From positions 434,001-498,000 of the forward strand of contig NZ_CP019770.1 of NCBI RefSeq assembly GCF_004328665.1: a DNA stretch of 64,000 bases, in the 5' to 3' direction. Position numbers and translations under genes: made by a program. Origin of the DNA: Pseudoalteromonas sp. DL-6 (GTDB taxonomy: Bacteria; Pseudomonadota; Gammaproteobacteria; Enterobacterales; Alteromonadaceae). Every line of letters starts with the position of its first letter. Positions within the stretch are counted from its first letter, which is position 1. Positions 1 through 64,000 of this stretch are shown in pieces. The notes beneath the pieces were generated by a model. The model was not told the origin of the DNA, did not search any database, and worked only from the letters and a program-made list of their open reading frames with translations.

Positions 1-707
1 ACGTGAATGTAATCGCGTACGCCAGTACCATCAACCGTGTCGTAGTCATCGCCAAATATAGCAAGCTGCTTTAATTTACCAACCGCAACTTGTGAAATGA
101 AAGGCAATAAATTATTAGGAATACCATTAGGGTCTTCACCAATTAAACCTGACTCATGGGCACCAACAGGATTAAAGTAGCGCAAAATAGCAAACGCAAA
201 GCGCTCATCTGATTTAGCGATATCTTGCAGCATCATTTCAACCATTAGTTTAGAGGTACCATATGGGTTAGTTGTACCGCCAACGGGAAAGTCTTCGCGT
301 ATTGGTAAGCTTGCAGGGTCACCATAAACTGTTGCAGATGAGCTAAATACCAGTTTAAACACACCCGCGTCACGCATTGCATCAACTAGTGTTAATGTAC
401 CTTGTACGTTATTTTGATAATACGCTATTGGTTTGGCTACCGACTCACCAACCGCTTTTAAACCTGCAAAATGAATTACACTATCAATATTATGCTTTGT
501 AAATACCGAGTTTAAAAAGGATTTATCTAAAATATCACCTTGATAAAAAGTAATTGCTTTACCGGTTATTTTTTTCACTCTCTCAAGTGATTCTTCAGAG
601 GAGTTACTTAAGTTATCGATAACGATAACCTCGCTGCCTTGCTGTAAAAGTTCTAAAACGGTGTGTGAGCCAATGTAGCCTGCGCCACCGGTTACTAAAA
701 TTGTCAT
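1..707 (-). CDS. galE: UDP-glucose 4-epimerase, 5' part only
   Basis: Interconverts UDP-glucose and UDP-galactose in the cytoplasm, feeding sugar nucleotides to polysaccharide synthesis. The frame is open from an ATG at 707 to the window edge, giving about 235 of roughly 338 residues; the C-terminus lies outside. The start [16 protein letters not shown] carries the GxxGxxG NAD-binding turn of extended short-chain dehydrogenases. [10 protein letters not shown] and the catalytic YGTSK (YxxxK) are visible further in. A weak purine-rich stretch (AAGGAGC) precedes the ATG. It is transcribed away from the DUF3016 gene across a 239-bp gap. Family assignment is secure; the exact sugar substrate is inferred. 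Confidence 0.93.
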
Positions 708-946
708 GAATGCTCCTTGGAAACCTCTGTTCAATTACCCTAATTTCACCATAAATAATGAGCTTTTACATGCATTATTTTATTTGCTTTGTAATAGTAA
801 GCTTGCAAACTGTACTTTTGATTACATTTCGTGCAGTTTTAATAACACCTCAGCGTAAAGATTAAGTTATAGTTCATGTGTAATTGCTAAAGTGAAGTAT
901 AGCAATTTGTAATTTACCGTGATTTATATACTCGTTGGAGAAACGT

Positions 947-1435
947 ATGAACTCAGTTAAAAAAATAGCAATGTTGATGTTTATCGCACTACCAAGTGTT
1001 GTTTACGCGGGCGAGGCTCAAGTTAAATGGCATGACTTTAATGATTATCGCGATGTACGCCCATCAAACCAAGCTAAAGGCTCGTACCATAAGCAAATAG
1101 CCAAAAGTATTGATGAACACTTTGCAAAGCTCAGCGAGCAGCTTCCTAAAAATTACACTTTAAAAATTGAAGTAACCGATTTAGATTTAGCCGGAGACGT
1201 TCGCTATGGCGGTGTTAACGAAATTCGGGTGGTTAAACCCATTCACTTTCCACGCATTGAATTTAACTATGTGCTTAGTGATGAAAGTGGCGTTGTCGCA
1301 CAAGAAGATAACGTAAGTCTAAAAGATATGGGTTTTATGGATAAAATTAAAATGGGTCGAGATGAAGCGTTTTACTACGAAAAACGCTTATTAACAGAGT
1401 GGTTTGGTGAGCAAGTTTTACCGCGAATTAAGTAA
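947..1435 (+). CDS. DUF3016 periplasmic protein
   Basis: Function unknown. The 162-residue product starts with a signal peptide (MNSVKKIAMLMFIALPSVVYA, hydrophobic to about residue 21), so it is probably exported. The mature part shows the DUF3016 pattern: W-x-D-F near the start, LP-x-x-Y-x-L, the V-T-D-L-D-L-A-G block and an IRVVKP segment. The frame extends upstream to a TTG at 935, but TTGGAG at 935-940 is the ribosome-binding site of the ATG at 947, which fixes the start. It is a single gene, divergent from galE, with no informative partner. Confidence 0.75.
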   Translation: MNSVKKIAMLMFIALPSVVYAGEAQVKWHDFNDYRDVRPSNQAKGSYHKQIAKSIDEHFAKLSEQLPKNYTLKIEVTDLDLAGDVRYGGVNEIRVVKPIHFPRIEFNYVLSDESGVVAQEDNVSLKDMGFMDKIKMGRDEAFYYEKRLLTEWFGEQVLPRIK

Positions 1436-1488
1436 CATAGCGCAAAACATCTGTTCAACAGGTGTTTTGCGCAGTAAGCCCAGAGTGC

Positions 1489-1779
1489 TTACTTAAAGGT
1501 GGCCAACAAGGTTAGTAAGTTTTGTAGTTTAATAACTGCTTGTTTTAGCTTTTCTTCATCAAAACCGTCGCTCGATAAGCTTTCTACATCAGCGGCAACG
1601 TCTAAAACGTAAGGCTTAAAGCGTTTAGCTTCAAAGCTAAATCCAGCGTCCTCGGCAAATAAGGCTTTAAATTTTCCGTGGCCTTGCTGTTGTAACTCAT
1701 CGAGTTTTTTATCAGCATCAAGCGCCTGACGGTAAACAATTTTTAAGTTGGCGTTGAGTTGTTCAATTATAGAATCCAT
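1489..1779 (-). CDS. Small helical protein, possibly PriC-like
   Basis: A 96-residue, charged, leucine-rich protein without signal peptide or membrane segment, probably all-helical. The stretch KFKALFAEDAGFSFEAKRF followed by Y-x-x-x-V and a leucine-rich tail loosely resembles the F-x-x-x-LF...F-x-x-Y pattern of primosomal protein PriC. It is much shorter than PriC (about 175 residues), so this is only a hint. The start ATG at 1779 is preceded by AGGAAAACC. It ends facing the DUF3016 gene and has no operon partner. The gene is probably real (good start, conserved-looking composition); the function is unassigned. Confidence 0.5.
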   Translation of the reverse strand: MDSIIEQLNANLKIVYRQALDADKKLDELQQQGHGKFKALFAEDAGFSFEAKRFKPYVLDVAADVESLSSDGFDEEKLKQAVIKLQNLLTLLATFK

Positions 1780-1895
1780 GGTTTTCCTAAAGCTTAGTGC
1801 AATGTTGCCGATATATACTTAAGTGGGTTGGTAAAGTAATTTACCAATTCAGCGACTATAATACGTGTATTACATTTAAATGTCAGGTGTGAGTT

Positions 1896-2105
1896 ATGAA
1901 TATATCAGGTGGAAATCTACCTACAATGCCTGGTGCAGGCCAAGGCGCAGAGGTTTTAACTGCTGCTTTAGCTAAAAAGCAACAGCAAGCTGATGGCGCC
2001 GCTGCACTCGCGCTTATTGAAGGTGCTACACAATCTTCAAGTGCGCAAACACCGGCTAAGTCGGTTACTGCAACACTTGGAAATAATGTAAACGTGTATG
2101 TTTAA
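1896..2105 (+). CDS. YjfB-like small protein
   Basis: A 69-residue protein: Gly/Pro-rich start, Ala/Gln-rich helical middle (AALAKKQQQADGAAALALIEGA) and a C-terminal LGNNVNVYV. This layout, with the Lx(N/Q)xxx tail, resembles the YjfB 'putative motility protein' family (PF14070), whose role is unproven. The ATG at 1896 follows GGTGTGAG as ribosome-binding site. Its last four bases (2102-2105) overlap the 3' end of epmB on the other strand, so the two genes converge without a terminator between them. The family link is tentative. Confidence 0.5.
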   Translation: MNISGGNLPTMPGAGQGAEVLTAALAKKQQQADGAAALALIEGATQSSSAQTPAKSVTATLGNNVNVYV

Positions 2106-3115
2106 ATAAGTTTGAGATCAATGGGGGTTTTACTTTTTTGACCACCAATTTCTCTTACTAATTTAGGCACTAAAAATCCTGGCAGGGCTTCTAAAAGCTC
2201 TGCCATTATTTTTATGGCCTGCGCCTCATCTATATCAAAATGACTTGCGCCTTCTACCTTATCCAGTAAGTGTAAGTAATAAGGCATTACGTCTGCATCA
2301 AATAACGCTTCACTTAAGTTAATTTGTGCATCGAGCTTATCGTTAACATCTTTTAAAATAACCGCCTGATTCAATAACAGTACATTGGCTTGTTTTAGCA
2401 TCTTCATGGCGTCTTTAAAGTCATTATCTATTTCGTTAGCATGGTTAATATGGTTCACGAATATAATTTTTAGTGGTGACTTTGCTAATCTTTCACATAA
2501 TTGTTCAGTAATGCGTGCAGGAATAACAACGGGTAATCGGCTGTGTATGCGCATCCGTTTTATTTGTGGTATTTGCTCAAGCTCATCTAAAAACCAGCTT
2601 ATGGCATCGTCTTTGGCCATTAAGGGGTCGCCACCACTTAAAATCACTTCGTTAATATTTTTATCCGATTTTATATAACTCAATGCATCAATAAGGCTGC
2701 GTTTATTCAGTTGGTTTTCTTGATAGGGGAAGTGTCTTCTAAAACAATAACGGCAATTTACTGCACAACCGGTTTTAAACATGACTAAAACACGCGATTT
2801 ATACTTATGCAATAGACCTGGTTGATTGTTATCTTGTTCAAGTAGCGGATCTTTATTAAACCCCGACTTAGTTAAAAATTCTTGATGGCGAGGCATAACT
2901 TGCAGCAATAAAGGGTCATTTGCATCGCCGTGATGAATTTTTTTTATAAAAGGCAATGGCACACGAACAGGAAACAAGCTACGAGCTTTTATGTCGTTTT
3001 CATGGACTTGGCTCGATAAACCAACCATTTCTAACAGCACTTTTGGGCAGGTAACTACATTTGCTAATTCTTTTTGCCAGTTTTTATGCAAATTTGCTTC
3101 ATTTCTTTGTATCAT
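2102..3115 (-). CDS. epmB: EF-P (R)-beta-lysylation protein EpmB (lysine 2,3-aminomutase)
   Basis: Radical-SAM, PLP-dependent enzyme that turns (S)-alpha-lysine into (R)-beta-lysine, the group EpmA attaches to elongation factor P. The 337-residue product holds the cluster motif CAVNCRYC (CxxxCxxC) near residues 117-124, an SGGDPL motif, and the C-terminal VREIGGQKSKTP segment typical of the family. The upstream GTG at 3121 is in frame, but ATG 3115 gives MIQRNEAN. No clear ribosome-binding site is visible for either. It is divergent from efp with about 40 bp between starts, and epmA follows efp, so the EF-P module is clustered. Confidence 0.93.
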   Translation of the reverse strand: MIQRNEANLHKNWQKELANVVTCPKVLLEMVGLSSQVHENDIKARSLFPVRVPLPFIKKIHHGDANDPLLLQVMPRHQEFLTKSGFNKDPLLEQDNNQPGLLHKYKSRVLVMFKTGCAVNCRYCFRRHFPYQENQLNKRSLIDALSYIKSDKNINEVILSGGDPLMAKDDAISWFLDELEQIPQIKRMRIHSRLPVVIPARITEQLCERLAKSPLKIIFVNHINHANEIDNDFKDAMKMLKQANVLLLNQAVILKDVNDKLDAQINLSEALFDADVMPYYLHLLDKVEGASHFDIDEAQAIKIMAELLEALPGFLVPKLVREIGGQKSKTPIDLKLI

Positions 3116-3155
3116 TGGCACGTAGATTACTCGAAAAATATAAATAGAGGAAACG

Positions 3156-3722
3156 ATGGCGAATTATAGCACCAACGAGTTCAAGGGCGGCCTAAAAATT
3201 ATGATGGACGGCGAACCTTGCAGTATCTTAGAAAATGAAATGGTAAAACCGGGTAAAGGCCAAGCGTTTAACCGTGTTCGTATCCGTAAGCTTATCTCTG
3301 GCAAGGTACTTGAAAAAACCTTTAAATCGGGTGAATCGGTTGAAGGTGCTGATGTAATGGATACCGATTTAGCGTACCTATACACAGACGGTGAATTTTG
3401 GCATTTCATGAACAATGAAACATTTGAACAAATCGCTGCTGACGAAAAAGCACTGGGCGATGCTGGTAAATGGTTAGTTGAAAACGATGTATGTACTATT
3501 ACATTATGGAACGGCAGCCCAATTGCTGTAACTCCACCAAACTTTGTTGAGCTTGAGATCACTGAAACTGATCCGGGCCTTAAAGGTGATACAGCGGGCA
3601 CGGGTGGTAAACCAGCAACGCTTAGCACAGGTGCTGTAGTACGTGTTCCATTATTCGTACAAATTGGCGAAGTGATTAAAGTAGACACTCGTAATGGTGA
3701 ATACGTGAGCCGTGTTAAGTAA
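3156..3722 (+). CDS. efp: Elongation factor P
   Basis: Binds ribosomes stalled at consecutive prolines and promotes peptide-bond formation. The 188-residue length matches the family. Lys34 in VKPGKGQAF lies at the tip of the N-terminal KOW-like domain and is the site beta-lysylated by EpmA/EpmB. The C-terminal OB domain ends [18 protein letters not shown] precedes the ATG. A rho-independent terminator (3745-3773) lies in the 60-bp gap to epmA, so read-through is probably partial. EpmC, the hydroxylase of the enterobacterial pathway, is not in this window. Confidence 0.97.
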
Positions 3723-3744
3723 GCAGTAACACGCCTTATTAATT

Positions 3745-3773
3745 AAATCCCGGCTTAAGCTGGGATTTTTTTT
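3745..3773 (+). terminator. Terminator between efp and epmA
   Basis: Inverted repeat AATCCCGGC / GCTGGGATT with a TTAA loop (one G-T pair), followed by a run of T. The T-run overlaps the TTGGAG ribosome-binding site of epmA, so the hairpin could also influence epmA translation (inference). Confidence 0.8.
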
Positions 3774-3782
3774 GGAGAAAAT

Positions 3783-4757
3783 ATGTCAGCAGATCTTTGG
3801 AAGCCGAGTGCCAGCATAGAAATACTTAAGCAACGCGCAGCAATTATGCGCAGCATTCGGGAATTCTTTTATGAGCGTAATGTAATGGAAGTCGAAACAC
3901 CGAGTTTAAGTGCTGCCAGTGTAACCGATGTGCATTTAGCCAGCTTTAATACTACATTTGTGGGCCCAGGCCATGCTGGTGGGCTACCCCTGTTTTTGCA
4001 AACATCTCCAGAGTTTGCGATGAAACGCTTGTTAGCAGCTGGCTCAGGCGCTATTTTCCAGCTTTGTAAGGCATTTAGAAATGAAGAAGCAGGGAGTCAT
4101 CATAATCCTGAATTTACTATGCTCGAATGGTATCGGCCTGGGTTTGACGAATTTGCTTTAATGGACGAAATAGATGAGCTAATGCAGCTCATTCTTGAGG
4201 TTGCTCCTGCAGAGCGCGTTACCTACCAACAGGCATTTGAACGCGCGTTAGGGGTCGATCCATTAACTGCCTCTATCACGCAGTTACAACAACTCGCATG
4301 CGATCATGGCTTTGCTGATATTGCTAAAAACGAGACTCATAAAGATACCTTGCTGCAATTATTATTTTGTATGAAAGTAGAGCCGACTATTGGCCAAGAA
4401 ATCCCCTGTTTTGTGTATCACTTTCCGGCATCACAAGCGGCACTGGCACAAATTTGTGAACACGATGAGCGTGTAGCAGGGCGCTTTGAGTTGTATTACA
4501 AAAATATGGAGCTGGCTAACGGCTTTAATGAACTCACTAATGCTAAAGAACAAGCAAAAAGGTTTAACGAAGATAACACCTACCGTGCTGCTAACGGCTT
4601 AAAGCAGGTTCCTATGGATACGCGTTTAATTGCAGCATTGGAACATGGTTTAGAGCAATGTGCGGGGGTTGCATTAGGGATTGATAGACTCGTGATGCTA
4701 GCAACCAATAAACAAAAAATAAAAGAAGTGATAACGTTTGATGTGACCAGAGCTTAA
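3783..4757 (+). CDS. epmA: EF-P--(R)-beta-lysine ligase EpmA
   Basis: Class II lysyl-tRNA-synthetase paralogue that activates (R)-beta-lysine and attaches it to Lys34 of EF-P. The 324-residue product contains only the catalytic core and lacks the N-terminal anticodon-binding domain of LysRS (about 500 residues), which distinguishes EpmA. Motif 2 is visible as [20 protein letters not shown] and motif 3 as [12 protein letters not shown] near the C-terminus. The start ATG is preceded by TTGGAGAAAAT. It lies directly downstream of efp and close to epmB, supporting the assignment. Confidence 0.95.
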
Positions 4758-4795
4758 AGCAGCTAATTGCTTTTAGCGGTCAGCTATCAGATAAA

Positions 4796-4827
4796 AAACA
4801 CCGCGTTTGCATTAAACGCGGTGTTTT
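4796..4827. terminator. Bidirectional terminator, epmA / TonB receptor
   Basis: AAACACCGCGTTT and AAACGCGGTGTTT flank a five-base loop, with A-runs and T-runs on both sides, so it can act for both converging genes. The same CACCGCGT core recurs in the terminators at 14.7 kb and 29.1 kb. Short 7-bp-spaced motifs flank it (4771-4791 and about 4834-4853). Confidence 0.85.
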
Positions 4828-4858
4828 CTATTCTCGAACTGACAACTGGTTCGCTGTA

Positions 4859-6958
4859 TTACAGATTAAGCGTAAACGTAACGCCGGCCACACGTGGCTC
4901 ACCTAGTTGAATGTAAGTTTGGCTTGTATAACCATCTAACGGGTTGTTACCAAATTCAAAGCCGCGAGTTGGAACGGTTTCATCAAACACATTACGTGCC
5001 CACGCGCGCACGGCCCAGCTTTCAGCCTCGTAACCAAGGCTTGCATTCACTAAGTTTGTATTTGGAGCTTGTGCATTATGGCTGTCTGAGAAGTAATAAT
5101 CATCTTTGCCTTCAACACCTAACATAGCATATAGCTCATCAGTAACATTGTAGCGTGCACTAAATGCGTATTGATATTTAGGTGCTTGTGCTTGCTCGCG
5201 GCCATCTTGGTTTAAGCCCGATTTAGTTACAAAGTCGTTTATTTTCGTATCTAAATAGCCAGCGCTACCGCTAATGAGTAAATTATCAGTAAGTAAGTAG
5301 CTGCCTTCAATTTCAAGACCGTAGTTGCTGCCAGAGCTGGCATTGGCGACATAACCGGTAAATTGTTGATCTGATACTTGCCACGACTTTAATTGAATAT
5401 TATCGCGATGCATATAAAAAGCAGCTAAACGCAGGGTAAACTTGTCATCTAGCGATGAGCCTTTAACACCAAACTCACCACTCCATAAGTACTCAGGGTC
5501 AAAGCTGGTATGCTGTTTGAAAAAATCAGCATCTAAACTTAAACCTTCATCTTTTGCTTTTGCTAGCGCTTCGGAATTAATACCACCGGCTTTGTAACCG
5601 CGCGTAATACTGGTATAAATCATGGTGCGGTCAATAACTTGGTATTCAATTGCAATTTTACCACCGAGCATAATATCGTCAGTTTCTTCACTAAAGCCGT
5701 TACTATCGGCGTAATCACCTTGATATTGCTCAACTCGTAAACCAGTAATAAGCGTAGTTTTTGGGCCTATTGATGTGGCTAATTGGCCATAAGCTGCAAT
5801 GTTATTAGTTTCATAGGTTGAAGCAAACGGATTGGCTAACCACGTATATTGACGCTCTAAATCCACATCACGGTTTTGATAGTAAATACCCGCAACCCAG
5901 TTACCTGCTTTACCAGTAAATTTCAGGTCGAGCGCTTGATCATCACGATCGCGGCTATAAATATCTGTTGAACTATAACCATCAGGATGTAAACCGGCGG
6001 CACATAATTGCGGCTTATTAGTATCGTTACACACCCAGTCTTCATCAAAGCTATAAAAAAGTTCTGTATCAATGGCTGAAAGGTTTAAGCTGACATCAAA
6101 GGTATCAAAACCAGTGTAAGTATTATTCAGGCCAATAGCATAACTTTGTTGATTATCTTCGCCTGGTTGATCAGCAAGACTGTTGCGAGAATTATCAAGA
6201 GTAAATGCATCGTAGCCGTTATTAATATCGATATAATGCAGGTTAAGTTCTGAATTTAAATGAGCTGTGAGTTGGCTGTTTAATTTAAAGCGTGCAACTT
6301 GCTCATCTTGATCTTGAGTGGGTTTATCTAAATAAAGGTTGTCTACGTAGCCGTCAGACTTTCTGCGAAAGTAGCTAACGCGGGCACTGGTGTCATCTGT
6401 TAAGCCTGTACTAGCAGCAAGGCCTGCTTCGTGGCTGTTATAAGTGCCAGCACCTAAATGTAATTTTAAGCTAGGATCGCTGGTTGCATTAGCTGATTGC
6501 ATTTGGATCATGCCCGCCATGCCATCTGCACCAAAACGCGTACCTTGAGGACCACGGTAAATTTCTACTTGGTCAATATCAAACAATAATGAACTACCAC
6601 CTAAGCCTGAATAATTAATACCGTCAATTACTAAGCCCACAGATGGGTTTATCGGGTCAACAAACTGCGAGCGTAAACCGACACCGCGAATTTGAATATA
6701 ACGACCGCGAGACGCACCAGCAGCAAAGTTTACATTGGCTGCACTGGCTAACATTTCGTCTAAATACGTTGCACCACGTTGATTCATTTCATTTTCAGAA
6801 AATAAGCTGGCACTGGCGCTTAATGTTTGAATGCTTTCTTGCTGAAAGTCACCGGTAACAATGATTTTCTCTAGTTCGGTGTCATCTGCGTTAGCATATA
6901 TAGGTGCTGCGAACAGGGGTAATAACGTGGCTGTAATTAAAGACAAACGTAGGTTCAT
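4859..6958 (-). CDS. TonB-dependent outer-membrane receptor
   Basis: A 699-residue ligand-gated outer-membrane barrel energised by TonB. Signal peptide MNLRLSLITATLLPLFAAPIYA, then a TonB box (EKIIVTG), a plug domain (YIQIRGVGL, QVEIYRGPQGTRFGADGMAG) and a long barrel ending in FTLNL with terminal Leu. The frame also opens six codons upstream at 6976, but GGAG there lies ahead of the second ATG, so 6958 is preferred. A cysteine pair (WVCNDTNKPQLC) probably closes an extracellular loop. The substrate cannot be read: no TonB/ExbBD, siderophore, vitamin or glycan genes adjoin it, and no Fur or riboswitch site was recognised upstream. Confidence 0.88.
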   Translation of the reverse strand: MNLRLSLITATLLPLFAAPIYANADDTELEKIIVTGDFQQESIQTLSASASLFSENEMNQRGATYLDEMLASAANVNFAAGASRGRYIQIRGVGLRSQFVDPINPSVGLVIDGINYSGLGGSSLLFDIDQVEIYRGPQGTRFGADGMAGMIQMQSANATSDPSLKLHLGAGTYNSHEAGLAASTGLTDDTSARVSYFRRKSDGYVDNLYLDKPTQDQDEQVARFKLNSQLTAHLNSELNLHYIDINNGYDAFTLDNSRNSLADQPGEDNQQSYAIGLNNTYTGFDTFDVSLNLSAIDTELFYSFDEDWVCNDTNKPQLCAAGLHPDGYSSTDIYSRDRDDQALDLKFTGKAGNWVAGIYYQNRDVDLERQYTWLANPFASTYETNNIAAYGQLATSIGPKTTLITGLRVEQYQGDYADSNGFSEETDDIMLGGKIAIEYQVIDRTMIYTSITRGYKAGGINSEALAKAKDEGLSLDADFFKQHTSFDPEYLWSGEFGVKGSSLDDKFTLRLAAFYMHRDNIQLKSWQVSDQQFTGYVANASSGSNYGLEIEGSYLLTDNLLISGSAGYLDTKINDFVTKSGLNQDGREQAQAPKYQYAFSARYNVTDELYAMLGVEGKDDYYFSDSHNAQAPNTNLVNASLGYEAESWAVRAWARNVFDETVPTRGFEFGNNPLDGYTSQTYIQLGEPRVAGVTFTLNL

Positions 6959-7060
6959 TAGGTTACTTAACTCCATTTTAGGGACTCGTATGGTAGCAAT
7001 TATTTCAACACTTGTGCTATAAACGCGACAATTATACGTTAAATAATTGGGATTACTAAT

Positions 7061-7459
7061 ATGGCCTTTAAAGTAGACTTTAAGGTGCGCGACTACGAAT
7101 GTGACTTACAAGGTATTGTAAATAACAGTGTTTATTTTAATTATCTTGAGCACGCTCGCCACGAGTTTTTATACGCACACGGCGTTGATTTTGCACAGCT
7201 TGCAAAAGATAAAATTAACTTAGTGGTGATGCGCAGTGAAATGGATTACAAACATTCCCTATTGCCTGGAGATGAGTTTTATGTGGCGGTAGAGCCTGTG
7301 CGTATTAGTCGTCTTAAGTTTGCATTTAAACAAACGGTAGTGCGCAAACAAGATGAAAAAGTGATGCTCAATGCCTTAGTTATTGGTACATCAGTTAATG
7401 AAAGAGGTCGTCCATTTTTACCACCACAGATAGATGACTTATTCCAAGCCGTTGCATAG
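7061..7459 (+). CDS. Acyl-CoA thioesterase, hotdog fold (YbgC/FadM-like)
   Basis: Hydrolyses acyl-CoA thioesters; the physiological substrate is unknown. The 132-residue length fits a single hotdog domain. The N-terminal signature D-Y-E-C-D-L-Q-G-I-V-N-N-S-V-Y-F-N-Y-L-E matches the 4-hydroxybenzoyl-CoA thioesterase group, with the conserved Asp and NN-x-x-Y of the central helix. No signal peptide, so it is cytoplasmic. It is divergent from the TonB receptor and is followed by a separately transcribed lipoprotein gene. It is not next to tol-pal, so calling it ybgC is not justified. Confidence 0.82.
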   Translation: MAFKVDFKVRDYECDLQGIVNNSVYFNYLEHARHEFLYAHGVDFAQLAKDKINLVVMRSEMDYKHSLLPGDEFYVAVEPVRISRLKFAFKQTVVRKQDEKVMLNALVIGTSVNERGRPFLPPQIDDLFQAVA

Positions 7460-7574
7460 TTTTAAATAGCATGAATTTTAAACAAAAATTTACATTTAAA
7501 ATATGCATTTTTAACGGATAAACCTGACAAATATTGATACTATTACATTAATTAGACACTAAGTTTGTAATAAC

Positions 7575-7973
7575 ATGAAATTAGCAGCAATACCGATGCT
7601 TATAATCGGTTTATGTGTTGGTTGCGCATCAACAGGGACAGTTACCACTGAGCAGCTAAAATATACACAATGGCAATTATCAAAGGTTGATGATTTGGCC
7701 ATTCCCGCGTCCTTTAAAGCATCAATGAGCTTTATCGATGCGCTACAAATAAACGGCTTTACCGGATGTAATAAGTTCTTTGGTGAAGGCTCACTTGAAG
7801 ACAGTAGCCTGAGCGTAAGCAAATTAGGTATGACACGTAAATCATGTGGCCCTGAACTGGATGAGTTTGAACAACAGTTTTTACAGGCTCTGCAGCAAGG
7901 TGCAGTGCTTAACATGCAAGACCAAACATTGGTAATGCAAGCTGAACAAAAATTTGTGTTTATCCCAAAATAA
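7575..7973 (+). CDS. META-domain lipoprotein (HslJ-like)
   Basis: A 132-residue protein with a lipoprotein-type signal (MKLAAIPMLIIGLCVGC, cleavage before the Cys). The mature part resembles the META/HslJ domain: W-x-L near the start, the INGFTGCNKFFG turn and G-x-T-x-K-SC. In E. coli HslJ is a heat-inducible envelope lipoprotein linked to novobiocin resistance; the biochemical role is unresolved. The -3 position of the lipobox is Cys rather than Leu, slightly unusual. The gene stands alone, about 100 bp upstream of the thiamin riboswitch region and in the same direction. Confidence 0.7.
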   Translation: MKLAAIPMLIIGLCVGCASTGTVTTEQLKYTQWQLSKVDDLAIPASFKASMSFIDALQINGFTGCNKFFGEGSLEDSSLSVSKLGMTRKSCGPELDEFEQQFLQALQQGAVLNMQDQTLVMQAEQKFVFIPK

Positions 7974-7998
7974 TTTTTGAGTTTTGAAAAACAGCCCC

Positions 7999-8027
7999 TT
8001 GCAGGGAATTTTCAACTGGCGTACACT
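7999..8027 (+). promoter_or_regulatory. Possible promoter of the thiamin operon
   Basis: TTGCAG (7999-8004), a 17-bp spacer and TACACT (8022-8027) sit about 50 bp upstream of the TPP aptamer. The hexamers match consensus only partly, so this is a spacing-based suggestion. Confidence 0.3.
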
Positions 8028-8076
8028 CGTCGCAGATTTGATCAAAACATTATCAAATCAACGAACAATTCAAATA

Positions 8077-8199
8077 CTTGTCGGAGTGCCTAAGTTTTAT
8101 TTAGGCTGAGATCGCGAAAGCGGGATCCGTGAACCTGATCAGGTTAATACCTGCGTAGGGAACAAGCTGCCTAACTAGGACGCTTGTGCGTCTTTTTTT
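8077..8199 (+). ncRNA. TPP riboswitch (THI element) with terminator
   Basis: Senses thiamin pyrophosphate and controls thiC and downstream genes in cis. The aptamer shows the conserved GGCTGAGA (about 8104-8111), the ACCTGATC / GGTTAATACC block and GCGTAGGGAA near 8153-8162. CTTG (8077-8080) can pair with CAAG (8163-8166) as P1. A terminator hairpin GACGC-TTGT-GCGTC followed by seven T (8179-8199) lies just after it, so control by premature termination is likely. A further 120 bp separates it from thiC. The aptamer identity is strong; the switching mechanism is inferred. Confidence 0.93.
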
Positions 8200-8316
8200 A
8201 TGCGCACAAAAAAGCAACCTCCGTCTTAGGCCGCAAAGTCGCATAAAGCTACTTTACGATCTTTCTCTATTCCTCAGCGGAATATCTGACAAGACAACCC
8301 TTTAGCAATGAGGTAA

Positions 8317-10272
<1,956 letters not shown>

Positions 10273-10278
10273 AATAGT

Positions 10279-10355
10279 TGCGGGTTGCGAGCATCGAGTA
10301 GCGAAATGTTTATCTTAGCATCTTGTTGCTCGAAGCCAGAGACTCGTAGCTCGTA
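10279..10355. repeat. Degenerate inverted heptad repeats between thiC and thiO
   Basis: Three units read on the + strand (10279-10299, e.g. TGCGGGT, TGCGAGC) face five units on the - strand (10321-10355 read in reverse, e.g. TACGAGC, TTCGAGC). All fit the NNNN-(A/G)-G-N rule of the long arrays elsewhere in the window, with about 20 bp between the arms. Confidence 0.5.
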
Positions 10356-10374
10356 GCTAGATTTAGGAGTGTTT

Positions 10375-11376
10375 ATGTTTTATGACATTGCTGTGGTGGG
10401 CTTTGGTTTAGCAGGGCGGTTGGCCGCGCTTGAGTTAAGTAAGCAACATCGTGTTACCGTATTTGAAGCCGATGATGAACATACTCAGAACAGTGCCGGT
10501 AAAGTGGCAGCAGCGATGCTAGCCCCCCTAGCTGAGTCTGTTATGTGCGAACGTGAATTGGCTTTAATGGGAGTAGATTCTATTACTCGATGGCCTGCTA
10601 TTTTAGAACAACTAAATAGCGAGGTATTTTTTCAACAGCAAGGTACCCTAGTGGTTGCTCATCCGCAGGATAAAGGCGACTTACAAAGCTTTGCACAGCG
10701 AATCAAGCCGTTACTAAATTTTAGTGCTCAAGCAATTAATGCACAGCAAATTGAGCAACTAGAACCTGAACTGGCTGGTCGATTTAGCCAAGGCCTATTT
10801 TTGCCCGGTGAAGCGCAGATAGATAACCAAGCCTTTTACAAAGCCAGTTTTAGGTTGCTAAATAAGCGCAAAGTAAAGTTTGTATTTAATCAGCGCGCCA
10901 GCATCTTTGATAACAAAGTGAATAATCGAGAGTTTGATTACATTATTGATTGCAGAGGGCTTGGAGCCAAACAAGATCAGCCACTTCGAGGCGTGCGCGG
11001 GGAAGTTGCAAGACTCTATGCACCCGAGGTTAATTTATCTCGACCAGTGAGGTTAATGCATCCGCGTTATCCTATTTATATAGCACCTAAGCCGAATCAT
11101 GAATATGTGATTGGTGCCACCGAAATTGAGTCTCAAGATAACGGGGCGGCAACGGTGCGTTCAACGTTGGAGTTACTTTCAGCCGCTTATACAGTGCACA
11201 GCGGTTTTGCCGAGGCTCGACTGTTAAATATTCAAACCGGGCTTCGCCCTGCGTTTAGCGATAACTGCCCACAAGTTACACAACTGGGGCAGGTAATTAG
11301 TATTAATGGATTATACCGCCATGGCTACATGCTCGCGCCGAGTTTAGTTGCTGATGCTGTTGCCAGAATAGAGTGA
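10375..11376 (+). CDS. thiO: FAD-dependent glycine oxidase ThiO
   Basis: Oxidises glycine to iminoglycine (dehydroglycine) with oxygen, supplying the C2-N unit of the thiazole ring; it replaces the anaerobic radical enzyme ThiH of E. coli. 333 residues. The FAD-binding GxGxxG is seen as VGFGLAGRLAAL near the N-terminus and the DAAO-type C-terminal signature as TGLRPAFSDNCPQV. The frame opens at a GTG (10369), but AGGAG at 10365-10369 serves the ATG at 10375. Its place directly before thiS and thiG supports ThiO over other DAAO-family oxidases. Confidence 0.88.
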   Translation: MFYDIAVVGFGLAGRLAALELSKQHRVTVFEADDEHTQNSAGKVAAAMLAPLAESVMCERELALMGVDSITRWPAILEQLNSEVFFQQQGTLVVAHPQDKGDLQSFAQRIKPLLNFSAQAINAQQIEQLEPELAGRFSQGLFLPGEAQIDNQAFYKASFRLLNKRKVKFVFNQRASIFDNKVNNREFDYIIDCRGLGAKQDQPLRGVRGEVARLYAPEVNLSRPVRLMHPRYPIYIAPKPNHEYVIGATEIESQDNGAATVRSTLELLSAAYTVHSGFAEARLLNIQTGLRPAFSDNCPQVTQLGQVISINGLYRHGYMLAPSLVADAVARIE

Positions 11377-11379
11377 GGA

Positions 11380-11577
11380 ATGATGGATATAATAATTAAT
11401 GGTAAAGCGCTCACCCTAACAAGTAGCGAACTAAAACAGTGTTTAATTGAGTATGGTGCTAAAGCACCGTTTGCAGTAGCCATTAATGGCCAGTTTGTAC
11501 CTCAAGAGCAACATGCTAACTACACACTTAATGATGGTGATTGCATTGATGTGTTATCTCCGATTCAAGGAGGGTAA
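11380..11577 (+). CDS. thiS: Sulfur carrier protein ThiS
   Basis: Ubiquitin-like carrier that brings sulfur, as a C-terminal thiocarboxylate, to thiazole synthase. The 65-residue product ends ...LSPIQGG with the required Gly-Gly. It starts three bases after the thiO stop; GTGAGGA immediately precedes two consecutive ATGs, of which the second (11383) has better spacing. ThiF (downstream) adenylates it and ThiG (next gene) uses it. Confidence 0.94.
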
Positions 11578-11582
11578 CCATT

Positions 11583-12374
11583 ATGTTACCTCCCGATAAT
11601 ATCACTATTTATGGCGAGCAATTTTCAAGTAGATTACTGATTGGCTCTGCGCTTTACCCATCTCCCGCGACGATGACTAAAGCAATTAATGCTTCAGGAG
11701 CGGATATTGTTACTGTGTCTTTACGTCGCCAGCAAAGCGCAGCTGCAGGAGATGATTTTTGGCAACTTATAAAGAATACAGGGCTCAAAGTTTTACCTAA
11801 CACAGCAGGATGCCACAGTGTTAAAGAGGCCATTAATTTAGCTAAAATGTGTCGAGAAGTATTTGCTACCGATTGGATAAAGCTGGAATTAATTGGCGAT
11901 GACTATAACTTACAGCCAGATCCTTTTGCTCTGCTTGAAGCCACTGAGATTTTAATTAAAGATGGGTTTAAAGTACTGCCTTACTGCACCGATGACTTAG
12001 TGCTTTGCCAACGTTTAGATGAATTAGGCTGCGAGGTGCTAATGCCATGGGGCGCGCCAATTGGTACCGGTAAGGGATTATTAAATAGTTATAACTTAAA
12101 GGCGATACGGGAGCGTTTACCTAACAGCACATTAATTGTAGATGCTGGGTTAGGTTTACCATCGCATGCCTGCCAAGCCTTAGAATTAGGGTATGATGCG
12201 GTATTATTAAATTCAGCCATAGCGGGCGCGGGTTGCCCTATTACCATGGGACGTGCATTTAAAGCAGCTGTTGAAGCAGGGCGCTTTGCTTATAACGCCA
12301 AAGCAATGCCAGAAAAAGACGTTGCGGCCCCATCAACCCCCACAATGGGTATGCCATTTTGGCATCAAACGTAA
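11583..12374 (+). CDS. thiG: Thiazole synthase
   Basis: Condenses deoxyxylulose 5-phosphate, iminoglycine and ThiS thiocarboxylate into the thiazole phosphate. The 263-residue TIM-barrel protein has the Schiff-base lysine region [10 protein letters not shown], the phosphate-binding [18 protein letters not shown] and the C-terminal [17 protein letters not shown] segment. A strong ribosome-binding site (AAGGAGGG) overlaps the end of thiS, five bases upstream, so the two are probably translated together. Confidence 0.95.
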
Positions 12375-12395
12375 AAAATTAGGAAGTAGGTCATT

Positions 12396-13922
12396 ATGAA
12401 CAATGTAGTATGGACGATTGCGGGCTCAGACTCCGGCGGTGGCGCAGGTATTCAAGCTGATATTAAAGCAATGCAAAGCTTTGGTGTGCACGGTTGTACT
12501 GCGATTACCGCACTAACAGCACAAAACAGTTTAGGTGTTGAGGCGATTAATGCCGTCTCTACTGATGTGATTGAGTCGCAGTTATTGGCACTCGAAAAAG
12601 ACATGAAAGCCAAAGTAATTAAAATTGGTATGTTAGCTAACGTGCAGCAAATTCAATTGATCAGTGAGCATATTAGCCATTACAAAGCGAAGTGGCCAAC
12701 CCCGCCGGTGATTGTGTACGATCCTGTGGCTATTGCCTCAAGCGGTGACTTACTAACAGAAGAAGACACTGTAAGCGCGATTAAAGAATGCCTATTACCG
12801 CTGGTGGATGTAATTACCCCTAATACCCATGAAACACAGTTATTAACAGGTGTGTATTTAATTGGCCCCGCAGCAATTAAAGAAGCAGCAAGCAAACTAA
12901 TGGCATGGGGTGCCAAAGCGGTGGTTATAAAAGGTGGGCATTGGGATTACCCAAGTGGTTACTGTATTGATTACTGCTCACAAGGTAATGAAGAGTACTG
13001 GTTGGGTAATGAAAAAATTCAGGTTCCGCACAATCATGGCACTGGCTGTAGTATGGCGTCTGTTATTGCTGCATGCCTTGCAAAGGACTATCCGTTAAAA
13101 GATGCGTTTATTTTAGCTAAAGCCTATATAAACCAAGGTTTAAAGCAATCAGTTCGCTATGGCGAGGGGATAGGGCCGGTTGCACAAACGTCGTTTCCGA
13201 CTGACCTAGCGCATTACCCTCAAGTGATTGAAGCGGGTAGTTGGTTGGGTGATGAGCTAGATTTTGATGTACCGCTTGATTTTAATATGGCAGCTGACTT
13301 TGCTGCGTGTGAAAGCAAAGCGCTTGGCGCTTATGCGGTAGTCGATAGCGTAGAGTGGCTAGAAAAATGCTTACAAAATGGCATTAAAACAGCGCAATTA
13401 AGAGTTAAAGATAAAAGCGAAGATGAGCTGGAACAATTAGTCGCAAGCGCGGTCGCTTTGGGTCAGCAATACAGTGCGCATGTGTTTATTAACGATTACT
13501 GGCAGCTGGCAATCAAACATGGCGCATATGGTGTGCATTTAGGACAAGAAGACTTAGAGAGCGCAAATTTAGCGGCTATAAAAGAAGCAGGCCTGCGACT
13601 TGGGCTTTCTACCCATGGCTTTTATGAAATGCTTCGGGCGCATAATTACCGCCCAAGCTACATGGCCTTTGGCGCGATTTACCCTACCACCACCAAAGAC
13701 ATGGCAGGGCAAATTCAAGGGCTTGAAAAGCTAACTCGATTTGTGCCATTAATGCAAAGTTATCCTACTGTGGCTATTGGTGGAATTGATTTAAATAGGA
13801 CGCAAGAGGTTGCTAAAACTGGCGTGGGCAGTGTAGCCGTGGTACGTGCTATTACCGAGGCTGATGATTATGTAGAGGCAATCAATACCTTAAAATCGGT
13901 GATAAATGAGAATGCCTGCTAA
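12396..13922 (+). CDS. thiDE: Bifunctional HMP-P kinase / thiamin-phosphate synthase (ThiD-ThiE fusion)
   Basis: One 508-residue polypeptide covers two steps. Residues 1 to about 265 are ThiD: ribokinase-like, AGSDSGGGAGIQADIKA at the start and the anion hole HGTGCSMAS near 210. Residues about 310-500 are ThiE: QLRVKDKS, FINDYWQLA, GVHLGQEDL, AFGAIYPTTTKD and AIGGID for binding HMP-PP and thiazole phosphate. The domains are joined by a short linker around FDVPLDFNMAADF. The fusion channels both halves into thiamin phosphate. The gene overlaps thiF by 17 bp. Confidence 0.95.
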   Translation: MNNVVWTIAGSDSGGGAGIQADIKAMQSFGVHGCTAITALTAQNSLGVEAINAVSTDVIESQLLALEKDMKAKVIKIGMLANVQQIQLISEHISHYKAKWPTPPVIVYDPVAIASSGDLLTEEDTVSAIKECLLPLVDVITPNTHETQLLTGVYLIGPAAIKEAASKLMAWGAKAVVIKGGHWDYPSGYCIDYCSQGNEEYWLGNEKIQVPHNHGTGCSMASVIAACLAKDYPLKDAFILAKAYINQGLKQSVRYGEGIGPVAQTSFPTDLAHYPQVIEAGSWLGDELDFDVPLDFNMAADFAACESKALGAYAVVDSVEWLEKCLQNGIKTAQLRVKDKSEDELEQLVASAVALGQQYSAHVFINDYWQLAIKHGAYGVHLGQEDLESANLAAIKEAGLRLGLSTHGFYEMLRAHNYRPSYMAFGAIYPTTTKDMAGQIQGLEKLTRFVPLMQSYPTVAIGGIDLNRTQEVAKTGVGSVAVVRAITEADDYVEAINTLKSVINENAC

Positions 13923-14703
13923 CATGCAAACGCAGCAGCTCAGCGACAAAGAAACTCTACGTTATAGCCGCCACTTATTATTAAAAGATGTGGGGCTTGA
14001 GGGGCAGTTAACACTTAAAGCGGCAACCGTTGCTGTGGTAGGTGCAGGTGGACTAGGAAGTCCTGCGCTACTTTATTTAGCAGCTGCTGGTATCGGCACA
14101 CTAATATTAATTGATGACGATACCGTTGAACTCTCTAATTTACAGCGGCAAATACTGTATAAAGTGAATCACTTAGGGCAGCAAAAAGTAAATGCAGCAG
14201 GGAAGGTGCTTGCGAGCCTGAATAATCAAATAAACATAGTGACTCACTCGCAAAAGTTGAGCGATGCTAACAGTGATGCACTATTCAGTAACGCCGATAT
14301 CGTACTTGATTGCTCTGATAACTTTGCGACTCGTTACACCGTCAATCGTTTTTGCGTAAACAACAAAACACCACTAATTTCTGCAGCAGCGCTAGCAACC
14401 CAAGGGCAATTAATGGGCTTTGACTTTAGGCAAACAGATAGCCCTTGCTATGGCTGCGTATTTCCACAAAATGATGCTAACCCTGTTGTTAATTGCGACA
14501 ATGCGGGCGTTATTAGTCCCTTACTTGGTGTAATTGGCTCTATGCAGGCACAGCTAACTCTTAATATGTTGTTAGGTCATTGTGGTGGGAGTGTGTTTAT
14601 AACCTTTGACGCATTAAGCTTAAAGCAACAGCATTTTAAGATGGCTAAAAATTTAGCGTGTAGAGAGTGCGAAAGTGTGAGTAAAGAACAGCTTCGCTTT
14701 TAA
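13906..14703 (+). CDS. thiF: ThiS adenylyltransferase ThiF
   Basis: E1-like enzyme that adenylates the ThiS C-terminus for sulfur transfer. The 265-residue product has the ATP-binding VVGAGGLGSPALLYLAAAG, DDDTVELSNLQRQ, and paired cysteines (PCYGC and CRECE) that would bind zinc. The ATG at 13906 lies inside the end of thiDE (17-bp overlap), giving MRMPANM; a later ATG at 13924, after the thiDE stop, gives MQTQQLSD and is a possible alternative. It could be confused with MoeB, but the operon position decides for ThiF. It ends at the terminator at 14.73 kb. Confidence 0.9.
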   Translation: MRMPANMQTQQLSDKETLRYSRHLLLKDVGLEGQLTLKAATVAVVGAGGLGSPALLYLAAAGIGTLILIDDDTVELSNLQRQILYKVNHLGQQKVNAAGKVLASLNNQINIVTHSQKLSDANSDALFSNADIVLDCSDNFATRYTVNRFCVNNKTPLISAAALATQGQLMGFDFRQTDSPCYGCVFPQNDANPVVNCDNAGVISPLLGVIGSMQAQLTLNMLLGHCGGSVFITFDALSLKQQHFKMAKNLACRECESVSKEQLRF

Positions 14704-14728
14704 CCTGAGCAAGCTCTTCGTCTACAAA

Positions 14729-14766
14729 AAAACACCGCGTTCAATACAATAAACGCGGTGCTTTTT
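14729..14766. terminator. Bidirectional terminator, thiF / psd
   Basis: CACCGCGTT (14733-14741) and AACGCGGTG (14752-14760) form the stem, with A7 before and CTTTTT after. It lies between converging genes and shares its stem core with the terminators at 4.8 and 29.1 kb. The motif CTGACAACTGG follows at about 14777, as it does near 4840. Confidence 0.82.
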
Positions 14767-14795
14767 AATTTCGATCTGACAACTGGTACTATTTA

Positions 14796-15662
14796 TTAAT
14801 CATCAATTTTTGCAAACGCAGTGCCTAAACGAGTTACCGTTTCAGGGCGTTGATCATCAAAAATATCGGCTTTATCTGCACCCCATGCAAGCACAACTGT
14901 TGAGCCTAATTTAAAGCGACCCATTTCTTCCCCTTTCTTAAGGGTGATCGCGTTTTCGCCTTTAGTTGGGTAGTTCCAGCTAAACACATCACTGCCAGCT
15001 GGTGGAGTGACTGTGCCAGCCCAAATAGTTTCTATGCTAGCAACAATGGTTGCGCCTACAAGGACCATAGCAAGCGGGCCAATTTCAGTTTCAAAAATTG
15101 CTACTACACGTTCGTTACGGGCAAATAAATTCGGTACGTTTTGCGCGGTAAGTGGATTTACCGAAAATAAATCGCCCGGTACGTAAATCATTTTGCTTAA
15201 CGTGCCATCAATTGGCATGTGAATACGGTGGTAATCTTTTGGCGCCAAGTAAATAGTTGCAAATTTACCGCCTAAAAACGGTGTTGTGTCGTCTTGTGAG
15301 CCACCTAACAACGCTTGTAAGCTGTAATCATGGCCTTTAGCTTGGATTAGTTGGCCGTCAACAATATCGCCAAGCTGGCTGATTGCGCCGTCTACTGGGT
15401 GAATAATAATATCGTCATCTTCAACCATAGGACGAGCACCGTCTTTTAACGGACGGGTAAAAAATTCATTAAAGGTTTTATAATGAGCTGGATCAGAGTA
15501 TTTAGCCTCACTCATATTTATTTTGTATTGTTTAATAAATAATTTAATTAGTGTTGTTGTTAATGCGCCCGCTTTTGCAGCTGCAAGCTTACCTACTACA
15601 CGAGAAATAAAGTGCTTTGGCATAGCATATTGCATGGCGATTTTAAATTTATCTAAACTCAC
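14796..15662 (-). CDS. psd: Phosphatidylserine decarboxylase proenzyme
   Basis: Makes phosphatidylethanolamine at the inner membrane. The 288-residue proenzyme has the self-cleavage motif LGST at residues 252-255, giving beta and pyruvoyl-alpha chains by cleavage between Gly and Ser. The [11 protein letters not shown] and [11 protein letters not shown] motifs of bacterial Psd are present. rsgA ends 14 bp upstream, so the pair is probably one operon; psd-rsgA next to divergent orn is the E. coli gene order. Confidence 0.96.
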
Positions 15663-15676
15663 AGGTTTTTCCCTAA

Positions 15677-16735
15677 TTATACGCGAGGCGCACGCGCGCC
15701 GGCACGGCCATCGGCCATGGTTTCTAAAATACGATGATAGCTTTCAAAACGTAACTTTGAGATATCGCCATCAGCGACTGCTTGCTGAATTATACAGCCA
15801 GGATCGTTTAAGTGTTTACAGTCCCTAAAACGGCATCCACCTATAAACTCTCTAAATTCTTTAAAGCACCACGTGACTCGTTCAACATCTAAATGCCATA
15901 AACCAAACTCACGAATACCCGGTGAATCTATTAAGTTACCGCCACTTGGCAAATGATGCAGACGCGATACTGTGGTGGTGTGCTGGCCTAGACCGCTGTT
16001 TTCAGACACTTCTTTAGTCAAAATTTCAGCATCCGGCAGCACAGTGTTAACTAAGGTAGATTTACCCACACCACTTTGGCCAACAAAAATATTGTTTTTG
16101 CCTACAAGTACTTCTTTTAATTCATTAATGCCTTCGCCGGTTATATTACTAACTAGCAGCACCTGATAATTAAGTTTACGGTAAATATCGAGTATTTGTT
16201 GTATGTCGTTTAAACCAGCTTCATCAATTAAATCAATTTTATTAAGCACTAAAATTGGCTCAATGCCCATGTCTTCGCAGGCAATTAAATAGCGGTCGAT
16301 AATGCTTGGCGTAAACTCTGGCAGTACCGCTGAAACCATTAAAATTTGATCTATATTAGCGGCAATAACTTTTACACCGTCGTAAAAATCAGGGCGCGTT
16401 AACTGTGAACGACGTTCTTGAGTTGCTTCAATAACACCCGCTAAATCGCCTTCACTTACTTTTGCTCGACGAAATAATACCTCATCGCCACATACTAAAT
16501 TCGATACGGTACGGCGAATATTACAGCGAAGAACATCGCCATTTTGCGTTTCTACATCGGCATGTTGCCCAAAGCGGCTAATGACAATCGCATTTTCCAC
16601 TTGACCTAAATTATCTGTTTGCCACTCTTGCGCACCCGCTTTCGCTGGTTTTGCGTCGGCATTGCTTAAACGCTTTTGATGGTTAGCCTTGATCCTACGG
16701 GATTGGCCTTTACTTAATTTTTTCTGTTTTGCCAC
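15677..16735 (-). CDS. rsgA: Small ribosomal subunit biogenesis GTPase RsgA
   Basis: Circularly permuted GTPase that checks late 30S assembly. Order seen: basic N-terminal tail ([19 protein letters not shown]), OB fold, then G4 (NKIDL), G1 (GQSGVGKST), G3 (DSPGIREF) and a zinc knuckle ([14 protein letters not shown]). The frame stays open to 16843, but the family-conserved LSKGQ-RR tail follows a GTG at 16735. Starting there gives 352 residues, the usual size, so the 36-residue upstream extension is judged untranslated. Confidence 0.93.
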
Positions 16736-16857
16736 TTGAGGCCTATAACCTGAGTTAAATGCCGAGTTTGCTAAAAAAAGCTTTAGCTCGACGGTTGATG
16801 CTAATATGATATATCGAAATGCGTTGGATCTAAAGAAAAGCACCGTTTAAGGTAATT

Positions 16858-17403
16858 ATGACTATTAATAAATCAAATTTAATTTGGCTCGATCTGGAAA
16901 TGACCGGACTTGAACCAGAGACTGACAAAATACTTGAAATTGCAACTGTTGTCACTGACGCTGATCTGAATATATTAGCCGAAGGCCCAACGATTGCCAT
17001 TCATCAAAGTGATGAACTACTGGATGGCATGGATGAGTGGTGTACAACTCAGCATGGCAAATCTGGATTAATGGCACGCTGTAAGGCAAGCACGTTTGAT
17101 GAAGCTTATGCCGTGGAACAAACTCTCGCGTTTTTAAAGCAATGGGTGCCAGCGGGTGCTTCACCTATGTGTGGTAACTCGATAGGCCAAGACCGCCGCT
17201 TTATGAATAAGTATATGCGCGAGCTTGAAGACTTCTTCCATTACCGTAATTTAGATGTCAGTACCATTAAAGAACTTGCTCGTCGTTGGAAACCAGATGT
17301 GTTGGCTCAAGTGAATAAAAAAGGGTCACATTTAGCGTTAGATGACATTAAAGATTCGATTATGGAATTAAAGGTTTACCGAGAAAAGTTTTTTAATTTA
17401 TAA
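16858..17403 (+). CDS. orn: Oligoribonuclease
   Basis: 3'-5' exoribonuclease that degrades RNA dinucleotides, including pGpG from c-di-GMP breakdown. The 181-residue length is exact for the family. The DEDDh catalytic set begins with WLDLEMTGL near residues 10-18; later acidic residues (GQDRRFM) and [11 protein letters not shown], carrying the catalytic His/Asp, are present. It is divergent from rsgA and followed by tRNA-Gly genes, as in E. coli. Confidence 0.97.
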
Positions 17404-17410
17404 AAAATAC

Positions 17411-17438
17411 TTGCAAAGCCCCCTAATTATTGTAGAAT
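17411..17438 (+). promoter_or_regulatory. Promoter of the tRNA-Gly cluster
   Basis: TTGCAA (17411-17416) and TAGAAT (17433-17438) with a 16-bp spacer, followed by a GC-rich discriminator (CCTGCCCCGC) typical of stringently controlled stable-RNA promoters. A short hairpin, TAACCCC-CGC-GGGGTTA (about 17458-17474), lies between it and the first tRNA. Confidence 0.6.
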
Positions 17439-17501
17439 CCTGCCCCGCTCAAGACGATAACCCCCGCGGGGTTAGTGTGTTTGGGCTTTGACTTTTTGAA
17501 T

Positions 17502-17577
17502 GCGGCACTAGCTCAGTTGGTAGAGCGCGACCTTGCCAAGGTCGAGGTCACGAGTTCGAGCCTCGTGTGCCGCTCCA
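17502..17577 (+). tRNA. tRNA-Gly (GCC), copy 1
   Basis: 76 nt with encoded CCA. Acceptor GCGGCAC/GTGCCGC, anticodon loop TTGCCAA (anticodon GCC) and T-loop GTTCGAGCC. A 9-bp hairpin (17575-17598) begins inside the CCA: CCAATTTCT pairs with AGAAATTGG, probably marking a 3' processing or pause point. Confidence 0.97.
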
Positions 17578-17665
17578 ATTTCTAACCAAAGAAATTGGGG
17601 TAGAAATAAAGATTCAAAGTCAAAGGCGAAAAGGTTTAATTTTGACAAAACCTAGAACCTTAAAT

Positions 17666-17725
17666 GCGGCACTAGCTCAGTTGCCAGAATGTTGAACGCG
17701 ACCCGTCGCGCACCAACGGACAAAT
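17666..17725 (+). pseudogene. tRNA-Gly relic
   Basis: The first 18 nt of the tRNA (GCGGCACTAGCTCAGTTG, 17666-17683) are intact, then the sequence diverges; only a short ACGCGACC stretch may match the anticodon stem. No anticodon loop, T arm or CCA remains. It looks like a decayed or recombined extra copy within the tandem cluster. Confidence 0.7.
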
Positions 17726-17742
17726 GACTGACTATTTTGAAT

Positions 17743-17818
17743 GCGGCACTAGCTCAGTTGGTAGAGCGCGACCTTGCCAAGGTCGAGGTCACGAGTTCGA
17801 GCCTCGTGTGCCGCTCCA
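17743..17818 (+). tRNA. tRNA-Gly (GCC), copy 2
   Basis: Identical in sequence to copy 1 over the 76 nt, with anticodon GCC and encoded CCA. Another hairpin (CAATTTCT/AGAAATTG, 17817-17839) starts at the CCA end, as for copy 1. Confidence 0.97.
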
Positions 17819-17890
17819 ATTTCTAACCAAAAGAAATTGTGGTTCAAGATGAAAGTTTAAAATTGATAGAACCTAGAATCTACATATAAT

Positions 17891-17966
17891 GCGGTACTAG
17901 CTCAGTTGGTAGAGCGCGACCTTGCCAAGGTCGAGGTCACGAGTTCGAGCCTCGTGTACCGCTCCA
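17891..17966 (+). tRNA. tRNA-Gly (GCC), copy 3
   Basis: As copies 1 and 2 except for a paired change in the acceptor stem: GCGGTAC/GTACCGC instead of GCGGCAC/GTGCCGC, which preserves pairing. Anticodon GCC, CCA encoded. The CCA-overlapping hairpin seen after the other copies is missing here. Confidence 0.96.
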
Positions 17967-18089
17967 ATCTTATTTACTTTCCAGATATTCATTCTCAAAT
18001 AGCAAACAATGACCCATACGCGAATCACTATAAATTTAATTTATGTAACTTTTTTAAAGTGTTCAATGTGTGCGAATGATCTATGTTGT

Positions 18090-18136
18090 AAAACCTAAAA
18101 CCTAAAACCTAAAACCTAAAACCTAAAACCTAAAAC
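18090..18136. repeat. Tandem heptamer array, unit AAAACCT
   Basis: Six perfect 7-bp units (18090-18131) plus a partial AAAAC. On the opposite strand the unit reads TTTAGGT, fitting NNNN-(A/G)-G-N. The array runs into the 3' end of yjbQ: the TAG stop of that gene (18130-18132, minus strand) is part of a repeat unit. Confidence 0.95.
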
Positions 18137-18558
18137 TTTTCGCCTTGCAAAGTTGCAATAATACGTCTTGAACCGCCATGATCACGGTGCTCACCTAAGT
18201 ATATTCCTTGCCAAGTTCCTAGCGCTAACTGACCATCACTAATCGGTATAGTTAACTCACAACCTAAGGTACTGGTTTTTATATGGGCAGGCATATCATC
18301 ATCGCCCTCATAGTCATGGCGATAATAAGGCTGGCGCTCTGGAACAAACTGATTAAAGTGGCTTTCCATATCCATGCGTACCGTTGGATCGGCGTTTTCG
18401 TTAATAGTTAAGCTGGCTGAGGTGTGTTGAATAAATAAGTGTAATAAACCAACTTTAAGCTGGCTCAGTTGTGGGAGGTGAGTAAGTATGTCGTTATCAA
18501 TTAAATGAAAGCCTCGCGAGCGAGGCTTTAATGTAATCGTAGTTTGCGACCAGCTCAT
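18130..18558 (-). CDS. yjbQ: YjbQ family protein (secondary thiamin-phosphate synthase)
   Basis: 142 residues of the UPF0047/YjbQ family; E. coli YjbQ has weak thiamin-phosphate synthase activity, but its main role is uncertain. Family residues visible: [20 protein letters not shown], then D-MESHFN, and near the end [21 protein letters not shown] with conserved His and Glu. Its ATG overlaps the cheX stop by 4 bp, so translation is coupled. The final codons and stop (GEKF-stop) run into the AAAACCT array. Proximity to the thi operon (3.4 kb) may be coincidental. Confidence 0.85.
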
Positions 18559-19022
18559 AGCTTATCGAAACTCACTTCAATATTTGCATTACCTGCGTCA
18601 CTGGTAAATGGCATAAGAATTTTTTTGCCGTCACTTTTATGCGTAATGGTGTGGTTTGTACCAGAGACAACGATGGGAGTTGCCATGGCAAAGTCATAGC
18701 CTTTTTCCCCTAATAAATTCTTAGCTCCACCGGTAACCATATTGGTTATTTCGCCAACCATGTCAGTTACTTCTTCATTTATACTGTCTGGTCGCTCACC
18801 TAACATACGTTCCATAATAGTCAGTGCTAAACTCTCGTCGAAGGTAATTGAAAATGAACCACGAGTTTGCGGACCGACCATACCAATTAATCCCGATACA
18901 TCACCACAGGCTATCTCATCGGTTTTAATACGCGGCTTGCCTGGTTTTAATTGAGTTTGAGCCATAGTGCTCAATACATTCATCAAAGAAGATAAAAAGG
19001 GATTAATGAACTCTACATTCAT
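18555..19022 (-). CDS. CheX-like chemotaxis phosphatase domain protein
   Basis: 155 residues resembling the CheX/CheC/FliY group that dephosphorylates CheY-P. The family's paired (E/D)-x-x-N helix is seen as [15 protein letters not shown], with GLIGMVGP and GSFSITFDE strands. Only one such helix is obvious, as in CheX. No che or fli genes adjoin it; yjbQ overlaps it downstream and zur lies upstream on the same strand with a 63-bp gap. Target phosphoprotein unknown. Confidence 0.8.
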
Positions 19023-19085
19023 GTTAGATATCCTTAAATTGGTACTGATAAAGGGTATACGTAAAGTATAGCTATAGTCGCTCAG

Positions 19086-19520
19086 CTATGCTCGACAAGA
19101 GTCACATTTACCATGCGCTTCTATTGTTTGCCCTGAAACGACAAAGCCACTTTCAGCTGCTAAGTTATTGAGCTCATGTGAAATTACTGTTGAATGCAGC
19201 TCTTTAACAAAACCGCAGCTATCACAAATTAATAGCTGAACAGGATGAATATGATCAAAATGATGACACAGCATAAATGCATTGGTGCTTTCAATTTTAT
19301 GAATAAAACCGAGTTCGGCTAAAAAGTCTAAAGCACGATAAATTGTTGCAGGTTTAGCACCTGTTTCAGTGACTTTTAATTGTTCAAGTAAATCGTATGC
19401 ACCGACACCACCTTGGGCACTGGCTAATAAACGAAATACCTTTTCGCGAATTGGTGTGAATCGCGCACCACGGTTGTCGCATACTTGTTTTGCTTTACTT
19501 ACGAGTGATTCTATATTCAT
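19086..19520 (-). CDS. zur: Fur-family zinc uptake regulator Zur
   Basis: 144-residue metalloregulator: an N-terminal winged helix (FTPIREKVFRLL ... GAKPATIYRALDFLAELGFIHKI) and a C-terminal dimerisation domain. Structural-zinc cysteines CDSC and the late CDSC pair, plus a His-rich CHHFDHIHP site, point to Zur rather than Fur. Zur would repress zinc uptake under zinc sufficiency. It lies divergent from marC and two genes from dusA; E. coli zur is also near dusA. No confident Zur box was identified by eye. Confidence 0.85.
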   Translation of the reverse strand: MNIESLVSKAKQVCDNRGARFTPIREKVFRLLASAQGGVGAYDLLEQLKVTETGAKPATIYRALDFLAELGFIHKIESTNAFMLCHHFDHIHPVQLLICDSCGFVKELHSTVISHELNNLAAESGFVVSGQTIEAHGKCDSCRA

Positions 19521-19612
19521 CTTCTCTCATCCTTACGCTGCCGTGATATACTAACATACTGTATTGTAGTTGCAGCGTTTTATTAATTGATTTTGTCCAA
19601 AGGTATTCATTA

Positions 19613-20233
19613 ATGCATGAGCTATTAGCTATATTTATTTTCTTTTTTGCGGTTATTGATCCAATAGGCACCATCCCGGTTTTTATCGCTGTAACTCGGG
19701 GAGATGACGACAAGTTTAAGCGTAAAGTGATTTTTAAGGCCGTGGGTGTATCTGCTTTAGTGCTGTTATTTTTTGTGGTTGCTGGCGAGCAATTACTGAA
19801 TGTGATTGAGATCCCGCTCTCGGCATTTCAAATAGCGGGTGGTTTAATTTTATTAATTTTTGCACTCTCCATGACTTTTGGTGAAAGCAAGCCTGAAGCT
19901 GAAATTAAAAGTGTTAGAGACAGCACTGAAACCGCTATTTTTCCGCTCGCTATCCCATCAATAGCCAGTCCCGGTGCCATGTTAGGTGCGGTATTAATGA
20001 CACGCAATGAGGAGTATACCTGGGTTGAGCAAATGATTACCTCATCAATGATGTTAGCTGTTTTAGTGGTGGTACTGATTTTGTTATTACTTGCTACGCA
20101 TGTACATAAAATAATAGGTGATAGTGGGGCGAGTATTATTAGTCGAATTATGGGGTTAATTTTAAGCTCAGTCGCAGTGACTAATATTTTAAACGGTATT
20201 GCACAATACTTTGGCTTGCAAGTGTTTGCTTAA
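19613..20233 (+). CDS. MarC family membrane protein
   Basis: 206-residue inner-membrane protein with about six hydrophobic segments, the first starting at residue 5 (LLAIFIFFFAVIDPIGTIPVFIAV). The IDPIGTIPVF motif and the PLAIPSIASPGAM segment in the middle are characteristic of the MarC/YhgN family. The transported substrate of this family is not established; the older link to multiple antibiotic resistance was not upheld. Single gene between zur and dusA. Confidence 0.85.
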   Translation: MHELLAIFIFFFAVIDPIGTIPVFIAVTRGDDDKFKRKVIFKAVGVSALVLLFFVVAGEQLLNVIEIPLSAFQIAGGLILLIFALSMTFGESKPEAEIKSVRDSTETAIFPLAIPSIASPGAMLGAVLMTRNEEYTWVEQMITSSMMLAVLVVVLILLLLATHVHKIIGDSGASIISRIMGLILSSVAVTNILNGIAQYFGLQVFA

Positions 20234-20314
20234 TATTGCTGCGCATAGGGCTTTTGTGTAAAATGCAGCGCCGTTTAAGCTGTGCTTAAATTATAAATTT
20301 TTGAGGATCACATT

Positions 20315-21289
20315 TTGGATAAACGTACTTTAAATCGACGCTTTAGCGTGGCACCCATGCTTGATTGGACTGATCGCCACTGTCGTACGTTTCATCGTAA
20401 AATGACAAAACACACCGTGCTCTATACTGAAATGATCACTACTGGCGCTATTTTATTCGGTCGTGGTGACTACTTGCATTTTAATCAGCACGAAGGCCCT
20501 GTGGCATTGCAATTAGGTGGATCAGACCCGCAAGCGCTAGCACAGTGTGCCAAGCTTGCTGGTGAGCGCGGTTATGATGAAATAAACCTTAATGTAGGTT
20601 GTCCGTCAGATCGTGTGCAAAATGGACGTTTTGGTGCCTGTTTAATGGCCGAGCCTAATTTAGTTGCAGAGTGTGTTGCTGCAATGAAAAGTGAAGTGAA
20701 TATTCCGGTTACGGTTAAAACTCGTATTGGTATTGATGAGCAAGATTCTTATGAATTTTTATGTGCTTTGATAGAGGCTTCACATAAAGTTGGCTGTGAT
20801 GACTTTATTATTCATGCGCGCAAAGCATGGCTAAAAGGATTGAGCCCGAAAGAAAATCGCGAAGTTCCTGAGCTTAACTACCCCCGAGTTTATCAGCTCA
20901 AAAAAGATTACCCTCAACTTGATTTAAGTATTAACGGTGGTGTTAAAACCATTGAGCAAAGTCTTGAGCATTTACAGTACATAGATGGGGTTATGGTGGG
21001 CCGAGAGGCTTACAGTAATCCATTTATGCTTAATGAAGTAGATGAAAAAATTTATGGTGATGCGGCTAATACTCAGTCTCGACATGATGTTGTACGCTCT
21101 ATGTATGATTACATTGAAGAAGAGATGCGTTTAGGGGCTAATTTTTGGCATGTTGCACGCCACATGCTGGGTATTTTTCAGGGGCAACCCGGTGCGCGTG
21201 GCTTTAGACGCCACTTATCTGAAAATGGTCATGGTAAGCAAGCTGATTTAAGTGTTATGGATAAAGCGTTAAGTTACGTACCCGAGTAA
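20315..21289 (+). CDS. dusA: tRNA-dihydrouridine(20/20a) synthase
   Basis: FMN enzyme reducing uridine 20/20a in tRNA D-loops. 324 residues; N-terminal TIM barrel with [13 protein letters not shown], the catalytic cysteine in [27 protein letters not shown] and [17 protein letters not shown], then a helical C-terminal domain. The start is a TTG at 20315, set by GAGGATCA upstream; no in-frame ATG lies nearby. A terminator follows at 21.33 kb and the psp operon begins beyond it. Confidence 0.93.
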
Positions 21290-21330
21290 TGCCAATTTAA
21301 TGCAATTGGCATAACAGATACTCTTTATAG

Positions 21331-21358
21331 AAAAAGTCACCTCAGGTGGCTTTTTTTG
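21331..21358 (+). terminator. Terminator of dusA
   Basis: AAAAAGTCACC-TCA-GGTGGCTTTTTTT, with one G-T pair in the stem. A separate small palindrome (TGCCAATT/AATTGGCA, about 21290-21311) sits between the dusA stop and this hairpin. Confidence 0.85.
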
Positions 21359-21492
21359 ATCCCAAATTTTAGTCAAAAATGTAATTTATTAGCCAATTCG
21401 ACTTAATTTCATTCAGTGACTAGTCATTAACTTACCCGCCAAAAATAATTTAAATTATTGATATTTAATGAAAATAAAAGAATGTCAAGTTA

Positions 21493-21509
21493 TTGGCATA
21501 ACTCTTGGA
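21493..21509 (+). promoter_or_regulatory. Sigma-54-type promoter of the psp operon
   Basis: TTGGCATAACTCTTGGA has the -24 GG and -12 TTG elements at the consensus spacing (TTGGCAC-N5-TTGCA); the -12 GC is GG here. psp operons are classically driven by sigma-54 with PspF, and rpoN lies at 32.6 kb in this window. No pspF gene is present nearby. Confidence 0.65.
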
Positions 21510-21550
21510 ATCCTGTTGATGTATAAATAAAAAATCATCAGGAGAATAAC

Positions 21551-22243
21551 ATGGGTATATTTAATCGCGTAAACGACGTCATTCAAGCAAATATCGTAGC
21601 TATGCTTGATAAAGCCGAAGATTCAGAAAAACTACTTAATTTGATGCTAACCGAAATGCAGGAGGCACTTAATGAGTGTCGTAGCACCGCGGCAGCACTA
21701 TTATGTGAAGAAAAGAATATCAAGCGTCAAATAAGCAATAAACAACAAGCGCTCACAAATTGGCAATTAAAGGCCGAACATGCCATTGCAAAAAATCGTG
21801 ACGATTTAGCTAAATCAGCACTAGCTGAAAAACACAATGTCGAAATAAGCATAGAGTGCTTACAAACACAACTTGAGACATTGCAGCAATCAATTGTAAA
21901 AATCACAGAGGACTGTGAACGCCTGCAGCAAAAAATGACACAGGCTAAAGCAAAGCAAGCACAACTTGTAAAGCGTGAAAATGTGGTTGAGGCAAGATCT
22001 AAGATAAATACTCAGCTGCAGAGCGATAAAGTGGCCACTGCTTTATCACGATTTGAGCAAATTGAGCGTCGTGTTGAGAGTGTTGAATCGCAGGTCGAAG
22101 CATATGAGCTGACAGATACAGCGAGCAATACTGCGACGCAAATTGAGTCACTGGTTAAAAACGAAAAAATTGATGCAGAACTGGCAAGTTTAAAAGCGAG
22201 TTTAAATACTGCTAACAAACAAACAAACAAACAAACAGCCTAA
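21551..22243 (+). CDS. pspA: Phage shock protein A
   Basis: ESCRT-III-like peripheral membrane protein that stabilises the inner membrane and, in enterobacteria, restrains PspF. 230 residues, nearly all coiled coil. The amphipathic N-terminal helix GIFNRVNDVIQANIVAMLDKAEDSEKL and the L-x-L-M-L-TEM-x-EA motif are typical of PspA/IM30. AGGAGAATAAC precedes the ATG. The last codons run through a tetranucleotide repeat (about 22213-22237, five copies of AACA) encoding NKQTNKQTA, so the C-terminus may vary between strains. Confidence 0.93.
   Translation: MGIFNRVNDVIQANIVAMLDKAEDSEKLLNLMLTEMQEALNECRSTAAALLCEEKNIKRQISNKQQALTNWQLKAEHAIAKNRDDLAKSALAEKHNVEISIECLQTQLETLQQSIVKITEDCERLQQKMTQAKAKQAQLVKRENVVEARSKINTQLQSDKVATALSRFEQIERRVESVESQVEAYELTDTASNTATQIESLVKNEKIDAELASLKASLNTANKQTNKQTA
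22213..22237 (+). repeat. Tetranucleotide repeat at the end of pspA
   Basis: A run of AACA units, just over five copies, within the last codons of pspA and directly before its stop. Slippage would shift the frame only in the final residues and could extend the protein toward pspC. Confidence 0.85.
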
Positions 22244-22253
22244 GGAGATTGTT

Positions 22254-22460
22254 ATGAATAATTTTAATACGCATCGTCGTTGGTATAAAAATACGCTTAA
22301 CAAAAAAATATCAGGTGTCTGTAGTGGGTTAGCCTACCGACTAGACTTTCCGGTATGGTCTACTCGTTTAGTCACCGTTTTATTATTTTTAAGTTTTCCG
22401 TTTGCAGTGGCGCTAGGTTATTTAATTGCGCACTGTTGTCTTGAAGAAAAAGCAGTGTAA
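22254..22460 (+). CDS. pspC: PspC-domain membrane protein
   Basis: 68-residue inner-membrane protein with a single PspC domain: KKISGVCSGLAYRLDFPVWSTRLVTVLLFLSFPFAVALGYLIAHC, with one long hydrophobic helix. It is shorter than E. coli PspC (119) and lacks its cytoplasmic C-terminal leucine-zipper part. AGGAGATTGTT precedes the ATG, 10 bp after pspA. No pspB was found between pspA and pspC, so the signalling module is reduced. Confidence 0.85.
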   Translation: MNNFNTHRRWYKNTLNKKISGVCSGLAYRLDFPVWSTRLVTVLLFLSFPFAVALGYLIAHCCLEEKAV

Positions 22461-22470
22461 GGGGAGCAAC

Positions 22471-22797
22471 ATGAAAACTTTCGCCGTATGCCTACTTATT
22501 GTTACATTATTTTTAATTAATAGCGGTTCGATAATTCATTTTGATGTATGGCAATTTCCGCTGTGGATTTCAGATATTAGTTGGACAGGTATTGAGCTCA
22601 TTGGGGCGTTAGTCGCCATTATTGTTGTTATTGCGATTGCTGCTTTGGTAACCATGGGGCTTGTTGGCGCGGCGATGGTGGCACTGGCTGGAACTATATT
22701 AGCCTTTTTATTCGGATCATTGATGATTGCTTGGCCATTATTGTTTGTGGCAGGGTTATGCTGGTTAATCGCAGATAACAAAAAAGTGGCTTCTTAA
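22471..22797 (+). CDS. Psp-operon membrane protein, unknown function
   Basis: 109 residues, about three hydrophobic segments (residues 3-18, a long 40-75 stretch, and 85-102) and a short basic tail DNKKVAS. The frame extends upstream into pspC, but GGGGAGCAAC before ATG 22471 fixes the start. It lies 10 bp after pspC and clearly belongs to the operon. It is not PspB (which is short with a single helix and a coiled coil) and no known family was recognised; a membrane partner of PspA/PspC is the natural guess. Confidence 0.7.
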   Translation: MKTFAVCLLIVTLFLINSGSIIHFDVWQFPLWISDISWTGIELIGALVAIIVVIAIAALVTMGLVGAAMVALAGTILAFLFGSLMIAWPLLFVAGLCWLIADNKKVAS

Positions 22798-22875
22798 ACT
22801 TAAATTAGCTGCCTAATATTAGGGAATTATGATAAATTTGGACTATATTTTTATGTTTTAACAAGGATTTTACTG

Positions 22876-23385
22876 ATGATTAAACAATGTATTTTAAGTG
22901 CAAGTGCATTATTGATGGGTGTTTTTTCGTCTTCGTTATTGGCGCACGAAGGACATGAACACGATAGTGTTGTTGCGCAATTACAAGTAACGCATGCGCA
23001 AGTAAGAGAGTTCTTACCTGCCACTAAAGCCAGCGTGGGTTATTTTAGTATTGAAAATCACAGTAATGTACCGGCAACACTCATAAGAGCGACCATAGAT
23101 GGTTTAGGTCGTGTTGAGATTCATGAGCACGTCCACGCTGATGGTATGATGAAAATGCAAAAAGTAGAATCATTGCTTATTAAAGCCCATCAGCAACTCG
23201 ATTTTAAGCCGGGAAGTTATCATTTAATGGTGTTTGAACCACAAGAGCCGTTAAAAGTAGGTCAAGAACGCAAACTCACGCTATATTTTGAAGATGGGAA
23301 TCGAGTGTTCACTAATGCAAAAGTAGTTTCGTTAGCATCGCAATCTGAGCCGGTAAAAGCATCGAAAGATCATAGTCATCATTAG
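22876..23385 (+). CDS. PCu(A)C-type periplasmic copper chaperone
   Basis: 169-residue exported protein (signal peptide to about residue 23, ...SSSLLA). The PCu(A)C copper site is visible: ASVGYFSIENHS, then VEIHEHVHADGMMKMQKV and later SYHLMVFEP, supplying the H-x-n-M ... H-x-M ligands. His-rich ends (HEGHEHDS after the signal peptide, DHSHH at the C-terminus) add metal-binding capacity. Such proteins deliver Cu(I) to the CuA site of cytochrome oxidase. It is followed closely by a DUF2333 gene (8 bp), not by a Sco gene. Confidence 0.87.
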   Translation: MIKQCILSASALLMGVFSSSLLAHEGHEHDSVVAQLQVTHAQVREFLPATKASVGYFSIENHSNVPATLIRATIDGLGRVEIHEHVHADGMMKMQKVESLLIKAHQQLDFKPGSYHLMVFEPQEPLKVGQERKLTLYFEDGNRVFTNAKVVSLASQSEPVKASKDHSHH

Positions 23386-23393
23386 GGGGATAA

Positions 23394-24380
23394 ATGTCAC
23401 AGCATAAAGGAAAAATAATAACGGCATTGGTATTATTGTTTGTCGTATTTTACGCTATTGCAGTTTACTGGAGCATAGAGCCTGCACGTTTTGATGTGGT
23501 ACAAAATGCAAAACAACAAGCACAGTTGCGTAACGAGAAACCAGTAACAGGCTATGTAACCACTTCAACGCTTATCACTGTCTCTGATACTCTTTTAACT
23601 AAGTCAGGTGGTTATTTATCAAATGATGTGCTGCCACCGAGCGTAATAATGGACAACATGCCAGCTTGGGAGTATGGCGCGTTGGAAATGGTGCGTGATT
23701 TAGCGTTATCAATGCGAAAAGATTTTAGTCGTTCACAGTCACAATCAACTGAGCACGAAGCGCTTAAAAAAGCACAACCACAATTTAATATCAGCTCTGA
23801 AGCATGGGCATGGCCGAGTGCTGAGGGCGAATATCAAAAGGGCATTGATTACTTATTAGTATACCGCTCTCAAATTGCGAATCAGCATGAGCGCGATAGC
23901 CAATTTTACTCACGTGCAGATAATTTACGCAGTTGGTTAAAAGAAGCAGAAAAACGCTTAGGTAGCCTAAGCCAACGTTTGAGTGCGAGTGTAGGTCAAG
24001 ATAAGGTAAATACCGATTTAGCCGGCAACTCTTCAAATACTCAAGCCACTTATACGCCATTGCAACAACAAGTAAAAACATCGTGGTGGGAAATTGATGA
24101 TGTATTTTATGAGTCACGCGGTGCTACTTGGGCTTTACTGCATTTTTTACAAGCGGTTGAATATGATTTTGCCGAAGTACTTGATAAAAAGAACGCTCGT
24201 GTTAGTTTACAACAAATTATACGCGAGCTTGAAGCGACCCAAGAAACCGTTTGGAGCCCAATGATTTTAAACGGCAACGGGTTCGGTTATGTCGCCAACC
24301 ATTCACTCGTTATGGCAAATTATATCTCTAGAGCCAATGCGGCACTGATTGAACTTAGCGAATTATTAGCGCAAGGATAA
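23394..24380 (+). CDS. DUF2333 family membrane-anchored protein
   Basis: 328 residues: an N-terminal membrane anchor (residues 8-28, IITALVLLFVVFYAIAVYW) followed by a soluble, probably periplasmic domain. The region GGYLSNDVLPPSVIMDNMPAWEYGALEMVRD is the clearest DUF2333 block. Function unknown. GGGGGATAA precedes the ATG; the next gene starts 3 bp after its stop, so it is transcribed and probably translated together with the TIGR04219 barrel protein, suggesting an envelope role (inference). Confidence 0.82.
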   Translation: MSQHKGKIITALVLLFVVFYAIAVYWSIEPARFDVVQNAKQQAQLRNEKPVTGYVTTSTLITVSDTLLTKSGGYLSNDVLPPSVIMDNMPAWEYGALEMVRDLALSMRKDFSRSQSQSTEHEALKKAQPQFNISSEAWAWPSAEGEYQKGIDYLLVYRSQIANQHERDSQFYSRADNLRSWLKEAEKRLGSLSQRLSASVGQDKVNTDLAGNSSNTQATYTPLQQQVKTSWWEIDDVFYESRGATWALLHFLQAVEYDFAEVLDKKNARVSLQQIIRELEATQETVWSPMILNGNGFGYVANHSLVMANYISRANAALIELSELLAQG

Positions 24381-24383
24381 AAA

Positions 24384-25154
24384 ATGAAAAAGTATTGTAT
24401 AGCAGCAGCCTTATCAATGGCATGTTTAGCACCTGTAGCACAAGCCGACACTGTATTGGGTTTGTATGTAGGGGTTGATGGTTGGAAAGCCGATAATGAC
24501 GGTAGCTTTTCTGATAATAATAACGCCCTACAAAACTTCAATTTTGAAGATGAGACTTTTGTTAGCTATTACGCCGCACTTGAACATCCGGTTCCATTAG
24601 TGCCAAACTTAAAGCTAAAATACACTGAGCTTGAACTAACCGGTGCAACGCGACTGGAAGATACATTTAGCTTTAATGGCTCTGATTATATTGTTGGCAC
24701 TGATGTTAATTCAGTTACTGACTTATCGCACATTGATTATATTCTTTACTACGAGATTTTTGATAACGATTTAATCTCGATTGATTTAGGTATTAATGCT
24801 AAGCAGTTTGATGGTGAGCTTGTGGTAACAGGTACATCACAACAAGGTGGCGCTAACTTCACTGAAATTGAAGAGTTCTCAGGTGTGGTGCCTTTAGCAT
24901 ACGGCCGTTTTGAAGCGGGTTTACCGTTTAGTGGTTTAAGTGTTTTTGCTGAGGGTAGCTTTTTAGCCATTGACGATAGCAAAGTACAAGATTACCAAAT
25001 GGGTATTGCTTGGGAGTTGATTGATAACCTAGCCGTTGATGTTGCGGTTAAAGCGGGCTACCGCTCTATGGTTTTAGAACTTGATGATGTAGATGACATT
25101 AATACTAATATTGATGCTTCAGGCCCATTTGCGGGCATACAAGTTCATTTTTAA
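24384..25154 (+). CDS. TIGR04219 family outer-membrane beta-barrel protein
   Basis: 256 residues with a signal peptide (MKKYCIAAALSMACLAPVAQA) and an alternating-strand mature part ending in HF, as expected for an outer-membrane barrel. Features typical of the family: early LGLYVGVDGW, the EHPVPLVPNLKLKY strand and the C-terminal GPFAGIQVHF. No ligand or enzymatic motif is apparent. It closes the PCu(A)C-DUF2333 gene run and is followed by a bidirectional terminator. Confidence 0.83.
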   Translation: MKKYCIAAALSMACLAPVAQADTVLGLYVGVDGWKADNDGSFSDNNNALQNFNFEDETFVSYYAALEHPVPLVPNLKLKYTELELTGATRLEDTFSFNGSDYIVGTDVNSVTDLSHIDYILYYEIFDNDLISIDLGINAKQFDGELVVTGTSQQGGANFTEIEEFSGVVPLAYGRFEAGLPFSGLSVFAEGSFLAIDDSKVQDYQMGIAWELIDNLAVDVAVKAGYRSMVLELDDVDDINTNIDASGPFAGIQVHF

Positions 25155-25168
25155 GCACCGATTTTTCT

Positions 25169-25193
25169 AAAAGCCACCTTGTGTGGCTTTTTT
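25169..25193. terminator. Bidirectional terminator at 25.2 kb
   Basis: AAAAGCCAC / GTGGCTTTT stem with a five-base loop, between the converging TIGR04219 and TIGR03899 genes. Confidence 0.85.
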
Positions 25194-25195
25194 AG

Positions 25196-26077
25196 TTATT
25201 TTGAAGCGTGCCATACTAATTCAAACTCCCCCTCAAATGCTGCACCAATTAACTGTTTGTACACTTTATTAATTGGGTAATTCATCAGTCTAAACAGTTC
25301 ATCACCGGTTTGGGTAAACTTATAATAGCTCAGTACTAAGTCGTTACTTTTTGCTTTTAAAGTTAGTTTTTGAGTCAAAAAGGAGAGAGTTATCTCTTGT
25401 CCTGCTTTTAATGCAGCGGATTCAATCTCTTTACGGTATAACAAATTTAAATCCATTAAGGTTAATACATCAGGAAAGCTCACACCGCTTTTACCTATGC
25501 TTAATGACACTTTATTACCCTTACCTAATAAATCAAATAACGAGGGTTTTTTGTAATAGCCTAAAAATATTAGGTGACTACTGTCTTTTTCGTTATACCC
25601 TGAAATAGACACACACTTTCTTAATGAATCAGCTTCGCGCTGGGTCATGTGTTTGAGAGTTTGTAAGCTTTTTATAGAAAAGGTACCTGGGCTAATGGTT
25701 TCGCCAGTAAAAATTTTTGCCCATAATGTTTGCATAGATTGGTTTGAGGTATCTTCACATAAGGCAATAAAGTGCTCCACCCAATCGGCGTCAGGTTGTT
25801 TAGCGCAGGCTACATCAGGACAAAATTCCATTGCTAAGGCTAAAATAGTCTCGATATTTTGTTGTTGTTTTATTAGCAGTAGATCTTGTCTTTTTTGTGC
25901 TCGAGCTAACACTGAATGCTCGCTATTAATACGATAAAGAGACTTTGCTTTACCCTGTGTATTATAGGTTTTTTCATCAGCTGCAGGTGTATTACTCACT
26001 TTTGTGACCGAGTAACCTAACAGTGACTCAATAATATTGGCAAGTTTAATTCTGGCTTGTGCGGTTTTGACTGTCAT
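25196..26077 (-). CDS. TIGR03899 / DUF2806-like protein
   Basis: 293 residues, cytoplasmic by appearance. The stretch from DWVEHFIALCEDTSNQSMQ through LWAKIFTGE-x-x-PG-TFSIKSLQTLK resembles the DUF2806 pattern, and length and layout fit TIGR03899, a family of Vibrio/Shewanella-type bacteria with unknown function. The ATG follows GGAAAGTC and lies within the upstream SRPBCC gene, overlapping it by 32 bp in another frame, so the two are translationally linked. Confidence 0.7.
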   Translation of the reverse strand: MTVKTAQARIKLANIIESLLGYSVTKVSNTPAADEKTYNTQGKAKSLYRINSEHSVLARAQKRQDLLLIKQQQNIETILALAMEFCPDVACAKQPDADWVEHFIALCEDTSNQSMQTLWAKIFTGETISPGTFSIKSLQTLKHMTQREADSLRKCVSISGYNEKDSSHLIFLGYYKKPSLFDLLGKGNKVSLSIGKSGVSFPDVLTLMDLNLLYRKEIESAALKAGQEITLSFLTQKLTLKAKSNDLVLSYYKFTQTGDELFRLMNYPINKVYKQLIGAAFEGEFELVWHASK

Positions 26078-26594
26078 GACTTTCCATTATTGCTTGTGCA
26101 TCACTGAGCTGGGCTACCGTCTTTAGGTTATTTAGCCCAAGAGTGACTATATTGCTTAATATATTTTCAGCAAATATAGCAACATAGCCAGAAATGAGTG
26201 GCACCGTTGCTTGCCCTTCAATATGCCACGTGACGGTTTTTGTATGCGGGCTAAATAATAATCGGCTAGTAATAATATGTTCTTGATTAAATAACACACT
26301 AAATACAATTTCATTGGCGCTCAATGATGATATTGTCATTTCGCCATTGCCCCACTTACCTTGCCAAGACTGATAGGCGCCTGCCCCAGAACTTGGTTCA
26401 CCAATACTAAATTCAATGTTGGGATCTATTTGCTGCCACGGCGACCATTTGTACCACTGAGTAAAATCTTCCACTAATGACTTTATAACAGGAGGGCGGG
26501 CATTTATTTTAATGCTTTTTTGCACGTGATAGTTTTGTGGTAAAAGTAATCCCACAACAACAAACGCCAACAGTAAGATGGCTGAAAACTGCAT
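26046..26594 (-). CDS. SRPBCC (START-like) domain protein
   Basis: 182 residues: an N-terminal hydrophobic segment (FSAILLLAFVVVGLLLP) that anchors or exports it, then a polyketide-cyclase/START-like fold (VQKSIKINARPPVIKSLVEDFTQWYKWSPWQQIDPN, the usual W-x-x-WSPW region). Such domains bind hydrophobic ligands; no ligand can be read here. The C-terminus overlaps the next gene by 32 bp. The upstream 299 bp to ygiQ contain divergent promoter space with no further feature recognised. Confidence 0.75.
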   Translation of the reverse strand: MQFSAILLLAFVVVGLLLPQNYHVQKSIKINARPPVIKSLVEDFTQWYKWSPWQQIDPNIEFSIGEPSSGAGAYQSWQGKWGNGEMTISSLSANEIVFSVLFNQEHIITSRLLFSPHTKTVTWHIEGQATVPLISGYVAIFAENILSNIVTLGLNNLKTVAQLSDAQAIMESHDSQNRTSQN

Positions 26595-26893
26595 TAATTG
26601 TTTAAGTAGTTTAATAGGTATGCCTCATTGGTTTTAATATTACAGCGTCTATGAATTATTAATAATCACAGCTTATTTAATAGTTTAGCCTAGAGTCGAT
26701 CATTTTTATCTAGTTTATCTACTTTAAATAAATCTAAAAGCAGACATTAGCAGTAATCAGCTTAGATGATTTGTCTGTTTTAGTAATGCGATAAAGGTAA
26801 ACAATTTTTAATCAGTGCTTTCATTTTGTGCTATATCAACGTGGATGTCGATAGGGTATAATTCGCGCCTTTTGTTATTGAACGGCTAATTTT

Positions 26894-29077
26894 ATGAGCA
26901 CATTAAAAGCTGATCGCGGCTTATTCTCATACCCTAAGTATTGGGCTGAGTGTTATGGCACAGCCCCATTTTTACCAACAACACGCGAAGAAATGGACGC
27001 GCTTGGCTGGGATAGCTGCGATATTATTATTATTAGCGGTGATGCTTATGTAGACCATCCTAGTTTTGGGATGGCCGTAATTGGCCGTGTGCTTGAAGCA
27101 CAGGGGTTTAGAGTGGGCATTATTGCTCAGCCTGATTGGAACTCGAAAGATGCCTTTATGGCATTGGGTAAGCCTAACTTATTTTTTGGTATTACAGCCG
27201 GTAACATGGATTCGATGATCAATCGTTACACCGCTGAAAAACGAATGCGTCACGATGATGCTTATACCCCGGGAAATGTAGGTGGTAAACGCCCCGATCG
27301 CGCCGTGATCATATACTCACAACGTTGTCGTGAAGCCTATAAAGATGTGCCGCTCGTGTTAGGTGGCATTGAAGCCAGCTTGCGTCGTATTGCTCATTAC
27401 GACTATTGGCAAGAAAAAGTACGTCGTAGCGTATTATTTGACGCTAAAGGCGATATTTTAATTTATGGTAATGCCGAACGCCCGTTAGTTGAAGTAGCGC
27501 ATCGTATCGCTGCGGGTGAAACCATGGATACCATACAAGATGTGAGAGGCACGGCGGTTATTCGTAAAGAGCCTTTACCCGGTTGGCGTGGCAGTGATTC
27601 AACAGCCATTGATAAAATTGGTAAAATAGACCCTATTCCTAATCCTTATGGTGCGGATGATGTTGGTTGTGCTAAATCAGAATTTAAGCAAGCGGGTATT
27701 GATTTAAAAGCCGAAGCTGCAAAACCAATTACCATTCAGCCTGCGCGCCCTAAGCCATGGGAAAAAACTTACGTTAAGTTACCCGCTTTTGAGCAGGTCA
27801 GTGTTAATAAACCATTGTATGCTCATGCATCGCGTATTTTGCACCAAGAAACCAACCCTGGTTGTGCAAGAGCGTTGTTTCAGCGTCATGGCGATCGCTC
27901 TATCTGGGTGAACCCGCCAGCTTATCCACTTGAAACCCAAGAAATGGATGATGTTTTTGGTTTACCGTATCAGCGTATTCCGCACCCAAGTTATGGCGAT
28001 AATAAAATTCCTGCTTACGATATGATTAAAACGTCGGTAAATATAATGCGCGGTTGTTTTGGCGGCTGTTCGTTTTGTTCTATTACCGAGCATGAAGGGC
28101 GAATAATTCAAAGCCGATCTCAAGAATCAATTATTGAAGAGATTGAGCAAATTAGAGATAAAGTGCTAGGCTTTACTGGGGTTATTTCTGATTTAGGCGG
28201 ACCAACCGCAAATATGTACAAACTGCGTTGTACCAGTAAAAAAGCAGAGAGTACCTGTCGCCGCTTGTCGTGTGTGTATCCTGATATTTGTAAGCATATG
28301 GATACTGATCATACCCCGACTATCGATTTATATAAAAAGGCGCGTGAGGTTAAAGGGATCAAAAAGATCTTAATTGCTTCAGGTGTGCGTTATGACCTTG
28401 CCGTACGTGATCCTCGTTACGTTAAAGAGTTAGTAACTCATCATGTTGGTGGGTATTTAAAAATTGCACCAGAGCACACTGAAGATGGCCCATTATCTAA
28501 GATGATGAAGCCGGGTATGGGTGCTTACGATGAATTTAAAGCGCTATTTGATAAGTACTCTAAAGAAGCGGGTAAAAAGCAGTATTTAATTCCATACTTT
28601 ATTTCTGCTCACCCAGGGACTAAAGACGAAGACATGGTTAATATGGCTTTGTGGCTGAAATCGAATGACTTTAAGCTTGATCAAGTGCAAAACTTTTATC
28701 CGTCACCGATGGCTAATGCGACCACCATTTATCATACTGAAATGAACTCGCTACGCAATATTAAAAATAATACTGAGCAAGTTGCGGTGCCAAAGGGCGC
28801 GCGCCAGCGTCGTTTGCATAAAGCGATTTTGCGTTACCATGATCCTGCCGGTTGGCCAATGATCCGTGAAGCCCTGCGTAATATGGGCAAAGCTAAACTC
28901 ATTGGTAAAGGTCCAAATTGTTTAGTGCCAGAAGAAGGCAGAGATGAAAGGCAAAGCAAAGGCGGTAAAGGCAATAAGGGCGGTCGTCCTGCGCTTACTC
29001 GTCATACTGGCTTTAGTCAGTTTAAAAAAGCCAACACTAAACCTAAGGTAGGCGGTAATCGCCAGCGCGCTAAGTAG
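26894..29077 (+). CDS. ygiQ: YgiQ family radical SAM protein
   Basis: 727-residue radical-SAM protein of unknown reaction. N-terminal cobalamin-binding-like region ([30 protein letters not shown]), then the cluster motif [12 protein letters not shown] (CxxxCxxC) near residue 392, [11 protein letters not shown], and a basic Gly/Lys-rich C-terminal tail (about residues 685-727) that may bind nucleic acid. A good -10 (TATAAT) lies at about 26857. Single-gene unit ended by a terminator. Family certain, role unknown. Confidence 0.93.
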
Positions 29078-29114
29078 CCTTAACTTATGTAAAGTAATTA
29101 TCGGCTTAAACAAA

Positions 29115-29142
29115 AAACACCGCGTATTGACGCGGTGTTTTT
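29115..29142. terminator. Bidirectional terminator, ygiQ / mgtE
   Basis: AAACACCGCGT (29115-29125), loop ATTG, ACGCGGTGTTT (29130-29140), flanked by A- and T-runs. Same stem core as at 4.8 and 14.7 kb. Confidence 0.87.
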
Positions 29143-29162
29143 GTTTATAAAAAGATTGAAGC

Positions 29163-30521
29163 CTAAATCAATAACCAAGTTGCAGTGCCTAAAAAGGCAA
29201 ATATACCAACAATATCAGTTACTGTGGTTAGTACCACACTGCCTGCAAGTGCTGGATCTATTTTCATTTTTTTAAGCAATAGTGGGATACTAGCACCCGC
29301 AATACCTGCTGCAACTAAATTCATAAACATAGCAAACGCTAAAACACCACCGAGTTTGAAATCCCATTGCCAAAGCGCAACGACACCGGCAATTAGGATA
29401 GACCAAACCATACCGTTTATCGCGCCGATAGCGAGTTCTTTTAATAATAAAAAACGTTGGTTAGTTTGGTTAATATGACCTACCGCAATACCGCGAATAA
29501 CCAAAGTTAAAGTTTGGCTGCCTGCAACCCCACCCATTGACGGGACAATGCCATTGAGCACAGCAAGAATTGGTAATATAGCTAAGGTGTTTTCAAAAAA
29601 GCTCGCCACAATTGCAGCCAGCAATGCAGTTAGTAAGTTTACACCTAGCCAAATTGAGCGCTTTTTAGAGCTTTTTAAGACCGGCGCAAAGGTATCTTCT
29701 TCATCATCAAGACCCGCTAAGCTTAATAAGCTATGCTCTGCATCTTCACGGATAACATCAACGATATCATCAATAGTAATACGACCAAGCAAATGCGCGT
29801 TGTCATCGACAACTGGTGCCGATATCCAGTTATGCCGTTCAAATAGTTGCGCTACTTCGCTTTCATCCATTGAAATAGGAATAGATTCACACTCTTCATC
29901 CATTAAATCCTGAACAATTTTCTCTGGAGGATTAGTTAATAAAGTGCTTAGCGATAAGGCGCCTAAAAAACAGTTATGTTTATCTACAACGTATAAGTCA
30001 TCGGTGCCTTCTGGTAGCTCACCGCGTAAGCGAATATAACGTAGTACAACATCTAGAGTTACATCTGGGCGAATAGTTACGGTATCGATATTCATCAAGG
30101 CGCCAGCAGAGCGCTCCTGATAGGATAGAGCTTGTGTTGCACGTTCTCTATCTTGAATATCCATAGCGCTGACAACGTCTTTATAAACGGTGTCAGGCAG
30201 GCTACGTAGTACTTCCCCTAAATCATCATGGCCCATGTCTTCTGTTGCAGCCGCAATGTGCTCAGGTGCCATTTGCGCAATAATACCCAAACGTACGTCT
30301 TCAGAGAGCTCTTCAAGTACATCGCCCTGTACATCAGGATCAACCAGTTGCCAGAGCATGCGACGAATTTTATGGGGAGATGATTCTAAAAGAAGTGCGG
30401 TATCACAAGGTGCCGTTTTTGCTAGCATGCGCCTAACTTGAACAAATTGACCACTATTTAGTGACTTAGTCACCTGTTTTAGTTGTTGTAGTGGAATATC
30501 TTGTTCTAAAGCTTCAGGCAT
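29163..30521 (-). CDS. mgtE: Magnesium transporter MgtE
   Basis: 452-residue Mg2+ channel of the inner membrane. Order: N-terminal superhelical domain (LLESSPHKIRRMLWQLVDPD ... LPDTVYKDVV), two CBS domains (about 130-255; GALMNIDTVTIRPDVTLD and HNWISAPVVDDNAHLLGRITIDDIVDVI), a plug helix, then five membrane helices with the selectivity segment GNxxxQ-like PSMGGVAGSQTL. It lies 140 bp downstream of the PTS-Ntr genes on the same strand, a neighbourhood seen in several gammaproteobacteria. No Mg riboswitch was recognised upstream. Confidence 0.94.
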   Translation of the reverse strand: MPEALEQDIPLQQLKQVTKSLNSGQFVQVRRMLAKTAPCDTALLLESSPHKIRRMLWQLVDPDVQGDVLEELSEDVRLGIIAQMAPEHIAAATEDMGHDDLGEVLRSLPDTVYKDVVSAMDIQDRERATQALSYQERSAGALMNIDTVTIRPDVTLDVVLRYIRLRGELPEGTDDLYVVDKHNCFLGALSLSTLLTNPPEKIVQDLMDEECESIPISMDESEVAQLFERHNWISAPVVDDNAHLLGRITIDDIVDVIREDAEHSLLSLAGLDDEEDTFAPVLKSSKKRSIWLGVNLLTALLAAIVASFFENTLAILPILAVLNGIVPSMGGVAGSQTLTLVIRGIAVGHINQTNQRFLLLKELAIGAINGMVWSILIAGVVALWQWDFKLGGVLAFAMFMNLVAAGIAGASIPLLLKKMKIDPALAGSVVLTTVTDIVGIFAFLGTATWLLI

Positions 30522-30661
30522 TGGCGTCCTTAATTAAATTTTATTACATAGTGGAAGGGTTATGAATGCTATTCAATTTTAGTTTATCTTACTTTATATG
30601 AGCAAACTACCTCAACCACTATTAACCTTAGCTTAGGATGATGATTTAATGATGAACTATT

Positions 30662-30934
30662 TTATTCTTGCTCATTAAATCGTTGGTCAATGAGCTCACC
30701 AATTGCATTAAGTGCAGGTTCTGCGTCAGGGCCTTCACATACTACCTTCACTTCTTTGCCTTGACTGCTCTCTAGTAACATAAGTGCTAATACACTATCG
30801 CCAGCGGCTTGTTTATCGTCTTGAAATAAAGTGATTGAGGCATCAAATTGCACAGAAAGCTGTGCCAGTACTGTTGCCGCTCTGGCATGCAGGCCTAATT
30901 TGTTTTTTATTAAAAATGTGTTTTCTAACCGCAT
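30662..30934 (-). CDS. npr: Nitrogen-PTS phosphocarrier NPr (HPr family)
   Basis: 90-residue HPr-like phosphocarrier; phospho-transfer from EI-Ntr to EIIA-Ntr. The active histidine is His16 in GLHARAA; the regulatory Ser region is AAGDSVLALMLLESSQGKEV. The gene follows rapZ by 17 bp in the rpoN cluster, which identifies it as NPr (ptsO) rather than the sugar-PTS HPr. Confidence 0.92.
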   Translation of the reverse strand: MRLENTFLIKNKLGLHARAATVLAQLSVQFDASITLFQDDKQAAGDSVLALMLLESSQGKEVKVVCEGPDAEPALNAIGELIDQRFNEQE

Positions 30935-30951
30935 TACTATTCTCTTTGATG

Positions 30952-31794
30952 TTATTCTTGTTCTCTGTGACGAATTTTTACATTAGGATGACTCATTGCA
31001 AAACTTTCACCTATAGTTTGCGCTAAGTAAACAGAACGGTGTTGCCCACCAGTACAACCAATGGCTATGGTCAAATAGCTGCGGTTATTTCTTTCTAAAT
31101 GCGGCAACCATGTTTGTACAAAGGTTTGAATTTGCCATGTAAATTTTTGTACTATGCTGTGGCTGGCTAGGTAGTCTTTTACCGGTTGATCTAGCCCTGT
31201 GAGTGGCTTAAGTTCAGGCTCCCAATGCGGGTTTGGTAAAAATCGGGCATCGAATACGTAATCTGCTTCTTTGGGTATACCGTGCTTAAAACCAAATGAC
31301 TCAAAGGTAATGATCAGTTGTTTGTCTTTTTTACCGAGTATTTTTTCACGGATAGACTCAGCCAGCTGATGCACACTTAAATCAGTGGTATCAATCATAT
31401 GATCAGCATGATTGATCAAAACATCCAGTAGTTGTTTTTCTTTTTTTATTGCTAAATCAAGCGGTAGAGAATCAATAGAAAGAGGGTGAAGACGCCTAGT
31501 TTCCGAAAAGCGTTTAATTAATGTTTGATCGTCACTGTCTAAATAAAACACCGTTGGTTTAGTGAAACCAGGTAAATATTCAATGATTTCATTAAACTGT
31601 TGCTGCTCTTTAGGTAAGTTACGCACATCAACACTTACGGCAATTTTGTTGTAGCTGTCGGAAACACTTCGAACAAGAGATGGTAATAAATTTAAAGGAA
31701 TATTATCTACACAATAATAACCTAAATCCTCAACAACCCGTAACGCAACAGATTTACCAGAACCTGAGCGACCACTTATTATTATTAATTCCAT
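30952..31794 (-). CDS. rapZ: RNase adapter protein RapZ
   Basis: 280-residue nucleotide- and RNA-binding protein; in E. coli it delivers the sRNA GlmZ to RNase E, tuning GlmS. Walker A GRSGSGKS at residues 8-15, Walker B-like VFYLDSDDQ and the C-terminal GCTGGQHRSVYLAQTIG region are all present. Usual position between ptsN and npr. Confidence 0.95.
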   Translation of the reverse strand: MELIIISGRSGSGKSVALRVVEDLGYYCVDNIPLNLLPSLVRSVSDSYNKIAVSVDVRNLPKEQQQFNEIIEYLPGFTKPTVFYLDSDDQTLIKRFSETRRLHPLSIDSLPLDLAIKKEKQLLDVLINHADHMIDTTDLSVHQLAESIREKILGKKDKQLIITFESFGFKHGIPKEADYVFDARFLPNPHWEPELKPLTGLDQPVKDYLASHSIVQKFTWQIQTFVQTWLPHLERNNRSYLTIAIGCTGGQHRSVYLAQTIGESFAMSHPNVKIRHREQE

Positions 31795-31813
31795 TTATCA
31801 CCCTTTATTGTTA

Positions 31814-32266
31814 CTACGGTTGACTGACAATGACTTGATACAGCTCATTGTCGGATTTTGCCGCCCGTAATTGCTTACAAAATTCTTTATCGTTGAGCTT
31901 ATCTGCAATGGTAGCTAAGGTCTTTAAATGCTGTTGATTGTCACCGTCTGGGACAATTAAGGCAACAAAAATGTCGACCGGTCGGTTATCTATCGCATCA
32001 AAATTAATAGCCGTTTCGCTCACCAGTATAAGTGCAAGAGGCTCTTGTGCACCACTCATACGACCATGTGGAATTGCAATTCCTCGGCCTATACCTGTAC
32101 TCCCTAGTTTTTCTCTGGCGGTTAACGCGTTAAGAATATCTTGTTGTGTTAAATAGGGCAGTTTATTGTGAGCCAATTCACTGATAAATTCTAAAATTCT
32201 TTTTTTACTATTAAAAAGGACCGCAGCTTTACTGCAGTCCTGACAGATAAGTGAGCTTAGTTTCAT
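31814..32266 (-). CDS. ptsN: Nitrogen-PTS EIIA component PtsN
   Basis: 150-residue EIIA-Ntr, the output of the nitrogen PTS that regulates potassium transport and sigma-54-related functions. The phosphorylated histidine is in GIAIPHGR (about residue 67). The frame can be read from a TTG at 32284 inside hpf, but ATG 32266, five bases after the hpf stop, gives MKLSSLICQD and is the likely start. Confidence 0.93.
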   Translation of the reverse strand: MKLSSLICQDCSKAAVLFNSKKRILEFISELAHNKLPYLTQQDILNALTAREKLGSTGIGRGIAIPHGRMSGAQEPLALILVSETAINFDAIDNRPVDIFVALIVPDGDNQQHLKTLATIADKLNDKEFCKQLRAAKSDNELYQVIVSQP

Positions 32267-32270
32267 AGTG

Positions 32271-32558
32271 TTAGTGTCGAGCAAGTTTCTCTTTGTGTTT
32301 AATTACTTGACGATCTAGCTTGTCAATCAGCGAGTCTATAGCGGCATACATATCTTGGTGTTCAGTAGAAGCAAAAATCTCAGCGCCACTAACATGAACG
32401 GTTGCTTCGGCTTTTTGGTTTAGTTTTTCTACATCGAGAATAACGTGCACATTCGTTATGTGATCAGTGTGCCTCTGCAGCTTTGCAAATTTACTATTTA
32501 CGTAGTCTCTAAGCGAGTCAGTAATATCTACATGGCGACCAGTTAAGTTCAGTTGCAT
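32271..32558 (-). CDS. hpf: Ribosome hibernation promoting factor (short HPF)
   Basis: 95-residue HPF/YfiA-type protein that inactivates 70S ribosomes in stationary phase. Starts MQLNLTGRHVDITDSLRDYV and shows DVEKLNQKAEATVHVSG, the family core; no long-HPF C-terminal domain. An earlier ATG (32564) lies two codons upstream, but AGAGGAAA is better spaced for 32558. Encoded between rpoN and ptsN as in most gammaproteobacteria. Confidence 0.94.
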   Translation of the reverse strand: MQLNLTGRHVDITDSLRDYVNSKFAKLQRHTDHITNVHVILDVEKLNQKAEATVHVSGAEIFASTEHQDMYAAIDSLIDKLDRQVIKHKEKLARH

Positions 32559-32584
32559 AAACATTTTCCTCTTTGTTGTACGCC

Positions 32585-34084
32585 TTAAATCAAACTTTTT
32601 CGTTGATTCGACGGGGGAATAGCTAGAGATTCGCGATATTTTGCAATAGTTCTCCTTGCTACTTTAATTCCTTGCTCTGCCAATATATCTGCAATTTTAC
32701 TATCACTCAATGGTTTAGCTGAGTTTTCTGCAGCGATTAATTTTTTAATTAATGCGCGTATTGCTGTAGATGAACATTCGCCACCATTTTCAGTGCTTAC
32801 ATGGCTTGAAAAGAAATATTTAAGCTCAAAAATACCGCGTGGTGTGTGCATGTATTTTTGCGTAGTAACACGTGAAATAGTCGATTCGTGCATTTCTACC
32901 ATTTCGGCCACGTCATTAAGTACCATAGGCTTCATCGCCTCAGGACCATGTTCAAAAAAGGCCTGTTGTTGCTGCACAATACAGTTAGTTACTTTAAGTA
33001 GCGTGTCGTTTCTACTTTCTAGACTTTTTATAAACCATTTTGCTTCTTGCAAGTGTGAGCGAATAAACTGGCTATCACCACTTGATTTAACAGTACGTGA
33101 CATAGCCGCATATTGGCTGTTTACCCTAATTTTAGGCATGCTATCAGGGTTTAGTTCAACCACCCAACGCCCTTTAATTTTTTTAACCGACACATCAGGA
33201 ATAACATACTCTGACTCTTCTCTGACAATAGTGTCCGCCGGTTTTGGGCTAAGGGTATGAATTAACGTCATGATCTCTTTAAGCTCATCTTCTTTGAGCT
33301 TAGTTTTTTTCATTAACGTGCGATAATCACGTGCAGCCAGCAAATCAATATGATCGGTTAAGATCATTTTTGTTTCGTTTAAAAAAGGCGTGTCTTTATC
33401 AAACTGATTAAGTTGAATACACAAGCACTCTTGTAAACTACGCGCGGCTATTCCTACCGGATCAAATAATTGAATACGCTTTAATACCGCTTCTATTTCA
33501 TCAAGTTCAACTTCATCTTCGTCATCGTTTTCTTGATTAAAGCTCTCTAAAATTTCTTCACAGCTAAGGGTTAAAATACCTGAGTCGTCCACGGCTTCTA
33601 CTATTGCAATCGCAATGGCTTCATCTGTAGGACTAAATGGCGTCAGTTGCAATTGCCACATTAAATATTCATGCAGCGTTTCAGTTGAAGAGCCTTGATA
33701 AATTGATTCATCTTCAGGCATCGGTCCCGATGAAGAGACAGGTGCTGCGCTCATGTATTCATCCCATGTAACATCCATTGCCATATCATCGCTAATGGTG
33801 TCTTTGCTCATGGCTTCGCCGCTGTCTTGCTCATACTCGCTAGGTTTTTCGTCAGCTGAAGCACTTAGCGTTGATTCATTGTTATCGGCTTTTTGTTCGT
33901 TTTTACCCGCAGCATCTTCGCTGTAATCTTGTTCTTCAACTTCAAGCAAGGGATTGCTATCGAGCGCTTCTTGAATTTCTTGCTGGAGATCCAATGTACT
34001 GAGCTGCAATAAGCGAATTGCTTGTTGCAACTGTGGAGTCATTGTAAGTTGCTGGCCCATGCGCAGCTGTAATGATTGCCTCAT
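32585..34084 (-). CDS. rpoN: RNA polymerase sigma-54 factor
   Basis: 499-residue sigma-54, which needs ATP-driven enhancer-binding activators. Region I is Gln/Leu-rich ([32 protein letters not shown]), region II acidic (residues about 55-130), then the core-binding domain, the HTH ([20 protein letters not shown]) and the RpoN box ARRTIAKYR near the C-terminus. A 334-bp gap containing a MITE-like element separates it from lptB, where many relatives have the genes adjacent. Confidence 0.97.
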
Positions 34085-34111
34085 TTATCTCTAACAATCC
34101 TTTTAAATTAC

Positions 34112-34372
34112 GGTCTGTTGACCTTTACGGATTAAAATTCGTTCAAACTAGGGGCGGTTTAATCGCGGCGCGAGGTTTGTAACCTAGTGGGCTAAGTCAA
34201 AACCGAGCAACAAAAAGTAAATCGTCCCTAGGCAGAACCCGAAGGGCAGCGCCTGTTTGGCATTGATGCTGCGTTATCGCCTATTTATGGGGAATACCAC
34301 ATCACATAGGCTCTGCCTTGCCTAAATACCAAACAGACTGCTGCAAATTCAACCTTGAAAGGTCAACAGACC
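34112..34372. mobile_element. MITE-like element between rpoN and lptB
   Basis: 261 bp bounded by perfect 15-bp terminal inverted repeats, GGTCTGTTGACCTTT (34112-34126) and its complement (34358-34372). No coding frame. Inside, 34148-34161 can pair with 34218-34231 over 14 positions (two G-T), and CTGTTTGG (34253-34260) with CCAAACAG (34329-34336), so a transcript would fold strongly. No clear target duplication; a TA pair at both borders is possible. A nearly identical left end occurs alone at 52160. It fills most of the 334-bp gap and no other feature is seen there. Confidence 0.8.
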
Positions 34373-34418
34373 TAAGTATAATTAATCTTAGCAGATGCTT
34401 AGTGGAATAACACACATA

Positions 34419-35144
34419 TTAGAGCTTGAACTGCTCGCCCAAATAAACATCGCGTACTGTTTTATCGTTTAATACATATTCTGGAGTGCCTGATGCAATT
34501 AACTCCCCATGAGAAACTATGTAGGCTTTTTCACAAACATCAAGTGTTTCGCGTACGTTGTGATCTGTGATCAATACGCCAATCCCTCGATTCTTAAGGT
34601 GCTCTATAATCTTTTTAATATCTAATACAGAGATAGGATCAACCCCTGCAAAGGGTTCGTCTAATAGTATAAATTTAGGGTTTGCTGCTAATGCCCGGGC
34701 AATTTCAACGCGGCGACGTTCACCGCCTGATAGGGCCATACCTTGGCTTTCACGAATATGCTGAATGCTAAATTCATCAAGTAAATTATTTAAGGTATCT
34801 TCACGTTGTTGTTTATTAAGCTCTTTACGTGTTTCTAAAATAGCCATTAAGTTTTGGTAAACCGTCAGCTTTCTAAAAATCGATGATTCTTGTGGTAAGT
34901 AACCAATCCCTAGGCGAGCTCGGCTATGCATAGGTAATAAAGTGATATCTTGATCATCTATTGATATTTTACCTTTATCGCTCGGTACAAGACCTACAAT
35001 CATGTAAAAGGTCGTGGTTTTACCTGCGCCATTGGGGCCAAGTAAACCGACAATACTGCCAGCTTCAACTTCTAGGCCAACATTTTTCACCACTTCACGG
35101 CCTTTATAGCTTTTTGCTAATAGCTCTGCTTTTAATGTGCTCAT
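34419..35144 (-). CDS. lptB: LPS export ABC transporter ATPase LptB
   Basis: Cytoplasmic ATPase driving lipopolysaccharide extraction with LptFG. 241 residues; Walker [10 protein letters not shown], signature [15 protein letters not shown], Walker [14 protein letters not shown] and switch His in ITDHN. It overlaps lptA by 4 bp in the kdsD-kdsC-lptC-lptA-lptB operon. Confidence 0.97.
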
Positions 35145-35680
35145 GGTTGGCCTTTATCGTCTTCTTTTTTGTTTTCAACAGGCACCAAAATGGTGTGTAC
35201 ACGATCGGTTGAATTTTCATCTTTTTCTGCGCTAATCAACTGCTGCTCTATATCGTAGGTGATACTTTTAGCGGTAATTTTTTGACCTGCTTGAGCGATA
35301 CTGGCATCACCGATTAAGGTTAAAAAACGTTGCGATACATCATAGCGAACTTCATTGGCACTGGCGCTCATGATGGTGCCATCAGCTTGTGTTTCTTCAA
35401 AGTAAGCAGGGCTACCTGTGGCAATTAAAAGTTGCTTATTCTCGCCTAAGTCATCACGTTTATGTACTTCTAAACGATCGGCGGTAATGCGGCGATTACC
35501 ATGAATAATTTCAACATTTTTCTCAAAAATGCCCACGTTTTCTTTTAATTGACCTTCCTGTCTGTCAGCACTAATTGAAATTTGATTAGCCGCAGGGGCT
35601 TCAACGGCCTCCTCTGCATGGCTTTGAAATGCAATCAGTAGTGAAGGAACAATTAAAATTTTAAATAGGTTATTGGTCAT
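35141..35680 (-). CDS. lptA: LPS transport periplasmic protein LptA
   Basis: Periplasmic bridge protein whose beta-jellyroll units stack to carry LPS. 179 residues with signal peptide ([22 protein letters not shown]), then the OstA-like pattern [37 protein letters not shown]. The C-terminal tail is acidic/basic-rich ([11 protein letters not shown]). It overlaps lptC by 11 bp and lptB by 4 bp. Confidence 0.94.
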
Positions 35681-36224
35681 AATATAGGGTTCGCGTATGG
35701 TTAATAAGTTTAATCACTTCGGTTTTTAAATCGGCTTCAAGGCCTTTACCGATGATTTTTAAATTCGGTCCTGTAATAACGACTGGCTGCTGTGACTGCA
35801 TAGTCAGTAGTTTTATATCTACATTGATGCTATCGGCTGTGATCGTATCGATCATTGCGTTATCGACTAAATTTAGCGCTTTCACATTACCCTCTAACAC
35901 CAGTTGCCGATCGTCGTAGAGGGTGGCTTCATCAGCGTTAATACGCCATGTTTGCTGTTCGTTATATAACGTAAATATAGGTTTTTCAAAAAAGGTAAAA
36001 CCGAGTTGTTGATATAACTCCATTTTTACCGCAGTCACTTTATGGCTTACTTTACCTTGATCATTGTAAGCGGTTTGTTTTAGCTCAATCGCGGTATAAT
36101 CGGGTTTAGCAATAACTTGAGTTTGTTCATCCGCAACAATATCTACCTGAGTAAAGTAAGGATACCAAAGCCAAACCATACAGCTTATGAATAAAACGCT
36201 CAGTATAATGCGCGCCACATTCAT
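35670..36224 (-). CDS. lptC: LPS export protein LptC
   Basis: Bitopic inner-membrane protein passing LPS from LptBFG to LptA. 184 residues; one N-terminal helix (IILSVLFISCMVWLWYP) and a periplasmic jellyroll (YTAIELKQTAYNDQGKVSHKVTAVKMELY ... WRINADEATLYDD). Its start overlaps the kdsC stop by 4 bp and its end overlaps lptA. Confidence 0.92.
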   Translation of the reverse strand: MNVARIILSVLFISCMVWLWYPYFTQVDIVADEQTQVIAKPDYTAIELKQTAYNDQGKVSHKVTAVKMELYQQLGFTFFEKPIFTLYNEQQTWRINADEATLYDDRQLVLEGNVKALNLVDNAMIDTITADSINVDIKLLTMQSQQPVVITGPNLKIIGKGLEADLKTEVIKLINHTRTLYYDQ

Positions 36225-36772
36225 GAACTGGTTCCTTGGCTGGTAAGTGGCTTATTGTTTTCAAGCATTAGTAAGTCTGTTAGTTCTCTCACTGCGCCAA
36301 AGCCGCCAGGCAGCTGAGTAACATAATGCGATAAACGTTTAATCAGCGGGTGGGCGTCGTTCACGGCTACTGCAAACCCGACTTTTTCCATTACTGGCAT
36401 ATCAGGGCCATCGTCGCCTATGTAGGCAATTTGCTCATCGCTAAGCGCTAATTTTTGTTTTAATTCTTGATAGGCGATGAGTTTGTCTTCTTGGCCTTGG
36501 TATATATGTTGTACGGTTAAACTACTCATACGTTGTTGAACTATTTGTGAGTGACGACCTGTGATCACGGCAACTTCAAAACCACTATTAATAAGGGCTT
36601 TAATGCCAAATCCGTCTTTGGTATTAAATGCTTTGAGCTCTTCACCTTGGTTACCAAGATAAATACGCCCATCAGAAAACACACCATCAATGTCGCAAAT
36701 TAATAATTTTATTTTTTTGGCGCGCGCTTTTGCATCATCACTTAACGGTTGGTAAAGATCTTCAAACTGCAT
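36221..36772 (-). CDS. kdsC: Kdo-8-phosphate phosphatase KdsC
   Basis: HAD-family phosphatase releasing Kdo from Kdo-8-phosphate for the LPS inner core. 183 residues; nucleophile motif ICDIDGVFSDG (Asp27, Asp29), motif II VITGR and motif III YIGDDGPDMPVM. No cap domain, consistent with the tetrameric C0 type. It begins one base after kdsD. Confidence 0.95.
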   Translation of the reverse strand: MQFEDLYQPLSDDAKARAKKIKLLICDIDGVFSDGRIYLGNQGEELKAFNTKDGFGIKALINSGFEVAVITGRHSQIVQQRMSSLTVQHIYQGQEDKLIAYQELKQKLALSDEQIAYIGDDGPDMPVMEKVGFAVAVNDAHPLIKRLSHYVTQLPGGFGAVRELTDLLMLENNKPLTSQGTSS

Positions 36773-37744
36773 TTATAGCACTCCCGCTTTTAGTAAGTCT
36801 TGCATATTTAGTGCGCCAATGGGCTGATTATGCTCATTAATCACAATTAAACCATTAATACGTTTTTGTTCCATAATGTTCAGTGCTTCAGCCGCGAGCA
36901 TGTCTTGTGTGGCTGTTGTGCATGATTTAGTCATCACAACATTAATTTCTGTGCTGTGTATATCAACACGTTGCTCTAAAATACGGCGTAAATCACCATC
37001 GGTAAACAAACCAGATAATTGTTGGTTACCATCTATAATAGCGGTCATGCCGAGTCCTTTGGCTGACATTTCAATTAGGGCGTCTTTAATGGTTTGCGTT
37101 TCATTAATAATAGGCGTGTGAATACCGCTATGCATTACATCTTTTAAGGTTAACAGTAAGCGTTTGCCTAAACTGCCACCTGGATGCGACAGAGCAAAAT
37201 CATCTGCGGTAAAGCCACGGGCTTCTAATAATGCTACCGCCATTGCATCACCCATAGCGAGTGTTGCCGTGGTACTTGCCGTTGGCGCTAGGCCTAATGA
37301 GCAGGCTTCTTGTTCAACTTTAATACACACATGCACATTTGCCAATGTTGCCATAGTTGACGTTTCGTTACCTGTCATAGCAATCATTTTAGCGCCAATG
37401 CGTTTTAATACCGGAATAATATTAAGCACTTCACTGGTTTCGCCAGAGTTAGAAATAAGCATAACTACATCACTGGCAGTGATCATACCTAAATCACCAT
37501 GACTCGCTTCACCAGGGTGAACAAAAAATGCGGGGCTACCAGTACTCGCTAAAGTGGCTGCTATTTTATTACCGATATGGCCCGATTTACCCATGCCAAT
37601 AACAATAATACGGCCTGAGCAGTCATACATTAATTGACACGCTTGGTTAAAGCTTTCATTAACGTATTGTGCGATATCGTTGAGTGCTTGGCGTTCTATA
37701 TCAAGGACGCGTAAGCCTTGTTGAATAAAATTTAGCGTTGCCAT
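36773..37744 (-). CDS. kdsD: Arabinose-5-phosphate isomerase KdsD
   Basis: Makes arabinose 5-phosphate from ribulose 5-phosphate, the first step of Kdo synthesis. 323 residues: an N-terminal SIS domain (GMGKSGHIGNKIAATLASTGSPAFFVHPGEASHGDLG) and two C-terminal CBS domains (about 205-320). It lies four bases after the yrbG stop and directly before kdsC. Confidence 0.95.
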   Translation of the reverse strand: MATLNFIQQGLRVLDIERQALNDIAQYVNESFNQACQLMYDCSGRIIVIGMGKSGHIGNKIAATLASTGSPAFFVHPGEASHGDLGMITASDVVMLISNSGETSEVLNIIPVLKRIGAKMIAMTGNETSTMATLANVHVCIKVEQEACSLGLAPTASTTATLAMGDAMAVALLEARGFTADDFALSHPGGSLGKRLLLTLKDVMHSGIHTPIINETQTIKDALIEMSAKGLGMTAIIDGNQQLSGLFTDGDLRRILEQRVDIHSTEINVVMTKSCTTATQDMLAAEALNIMEQKRINGLIVINEHNQPIGALNMQDLLKAGVL

Positions 37745-37747
37745 GGA

Positions 37748-38716
37748 TCACCCTACTTGACTAAAAATATAACCTTGGTAAATCATAAATGCGACGATGA
37801 GCAAGCCACCTTCTAGTCTATTGATACGTCTTTGACCTCTAAAGTTCAATGACATAGCAATAAGTGCCAAGGTTGCACCTATCATAATGATAACATCACG
37901 GTTAGCTACTGATGCGTCAATAACTGATGGGTTAATTAATCCTGCCAGCGGTAATACCGCTAAAATATTAAAGATATTTGAGCCAACAATGTTACCCAGT
38001 GCTAGGTCATCTTCATTTTTAAGAACACCCGCAATAGAGGCTGCAAGTTCAGGTAAGCTGGTACCTATGGCTATTATGGTTAAACCAATTACTAAGTCAC
38101 TTAAGCCAAAGTATTTAGCAATATCGACGGCTGAGCCAACTAAAAAGTGTGAGCTAACCGGCAGTAAAATCATACCCACTACCAACCAAAAAACGGCTTT
38201 TTTGGTTGGTACGTTGTCAGGTACTTCATCACAGGCTTCGCTAACAAAGGGGTCGTCTTGGTTTTTTGCTCGCAGTGATACAAAAATAAGCCCACCAATA
38301 AAAACAACAAAACCAAACAGTAAGGCTGCGCCTTCAAAAAACGAAAAGTAGTTATCTGAAAAAATATACCAAGTGGCGATAGACACCAGTAATACCAGTG
38401 GAATTTCTCGTTTTAATGTACTTGAAGAAACTGAAAGTGGTCTTAAAAGCGCTGTAATACCTAATACTAATAGTATGTTAGTTATATTTGAACCTACCGC
38501 ATTACCAACCGCCGTATCGGTTTTATTAGCCAAAGCAGCTGAAGCGGATACCATCATTTCAGGCGCCGATGAGCCCATAGCTACCACGGTTAAACCTACT
38601 ATTAATGTTGGTACGCCAAAGTTTTTAGCCAGTGCAGCTGCACCATAAACAAACCTGTCTGCACTCCATACGAGAGCTGCAAAACCGAGAATTAAAATGA
38701 CAAACGAGGTAACCAT
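37748..38716 (-). CDS. yrbG: Calcium/sodium antiporter YrbG
   Basis: 322-residue CaCA-family exchanger with about ten membrane helices in two inverted halves. Each half has the alpha-repeat motif: VVAMGSSAPEMMVS and AVGNAVGSNITN in the first, IAIGTSLPELAAS and ALGNIVGSNIFN in the second. First gene of the kds-lpt run and divergent from mlaF, as in E. coli; its physiological need is unclear. Confidence 0.92.
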   Translation of the reverse strand: MVTSFVILILGFAALVWSADRFVYGAAALAKNFGVPTLIVGLTVVAMGSSAPEMMVSASAALANKTDTAVGNAVGSNITNILLVLGITALLRPLSVSSSTLKREIPLVLLVSIATWYIFSDNYFSFFEGAALLFGFVVFIGGLIFVSLRAKNQDDPFVSEACDEVPDNVPTKKAVFWLVVGMILLPVSSHFLVGSAVDIAKYFGLSDLVIGLTIIAIGTSLPELAASIAGVLKNEDDLALGNIVGSNIFNILAVLPLAGLINPSVIDASVANRDVIIMIGATLALIAMSLNFRGQRRINRLEGGLLIVAFMIYQGYIFSQVG

Positions 38717-38981
38717 TGTGATAAGCCAGCTAGTGTAAATTCAGATAGCGCGAATAGTAACAAAAGCCACCATAAAAGTATAAGTAAAAGAGTAAGCTGT
38801 AATACATTAGACGGTTATTAAAATAATTTTTTACTAAGTTGATTTGGTTGTTTAAGCGTCGGTTAAGTCAATTTATCGCAGTCTTATAACTGTTTTGGCG
38901 GCGCTATTACAAAATCTTACGAATTGTTTTTTCCATCTTGACTAAAAAACCCTTAAAATAGAAATATGAGAGAATATTGTT

Positions 38982-39797
38982 ATGGAGAGCGACTTGTCGC
39001 AATCAATAGTAGAAGTAAAGGATGTTACCTTTTCTAGAGGCGATAGGGTCATATATAAAAATATGAGCTTTGATGTCCCAGAGGGTAAAATTACTGCCAT
39101 TATGGGGCCAAGCGGAATTGGCAAAACCACGATGCTGCGCTTAATTGGTGGCCAGCTCAAACCTGACTCCGGTGATATTTTATTTAAAAAAGACAGCATA
39201 GTCGCCATGTCGCGTAAAGAACTCTACGCGGCACGTAAACGCATGAGCATGTTATTTCAAAGCGGTGCTTTATTTACCGATATGTCGGTGTTTGACAATA
39301 TCGCATTTCCTATCCGCGAGCACACACAACTCAGTGAAGACTTAATCCGTCTAGTGGTTTTAATGAAACTTCAAGCCGTTGGCTTACGTGGTGCTAAAGA
39401 TTTAATGCCTTCAGAGTTATCTGGTGGTATGGCACGTCGTGCAGCTTTGGCTCGCTCTATAGCGCTTGATCCTGAACTTATTATGTATGATGAGCCTTTT
39501 GCAGGACAAGATCCCATTTCAATGGGAGTGTTGGTTAAGCTGATTAAGTCATTAAATGAAGTGCTTGGTTTATCTTCTTTGATCGTTACACATGATGTGA
39601 ATGAAGTAATGAGCATTGCCGACCATGTTATTATTATTGCCGAGCAAGGTGTGATTGGAAGCGGCACGCCAGATGAAATGCGTCAGCATGAATCACCACT
39701 GGTGCAACAATTTTTAAAAGGGTTATCAGATGGGCCTGTACCATTTCATTATCCAGCACAAACCTATGCAGATGAACTGTTAGGAGAGCCGCAGTAA
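38982..39797 (+). CDS. mlaF: Phospholipid ABC transporter ATPase MlaF
   Basis: ATPase of the MlaFEDB complex moving phospholipids between inner membrane and periplasmic MlaC. 271 residues; Walker [10 protein letters not shown], signature [14 protein letters not shown], Walker [14 protein letters not shown]. The mlaE start overlaps its last base. The 265-bp gap to yrbG would hold both promoters. Confidence 0.95.
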
Positions 39798-40576
39798 TGT
39801 TGGATTTACTACAAAAAATAGGCCATAAAACACTGGGTCGTTTTGCTGCACTAGGGCGTTCAACGCAAATGTTGGCAAGTGCATTATGGCATTTACCCAA
39901 TTTAAAAAAAGGTACGCCTCTGCTAGTGCGCCAACTCTATATGGTTGGCTCACAGTCATTATTGATCATTGTGGTGTCAGGATTGTTTATCGGCATGGTT
40001 TTAGCTCTGCAAGGTTATACCGTTTTAGTTGATTATGGTGCAGAAGACAGCCTTGGACCTCTAGTGGCGCTTAGCTTGTTACGTGAGCTGGGGCCTGTGG
40101 TTACTGCATTATTATTTGCAGGCAGGGCAGGCAGTGCGTTAACGGCTGAAATCGGTTTAATGAAAGCCACCGAGCAGTTATCGTCGCTAGAGATGATGGC
40201 TATCGACCCGCTTAGACGTATTATCGCGCCGCGATTTTGGGCTGGCTTAATTAGTATGCCGTTACTGGCGTTAATTTTTTCAGCGGTCGCTATTATTGGT
40301 GCTCACTTGGTGGGTGTTGATTGGCTAGGCGTTGATACCGGAAGCTTTTGGTCAATAATGCAAGCTCAGGTGTCGTTTGAAAAAGATATACTAAACGGTT
40401 TAATTAAAAGTATCGTATTTGCGATTGTTGTGACTTGGATTGCGCTTTATAAAGGGTATGACTGTATTCCTACATCAGAAGGGATCAGCAAGGCAACAAC
40501 AGAAACAGTGGTGCACTCATCACTGGCGGTATTAGGTTTTGACTTTATTTTGACAGCGGTAATGTTTACTAGCTAA
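39797..40576 (+). CDS. mlaE: Phospholipid transporter permease MlaE
   Basis: 259-residue inner-membrane permease of the MlaE family. The conserved region [40 protein letters not shown] is present as [20 protein letters not shown] and [12 protein letters not shown]. About five to six membrane segments. Second gene of mlaFEDCB, with GGAGAGCC before the ATG. Confidence 0.95.
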
Positions 40577-40590
40577 TAGGGTATTAAATA

Positions 40591-41139
40591 ATGAATTCAC
40601 GGAAATTAGAAATTTTAGTTGGTTTTTTTGTCGCACTAGGTATTTTGGCGTTTTCAATGCTAGCGCTTAAAGTGGCCAATTCAGGTATTAGCGGCTCAGG
40701 TGAAACCTACACATTAAACGCCAAGTTTGAAAATATAGGCTCATTAAAAACTCGCGCGCCTATTAAAGTAGGGGGAGTTGTTATTGGTCGTGTCGAGTCA
40801 ATTTATGTGCACCCGCAAGAGTTTTTACCTGTGGTGAACATGAGTATTGATGCGCAGTATTTATGTCGTTTTTCAGACACCAGTTCTATCTCAATTTTAA
40901 CCTCGGGTATTTTAGGCGAGCAATATTTAGGTATTAACCCTGTGATCGCCTCAGATTCAGCTAAACAACGTTGTTTAGGCGAAGATGTTGCAAACAGTGC
41001 GCAAGACCAAGCTATTGACGATTTATTTGGGGTGCAAAGCAAAGCATTAGCAAGTGGCGATTCAATCACTGATACTAAGTCGGCATTGGTACTTGAAGAA
41101 TTAATTGGCCAGTTTTTATTCAACCAAGGTAGTGAGTAA
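40591..41139 (+). CDS. mlaD: Phospholipid transporter substrate-binding protein MlaD
   Basis: 182-residue MCE-domain protein with one N-terminal helix (LVGFFVALGILAFSMLAL); hexameric ring in the periplasm. MCE core: AKFENIGSLKTRAPIKVGGVVIGRV and SILTSGILGEQYLGI. A cysteine pair (LCRF, RCLG) is present. The C-terminal FLFNQGS contains a hydrophobic segment as seen in MlaD. Confidence 0.95.
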   Translation: MNSRKLEILVGFFVALGILAFSMLALKVANSGISGSGETYTLNAKFENIGSLKTRAPIKVGGVVIGRVESIYVHPQEFLPVVNMSIDAQYLCRFSDTSSISILTSGILGEQYLGINPVIASDSAKQRCLGEDVANSAQDQAIDDLFGVQSKALASGDSITDTKSALVLEELIGQFLFNQGSE

Positions 41140-41144
41140 TTATT

Positions 41145-41825
41145 ATGTTGAAAACATTTTTAGCAAATGTCGCATTGGTAAGTTTAATGCTAGTACAAAG
41201 CGTGCATGCCGATGAAGTTAAATTGGTTGATCCGAATAAAATGGTGCGTCAGGTTGCTGATAATACTTTTGAGCGTATTACCAAAGACCAGCCATTAATA
41301 TCTACCAACAAAGAACATTTAAGGGTCATCGTTGAAGAAGAGCTGATGCCTTACATTGACTACAAATATGCGGCACTAAGAGTGTTAGGTAGTGAAGTGT
41401 CAAAGGTACGCGCGATTACCGATAAAGCAGAAAAAGCTAAAGCAATTAAAGATATTCAGCGTTTTATTGGTGCGTTTAGAGAGTACCTAGTTGCCACTTA
41501 TGCAGGTGTGTTTACCCAGTACACTAATCAACAAGTTGAATTTGCTGCTGAGCAACCTTTTAAAGGTAAAGATGTGGTGGTGGTAAAAACCAAAATTGTA
41601 GAAGCCGGTAAACCCGACATTAAAATTGATTTTAAAGTACGTGAAGACCGAAGCGGTGAATGGCGCGCTTACGATATGATTGCTGAAGGTATTAGTTTAC
41701 TTGATGCAAAGCAAAGCGAGCTACAAGGTATTTTACGCCAACAAGGTATTGACCATGTTAGCGACTTACTAGAGCAAAAAAGTAAGTTACCGGTTCAGTT
41801 TAGAGGCAGCGACACAAATGAGTAA
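41145..41825 (+). CDS. mlaC: Phospholipid-binding protein MlaC
   Basis: 226-residue periplasmic carrier shuttling phospholipid between MlaD and the outer-membrane MlaA complex (mlaA is not in this window). Signal peptide to about residue 22 (SLMLVQSVHA); the family region EEELMPYIDYKYAALRVLG and VKTKIVEAGKPDIKIDFKVRE follow. Overlaps mlaB by 8 bp. Confidence 0.93.
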   Translation: MLKTFLANVALVSLMLVQSVHADEVKLVDPNKMVRQVADNTFERITKDQPLISTNKEHLRVIVEEELMPYIDYKYAALRVLGSEVSKVRAITDKAEKAKAIKDIQRFIGAFREYLVATYAGVFTQYTNQQVEFAAEQPFKGKDVVVVKTKIVEAGKPDIKIDFKVREDRSGEWRAYDMIAEGISLLDAKQSELQGILRQQGIDHVSDLLEQKSKLPVQFRGSDTNE

Positions 41826-42111
41826 ATTGGCAATCAGCCAAGTCGATGAGCAGCACTTAAGAGTCAGTGGTGAATTGACTCATAATTCAATTGGCAATGA
41901 ACGGCTTCTGAACACCAAGCGACAAACTAAGCATAAAACCCTTTATTTTGACCTAAGTGAGGTCACAAGGGTTGACACAGCCGGCTTAGCTTGGTTAATT
42001 CACTCTTTTACAGAATTTAAGCAGCAAGGCATTCGCCTTGAATTGCAAAACCCACCTGAACAACTGCAAAACCTTATGCAGTTGGGTCAGGTTACAACCC
42101 TATTTGAGTGA
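41818..42111 (+). CDS. mlaB: STAS-domain protein MlaB
   Basis: 97-residue STAS-domain subunit that binds MlaF and supports the Mla ATPase. Core: [21 protein letters not shown], the anti-sigma-antagonist-like loop, and [14 protein letters not shown]. Overlaps the mlaC end by 8 bp; the bolA-type gene follows after 5 bp. Confidence 0.9.
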
Positions 42112-42116
42112 GAGTT

Positions 42117-42374
42117 ATGGAAACGAGTCAAGTCGAAACATTATTACGCGACGAACTTCAGTTAGCTGAAGTACATGTAAAAGCCAATGGCAGTCATTAT
42201 GAAGTAATTGCAGTTGGTGAATGCTTTGACGGATTAAGTCGTGTTAAAAAGCAACAGTTAGTGTATGGCCCATTAATGAATACTATTTCAGATGGTACCA
42301 TTCATGCTGTTTCTATCCGCGCTTTTACTCCGACTGAGTGGAAACGTGAGCAAAAATTCATTTTACCGCAATAA
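42117..42374 (+). CDS. ibaG: BolA family protein IbaG
   Basis: 85-residue BolA-like protein (YrbA/IbaG) that partners monothiol glutaredoxin in iron-sulfur handling. Signature [33 protein letters not shown] with the conserved His. A GTG at 42108 is in frame, but ATG 42117 gives [10 protein letters not shown] and better agrees with family length. Conserved position between mlaB and murA. Confidence 0.92.
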
Positions 42375-42388
42375 ATAAGGCCCCTTAG

Positions 42389-43648
<1,260 letters not shown>

Positions 43649-43660
43649 TTAGTCAAAGAC

Positions 43661-43697
43661 ATAAAAAACGCGATGATCTATCGCGTTTTTTTATGTC
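43661..43697. terminator. Bidirectional terminator, murA / degS
   Basis: Near-perfect palindrome: ATAAAAAACGCGAT / ATCGCGTTTTTTTAT around a GATCT loop, between converging genes. Confidence 0.88.
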
Positions 43698-43722
43698 TAA
43701 TGCCAAAGTATAAATAAGCGCT

Positions 43723-44829
43723 TTATAGCTTGGTTTCTAGTTCAGCAACCGTCACCATTATTTTTTGTATTTTACCGTTACGGTATAGCTCAAACTCAAT
43801 CTCTTTACCTGGCTCGGTACTGCCTATCTTTTTTAATACATTTTGTGGATTAGCCACAGAAAGTCCGGCAATTTTAATCACAATATCTTGTTCTTCAATG
43901 CCCGCTTGCCATGCTGGACCTAAAGGGTCTAAGTTGGTAATACGCATGCCTGCAACGGGTGTTAGGCTATCATTGACCTCTTTACCTGTACTATCTACTG
44001 CGGTACCTTCAAAGCCTAAATAACCGCGTACAACTCGTCCATGGCGAATAAGTTTACCCATAACTTCTTTAGCAAGGGTGTAAGGTACAGCAAAAAATAT
44101 TCCCTGAATGTTTAAGTTCTCGCGGGTTTTAAATTGGGCAGAAGTGATCCCCACTAAGTCGCCATTAGAATTTACCAGTGCCCCCCCTGAGTTGCCCACG
44201 TTAATGGCAGCATCCATTTGCAATAAATTATTGTAGGGGCTGTCAGTAATTTTTTGCTTACCGGTGGCGCTAATGATCCCCTGAGTAATCGTTTGCCCTA
44301 AATTTAATGGGTTGCCAATTGCTAACACCAAATCACCGACACTTGTGGTGTAGTTGTCATTAACAGGGATAACGGGGAGGTGGTTGGCATTTATTTTTAA
44401 TAATGCTAAATCGGTAATGGTATCAAAACCAATAAGTTGCACATCAAAAAAGCGCCTACCATCGGTAAGAATGACCAGTATTTGATCGGCATTATTGATC
44501 ACATGGTAGTTAGTTAATATATAGCCATCGGGTGACATGATCACGCCAGAACCGAGCTCTTGCACGGTATTTTGGCGCTTATAGCGTGGCTCTTTAGAAA
44601 TACTCTCTGAAAAAATAGTGACAACCGATGGTGCCGCGCGTTTAACCGCATCCGAAAAGCTTAAATGGCTTGTGGTCATTGCGCTTGGCAGGGGAACATT
44701 AGGTAGTAATGCAGTACGCATGTTAGGGCTGAAAAAAACCACTAAAAAAGCAATGCCTAAACCGGCAAACAAAGGAGGAAGTACAAATTTTAGAAGTTTT
44801 AGCACGATATTCTTATTGTTAGTGAGCAA
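43723..44829 (-). CDS. degS: Serine endoprotease DegS
   Basis: Membrane-anchored site-1 protease that cuts RseA to release sigma-E. 368 residues: N-terminal anchor (LLKFVLPPLFAGLGIAFLVVFF), trypsin-like domain with TNYHVI, DLALLKI and GNSGGAL (His-Asp-Ser), and one PDZ domain (about 260-355). The single PDZ and the anchor separate it from DegQ upstream. 63 bp to degQ include a terminator. Confidence 0.93.
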   Translation of the reverse strand: MLTNNKNIVLKLLKFVLPPLFAGLGIAFLVVFFSPNMRTALLPNVPLPSAMTTSHLSFSDAVKRAAPSVVTIFSESISKEPRYKRQNTVQELGSGVIMSPDGYILTNYHVINNADQILVILTDGRRFFDVQLIGFDTITDLALLKINANHLPVIPVNDNYTTSVGDLVLAIGNPLNLGQTITQGIISATGKQKITDSPYNNLLQMDAAINVGNSGGALVNSNGDLVGITSAQFKTRENLNIQGIFFAVPYTLAKEVMGKLIRHGRVVRGYLGFEGTAVDSTGKEVNDSLTPVAGMRITNLDPLGPAWQAGIEEQDIVIKIAGLSVANPQNVLKKIGSTEPGKEIEFELYRNGKIQKIMVTVAELETKL

Positions 44830-44845
44830 TCCCTTTATGATGGCA

Positions 44846-44880
44846 CAAAAAAAATAACAGCGGCAAGTGCCGCTGTTACT
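44846..44880 (-). terminator. Terminator of degQ
   Basis: TAACAGCGGCA / TGCCGCTGTTA with a two-base loop (44855-44878); on the minus strand it is followed by a T-run. It lies between degQ and degS, so degS probably also has its own transcript. Confidence 0.85.
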
Positions 44881-44892
44881 TTTATTGTATTA

Positions 44893-46245
44893 TTACTGAA
44901 TTAATACAAAGATAGACTCGCGTCCGCGTTTAACACCTAACACAATATTACCTTGAATATCGTCGATAATTTGGTTCATATCGCGAATGCTTTCTACCCG
45001 TTGACGGTTTACTTGCACAATAACATCGCCTTCTTCAAGGCCAACTCGTGCTGATGGTGAACGAGGATCGACAGAGGTTACCTCAATCCCTTTCATTTTG
45101 TTTTTCTTTACGTTTTCAAGTGTTGCACCTTGGAATGCTGGGTGTAACTCTTCACCTGCAGCGGTAATTCCTGATGCGCCATCTAGGGTAACTTCAACGT
45201 TTTTAACTTTACCGTCACGGTAAATTCCTAGCTGCACTTCACGGCCTTCACCTAAGGTGGCTATTTTGCTTCGCAGTTCATGGAAGCCACTAATTTCACT
45301 GCCATTAATGCTAATAATCACATCGCCTGCTTTAATACCGGCTTTGCTGGCAGCTGTATCATCGAGTACCTGCATAACGTAAGCACCTTGTTTAACATCA
45401 AGCTGCTGTGCTTTGGCAAGGCCTGCATCAAGAGGGCGGCCTGAAATACCTAGCGAGCCACGGCGTACTTCACCATGTTCTACAATTTGATCAACAAGGT
45501 TTTTCATCATATTTGATGGAATAGCAAAACCAATCCCCACATTACCACCCGATGCACCTAAAATAGCGGTATTAATACCAATTAACTCACCGTTTAAATT
45601 AACTAAAGCGCCACCTGAGTTGCCTTGGTTAATCGCGGCATCGGTTTGAATGAAATCTTCGTAACCTTCAATATTTAAACCACTACGGCCTAGTGCGCTA
45701 ACAATACCTGAGGTAACTGTGTGGCTTAAACCAAAAGGGTTACCAATAGCTACAGCAAAATCACCGACACGTAAGTCATCTGAGTTAGCAAGTTTTACCG
45801 CGGTTAATTCATCTGCGTCTATTTGTAGTAGCGCAATATCAGACTCTTTATCGCTGCCAATTTTTGTTGCATCATATTCGCGACCATCTTCGAGGGTAAC
45901 TACCATTTTTTCGGCGTCTTGTACTACATGGTTGTTGGTAACCACATAGCCTTTGTCGGCATCAATAATAACTCCAGAGCCTAAACCACTAAACTGTCGC
46001 TTTTGGCTACGTGGCTGCGGGTTACCAAAAAAGAAATCGAGTGGGTCACCGCGTCGACGCACTTCTTTAGAGCCTGAAACCTGAATACTCACTACACCCG
46101 GGGTGATTTGCTCAAGCATAGGGGCAAGTGTTGGTAATTGTTGACCATTAACGGCAACCGGCAACTTAGCAAACGAGGCGGTTGGACTTAATAATAAGCT
46201 AGTAGATAAAATAGCAGCACTGATAAGTGATAATTTCATTTTCAT
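44893..46245 (-). CDS. degQ: Periplasmic serine protease/chaperone DegQ
   Basis: 450-residue HtrA protease of envelope quality control. Signal peptide to about residue 26 (LLLSPTASFA), catalytic triad in TNNHVVQ, DIALLQ and QGNSGGALVN, then two PDZ domains (about 255-345 and 360-445). The Q-linker after the signal is short, as in DegQ rather than DegP. Gene order degQ-degS matches E. coli. Confidence 0.93.
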   Translation of the reverse strand: MKMKLSLISAAILSTSLLLSPTASFAKLPVAVNGQQLPTLAPMLEQITPGVVSIQVSGSKEVRRRGDPLDFFFGNPQPRSQKRQFSGLGSGVIIDADKGYVVTNNHVVQDAEKMVVTLEDGREYDATKIGSDKESDIALLQIDADELTAVKLANSDDLRVGDFAVAIGNPFGLSHTVTSGIVSALGRSGLNIEGYEDFIQTDAAINQGNSGGALVNLNGELIGINTAILGASGGNVGIGFAIPSNMMKNLVDQIVEHGEVRRGSLGISGRPLDAGLAKAQQLDVKQGAYVMQVLDDTAASKAGIKAGDVIISINGSEISGFHELRSKIATLGEGREVQLGIYRDGKVKNVEVTLDGASGITAAGEELHPAFQGATLENVKKNKMKGIEVTSVDPRSPSARVGLEEGDVIVQVNRQRVESIRDMNQIIDDIQGNIVLGVKRGRESIFVLIQ

Positions 46246-46270
46246 AGTCAGGGTTTACTCCACTTAAAAA

Positions 46271-46300
46271 GCAAAAGGCTGCAATAAGCAGCCTCAAAAA
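46271..46300 (-). terminator. Terminator of zapG
   Basis: AGGCTGC (46276-46282) / GCAGCCT (46288-46294); on the minus strand the stem is followed by TTTTGCTTTTT. It lies between zapG and degQ. Confidence 0.7.
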
Positions 46301-46367
46301 AGTATATCAGTAAGATAAAACAACAAAGCTGTTATATCTAAAGACTATGGGGTCAAAAAAAAGTTCA

Positions 46368-46802
46368 TCAAGATGCTTTAGAAGTATTCACATCACCTGC
46401 AAATAATCCTGATTTACCCGACACATAATCAGCTGGTTGAGCATCGGCGTTTGAGCGGTCAGAACTACGTTCTTTTAATGACGCTTGTAATTGCTCTGTG
46501 GTTTCTTTAGAGAAAAACGGCTCAGCAGGGGCTTTATTTCTGTCTTCAAGTAACAGTTGATTGGTTTCTTCAACATGACTTAATAACTGATCGTAGTTTT
46601 CTTTCATTTTGTTTACTAACTTACCAGTATTCGCTAAATGATCAGCAACATCTTGACGATACTGCTCAAGCGAATGCTTAGCTTGCTCTGCTTGTTGCTC
46701 TAACTCATCTTGCTTAAACTGTTTTTTAGTGACAAAGGCACCAACGAAAAATGCAGCAATAGCAACTACTACCACTAATCCTACCCATGTAAATGTACCC
46801 AT
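46368..46802 (-). CDS. zapG: Division/envelope protein ZapG (YhcB)
   Basis: 144-residue DUF1043 protein: one N-terminal membrane helix (WVGLVVVVAIAAFFVGAFV) followed by a coiled coil (about residues 26-95) and a disordered tail. E. coli YhcB links cell division, elongation and envelope synthesis. Start preceded by AGAGGTGAATTT. It is divergent from zapE and upstream of degQ, the E. coli arrangement. Confidence 0.92.
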   Translation of the reverse strand: MGTFTWVGLVVVVAIAAFFVGAFVTKKQFKQDELEQQAEQAKHSLEQYRQDVADHLANTGKLVNKMKENYDQLLSHVEETNQLLLEDRNKAPAEPFFSKETTEQLQASLKERSSDRSNADAQPADYVSGKSGLFAGDVNTSKAS

Positions 46803-46923
46803 AAATTCACCTCTATGCGAAAATAACTAAAAAATTAAAATGCTACTAAGTCTAATATACCCTGAGTATTGATGCGTGTTAATATGCTTTACAAATTAAA
46901 CTGTGTTTTAACTGTAAATAGAT

Positions 46924-48012
46924 ATGACTCCTTGGCAAACATACCAGCAAGACCTTCAACGCGATGACTTTGTACATGACGCAGCACAAGAAAATGCAGT
47001 TCGTCATTTACAGCGTTTATACGACGATTTAACACAAGCCAAACCACAATCTAAAGGTTTTTTTGCAAAGCTTTTTAATAAAGCAGAGCCAGCTCCTATT
47101 AAAGGTTTATACTTTTGGGGTGGCGTAGGCCGTGGTAAAACTTACCTTGTTGATACGTTTTACGAAGCGCTACCGAGTGATAGAAAAATGCGAGTGCATT
47201 TTCACCGCTTTATGCACCGAGTACACGATGAACTTAAAAAGTTAAATAACACTGCCAACCCTTTAGAAACAGTAGCAGATATTTTTAAAGCAGAGACAGA
47301 CATTATCTGTTTTGATGAATTTTTTGTTCAAGACATTACCGATGCCATGTTGCTCGGTGGTTTAATGGAAGCATTATTCGCTCGCGGTATTGTACTGGTT
47401 GCCACGTCAAATATTATACCTGACGACTTATATCGCAATGGTTTACAGCGTGCCCGTTTTTTACCAGCTATTGCCTTAGTGAATAAGCATACTGAAATAG
47501 TTAATGTAGATTCAGGCGTTGATTACCGATTACGTACTCTTGAGCAAGCAGAAATTTTTCATAGCCCGCTTGATGAACAAGCCGATAAAAACCTATTCGA
47601 ATATTTTGACAAGCTCTCGCCAGAAGTCGGTAAACTAGATACCCCAATAGAAATAGAAGGGCGGATGATCAACACTCGCAAAGTATCTGACTGCATCGTT
47701 ATGTTTGAATTTAGCGAACTGTGTGAAACTGCCCGTAGCCAAGTTGATTACATGGAAATAAGCCGGTTATATAACACGGTGATTTTATCTAATGTAAAAC
47801 AGCTAGGGCAAAATAATGATGACGCAGCAAGGCGCTTTATTGCGTTAGTAGATGAATTTTATGAGCGTAATGTAACGTTAATTATCTCTGCAGAAAAACC
47901 CATTACCGAGCTGTATACACAAGGCAATTTAAACTTTGAATTTAAACGCTGTATTAGTCGTCTGCAAGAAATGCAATCGTTAGAGTATTTAGCCCGAGAG
48001 CATTTAGCTTAA
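46924..48012 (+). CDS. zapE: Cell division ATPase ZapE
   Basis: 362-residue AFG1-like ATPase that acts on the Z-ring in E. coli. Walker A GGVGRGKTYL (residues 66-75), HFHRFMHRVHDEL, Walker B DIICFDEFFVQDI and sensor VATSNI. No ribosome-binding site stands out before the ATG. Downstream, where many relatives carry rplM-rpsI, there is instead 500 bp of repeats. Confidence 0.93.
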   Translation: MTPWQTYQQDLQRDDFVHDAAQENAVRHLQRLYDDLTQAKPQSKGFFAKLFNKAEPAPIKGLYFWGGVGRGKTYLVDTFYEALPSDRKMRVHFHRFMHRVHDELKKLNNTANPLETVADIFKAETDIICFDEFFVQDITDAMLLGGLMEALFARGIVLVATSNIIPDDLYRNGLQRARFLPAIALVNKHTEIVNVDSGVDYRLRTLEQAEIFHSPLDEQADKNLFEYFDKLSPEVGKLDTPIEIEGRMINTRKVSDCIVMFEFSELCETARSQVDYMEISRLYNTVILSNVKQLGQNNDDAARRFIALVDEFYERNVTLIISAEKPITELYTQGNLNFEFKRCISRLQEMQSLEYLAREHLA

Positions 48013-48015
48013 AAT

Positions 48016-48044
48016 ACGAAGGTTAGAGTTAACGGGCTACGAGT
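48016..48044 (+). repeat. Degenerate heptads after zapE
   Basis: Three consecutive 7-bp units (48016-48036) and a fourth after one extra base (48038-48044, TACGAGT) obey the NNNN-(A/G)-G-N rule; they begin four bases after the zapE stop. Confidence 0.4.
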
Positions 48045-48053
48045 TGAAATTAC

Positions 48054-48325
48054 GTAGCAGCGGGTTTACCCCGCGTAAATTTGGTCTTTTCTCGAACCCG
48101 GAGGCTTTATCCTGCGCAAGATTTTCTTCTCTGTGTAGCGTGCAGCGCCTCGGTGCACTCTGTGGTGCAAAAAATTAAAACATCATTTACCACAGAGGTC
48201 ACAGAGTCCACAGAGGAAGAGATTAAAGGCAAAGGTTTTAGGCAGAGATTAAGCCAAGCACAGTGTTTGGCTTAAACGGCGGGGCTTTACGCCGCGCACA
48301 TGTAGCAGCGGATTTATTCCGCGTC
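48054..48325 (+). repeat. Composite intergenic repeat, copy 1
   Basis: Mosaic of hairpin blocks. GTAGCAGCGG-type hairpins at 48054-48076 and 48302-48325; a GGCTTTA-type hairpin at about 48103-48119 and again at 48276-48297; and a block at about 48120-48215 with CTCTGTGGTGC facing ACCACAGAGG. The 48103-48243 and 48279-48325 parts recur almost unchanged at 61.28-61.42 and 61.48-61.53 kb. An open frame at 48081-48275 lies within the repeat and is judged non-coding. Confidence 0.85.
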
Positions 48326-48329
48326 TTTT

Positions 48330-48378
48330 TTAAAGGTCAAAGCGAAAGGTAAAGAGCGACGGGCAACGGGTCTCTAGC
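48330..48378 (+). repeat. Degenerate heptad run before terminator
   Basis: Seven consecutive 7-bp units (for example TCAAAGC, GAAAGGT, GACGGGC, AACGGGT) each with purine-G at positions 5-6. They face the perfect CTCGAAC array across the terminator at 48401-48436. Confidence 0.6.
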
Positions 48379-48400
48379 AAAACATCTAACTTCTAAATAA

Positions 48401-48436
48401 AAAAACCTTGCGATGTTAACCGCAAGGTTTTTTTAT
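48401..48436. terminator. Bidirectional terminator downstream of gor
   Basis: AAAAACCTTGCG / CGCAAGGTTTTT with an eight-base loop and long A/T tracts. For gor it lies beyond the 77-bp heptamer array. Confidence 0.88.
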
Positions 48437-48438
48437 TT

Positions 48439-48515
48439 CTCGAACCTCGAACCTCGAACCTCGAACCTCGAACCTCGAACCTCGAACCTCGAACCTCGAA
48501 CCTCGAACCTCGAAC
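48439..48515. repeat. Tandem heptamer array, unit CTCGAAC
   Basis: Eleven perfect copies, exactly 77 bp. On the minus strand the unit reads TTCGAGG in the common register. The array ends at 48515, immediately next to the TAA stop codon of gor (48516-48518). Confidence 0.98.
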
Positions 48516-49877
48516 TTACCTCATGGTAACAAACTCTTCAGACCCGGTTGGGTGTAGTGCAACCACGGCGTCAAAATCGGCTTTAGTGGCGCCCATTTTC
48601 ATGGCGACTGCAAAACCCTGAATCATTTCATCAACGGTAAAACCAATACCGTGTAAGCCCACAACTTTTTCATCATCGCCTACACACACAAGCATCATGT
48701 TACATGCTTGGCGGTGCTGAGTAACTGCGGTGTACATAGCTGCAAAGCTCGATTTATATACTTTTACATTTTCGCCGCCGTACTGAGAAATAGCTTCTTG
48801 CTCAGTTAAGCCAATTGTGCCGATAGGTGGATGGCTAAATACTACGGTTGGTACTAGGCTGTAGTCCATTTTTAAATCGTTCGGCAATTCTTTATTAAAT
48901 AAACGCTCCGATAGAGTACGACCCGCTTTAACAGCAACCGGTGTAAGCTCAATACCATTTTCGATAATATCACCCACAGCGTATACATTTTCAGCTGTGG
49001 TGTTTTGGTATTCATCTACTTTTACATAACCGCTTTCGTTTACTTCTACGCCTGCTGCAGCAAGGTTAATTTTATCGGTTGTTGGCGTGCGGCCTATAGC
49101 CCAAATAACCTGATCAACATTTTCGCTGTAACCATTCTCGAAATGAATCGTTAAGCTGCCATCAGCCTCTTTTACCACTTCTTTTGGTGAACACTCAGTG
49201 TGCAGTGTTGGGCCTTCTTTTGCCATAATATCAACCAGTGTGTCGATAATGTATGGGTCAAAGGTACGCAGTGGCTTGCTCTTACGAACAAATAAGTGAG
49301 TTTGTGTACCTAAGCTGTGCAGCACACCGGCAATTTCTACGGCAATATAACCGGCACCAACAACAGCAACGCGTTTAGGTTGTTCGTTCAGCTCAAAAAA
49401 GCCGTTTGAATCAATACCGTGTTCAGCACCTGGAATATTAGGGATAGTAGGGCGGCCACCAACGGCAACTAAAATGTGATCGGCAGTATAGTGCTCGCCA
49501 TCTACTTCAACGGTCTTACTATCAACAAATTTTGCAAAACCTTTAATCACGGTAACGCCATTTTTAGCTAAACCGTTATCATAGCCTTTATGAATACGAC
49601 CAATATAAGCTTCACGACTTTCTACTAGTTTTGACCAGTCAAAGCCTTTTACTTCTACATCAAAACCGTAATCAGGAGCATAAAGATTAATTGCTTCAGC
49701 AACTTGAGCACCGTGCCACATTACTTTTTTAGGAACACACCCTACGTTTACGCAGGTGCCACCCATGTGTTTTGCTTCAATAAGTGCTACTTTTGCGCCA
49801 CGCATTGCTGCACGGTTAGCTGATGCAATACCACCACTACCGCCACCAATTGCAATGTAATCAAAATGCTGAGCCAT
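48516..49877 (-). CDS. gor: Glutathione-disulfide reductase
   Basis: FAD/NADPH enzyme keeping glutathione reduced. 453 residues: [17 protein letters not shown] for FAD, the redox pair in [13 protein letters not shown] (Cys42, Cys47), NADPH-binding [15 protein letters not shown] and the C-terminal [11 protein letters not shown] with catalytic His. The frame opens 20 codons upstream (49937), but AGAGGATTAAAC before ATG 49877 gives [10 protein letters not shown] and the normal length. Transcribed away from prlC. Confidence 0.95.
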
Positions 49878-50107
49878 GTTTAATCCTCTAAATGTGTTTA
49901 ACAATGTTTTACCGATAATATCATATGCGATGAACAAGTCACTTGTTCAGGTTTGCTAAAATCTCTACCATCAAACGAAAATCAAGCTAGTTAAGATCAA
50001 GGTATTAGTAGTCGAGCGTATATTAAGCTAAGAGCTGAACACTTCCCCTTGTATTTACGTATTTTGCCCCAACTTCATTTTTATATTTGCATAAACTGAG
50101 AATGACT

Positions 50108-52159
50108 ATGAGCAATGCACAAACAAATCCCCTTATTGGGCTTGAAGGACTTCCTCCTTTTTCAAAAATAAAGCCTGAGCATGTAGTACCGGCATTAAAA
50201 AAAGGTATCGAGCACTGTCGCAGTGCGATTGAAAGCGTATTAGCAAAGCAATCTTTCACCTGGAATGATTTAGTACTACCGCTTGAAGAAGCCGACGATA
50301 AACTATCGCGATTATTTTCACCGGTATCACATTTAAACTCAGTAATGAACAACGATGAACTTCGCGAAGCTTACGAGCAGTGTTTACCGCTTATTTCTGA
50401 ATATTCTACTTTTGTTGGCCAACACCAAGGTTTATATGAGGCTTACAGCGCGCTTTATAATAGCGATGAATTTAAAACTCTCACCACCGCCCAGCAAAAA
50501 ACCATTACTAATGCGTTGCGAGATTTTAAGCTATCAGGTATTGCGTTAAATCCTGAGCAACAAAAACGCTATGGCGAAATCAGTGCGCGTTTATCAGAGC
50601 TTGCCTCAAAATTTGGTAATAATGTGATGGATGCAACACTTGCATGGCATAAGCATATTACCGATGAAAGCCAATTGGCTGGTTTACCAGAATCAGCACT
50701 GGCATTAGCGGCCGATACAGCAAAAAGTAAAGAGCTAGAAGGCTGGGTATTTACTCTCGATTTTCCATCTTACTTACCTATAATGACTTACGCAGACGAC
50801 CGTGAGCTACGCAAAGAAACATACACCGCGTTTTCTACTCGTGCATCCGATCAAGGCCCTAATGCAGGTGAGTTCGATAACTCGGCGATAATGAGTGAAG
50901 AGCTGGCACTGCGTCATGAGTTAGCACAATTACTTGGCTTTAATAATTACGCCGAAAAATCGTTAGCGACAAAAATGGCAGAATCACCTGCACAGGTATT
51001 TTCATTTTTAGAAGATTTAGCCGCTAAATCTAAGCCACAAGCAGAGCAAGAGCTTAAAGAGTTGCAACAATATGCAGAGCAACAGTACGGTATTAGTGAA
51101 CTACAGGCATGGGACTTTGGTTATTACAGCGAAAAGCTAAAGCAAGAAAAGTACGCGATTTCAGATGAAGTATTACGCCCATACTTCCCTGCCGATAAAG
51201 TGCTCAGTGGTTTGTTTGAAACCGTTAACCGTTTGTTTGGTATTACTGTTAAAGAGCAAAAAGACATTGATACTTACCATAAAGATGTGCGCTTTTTTGA
51301 AATTTACGATAGCAACAATATTTTACGTGGTCGTTTCTACTTAGATTTGTACGCCCGCGACCACAAGCGTGGTGGTGCGTGGATGGATGACTGTATGGGT
51401 CGTAAAGTGCGTGCTAATGGTGAACTTCAAACACCAGTTGCTTACTTAGTGTGTAACTTTAATAAAGCGATTGGCGATAAGCCTGCTTTGTTTACCCATA
51501 ATGAAGTAACCACACTGTTCCATGAGTTTGGTCACGGCATTCACCACATGTTAACTCAAGTAGATGCAGCGCCTGTTGCTGGTATTAATGGTGTGGCATG
51601 GGATGCCGTTGAATTGCCAAGTCAGTTTTTAGAAAACTGGTGTTACGAGGAAGAAGCCCTAAGCTTTATTTCAGGCCACTTCGAAACCGGTGAGCCATTA
51701 CCAAAAGAGCTACTAGATAAACTATTGGCCGCTAAAAATTACAACTCAGGTATGCAAATGCTAAGACAACTTGAGTTCTCGTTATTCGATTTTAAAATTC
51801 ACCATGACTACGTGGCAGACAAACCATGTAACATTCAAGCTGTACTTGATGATGTACGCAGTCGTACCTCAGTCATTAAGCCGCCAGCGTTTAACCGTTT
51901 TCAGCATGGCTTTAGTCATATTTTTGCGGGCGGTTATAGCGCGGGGTATTACTCGTATAAATGGGCTGAAGTACTTTCGGCAGACGCCTACTCTAAATTT
52001 GAAGAAGAGGGGATTTTTAATCCACAAACGGGTCAAGCGTTTATGCAGCATATTCTTGAAAAAGGCGGCAGCGAAGAGCCAATGGCATTGTTTAAAAACT
52101 TCCGTGGTCGTGAGCCAAGTGTAGATGCACTACTGCGCCACAGCGGAATCGCCGCTTAG
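50108..52159 (+). CDS. prlC: Oligopeptidase A
   Basis: Zinc metallopeptidase (M3) of the cytoplasm degrading short peptides, including cleaved signal peptides. 683 residues; zinc motif HEFGHGIHHM (HExxH) near residue 475, the downstream Glu region ENWCYEE, and FSHIFAGGYSAGYYSYKWAEVL. Of several in-frame starts (TTG 50087, ATG 50102, ATG 50108), the last has the best spacing from CTGAGAA. prlC next to rsmJ is conserved in gammaproteobacteria; here a response regulator lies between. Confidence 0.94.
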   Translation: MSNAQTNPLIGLEGLPPFSKIKPEHVVPALKKGIEHCRSAIESVLAKQSFTWNDLVLPLEEADDKLSRLFSPVSHLNSVMNNDELREAYEQCLPLISEYSTFVGQHQGLYEAYSALYNSDEFKTLTTAQQKTITNALRDFKLSGIALNPEQQKRYGEISARLSELASKFGNNVMDATLAWHKHITDESQLAGLPESALALAADTAKSKELEGWVFTLDFPSYLPIMTYADDRELRKETYTAFSTRASDQGPNAGEFDNSAIMSEELALRHELAQLLGFNNYAEKSLATKMAESPAQVFSFLEDLAAKSKPQAEQELKELQQYAEQQYGISELQAWDFGYYSEKLKQEKYAISDEVLRPYFPADKVLSGLFETVNRLFGITVKEQKDIDTYHKDVRFFEIYDSNNILRGRFYLDLYARDHKRGGAWMDDCMGRKVRANGELQTPVAYLVCNFNKAIGDKPALFTHNEVTTLFHEFGHGIHHMLTQVDAAPVAGINGVAWDAVELPSQFLENWCYEEEALSFISGHFETGEPLPKELLDKLLAAKNYNSGMQMLRQLEFSLFDFKIHHDYVADKPCNIQAVLDDVRSRTSVIKPPAFNRFQHGFSHIFAGGYSAGYYSYKWAEVLSADAYSKFEEEGIFNPQTGQAFMQHILEKGGSEEPMALFKNFRGREPSVDALLRHSGIAA

Positions 52160-52187
52160 GGTCTGTTGACCTTTGCGGATTAAAATA
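52160..52187. repeat. Solo end of the 34-kb MITE-like element
   Basis: GGTCTGTTGACCTTT followed by GCGGATTAAAAT: the first 27 bp match the left end of the 34112 element with one difference, then similarity stops. It begins one base after the prlC stop codon. No right end was found nearby. Confidence 0.8.
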
Positions 52188-52192
52188 TAATT

Positions 52193-52219
52193 AAAAAAGC
52201 GCCCCAGAGGCGCTTTTTT
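52193..52219 (+). terminator. Terminator of prlC
   Basis: AAAAAAGCGCC-CCAGA-GGCGCTTTTTT, about 33 bp after the prlC stop and directly after the solo element end. Confidence 0.88.
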
Positions 52220-52321
52220 ATTGCCTAAAACACAGTGCTGTTAAAGAATATTTTGAATAAATTTTAGTAGTTTTAACATCGCGTACTATGCTTTGAACAA
52301 AGTACTAAAAGGGACTAACGC

Positions 52322-53500
52322 ATGGCAAAGTTAATACTGGCAATTGATGACGATAAATTAATGCACCATATTATTGAAGAATCTTTAGCTGGGTTTTGCA
52401 AAGTGATCCATGCCAAAAATGGTGAAGATGGCATAAGACAAGCGATAAAATATAACCCCGATATTATTTTGCTTGATGTTGAAATGCCAGGCATGTCTGG
52501 TTATGAGGTTTGCCAAACTATTAAACAAAATAAAGCCACAACAGATATTCCGGTAATGTTTTTATCATCCAGAGTGGGGCAAGCTGAACGTATTAAAGGG
52601 TTTAGTGTTGGCGGGGCTGACTACATTTTGAAGCCTTTTAACGCACAGGAGTTGATGGCACGGATTAAAATTCTTTACCAGTATCGCAAGCAGTGTGCAA
52701 CACTGCAGTATGATATAGCAAAGGCCAATAAAACAGCTGAAATGGCGATGATTGAAACCGGTGACATGGGGCGCATTATGCGTTTTGTTTGTCAAAGCTA
52801 TCATGCAGATAATTTAGAATTATTAAGTGAATACTTTTTAGGTTTTTTTACTCCATTACACCTCAATGTCGTGGTTGTTTTTTGGCAGAATAACCAGGGA
52901 ATGTTTTATAGCCAAGAAACAGGTGTATGCCCATTAGAGCAAGAGCTACTCATACAGCATAAAAATGCAGAACGCTTTGTTGATATTGGTCATAGTACTA
53001 TTATAAATTACCCTAATATTTCACTATTAATTAAAAATATGCCTGTAGATACGCCATCACTTTATGGCCGCTATAAAGATTTATTTCCGCATATTTTAGA
53101 AGTAACTAACGAAAAAGTAGTGACTATACAGCAGCACCAATATCGACTAATGCGCGATAATGAGCTAACCCTTGCTTTTCAAGATATTGTTGCCCAGCTT
53201 AAAAATCAAAACGCCATGCAAACGAGTGCAATTAGCCAGCTTACAGAGCAGCTTGAGCAACTCCAATCGCTAATACAAACACTCAACGAGATACCAGCTT
53301 CGCAATTTAATCAGCAAATAACTCAGCTTAGTCATACATCACAGCAGCTGGTTGCAACCACTAATGATTTAGCCTTTATTAAGCACCAACTAAAAACAAC
53401 CACTCAACAGCGTGATGACTTAATTACTCAAACACAACTAAGTAAACAACAAACGCAGCCAGAACCTGAGAGCGAAAATAACGATATTGAGTTGTTTTAA
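52322..53500 (+). CDS. Response regulator with unrecognised output region
   Basis: 392 residues. Residues 1-120 form a receiver domain with acidic pocket (AIDDDK), phospho-acceptor Asp52 in LLDVEMPG, LSSR and Lys104 in LKPF, all intact. Residues about 140-300 are a globular region with no HTH, GGDEF, EAL, HD or kinase motif that I can recognise. Residues about 300-380 are Gln-rich coiled coil, and the tail is acidic. GGGACTAACG precedes the ATG. No histidine kinase adjoins it. It stands between prlC and rsmJ, normally neighbours, suggesting insertion here. Confidence 0.85.
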   Translation: MAKLILAIDDDKLMHHIIEESLAGFCKVIHAKNGEDGIRQAIKYNPDIILLDVEMPGMSGYEVCQTIKQNKATTDIPVMFLSSRVGQAERIKGFSVGGADYILKPFNAQELMARIKILYQYRKQCATLQYDIAKANKTAEMAMIETGDMGRIMRFVCQSYHADNLELLSEYFLGFFTPLHLNVVVVFWQNNQGMFYSQETGVCPLEQELLIQHKNAERFVDIGHSTIINYPNISLLIKNMPVDTPSLYGRYKDLFPHILEVTNEKVVTIQQHQYRLMRDNELTLAFQDIVAQLKNQNAMQTSAISQLTEQLEQLQSLIQTLNEIPASQFNQQITQLSHTSQQLVATTNDLAFIKHQLKTTTQQRDDLITQTQLSKQQTQPEPESENNDIELF

Positions 53501-53565
53501 ACTAGAGATCGTATATTGGCTTTGTTTGGGTATAATAACGGTGAAATTTATCATCGGAGTGTGAA

Positions 53566-54321
53566 GTGGTTATACAGTGTGCGTTTAAAGAGTGTCGACC
53601 TTATTTAAATGAGTTAGAAGCACGCTTTAGGCTTGCTCAATGGGCAGAGCAAAGCAGTGGTTTTAGCTTGCATTACGATGATAAAGGACTAAGCCTGTAT
53701 AAAACTGACGAGCCAAAATTAGGTGCTATTAACGTAGACTTTGTAACTGGTGCCGTTGCACATAGGCGTAAATTTGGTGGTGGTAAAGGGCAATCAATTG
53801 CCAAAGCGGTTGGCCTTAATAAGGGCGCAACGCCAGTGGTACTCGATGCCACAGCAGGCCTTGGACGCGACGGTTTTGTGTTAGCCTCGCTAGGCTGTAA
53901 AGTAATTCTACATGAGCGCCATCCCGTGGTTGCTGCACTGTTATATGATGGCTTACAACGTGCTTATAACGATAGTGAAATTGGCCCATGGATGCAGCAA
54001 AATATGAGCCTTATCTTTGGCTCAAGCCATACCTTACTTGCCCAATGTGACAGCATGCCCGATGTGGTTTACCTTGATCCTATGTTTCCGCACCGTGAAA
54101 AATCAGCACTGGTTAAAAAAGAAATGCGGGTATTCCAAGAGTTAGTGGGTGGCGATACCGACGCCGATGATTTACTCGATTTTGCTTACCCCCTTGCCAG
54201 TAAGCGTGTAGTAGTGAAACGCCCCGATTACGCACCATTTTTAAATGATAAAACTCCAAGCATGCAAATCAAAACCAAGAAGAACCGCTTTGATGTATAT
54301 GTAAAAGCCGCGATGGTTTAG
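53566..54321 (+). CDS. rsmJ: 16S rRNA (guanine1516-N2)-methyltransferase
   Basis: SAM-dependent methyltransferase for m2G1516 in 16S rRNA. 251 residues; [34 protein letters not shown] is the SAM-binding region and [11 protein letters not shown] the catalytic N/DPPF-like motif. GTG start at 53566, six bases after GGAG. The stop codon TAG lies in GTTTAGGTTAAAG, itself a heptad-like sequence. Confidence 0.93.
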
Positions 54322-54344
54322 GTTAAAGAACAGTTTTTAGTCTT

Positions 54345-54480
54345 CAGCTGTCAGTTGCCAGCAAAAGATTAAGCCAAGTACGGTGTTTGGGTTAAACGTA
54401 GGCGGAGCTTTACGCCGCGCAGGTAGTTTGACATGTTGTGAAAGTGCGCGAGGTAAACTCTCGCCTATAATATAAAAACT
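54345..54480 (+). repeat. Intergenic repeat fragment between rsmJ and trmJ
   Basis: Contains AGATTAAGCCAAG...GTGTTTGG (about 54367-54391) and GTAGGCGGAGCTTTACGCC (about 54399-54417), both matching blocks of the 48-kb composite repeat (48244-48297). Nothing else was recognised between here and the heptamer array. Confidence 0.7.
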
Positions 54481-54515
54481 GGGCTTGCATAAGGCTCGGT
54501 GTTTAATTTTACTAC

Positions 54516-54663
<148 letters not shown>

Positions 54664-54762
54664 GAACTGATCTTTTAGATCTCGACTATTGAATATAGGA
54701 TCTCAGCGCGTTTTCATGCTAGAATTTGCGCAATTTTTTTGTACTCGATAAGTAGCACTGTA

Positions 54763-55488
54763 ATGATCTTAGATGATATCCGCATCGTTTTAGTTAATAC
54801 CTCACATTCTGGTAATATTGGTTCTGCGGCACGCGCCATGAAAACCATGGGATTATCAAAGTTATACCTTGTAGATCCTGCCTGTGAAATAGATAGCCAT
54901 GCCAGCGCACTGGCTGCAGGTGCTACTGATGTTCTCGGAAATGCGGTTATTGTTGATACGGTTGCCGATGCCATTGCTGATTGTGCATTAACTATTGGTA
55001 CTAGCGCTCGCTCGCGTACATTGTCGTGGCCTATGGTTGAGCCGCGTGAATGTGGTGAAAAGCTTGTTGGCGAAGCTGTAAATGGCCCTGTAGCACTTGT
55101 ATTTGGTCGTGAAAACAGTGGCTTAACAAACGAAGAATTACAACTGTGTAATTACCATGTGTGTATTCCTGCTAACCCAGAATACAGCTCGCTAAATTTA
55201 GCCATGGCAGTACAAACCTTATGTTATGAAACGCGTATGGCATTTCTAAATCAACAGCCTAAAGCGGAACAAGAAGAAGACGAAACCCTATATCCATCGT
55301 CTAAACAAACAGAGCTGTTTTACGAACATCTTGAAGATACCTTGTTTAAAACAGGCTTCATCATTAAGCAGCACCCAGGCATGGTAATGACTAAGCTACG
55401 TCGCTTGTTTAATCGTGCTCGCCCTGAAGATGCTGAAATGAACATATTGCGAGGTATTCTTACCTCAATTAATAAGTCTATAAAATAG
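54763..55488 (+). CDS. trmJ: tRNA (cytidine/uridine-2'-O-)-methyltransferase TrmJ
   Basis: SPOUT methyltransferase modifying the ribose at position 32 of several tRNAs. 241 residues: [21 protein letters not shown] at the start, [14 protein letters not shown] and the SAM knot [17 protein letters not shown]. The frame opens at 54739 but ATG 54763 gives the family start [11 protein letters not shown]. Adjacent to iscR as in E. coli. Confidence 0.94.
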
Positions 55489-55525
55489 CAATTAGTTATA
55501 AATAGCGCCCTTTATTACTCCACTA

Positions 55526-55557
55526 ATACTTGACTAAATTACTCAGGTAATTACAAT
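55526..55557 (+). promoter_or_regulatory. IscR type 1 box 1 with embedded promoter
   Basis: ATACTTGACTAAATTACTCA and the following GGTAAT match the type 1 IscR pattern ATAxYYGACT-N6-AGTCRRxTAT with some changes. TTGACT (55530-55535) and TACAAT (55552-55557), spaced 16 bp, form a promoter within and just beyond the box. Confidence 0.72.
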
Positions 55558-55564
55558 AGACCCA

Positions 55565-55590
55565 ATACTTGACCAAAACAGTCGGGTATT
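55565..55590 (+). promoter_or_regulatory. IscR type 1 box 2
   Basis: ATACTTGACCAAAACAGTCG followed by GGTATT is the closest match of the three to the E. coli type 1 consensus. It contains TTGACC at the same position as the -35 hexamers of boxes 1 and 3; its own -10 is weak. Confidence 0.75.
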
Positions 55591-55632
55591 ACAAGTTTAT
55601 CGGTGGCCGTTTGAGGCTAGCCAATCAGGATA

Positions 55633-55664
55633 ATACTTGACTAATCTACTCTGGTAATTAAAAT
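55633..55664 (+). promoter_or_regulatory. IscR type 1 box 3 with proximal iscR promoter
   Basis: ATACTTGACTAATCTACTCT then GGTAAT repeats the same pattern. TTGACT (55637-55642), 16 bp, TAAAAT (55659-55664) give a good promoter about 27 bp upstream of the iscR start; bound IscR holding a [2Fe-2S] cluster would occlude it. Confidence 0.75.
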
Positions 55665-55690
55665 TTGCACTCTTTTGTGCGGGGGGCGTT

Positions 55691-56182
55691 ATGAAGTTAA
55701 CATCAAAAGGCAGATATGCCGTTACAGCCATGCTGGATGTTGCACTACATGCAAATATAGGCCCTGTAGCGCTTGCAGATATTTCGCAGCGCCAAGAAAT
55801 TTCTTTGTCTTATCTTGAGCAGTTATTTGCCCGTTTACGTAAGAATGGGCTAGTGAGTTCTGTTCGAGGTCCTGGTGGGGGCTATTTACTAGGACGTGAG
55901 GCCGATGTGATTTCAGTTGGCGATGTTATCAATGCGGTAGATGAATCTGTTGACGCTACTCGGTGTCAGCGAAGCAATACTGGTTGTCAAAGTGGTATGC
56001 GTTGTTTAACCCATACATTATGGTCAGACTTAAGCGCACGAATTGAAGAATTTTTAAATAATATTACCTTAGCTGAACTGGTTGAAAAGTCGGACGTTAA
56101 AGCGGTCGCTCTTCGCCAAGAAAACAGCGTTAATGATGCAATTAAGCAGTTGGAAAATATTCAAGTAAGCTGTCAACTTTAA
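55691..56182 (+). CDS. iscR: Fe-S cluster regulator IscR
   Basis: Rrf2-family [2Fe-2S] repressor of isc, freed when clusters are scarce. 163 residues; winged helix [20 protein letters not shown] ... [27 protein letters not shown], then cluster ligands Cys92, Cys99, Cys105 and His108. The first two cysteines are separated by six residues (CQRSNTGC) rather than the five of E. coli IscR. A G-rich ribosome-binding site (GGGGGGCG) precedes the ATG. It heads the isc operon and is autoregulated through the boxes upstream. Confidence 0.95.
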
Positions 56183-56206
56183 GGTTGACCTGCAGCGGAG
56201 AGAGAA

Positions 56207-57424
56207 ATGAAGTTACCGATTTATTTAGATTACGCAGCAACTACGCCCGTTGACGAACGAGTTGCCAAAGAAATGATGCAGTGCCTGACTATGGACGGTA
56301 ATTTTGGTAATCCAGCATCGCGTTCACACCGTTTTGGTTGGCAAGCTGAAGAAGTCGTTGACCAAGCACGCACTGACATTGCTGATTTAATTAATGCAGA
56401 CCCACGTGAAATCGTATTCACATCGGGTGCAACAGAATCAAATAACCTTGCTATTAAAGGTGCGGCTCAGTTTTACAAGAAAAAAGGTAAGCATGTTATT
56501 ACCGCTAAAACTGAACACAAAGCAGTTATCGACACATGTCGTGAGCTTGAGCGTCAAGGGTTTGAAGTAACTTATATGGACGTTGAAGAAAACGGCCTAC
56601 TTGATCTGCAAAAATTAGCAGATACGATGCGTGACGACACTGTGCTTGTAAGCATTATGCATGTAAATAACGAGCTAGGTGTAATCCAAGACATCAACAC
56701 TATTGGTGAAATGTGTCGCGAACGTAAAATTATGTTCCACGTAGATGCAGCACAAAGCGCAGGTAAAGTTTTAATCGATGTGCAACAAACCAAAGTAGAT
56801 TTCATGTCATTCTCGGCGCACAAAGTATACGGCCCTAAAGGCGTAGGTGCTTTGTATGTTCGCCGTAAACCACGTGCACGTTTAGAAGCACAAATGCACG
56901 GTGGCGGCCATGAGCGTGGTATGCGTTCTGGTACATTAGCAACCCATCAGTTAGTAGGTATGGGCGCAGCATTTAGAATTGCAAAACAAGATTTTGAAAA
57001 AGATCACGCACACATCAGTGCGTTACGTAAACGCCTAATCGACGGCATTTTAACAGATATGGACGAAGTGTACTTTAACGGCACACAAGACCAATCAGTA
57101 CCTGGTATTGTTAATATCAGCTTTAACTTTGTTGAAGGTGAGTCGTTACTAATGGCCGTTAAAGATATTGCGGTATCGTCAGGTTCAGCCTGTACATCTG
57201 CAAGTTTAGAACCTTCTTACGTATTACGTGCATTAGGCCGCAACGACGAATTAGCACATAGTTCAATTCGTTTTAGTATTGGCCGTTTTACCACAGAAGA
57301 AGAGATTGATTACACCGTTGAGCTAATGAAAAACTCGATTGGCCGTTTACGTGAAATGTCTCCTCTTTGGGAAATGCACCAAGAAGGTGTTGATTTAGAT
57401 TCAGTTGAATGGGCACACCACTAA
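56207..57424 (+). CDS. iscS: Cysteine desulfurase IscS
   Basis: PLP enzyme that takes sulfur from cysteine for Fe-S clusters and, via other partners, for thiamin and tRNA thiolation; it is thus the probable sulfur source for ThiF/ThiS here. 405 residues; PLP lysine Lys206 in [12 protein letters not shown] and persulfide cysteine Cys329 in [18 protein letters not shown]-terminus DSVEWAHH for IscU contact. AGAGAGAA precedes the ATG. Confidence 0.97.
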
Positions 57425-57464
57425 TTAGTGGAGCCCATACCTAGCAGGTAGTGAGGATAGAATT

Positions 57465-57848
57465 ATGGCTTACAGTGATAAAGTAATCGACCACGTAGAA
57501 AACCCACGTAACGTAGGTGCTCTAGATAAAAACGATCCGTCAGTGGCAACGGGTATGGTAGGCGCACCAGCATGTGGTGACGTAATGAAACTGCAAATTA
57601 AAGTGTCTGCAGAAGGCGTGATTGAAGATGCAAAATTCAAAACGTACGGCTGTGGTAGTGCAATTGCTTCATCTTCACTGGTAACAGAGTGGGTTAAAGG
57701 CAAAACACTAGACGAAGCGTCTACTATCAAAAATACCGATATCAGCGCAGAGCTAGAATTACCACCAGTGAAAATTCACTGTTCAATTTTAGCAGAAGAT
57801 GCAATTCAAGCAGCAATTGCAGATTACAAAAGCAAACATACAAACTAA
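57465..57848 (+). CDS. iscU: Fe-S scaffold protein IscU
   Basis: Platform on which new clusters are built. 127 residues; cluster ligands Cys37 (GAPACGD), Cys63 (YGCGSA) and Cys106 (KIHCSI), and the HscA-recognition motif LPPVK at 99-103. Confidence 0.97.
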   Translation: MAYSDKVIDHVENPRNVGALDKNDPSVATGMVGAPACGDVMKLQIKVSAEGVIEDAKFKTYGCGSAIASSSLVTEWVKGKTLDEASTIKNTDISAELELPPVKIHCSILAEDAIQAAIADYKSKHTN

Positions 57849-57857
57849 GAGATATTC

Positions 57858-58181
57858 ATGGCAGTGACATTGACAGATGCGGCAGCAAACCGCGTACAAT
57901 CATTTTTAGCAAACCGTGGTAAAGGCATTGGCCTGCGAGTTGGCATTAAAACGACGGGCTGTTCAGGTCTTGCTTATGTATTAGAGTTTGTTGATGAGCT
58001 AAACGATGACGATGAAACATTTGCGGCTAAAGGCGTTACCTTAATTGTTGACGCTAAAAGCTTAGTTTATATCGACGGCACTGAGCTCGACTACACTAAA
58101 GAAGGCTTAAATGAAGGGTTTAAATTTAATAACCCTAATCAAGCTGATGAGTGTGGTTGTGGTGAAAGCTTTACCGTTTAA
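57858..58181 (+). CDS. iscA: Fe-S carrier protein IscA
   Basis: A-type carrier delivering clusters to apoproteins. 107 residues; Cys35 (TTGCSGLAY) and the C-terminal Cys99/Cys101 (ECGCGESF) are the metal ligands. It follows iscU by 9 bp. Confidence 0.96.
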
Positions 58182-58222
58182 GCTCAAACTTGTTTTGAAT
58201 ACCTAAGCTACTTGGGTATAAC

Positions 58223-58251
58223 TAAGCCCTGCCAATTAATGTAGGGCTTTG
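58223..58251 (+). other. Hairpin between iscA and hscB
   Basis: AAGCCCT / AGGGCTT (about 58224-58249) in the 86-bp gap, followed by only two or three T. It may be a weak attenuator or processing site separating iscRSUA from hscBA-fdx expression. Confidence 0.5.
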
Positions 58252-58267
58252 TCATTTGTGAGAAGTT

Positions 58268-58795
58268 ATGCGTTATTTTGAGTTATTTGCAATTCCCGTT
58301 GACTACAATATTGATTTAGCAACGATCAACAAGCACTACTTAGAACTTCAACGTGCTGTTCATCCTGATCGCCATGCTAATGCCAGCAGCCGTGATAAAT
58401 TAATGGCCGTGCAAAGTACTGCCGAAATTAATGATGCACTGCAAACACTCAAGCACCCCGTTAAACGTGCAGAATATATGCTGAGTGAGCTGGGCGTTGA
58501 TATTCGCGCTGAGCAGCAAACATTGCAAGATCCCATGTTTTTAATGCAGCAAATGGAGCTTCGCGAAGAACTTGAAGAGTTAGCGACCACAAGCGATCCT
58601 GATTCTGCTATTGCTCATTTTGAAAAACAAATAAAGCAGCTTGATCAGCAATATAGTGCGCAATTGGCAGAGCAGTTAGCAAGTAACGATGAGCAGCAAT
58701 ATCAACAAGCAGCAGACAGCATTCGTAAGCTAAAGTTTGTCTATAAGTTACGCGACGAACTAGAACGCATAGAAGACAGTTTATTTGATCAGTAA
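58268..58795 (+). CDS. hscB: Fe-S co-chaperone HscB
   Basis: J-domain protein that brings IscU to HscA. 175 residues; HPD at 32-34 (AVHPDRH) and a C-terminal three-helix bundle (about 80-175) binding IscU. ATG preceded by GAGAAGTT. Confidence 0.95.
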   Translation: MRYFELFAIPVDYNIDLATINKHYLELQRAVHPDRHANASSRDKLMAVQSTAEINDALQTLKHPVKRAEYMLSELGVDIRAEQQTLQDPMFLMQQMELREELEELATTSDPDSAIAHFEKQIKQLDQQYSAQLAEQLASNDEQQYQQAADSIRKLKFVYKLRDELERIEDSLFDQ

Positions 58796-58867
58796 TACCA
58801 ATAGCATTTAATAATTGGTTAATAATTCACTTGCTGCAAAGCGAGCAACACGAGTTTAAAGAGCATT

Positions 58868-60730
58868 ATGGCATTATTGCAAATTGCTGAGCCGGGGCAG
58901 AGCGCGGCACCACATGAACATAAATTAGCAATTGGAATTGACTTAGGTACCACAAATTCATTGGTTGCGACCGTACAAAGCGGTGAAGCACGCACAATTA
59001 CTGATGAATCAGGCGAAGCAATGTTGCCGTCTGTAGTGCGTTACCAAGCTGGTGGTATAACCGTGGGTGCAGACGCAATGCAAGCAGCTACACTCGATCC
59101 GGTTAATACACTCATTTCAGTTAAGCGCTTTTTAGGTAAAACCCAAGCCGAAATAGAACAAAGCTATGGCCAACTACCTTATCAATTTTGCGATGATAAC
59201 GGTGCACTGGCTATAGTAACTGAAGCCGGGAAAATCAGCCCAGTAAAAGCATCAAGTCATATTTTAGGTGCCTTAAAAGCACGTGCAGAACAAAGCTTTG
59301 GTAATCAAGATATTTTAGGCGCGGTTATCACCGTACCGGCCTATTTCGATGATGCACAGCGCCAAAGCACTAAAGATGCGGCTGAACTTGCCGGCATTAA
59401 TGTACTGCGTTTATTAAACGAGCCAACCGCGGCTGCCGTTGCTTATGGTTTAGATTCAGGCCAAGAAGGCATAATTGCTGTTTATGACTTAGGTGGCGGA
59501 ACATTTGATATTTCTATACTGCGCTTAAATAAAGGCGTGTTTGAAGTATTGGCCACTGGTGGCGATTCAAGCCTAGGCGGCGACGACTTTGACTCATTAT
59601 TAGTTGACTACCTCAAACAAGAAACTGGCGTGACGGGCTTATCTCCTTCGGTATTACGTTTATTTATAAATAAAGCCAAAGCCTGTAAAGAAGCACTCAG
59701 CCAATACGAAAAAGTAAATGTTGGCCTTGAGTTTGACGATGAAAAATACATGGTTGAAGTAACGCGAGAGAAGTTTAACGAGCTGGCTATGCCACTGGTT
59801 AAAAAAACGCTCCGCTCATGTCGTCGTGCAGTAAAAGATGCCGGTATTGAAAACCAAGAAGTATTACAAGTGGTGATGGTTGGCGGTTCAACCCGCATGC
59901 CGTTGGTACGTACTCAAGTTGGCGAGTTTTTTGATAAACAACCACTCACTTCAATTGACCCTGATCGTGTTGTTGCTCTGGGTGCCGCATTACAAGCAGA
60001 CGTATTAATTGGTAACAAGCCAGATTCAGACATGTTACTGCTGGATGTGTTACCGTTGTCGCTAGGCCTTGAGACTATGGGTGGCTTGGTTGAAAAAATC
60101 ATTCCACGCAATACCACTATTCCAGTTGCACGTGCGCAAGAATTTACTACGTTTAAAGATGGTCAAACGGCCATGTCGTTGCATGTATTACAAGGCGAAC
60201 GTGAACTGGTTGACGATTGTCGATCGCTGGCAAAATTCAGCTTAAAAGGCATTCCTCCTATGGCGGCGGGGGCGGCGCATATTCGCGTTACCTTTAAAGT
60301 AGACGCTGATGGTTTACTAAGCGTATCGGCTATGGAAAAATCAACTGGCGTTCAAGCAGAAATACAAGTAAAACCGTCGTTTGGTTTGTCTGACGACCAA
60401 GTTGCTAATATGCTTAAAGAGTCGATGAGTAACGCTAAAGGCGACATGCAAGCGCGTATGCTTAAAGAGCAACAAGTTGAAGCGCTTCGTGTAATAGAAG
60501 CAATGGAAGCCTCTTTAGCAGCTGATGGCGATTTACTTGAGCCTGAGCAACTAGCGGCGCTAAAAGTGGAAATAAACGAACTTGCAAAAGTACGCGAGAG
60601 TGCACAAGAGCCAAGCGAAATTAAAGCAGCCATTGAAAAAATGGACAATGCGAGTAGTGATTTTGCCGCGCGTAGAATGGATGCATCAATTAAAAAAGCC
60701 TTAACAGGCCAGTCAGTAGACAATATATAA
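58868..60730 (+). CDS. hscA: Fe-S chaperone HscA
   Basis: Specialised Hsp70 that releases clusters from IscU. 620 residues: ATPase with [25 protein letters not shown] and [10 protein letters not shown]; substrate domain after the linker [17 protein letters not shown]; helical lid at the C-terminus. The short N-terminal extension ([18 protein letters not shown]) is typical of HscA, not DnaK. Confidence 0.96.
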
Positions 60731-60741
60731 GAGAGATTAGA

Positions 60742-61080
60742 ATGCCACAAATTGTTTTTCTTCCCCATCCGGAGTTGTGTCCTGACGGTGCTGCAATAGA
60801 AGCGCCCGCTGGCGAAACGGTACTTGATATCGCGCTTAAAAATGGCATTAGCATTCCTCATGCCTGTGAAAAATCATGTGCATGTACAACCTGTCACTTA
60901 GTGATCCGTGAAGGTTTTGACTCATTAGATGAAAGTGACGATCTAGAAGACGACATGCTAGATAAAGCCTGGGGTTTAGAACCAGAGTCACGTTTAGGTT
61001 GCCAAGCAATTATTAGAGATGAAGACTTAGTGGTTGAAATACCTAAGTACAATCTCAATATCGTTAATGAAGAACACTAG
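60742..61080 (+). CDS. fdx: ISC-type [2Fe-2S] ferredoxin
   Basis: Electron donor for cluster assembly. 112 residues; ligands Cys42, Cys48, Cys51 (CEKSCACTTC) and Cys87 (RLGCQA). Last gene of the operon: iscX, which follows fdx in E. coli, is not present before the terminator and repeats that start here. Confidence 0.96.
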   Translation: MPQIVFLPHPELCPDGAAIEAPAGETVLDIALKNGISIPHACEKSCACTTCHLVIREGFDSLDESDDLEDDMLDKAWGLEPESRLGCQAIIRDEDLVVEIPKYNLNIVNEEH

Positions 61081-61104
61081 TTTTTAATTAACGACTATTA
61101 TATT

Positions 61105-61136
61105 AAAAGCCGCTGTTTAATACCGCGGCTTTTTTG
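61105..61136 (+). terminator. Terminator of the isc operon
   Basis: AAAAGCCGC (61105-61113) pairs with GCGGCTTTT (61125-61133), followed by T, 25 bp after the fdx stop. Confidence 0.82.
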
Positions 61137-61146
61137 TTTGTATTAA

Positions 61147-61534
61147 GTAGCAGCGGGTTTATCCCGCGTCTTTTTAAAGGTTAAAGGTTACGAGCGGCGG
61201 GCTGCGAGACGCGGGTAAGCCAAAAGCTCTATAAGTGCGTTAGGTAAACTCCCGACTAAAAGGTGGCGAACATTGTTTTGTAGGCGAGGCTTTTCGCCGC
61301 GCAAGTTTTTCTTCTCTGTGTAGCGCGCAGCGCCTCGGTGCACTCTGTGGTGCAAAAAATTAAAACACTATTTACCACAGAGGCCACAGAGAATGAGATT
61401 AAAGACAAAGGTTTTAGGTTAAAGGTTAAAGGCAAAAGGTTACGAGCGACGGGCTGCGAGGCGCGGGTAAATTAAAATAGCCTGTAGGCAGGGCTTTACG
61501 CCGCGCACATGTAGCAGCGGATTTATTCCGCGTC
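61147..61534 (+). repeat. Composite intergenic repeat, copy 2
   Basis: Holds the GTAGCAGCGG hairpin twice (61147-61170, 61511-61534), the GGC-TTT-CGCC hairpin (about 61281-61299), and the CTCTGTGGTGC/ACCACAGAGG block (about 61300-61392), matching the 48-kb copy in order and orientation. Six degenerate heptads occupy 61175-61216. This and the flanking array fill the 549 bp between fdx and gabD; no gene is seen. Confidence 0.85.
61392..61468 (+). repeat. Degenerate run of eleven heptads
   Basis: Eleven consecutive 7-bp units (77 bp), e.g. CAAAGGT, TTTAGGT, TAAAGGC, TACGAGC, GACGGGC, CGCGGGT, all with purine-G at positions 5-6. TTTAGGT is the complement of the 18-kb array unit in register. Confidence 0.6.
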
Positions 61535-61610
61535 TCGAAACCCGAAGCCCGAAACCCGAAACCCGAAACCCGAAGCTCGAAGCTCGAAGCCCGAAACCCG
61601 AAACCCGAAA
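61534..61610. repeat. Tandem heptamer array, units CYCGAAR
   Basis: Eleven units, exactly 77 bp, in four variants: CTCGAAA (1), CCCGAAA (6), CCCGAAG (2) and CTCGAAG (2). Minus-strand register TTCGGGT/TTCGAGC. It ends about 10 bp before the AGGAGGT-like (CCGGAGGT) ribosome-binding site of gabD. Confidence 0.97.
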
Positions 61611-61629
61611 CTTATTCCGGAGGTATATT

Positions 61630-63057
61630 TTGAGTGATCTTATTTTTTCAGACTCGTTTATAAACGGTGAATTTTATAAAACTAGCACACGCTTTAGTGT
61701 TAATGATCCCGCCACCGAACAAAGTATTGTTGAAGTAAGCGATATTGACGAGCAAGGTGTAAATACTGCTATTAATGCGGCAAAAGATGCATTTGTAAAA
61801 TTAAAAGCCACCAATGCAACCGAGCGAAGTGACACTTTGATGCGCTGGTATGAGTTGGTGATAAAACATAAACAAACGTTAGCTACACTTATGACCAAAG
61901 AGCAGGGAAAACCGCTTAAAGAATCTCTCGGTGAAATAGATTATGGCGCCGGCTTTATTAAGTGGTTTGCTGAGCAAGCTAAACGTAGCTATGGGGATGT
62001 GATCCCTGCAACCGACAATCAGCATCGCTTAACCAGTTATAAACAACCTATTGGCGTGGTTGCCGGTATAACACCATGGAACTTTCCTGTGGCTATGGTA
62101 ACGCGAAAAGTAGCCCCTGCTTATGCTGCTGGCTGTAGTTTCATTTTAAAACCTTCTGAACATACACCACTATGTGCTATTGCTTTAGCGTATTTAGCTG
62201 ATCAGGCTGGCTTTGTAAAAGGTGCATTTAATGTATTGGTATCACAAAACGCTAAAGACGTTGGTAAAATGTTGACTGACTCAGAGGTGGTACGTAAGTT
62301 TACCTTTACTGGCTCTACAGGTGTAGGTAAGCAGTTACTATCACAGTGTGCACAGACAATTAAAAAAACATCAATGGAATTAGGTGGCAATGCGCCGTTC
62401 ATTATTTTTGATAATGCCGATATTGATGACGCTATTGATGGCCTAATGGCAGCTAAATTTAGAAACAGTGGCCAAGCGTGTGTAGCGGCAAACCGTATAT
62501 TCATCCAGCGCAGTATATTAAATGAAGTGCTTGAAAAAATTACACCCAAAGTCGCTGCGCTCAACGTTGCAAACGGTTTTGATGAAAATGCCGACATAGG
62601 CCCGCTTATTTATCCCAAAGCAAAAGAGAAAGTGCAACAACTGATTAAAGATGCTCTCGATAAAGGCGCTACGCTAATTGGAGATAACAGTAATTTAGGT
62701 GGCAGCTTTCAAAACCCATTAATAGTTACTAATGTCACTACACAAATGGATATTTATCACGAAGAAGTGTTTGGCCCTGTATTAACGGTGATCCCATTTG
62801 ATGAAGAAAGCGAAGTCCTTGCACTTGCTAATGATGTCCCTTATGGATTAGCTGCGTATTTTTATAGCCAAAACATTAAACAAATCTATCGTATAAGCGA
62901 AGGGTTAGAGTTTGGCATGATAGGTGTAAATGAGGGGGTTATATCAAACCCTGTAGCACCGTTCGGTGGGGTAAAACAATCAGGTCTTGGAAGAGAGGGG
63001 GGTCACCAAGGTTTAGATGAATACCTAGAAGAAAAATACGTATGTATTAGAGTTTAA
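61630..63057 (+). CDS. gabD: NAD(P)-dependent succinate-semialdehyde dehydrogenase
   Basis: Aldehyde dehydrogenase of 475 residues; best fit GabD/SSADH, the last step of GABA breakdown. Conserved elements: TPWNFPVAMVTRKVAPAYAAG, FTGSTGVGK, the general base in MELGGNAPFIIF, catalytic Cys in NSGQACVAANR and EVFGPVLTVIPF. TTG start (61630) after GGAGGTATATTT. No gabT or gabP is beside it, so the exact aldehyde is inferred. The start region follows the heptamer array directly. Confidence 0.85.
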   Translation: MSDLIFSDSFINGEFYKTSTRFSVNDPATEQSIVEVSDIDEQGVNTAINAAKDAFVKLKATNATERSDTLMRWYELVIKHKQTLATLMTKEQGKPLKESLGEIDYGAGFIKWFAEQAKRSYGDVIPATDNQHRLTSYKQPIGVVAGITPWNFPVAMVTRKVAPAYAAGCSFILKPSEHTPLCAIALAYLADQAGFVKGAFNVLVSQNAKDVGKMLTDSEVVRKFTFTGSTGVGKQLLSQCAQTIKKTSMELGGNAPFIIFDNADIDDAIDGLMAAKFRNSGQACVAANRIFIQRSILNEVLEKITPKVAALNVANGFDENADIGPLIYPKAKEKVQQLIKDALDKGATLIGDNSNLGGSFQNPLIVTNVTTQMDIYHEEVFGPVLTVIPFDEESEVLALANDVPYGLAAYFYSQNIKQIYRISEGLEFGMIGVNEGVISNPVAPFGGVKQSGLGREGGHQGLDEYLEEKYVCIRV

Positions 63058-63193
63058 CTCTATAAACTGTTCCGATGAGTTAACCGTTTAGCGTTTTAAG
63101 TTGCTTGAAACGGGTGTAAATGCTACCTTTCAAAAAAATGTTTAAGTAAACAAAAAGTAAAAAATTTCTATAAGTAGAAATACCCCCGTGTGT

Positions 63194-63222
63194 AAATGCC
63201 ACCAATTGGTGGCATTTTTTTA
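63194..63222 (+). terminator. Terminator of gabD
   Basis: Perfect palindrome AAATGCCACC-AATT-GGTGGCATTT followed by T-run. The rest of the 471-bp gap to the chemoreceptor gene is AT-rich, with no further feature recognised. Confidence 0.9.
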
Positions 63223-63528
63223 TTCTTATTTTTGGCTGATTTTTTGGCGTCCTTTATCTTTAAAGTCTAAACTATCCTTAGCTCAGTCATATTTTGCTAA
63301 AATCTTATTTTAAAACCGAGCTTTTCGTAATTATAATTCTTTATTGTATATGTGTTTTTTTGTAACTGTATATTTTTAAATGTATATTTTTAGTATGTAA
63401 ATGAGTAAAGTGAAGTTTCAGTAGTTTCAAAACCATTAACATATAGTAAGAATGTATAATTGTGTTTTGTACATTTATAAATTAACATCTCGAAAATTCA
63501 CCCATTAAAAAATAATGAAGCACCCACT

Positions 63529-64000
63529 ATGAGTAGAAGAAATCAAGCAACGGTAGACCAGGAAGTTTCGTTTGGCATTGACGAAGAGTTAGTTTCTACA
63601 ACAGATTTACGAGGGGTTATCACCTATGCAAATGATAGCTTTTGTAAAGTTTCAGGGTATACCATTAATGAGTTAAAAGGGAAAAACCATAACATGGTTC
63701 GCCACCCAGACATGCCTCCTGCGGCATTTGGTGATATGTGGTCTAATTTAAAAGGCGATACCGCATGGCGAGGAGCGGTAAAAAATAGATGTAAAGACGG
63801 GCGTTATTATTGGGTTGATGCATTTGTTACCCCTATTTATGAAAACGGTAAAAAAGTAGGTTATCAATCAGTTCGTCAACAACTCCTTCCAGAATATAAA
63901 CACCGCGCAGAAAAGCTTTACCAACGTTTAAACAACGGTCAATCAATTACGCCTTTAAGTGAAAAATTAGCCGCATTTAAATTGCCTCTATTTATTGGGT
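63529..64000 (+). CDS. PAS-domain methyl-accepting chemotaxis protein, 5' part
   Basis: The first 157 residues of an Aer-like receptor; the frame runs off the window. The PAS domain covers about residues 15-125 (VSTTDLRGVITYANDSFCKVSGYTINELKGKNHNMVRHPDMPPAAF, then WRGAVKNRCKDGRYYWVDAFVTPIYENGKKVGYQSVR). The NMVRHPDMP motif is the hallmark of Aer-type receptors, which may bind FAD and sense redox. Residues after 150 (LPLFIG) begin a likely membrane segment. The signalling domain lies outside, so the MCP assignment is inferred from the PAS type. Confidence 0.85.
   Translation, partial: MSRRNQATVDQEVSFGIDEELVSTTDLRGVITYANDSFCKVSGYTINELKGKNHNMVRHPDMPPAAFGDMWSNLKGDTAWRGAVKNRCKDGRYYWVDAFVTPIYENGKKVGYQSVRQQLLPEYKHRAEKLYQRLNNGQSITPLSEKLAAFKLPLFIG

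Follow-up and report, generated by a model that had tools for sequence, protein, structure and literature searches.

The heptanucleotide arrays of Pseudoalteromonas sp. DL-6 and its relatives are probably near-neutral sequences that grow by polar, length-dependent, replication-coupled slippage in 7-nt steps on dispersed seed modules (rough probability 0.6). An equivalent replication-bound recombination step could take the place of slippage, and a similar picture could arise if arrays recombined with one another. Long arrays lay nearly all the same way to the replication fork, therefore suggesting DNA copying, and not a special enzyme, as the cause.

Arrays in the window and their surroundings

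A preliminary description of the window (the whole stretch of 64,000 nucleotides that was analysed) had reported four tandem arrays with a 7-bp period. Tandem Repeats Finder (TRF) detected all four, with 6.9, 11.0, 21.1 and 10.9 copies. The features recorded were as follows.

18089..18136, minus strand (G strand): array (GTTTTAG)6.9, TRF, 100%
48334..48382, plus strand: degenerate heptads with RG 7 times in succession at step 7
48404..48434, no strand assigned: terminator-like hairpin AACCTTGCG...CGCAAGGTT and T tract, by eye
48439..48515, minus strand: array (GTTCGAG)11.0, TRF, 100%
54516..54663, minus strand: array (CGGTCAG)21.1, TRF, 100%
61174..61220, plus strand: degenerate heptads TTAAAGG TTAAAGG TTACGAG CGGCGGG CTGCGAG ACGCGGG, by eye; 61174-61190 by TRF
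61396..61472, plus strand: degenerate heptads with RG 11 times in succession at step 7
61407-61442: degenerate array, 5.1 copies, 72%, TRF
61511..61534, plus strand: palindrome GTAGCAGCGGATTTATTCCGCGTC, immediately preceding the fourth array
61536..61611, minus strand: mixed array of GTTTCGG and CTTCGAG units, 10.9 copies, TRF, 91%

The first array supplies the TAG stop codon of yjbQ (ORF 18130-18558, minus strand). The second starts immediately past the TAA stop codon of gor (glutathione reductase, 48516-49937, minus strand) and is followed immediately, as seen from gor, by the hairpin at 48404..48434. The third is flanked by an rsmJ-like gene (53566-54321, score under the curated cut-off) and trmJ (54763-55488), and the mixed array by fdx (60742-61080) and a succinate-semialdehyde-dehydrogenase-like gene (61630-63057, score likewise under the curated cut-off). 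Phase-variation repeats, by comparison, lie in or next to surface or antigen genes and switch a reading frame or promoter; the comparison covered the neighbours listed here for the window loci and, for the 18 sampled arrays, their absence from coding DNA. The palindrome at 61511..61534 is one that we take to be REP-like, and the 256-bp mosaic around it had 53 matches in the own genome, mostly partial.

Excess of period 7 and length threshold

Perfect arrays of at least three copies and at least 18 nt were counted by period. In 1.14 Mb sampled across the own genome outside the window, 13 were of period 7, and the remaining periods between 2 and 30 had none, indicating that the strict 7-nt step described for the window holds beyond it. 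With the window included, 18 arrays of period 7 were found versus one of period 4; among the 18, a single window array accounts for two as separate segments, and another is the AT-rich run TATTTTT at C1:2376815. This run was included in the 18-array count, the coding/non-coding count, the in-array mismatch rates, the gene-direction analysis and the first polarity count, and was excluded from the unit-motif tests, the even-sample polarity and neighbour analysis, the final polarity counts and the stop counts at 91 loci. One first-order Markov shuffle of 804 kb (periods 2-20) contained no such array, and the only array in five shuffles of 1.14 Mb (periods 5-9) had period 5. In 11 other genomes of the genus, 48 arrays of period 7 were found versus 4 of other periods, 41 of the 48 coming from stretches of G095, G100 and G105 around the region syntenic with the window. 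Hence the comparison of periods that had been proposed as a check showed period 7 to be much the commoner in these samples.

In the non-coding DNA of a 1.204-Mb sample, repeats of 2.0-2.5 copies numbered 31 at period 7, 87 at period 6 and 8 at period 8, whereas at three or more copies there were 18 at period 7 and none at periods 5, 6 or 8-14; the coding DNA of this sample held none of the 18. Two-copy heptamers are thus not enriched and only arrays of three or more copies are, implying that growth begins above a length threshold. The arrays share the defining features of heptanucleotide long simple sequence repeats (LSSR), being head-to-tail, perfect or near-perfect 7-nt units in at least three copies, longer and more frequent than chance, with a copy number that varies between related genomes.

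Copy number at a given site differs between related species, and sometimes the unit does too. The CTGACCG site (54516..54663) has 21.1 copies versus 9.1 in G105, and its junction in G095 carries CCGAACC-type units instead. Another shared site has 11 copies versus 3, 3 and fewer than 2 in relatives, and a further one 12.6 versus 75.6; two P. shioyasakiensis records, with 90% identity over their aligned parts, showed 8.7 copies versus about 2. The TTCAAGG site at C1:549539 was almost constant, with 6.4 copies, and 7.0 in all three relatives. Units changed at shared sites from GGCAACG to GGTAACG and from CCTAGAA to CCTCGAA or the reverse, and the samples show some sites where a unit variant of one base has become uniform along the array.

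Orientation relative to the replication fork

The C-rich strand, which reads CYNNNAS, was the nascent leading strand (= lagging template) in 59 of the 76 orientable arrays and the reverse held in 17, the full set of 91 loci including 15 ambiguous ones; counting TATTTTT in favour gives 60 versus 17. Polarity was 9 versus 9 below five copies, 50 versus 8 at five or more and 30 versus 2 at eight or more, and arrays in the favoured orientation were longer (medians 8.1 versus 4.4, Mann-Whitney p=0.0002). The hallmark of orientation-dependent replication slippage, a length that depends on fork orientation, is therefore present as an association in natural arrays.

The loci are not independent (orthologues, dispersed modules). 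Grouping by flank cluster gave 18 versus 6, with 4 mixed and 7 ambiguous, at all lengths, a weak test (p=0.023); the clusters stood at 18 versus 2 with 1 mixed for five or more copies, and at 15 versus 0 with 1 mixed for eight or more. The locus set also takes in loci picked by motif patterns searched on both strands, as well as own stretches picked for containing CTCGAAC arrays (L039-L041), without which polarity was 48 versus 13. The evenly sampled own loci alone gave 8 versus 2 (p=0.11). The oppositely oriented arrays include the 12.6-copy GGCAACG array and, in three genomes, the one at the TTCAAGG site.

The own origin and terminus were set by GC skew; G057, G037, G099 and G097 were checked by skew at sampled points, and fork direction in G044 and G023 was taken from local skew. 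For G095 and G100 the skew samples covered just 390-540 kb and the 5-kb loci, and for G101 a single 5-kb locus; the origin of all three was assumed at the contig start. Matches to the GTTNNRG pattern in further genomes were oriented as predicted in 3/3 cases in G099, 1/1 in G023 and 2/3 in G044 (leaving aside a fourth match, which on the circular map is 14 kb away from the exception); G003 had no match to this pattern, and the single match in G061 was not a clean array. Both arrays in the sampled stretches of G099 were oriented against the prediction. The polarity test in further genomes is small and mixed.

Two other causes of polarity were rejected. Composition fails because GC skew favours G on the leading strand, where the arrays have C. 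Nor is gene direction enough by itself, as polarity was still 12 versus 5 at five or more copies where both neighbours were co-directional, a difference not significant alone.

Unit sequences

The window units had been described as sharing a hidden RG consensus in which RG is kept while the rest drifts. RG is present on one strand of 87-90% of random heptamers, and the consensus of the window set (five units, the fourth array contributing two) was equalled by 14/200 random and 13/200 shuffled unit sets. Larger sets did share a motif, STNNNRG (= CYNNNAS), and the differing units, which are real, are yet members of this one class. Thirteen own units from the even sample gave 5.98 bits versus 4.88 +/- 0.31 for random sets, 10 own units without the window gave 6.11 versus 5.07 +/- 0.34, and 30 genus units (33 minus three obtained by motif-pattern searches) gave 5.55 versus 4.09 +/- 0.17; in each case 0/150 random sets did as well. 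For the own units, 1/150 attained the observed consensus when the AT run was restored. Register conservation is thus better than random with many arrays and no better than chance with the window units alone. Own units were also mutually closer than random sets (mean nearest-neighbour distance 1.13 versus 1.80).

Along C-Y-N-N-N-A-S, the mismatch rates within arrays were 0.22, 0.15, 0.15, 0.23, 0.25, 0.36 and 0.37 (110 imperfect units, 6 of which belong to the AT run). These rates do not support the description of RG as the part that is kept; RG as an invariant was rejected on this ground and because random unit sets equal it. With perfect arrays masked, runs of at least seven RG at step 7 occurred only at 48334 and 61396 in 804 kb, four times in L039-L041 and not at all in one shuffle. 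This evidence is weak alone because runs of this kind also occur at step 9 (6 in 804 kb) and step 12 (3 in 804 kb). Of 108 genomes of the genus, the pattern (GTTNNRG)x5 hit 35 and the reversed control 3; the pattern also matched at least 119 stretches from many phyla in a wider contig collection, a scan run without reversed control. GTTNNRG-type units thus occur widely; nothing further rests on the wider scan.

Proposed mechanism and alternatives

Under the slippage reading, heptad-rich stretches on dispersed intergenic modules (array, terminator and REP-like palindrome) would serve as seeds, and slippage at fork passage would extend those in a permissive orientation, in many cases immediately beyond the stop codon of a gene head-on to the fork. 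The later spread of point mutations along an array might then account for units that differ yet fall into a single motif class. Replication slippage alone leaves the hugging of stop codons and the choice of a 7-nt step unaccounted for. Loops of more than about 4 nt escape mismatch repair, which would rule out short units and not those of 5, 6 or 8.

Collisions between fork and RNA polymerase would extend the slippage reading, with growth where the replisome meets transcription head-on, at the 3' ends of lagging-strand genes; this is a tentative proposal, with odds well short of even. With genes taken as simple ORF calls of at least 100 codons, a stop codon lay within 10 bp of the array at 29/91 loci (wholly outside the array at 20/91), versus 128/2,277 random 40-bp intergenic placements (5.6%). 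In the set including TATTTTT, an ORF start lay within 10 bp at 1/92 loci and a stop at 29/92. Stop-adjacent genes were head-on to replication in 26/30 cases, versus 231/644 ORFs of the same loci, and in 18/21 where the stop was outside the array; by cluster, 11 were head-on, 3 co-directional and 1 both. Furthermore, 15 of the 29 own arrays with both neighbours known sit between convergent genes, which make up 22% of intergenic length. However, the polarity that persists between co-directional neighbours (see above) speaks against collisions, several arrays at stop codons represent copies of a single dispersed module, and the array overlaps the stop codon in 9/30 stop-adjacent cases, so that part of the hugging may reflect arrays ending reading frames.

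It is unlikely that dispersal is the whole explanation, with arrays as passengers of REP/BIME-like modules moved by a RAYT-type transposase and the motif a matter of common descent. Ordinary spread of one repeat had been discounted at the outset, which is half right: GTTCGAG arrays at five sites (C1:482439, 539707, 545423, 555748 and 561268) do ride a dispersed module of array and terminator, and four of the five also show the REP-like palindrome in the stretch displayed (both by eye). The partial matches of the 256-bp mosaic and the closeness of the own units agree with dispersal. However, no match to the Y1 transposase (RAYT, PF01797) was found in the array-rich G100 (16 arrays/140 kb) and G105 (15 arrays/120 kb), G000 having 2 matches, so RAYT is not needed as a cause and the dependence on it that marks REP/RAYT elements was not observed. 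Nor does dispersal yield period-7 growth above three copies, in-place change of copy number, or polarity. It probably supplies the seeds of the arrays.

We consider it very unlikely that the heptads are a functional 3'-UTR element that binds an RNA-binding protein or tunes mRNA ends, G-strand heptads being kept in the transcript by selection. The order stop codon, G-strand heptads, hairpin and T tract recurs at several genes (by eye), and CspB is reported to bind heptamer direct repeats in the available text of PMC4679880. Against this, copy number, unit and presence turn over among close relatives, the genes flanking the window arrays are unrelated housekeeping genes, and C-strand-sense arrays follow replication too (24 versus 7 at five or more copies with the nearest gene co-directional).

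A long shot is that the array forms a ladder of primase start sites: every 7 nt the lagging template would offer a CY (primer RG), and Okazaki-fragment ends would realign one unit along, chiefly where fork and transcription collide head-on. If true, this would explain the CY/RG motif, polarity and location together. Gammaproteobacterial primases favour CTG, and the fit is partial because only part of the units carry CTG. The known bacterial start trinucleotides CTG, CTA, TTA and CCC all open with two pyrimidines, as listed in the available part of PMC5204125. The CY positions are not specially conserved within arrays (110 imperfect units), which counts against the ladder.

Hairpin pausing, in which lagging-strand synthesis stalls at a terminator past the array, was rejected as a model: the 78- and 81-copy arrays of G037, and likewise some G057 arrays, have no evident adjoining hairpin (judged by eye). 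It is retained at most as a modifier of array growth. Loss of MutS is not needed as a cause either, since among 7 genomes only G105 had no MutS match, and its 15 arrays in 120 kb compare with 16 in 140 kb for G100. As to the slippage- or enzyme-driven generator first suggested, the slippage type is supported; of dedicated enzymes, the two kinds examined, RAYT and reverse transcriptase, are not. A telomerase-like or other templated addition would suit a step of almost exactly 7 nt despite many unit sequences, but is scarcely credible, since reverse transcriptase had no match in G000 and G095, both with abundant arrays and thus not in need of it, RAYT had none in G100 and G105, and the units are variable, with single-base changes arising at a given site.

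Significance and comparison with known repeat systems

Heptamers have been known since 2007 to be over-represented among bacterial repeats, without a tested cause in the accounts of PMC4679880 and PMC4692102. A genus with period 7 as the near-sole long tandem period, a threshold of about three copies and strong fork polarity offers a clean system for asking why seven. The arrays might also serve for typing strains and, possibly, as natural reporters of difficulties that the fork meets at gene ends.

A literature search found no paper on heptamer arrays in Pseudoalteromonas. The preliminary description had named the heptanucleotide STRR repeats of cyanobacteria as an analogue. The available texts of PMC4692102 and PMC4679880 bear this out: several different heptamers occur within one genome, with three in Calothrix (PMC4692102). 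The GGGAATC repeats of Xanthomonas and GGGGA(C/T)T of Nostoc resemble the present arrays in their 7-nt units, heterogeneous arrays, mostly intergenic position near ORF ends, and length and sequence that vary among related species; they differ in their units, in having one unit type per genome and in being studied as G-quadruplex candidates, as far as PMC4692102 describes them. GGGAATC and GGGGAYT were absent among the own units of the samples. TAACTGA repeats (Beggiatoaceae, cyanobacteria, Bacteroidetes) are likewise 7-nt direct repeats at gene borders, and their reverse complement, as TTATCAG, is one base off the CTATCAG and GTATCAG units found here; by the available account in PMC4679880, which mentions Pseudoalteromonas proteins matching translated TAACTGA repeats, they differ in having one unit, with 2-6 copies mostly immediately before start codons in a Beggiatoaceae genome. 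Among the own units there was no TAACTGA, and arrays lay within 10 bp of an ORF start at just 1/92 loci.

The instability of CAG/CTG repeats is similar in that the bias between expansion and contraction depends on orientation to the replication origin; as covered in the available part of PMC3310812, those repeats are 3-nt, hairpin-forming and mostly studied in eukaryotic or viral test systems, whereas a natural 7-nt population is described here. Among long simple sequence repeats, heptamers are the commonest class in most repeat-rich genomes, and slippage together with a 7-nt polymerase contact has been proposed (Mrazek 2007, as summarised in PMC4679880 and PMC4692102). Compared with LSSR as summarised there, the Pseudoalteromonas samples are near-free of other periods, their units are of one motif and array length is tied to fork orientation. 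What is new here is the polarity and length dependence of natural heptamer arrays relative to the fork.

Heptanucleotide arrays and the period of seven

The four period-7 arrays that the preliminary description had claimed in the window are real, and all were recovered by Tandem Repeats Finder together with a degenerate fifth array.

Arrays of the window (Tandem Repeats Finder)
18089-18136: yjbQ array, 6.9 copies
48439-48515: gor array, 11.0 copies
54516-54663: trmJ array (CTGACCG), 21.1 copies
61407-61442: degenerate fifth array
61536-61611: mixed array, 10.9 copies, 91% matches

Three consecutive tRNA-Gly (GCC) genes lie at 17502-17966 of the window; by eye, there is also a fourth, degenerate copy (about 17666-17735) that matches the tRNA in its 5′ part and not in its 3′ part.

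The genome of strain DL-6 (two contigs, 3,905,249 bases) was sampled as the window (434001-498000 of the contig NZ_CP019770.1, C1) plus 57 stretches of 20 kb across both contigs, and perfect arrays of at least three copies and at least 18 nt were counted for periods 2 to 30. The results showed 13 arrays of period 7 and none of any other period in the 1.14 Mb outside the window, confirming that period 7 is far commoner than other periods. With the window included (1.204 Mb), there were 18 arrays of period 7 and one of period 4, the latter being (AACA)6 at 22214-22237 near the end of the ORF 21551-22243. No period-7 array was found in shuffled DNA (one shuffle of 804 kb and five of 1.14 Mb). When 12 kb of the second contig were compared with 72,556 plasmid records, five matched, all from Pseudoalteromonas, at 75-77% identity, which supports the genus given in the preliminary description.

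In a further eleven Pseudoalteromonas genomes, each sampled over 100 to 140 kb, there were 48 arrays of period 7, compared with two of period 6, a single one of period 10 and a 21-nt composite of heptads. Of these 48, 41 came from G095, G100 and G105 stretches surrounding the syntenic counterpart of the window and are therefore not independent of it. The stretches of G016, G037 and G107 (100 to 140 kb each) held no such arrays, and those of G102 a period-6 array only. Chromid stretches of P. shioyasakiensis and Bsw20308 (named records, 250 kb) held four arrays of period 7, one of period 8 and two of period 14, each of these two built from two heptads. In NZ_CP077771.1 (stretch L316), 14-bp arrays of 8.4 and 7.5 copies, starting at 31307 and 31425, both alternate two heptads, forming higher-order repeats.

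Non-coding arrays of 2.0-2.5 copies fell smoothly with period (87, 31 and 8 for periods 6, 7 and 8), whereas at three or more copies there were 18 of period 7 and none of periods 5, 6 or 8-14 (window included in both counts). None of the 18 lay in coding DNA. The excess is thus absent at two copies and present from three, suggesting that growth beyond about three copies is what sets period 7 apart.

Change at orthologous sites

Sites were compared with three relatives, of which G105 and G095 are about 96% identical around the window and 92-93% further on, and G100 90%. The trmJ array has 21.1 copies versus 9.1 at the same site in a relative; the gor array 11 versus 3, 3 and fewer than 2; the TAAAACC array beside yjbQ 6.9 versus 16.9 and 5.3; and the array at C1:548330 12.6 versus 75.6 in one relative, with no array in the other two. 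The TTCAAGG array at C1:549539 is nearly constant (6.4 versus 7.0 copies in all three). Units differing by one base were homogenised (GGCAACG/GGTAACG at C1:511632; CCTAGAA/CCTCGAA at C1:512021), the perfect part of the mixed array at 61536 is all CGAAGCC in G105 and G095, and at the trmJ site the junction that holds CTGACCG in the window is occupied in G095 by two units of CCGAACC type. For 4 of 19 sites a counterpart was placed in none or just one of the relatives. Arrays of 78, 81 and 83 copies were found in G037 and G100.

At a contig end of G020 (C27:12731-14343, L061), two adjacent trmJ copies of equal score are surrounded by AGCTATC arrays, reflecting either array-mediated duplication or an assembly artefact. 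No MutS_V match was found in G105, in contrast to the six sister genomes examined; G105 is possibly a natural mutator or has an assembly gap. G037 has thirteen reverse-transcriptase matches, several equal in score, which may reflect recent proliferation of an RT element.

Shared motif and replication polarity

The hidden consensus proposed for the window's units did not stand on those units themselves, as their common-motif score was equalled by 14 of 200 random and 13 of 200 shuffled sets, and RG occurs on one strand or the other in 87-90% of random heptamers. A common motif did emerge with more units: the best alignment scored 5.98 bits for 13 units of the even DL-6 sample (random 4.88 ± 0.31), 6.11 for the 10 without the window (5.07 ± 0.34) and 5.55 for 30 genus units (4.09 ± 0.17), reached by none of 150 random sets in each case. 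When an AT-rich run (TATTTTT, C1:2376815) was restored to the DL-6 units, 1 of 150 sets reached the score. The genus motif reads C-Y-N-N-N-A-S on the C-rich strand (S-T-N-N-N-R-G on the G-rich strand). The pattern (GTTNNRG)x5 matched 35 of 108 genus genomes, and its reversed control 3 of 108. The DL-6 units resemble one another more closely than the units of random sets do, with a mean nearest distance of 1.13 versus 1.80, as expected under common descent. The idea that the RG pair is kept while the rest drifts was not upheld, since mismatches within arrays do not particularly spare the CY positions.

Units were oriented by the motif alone, blind to replication, and replichores were taken from GC skew or from an origin assumed at the contig start. 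Among 91 loci, 59 had the C-rich strand as nascent leading strand and thereby as lagging-strand template (favoured), 17 the reverse and 15 were ambiguous. Grouping the loci by alike flanks gave 18 clusters with the favoured orientation and 6 with the reverse, besides 4 mixed and 7 ambiguous ones (p = 0.023). For/against counts were 19/6 in DL-6, 8/3 in G095, 14/4 in G100, 6/0 in G057, 3/1 in G037, 3/1 in G044, 3/0 in G023, 2/0 in G097, 1/0 in G101 and 0/2 in G099. The polarity strengthens with array length: 9 to 9 below five copies, 50 to 8 from five (clusters 18 to 2, 1 mixed) and 30 to 2 from eight (clusters 15 to 0, 1 mixed), both last exceptions being a single orthologous pair, GGCAACG. 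Its direction is opposite to that of the overall GC skew, in which G is in excess on the leading strand. For pattern matches in five genomes the polarity was predicted beforehand; it was found in 3/3 in G099, 2/3 in G044 (of four matches) and 1/1 in G023, while G003 had no match and the single match of G061 was not a clean array. The two G099 arrays of the locus count run counter to the prediction.

Genomic place

A stop codon lay within 10 bp of the array at 29 of 91 loci in ten genomes (20 of 91 with the stop wholly outside the array), compared with 5.6% (128 of 2,277) of random 40-bp intergenic placements; an ORF start lay that close at one of 92 loci. Of 30 array-adjacent stops, 26 belong to genes that run head-on to the fork (18 of 21 for stops outside the array), compared with 231 of 644 ORFs in the same loci. 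In 9 of the 30 the stop lies at least partly inside the array, so termination of reading frames by arrays may account for part of this proximity. In DL-6, 11 of 33 loci lay within 7 bp of a head-on gene's stop, and one of the 11 abuts a co-directional stop as well. Both neighbours were known for 29 arrays, 15 of which lay between convergent genes, in gaps that make up 22% of intergenic length.

Judged by eye, a stop codon is typically followed by G-strand heptads, then by a hairpin with a T tract, a REP-like palindrome and degenerate heptads. At C1:482439, 539707, 545423, 555748 and 561268 the array and its terminator, again by eye, have the appearance of a single dispersed module downstream of different genes. 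The 256-bp mosaic before the mixed array has 53 matches in DL-6, mostly partial, 7 to 54 in six other genomes and none in G044. A CACAGAG-type palindromic intergenic repeat belonging to this mosaic lies at 48190-48216 (period 9 by Tandem Repeats Finder) and about 61300-61395 of the window. Three GGTTCGG arrays at distant places in G100 (L288, L289 and L290) share a downstream flank, a dispersed array-bearing module.

Mechanism and comparison with known repeats

The samples thus show specificity for period 7, a length threshold for growth, turnover at given sites, a fork polarity among long arrays and a bias towards stop codons and head-on genes. Dependence on repeat length, unit length and fork orientation in otherwise drifting DNA is how replication slippage should look, the step of seven being left unaccounted for. 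On this reading the polarity would be due to slippage and not to loss or selection, dispersed modules would act as array seeds and head-on transcription would contribute. Neither a RAYT, nor a reverse transcriptase, nor MutS loss is needed as a cause. For CAG/CTG repeats, PMC3310812 describes expansion that depends on orientation, and a 7-nt polymerase contact was proposed by Mrazek (2007), as cited in PMC4692102 and PMC4679880.

The Pseudoalteromonas arrays belong with the heptanucleotide long simple sequence repeats. The portions of the heptamer-repeat literature available contain no mention of replication polarity in natural heptamer arrays, and a literature search brought up no paper on the subject. 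As far as those portions go, the Xanthomonas, Nostoc and Beggiatoaceae heptamers differ from the Pseudoalteromonas arrays in unit and lack their diversity of units under one motif, and the Beggiatoaceae repeats lie before starts, whereas the Pseudoalteromonas arrays lie behind stop codons.
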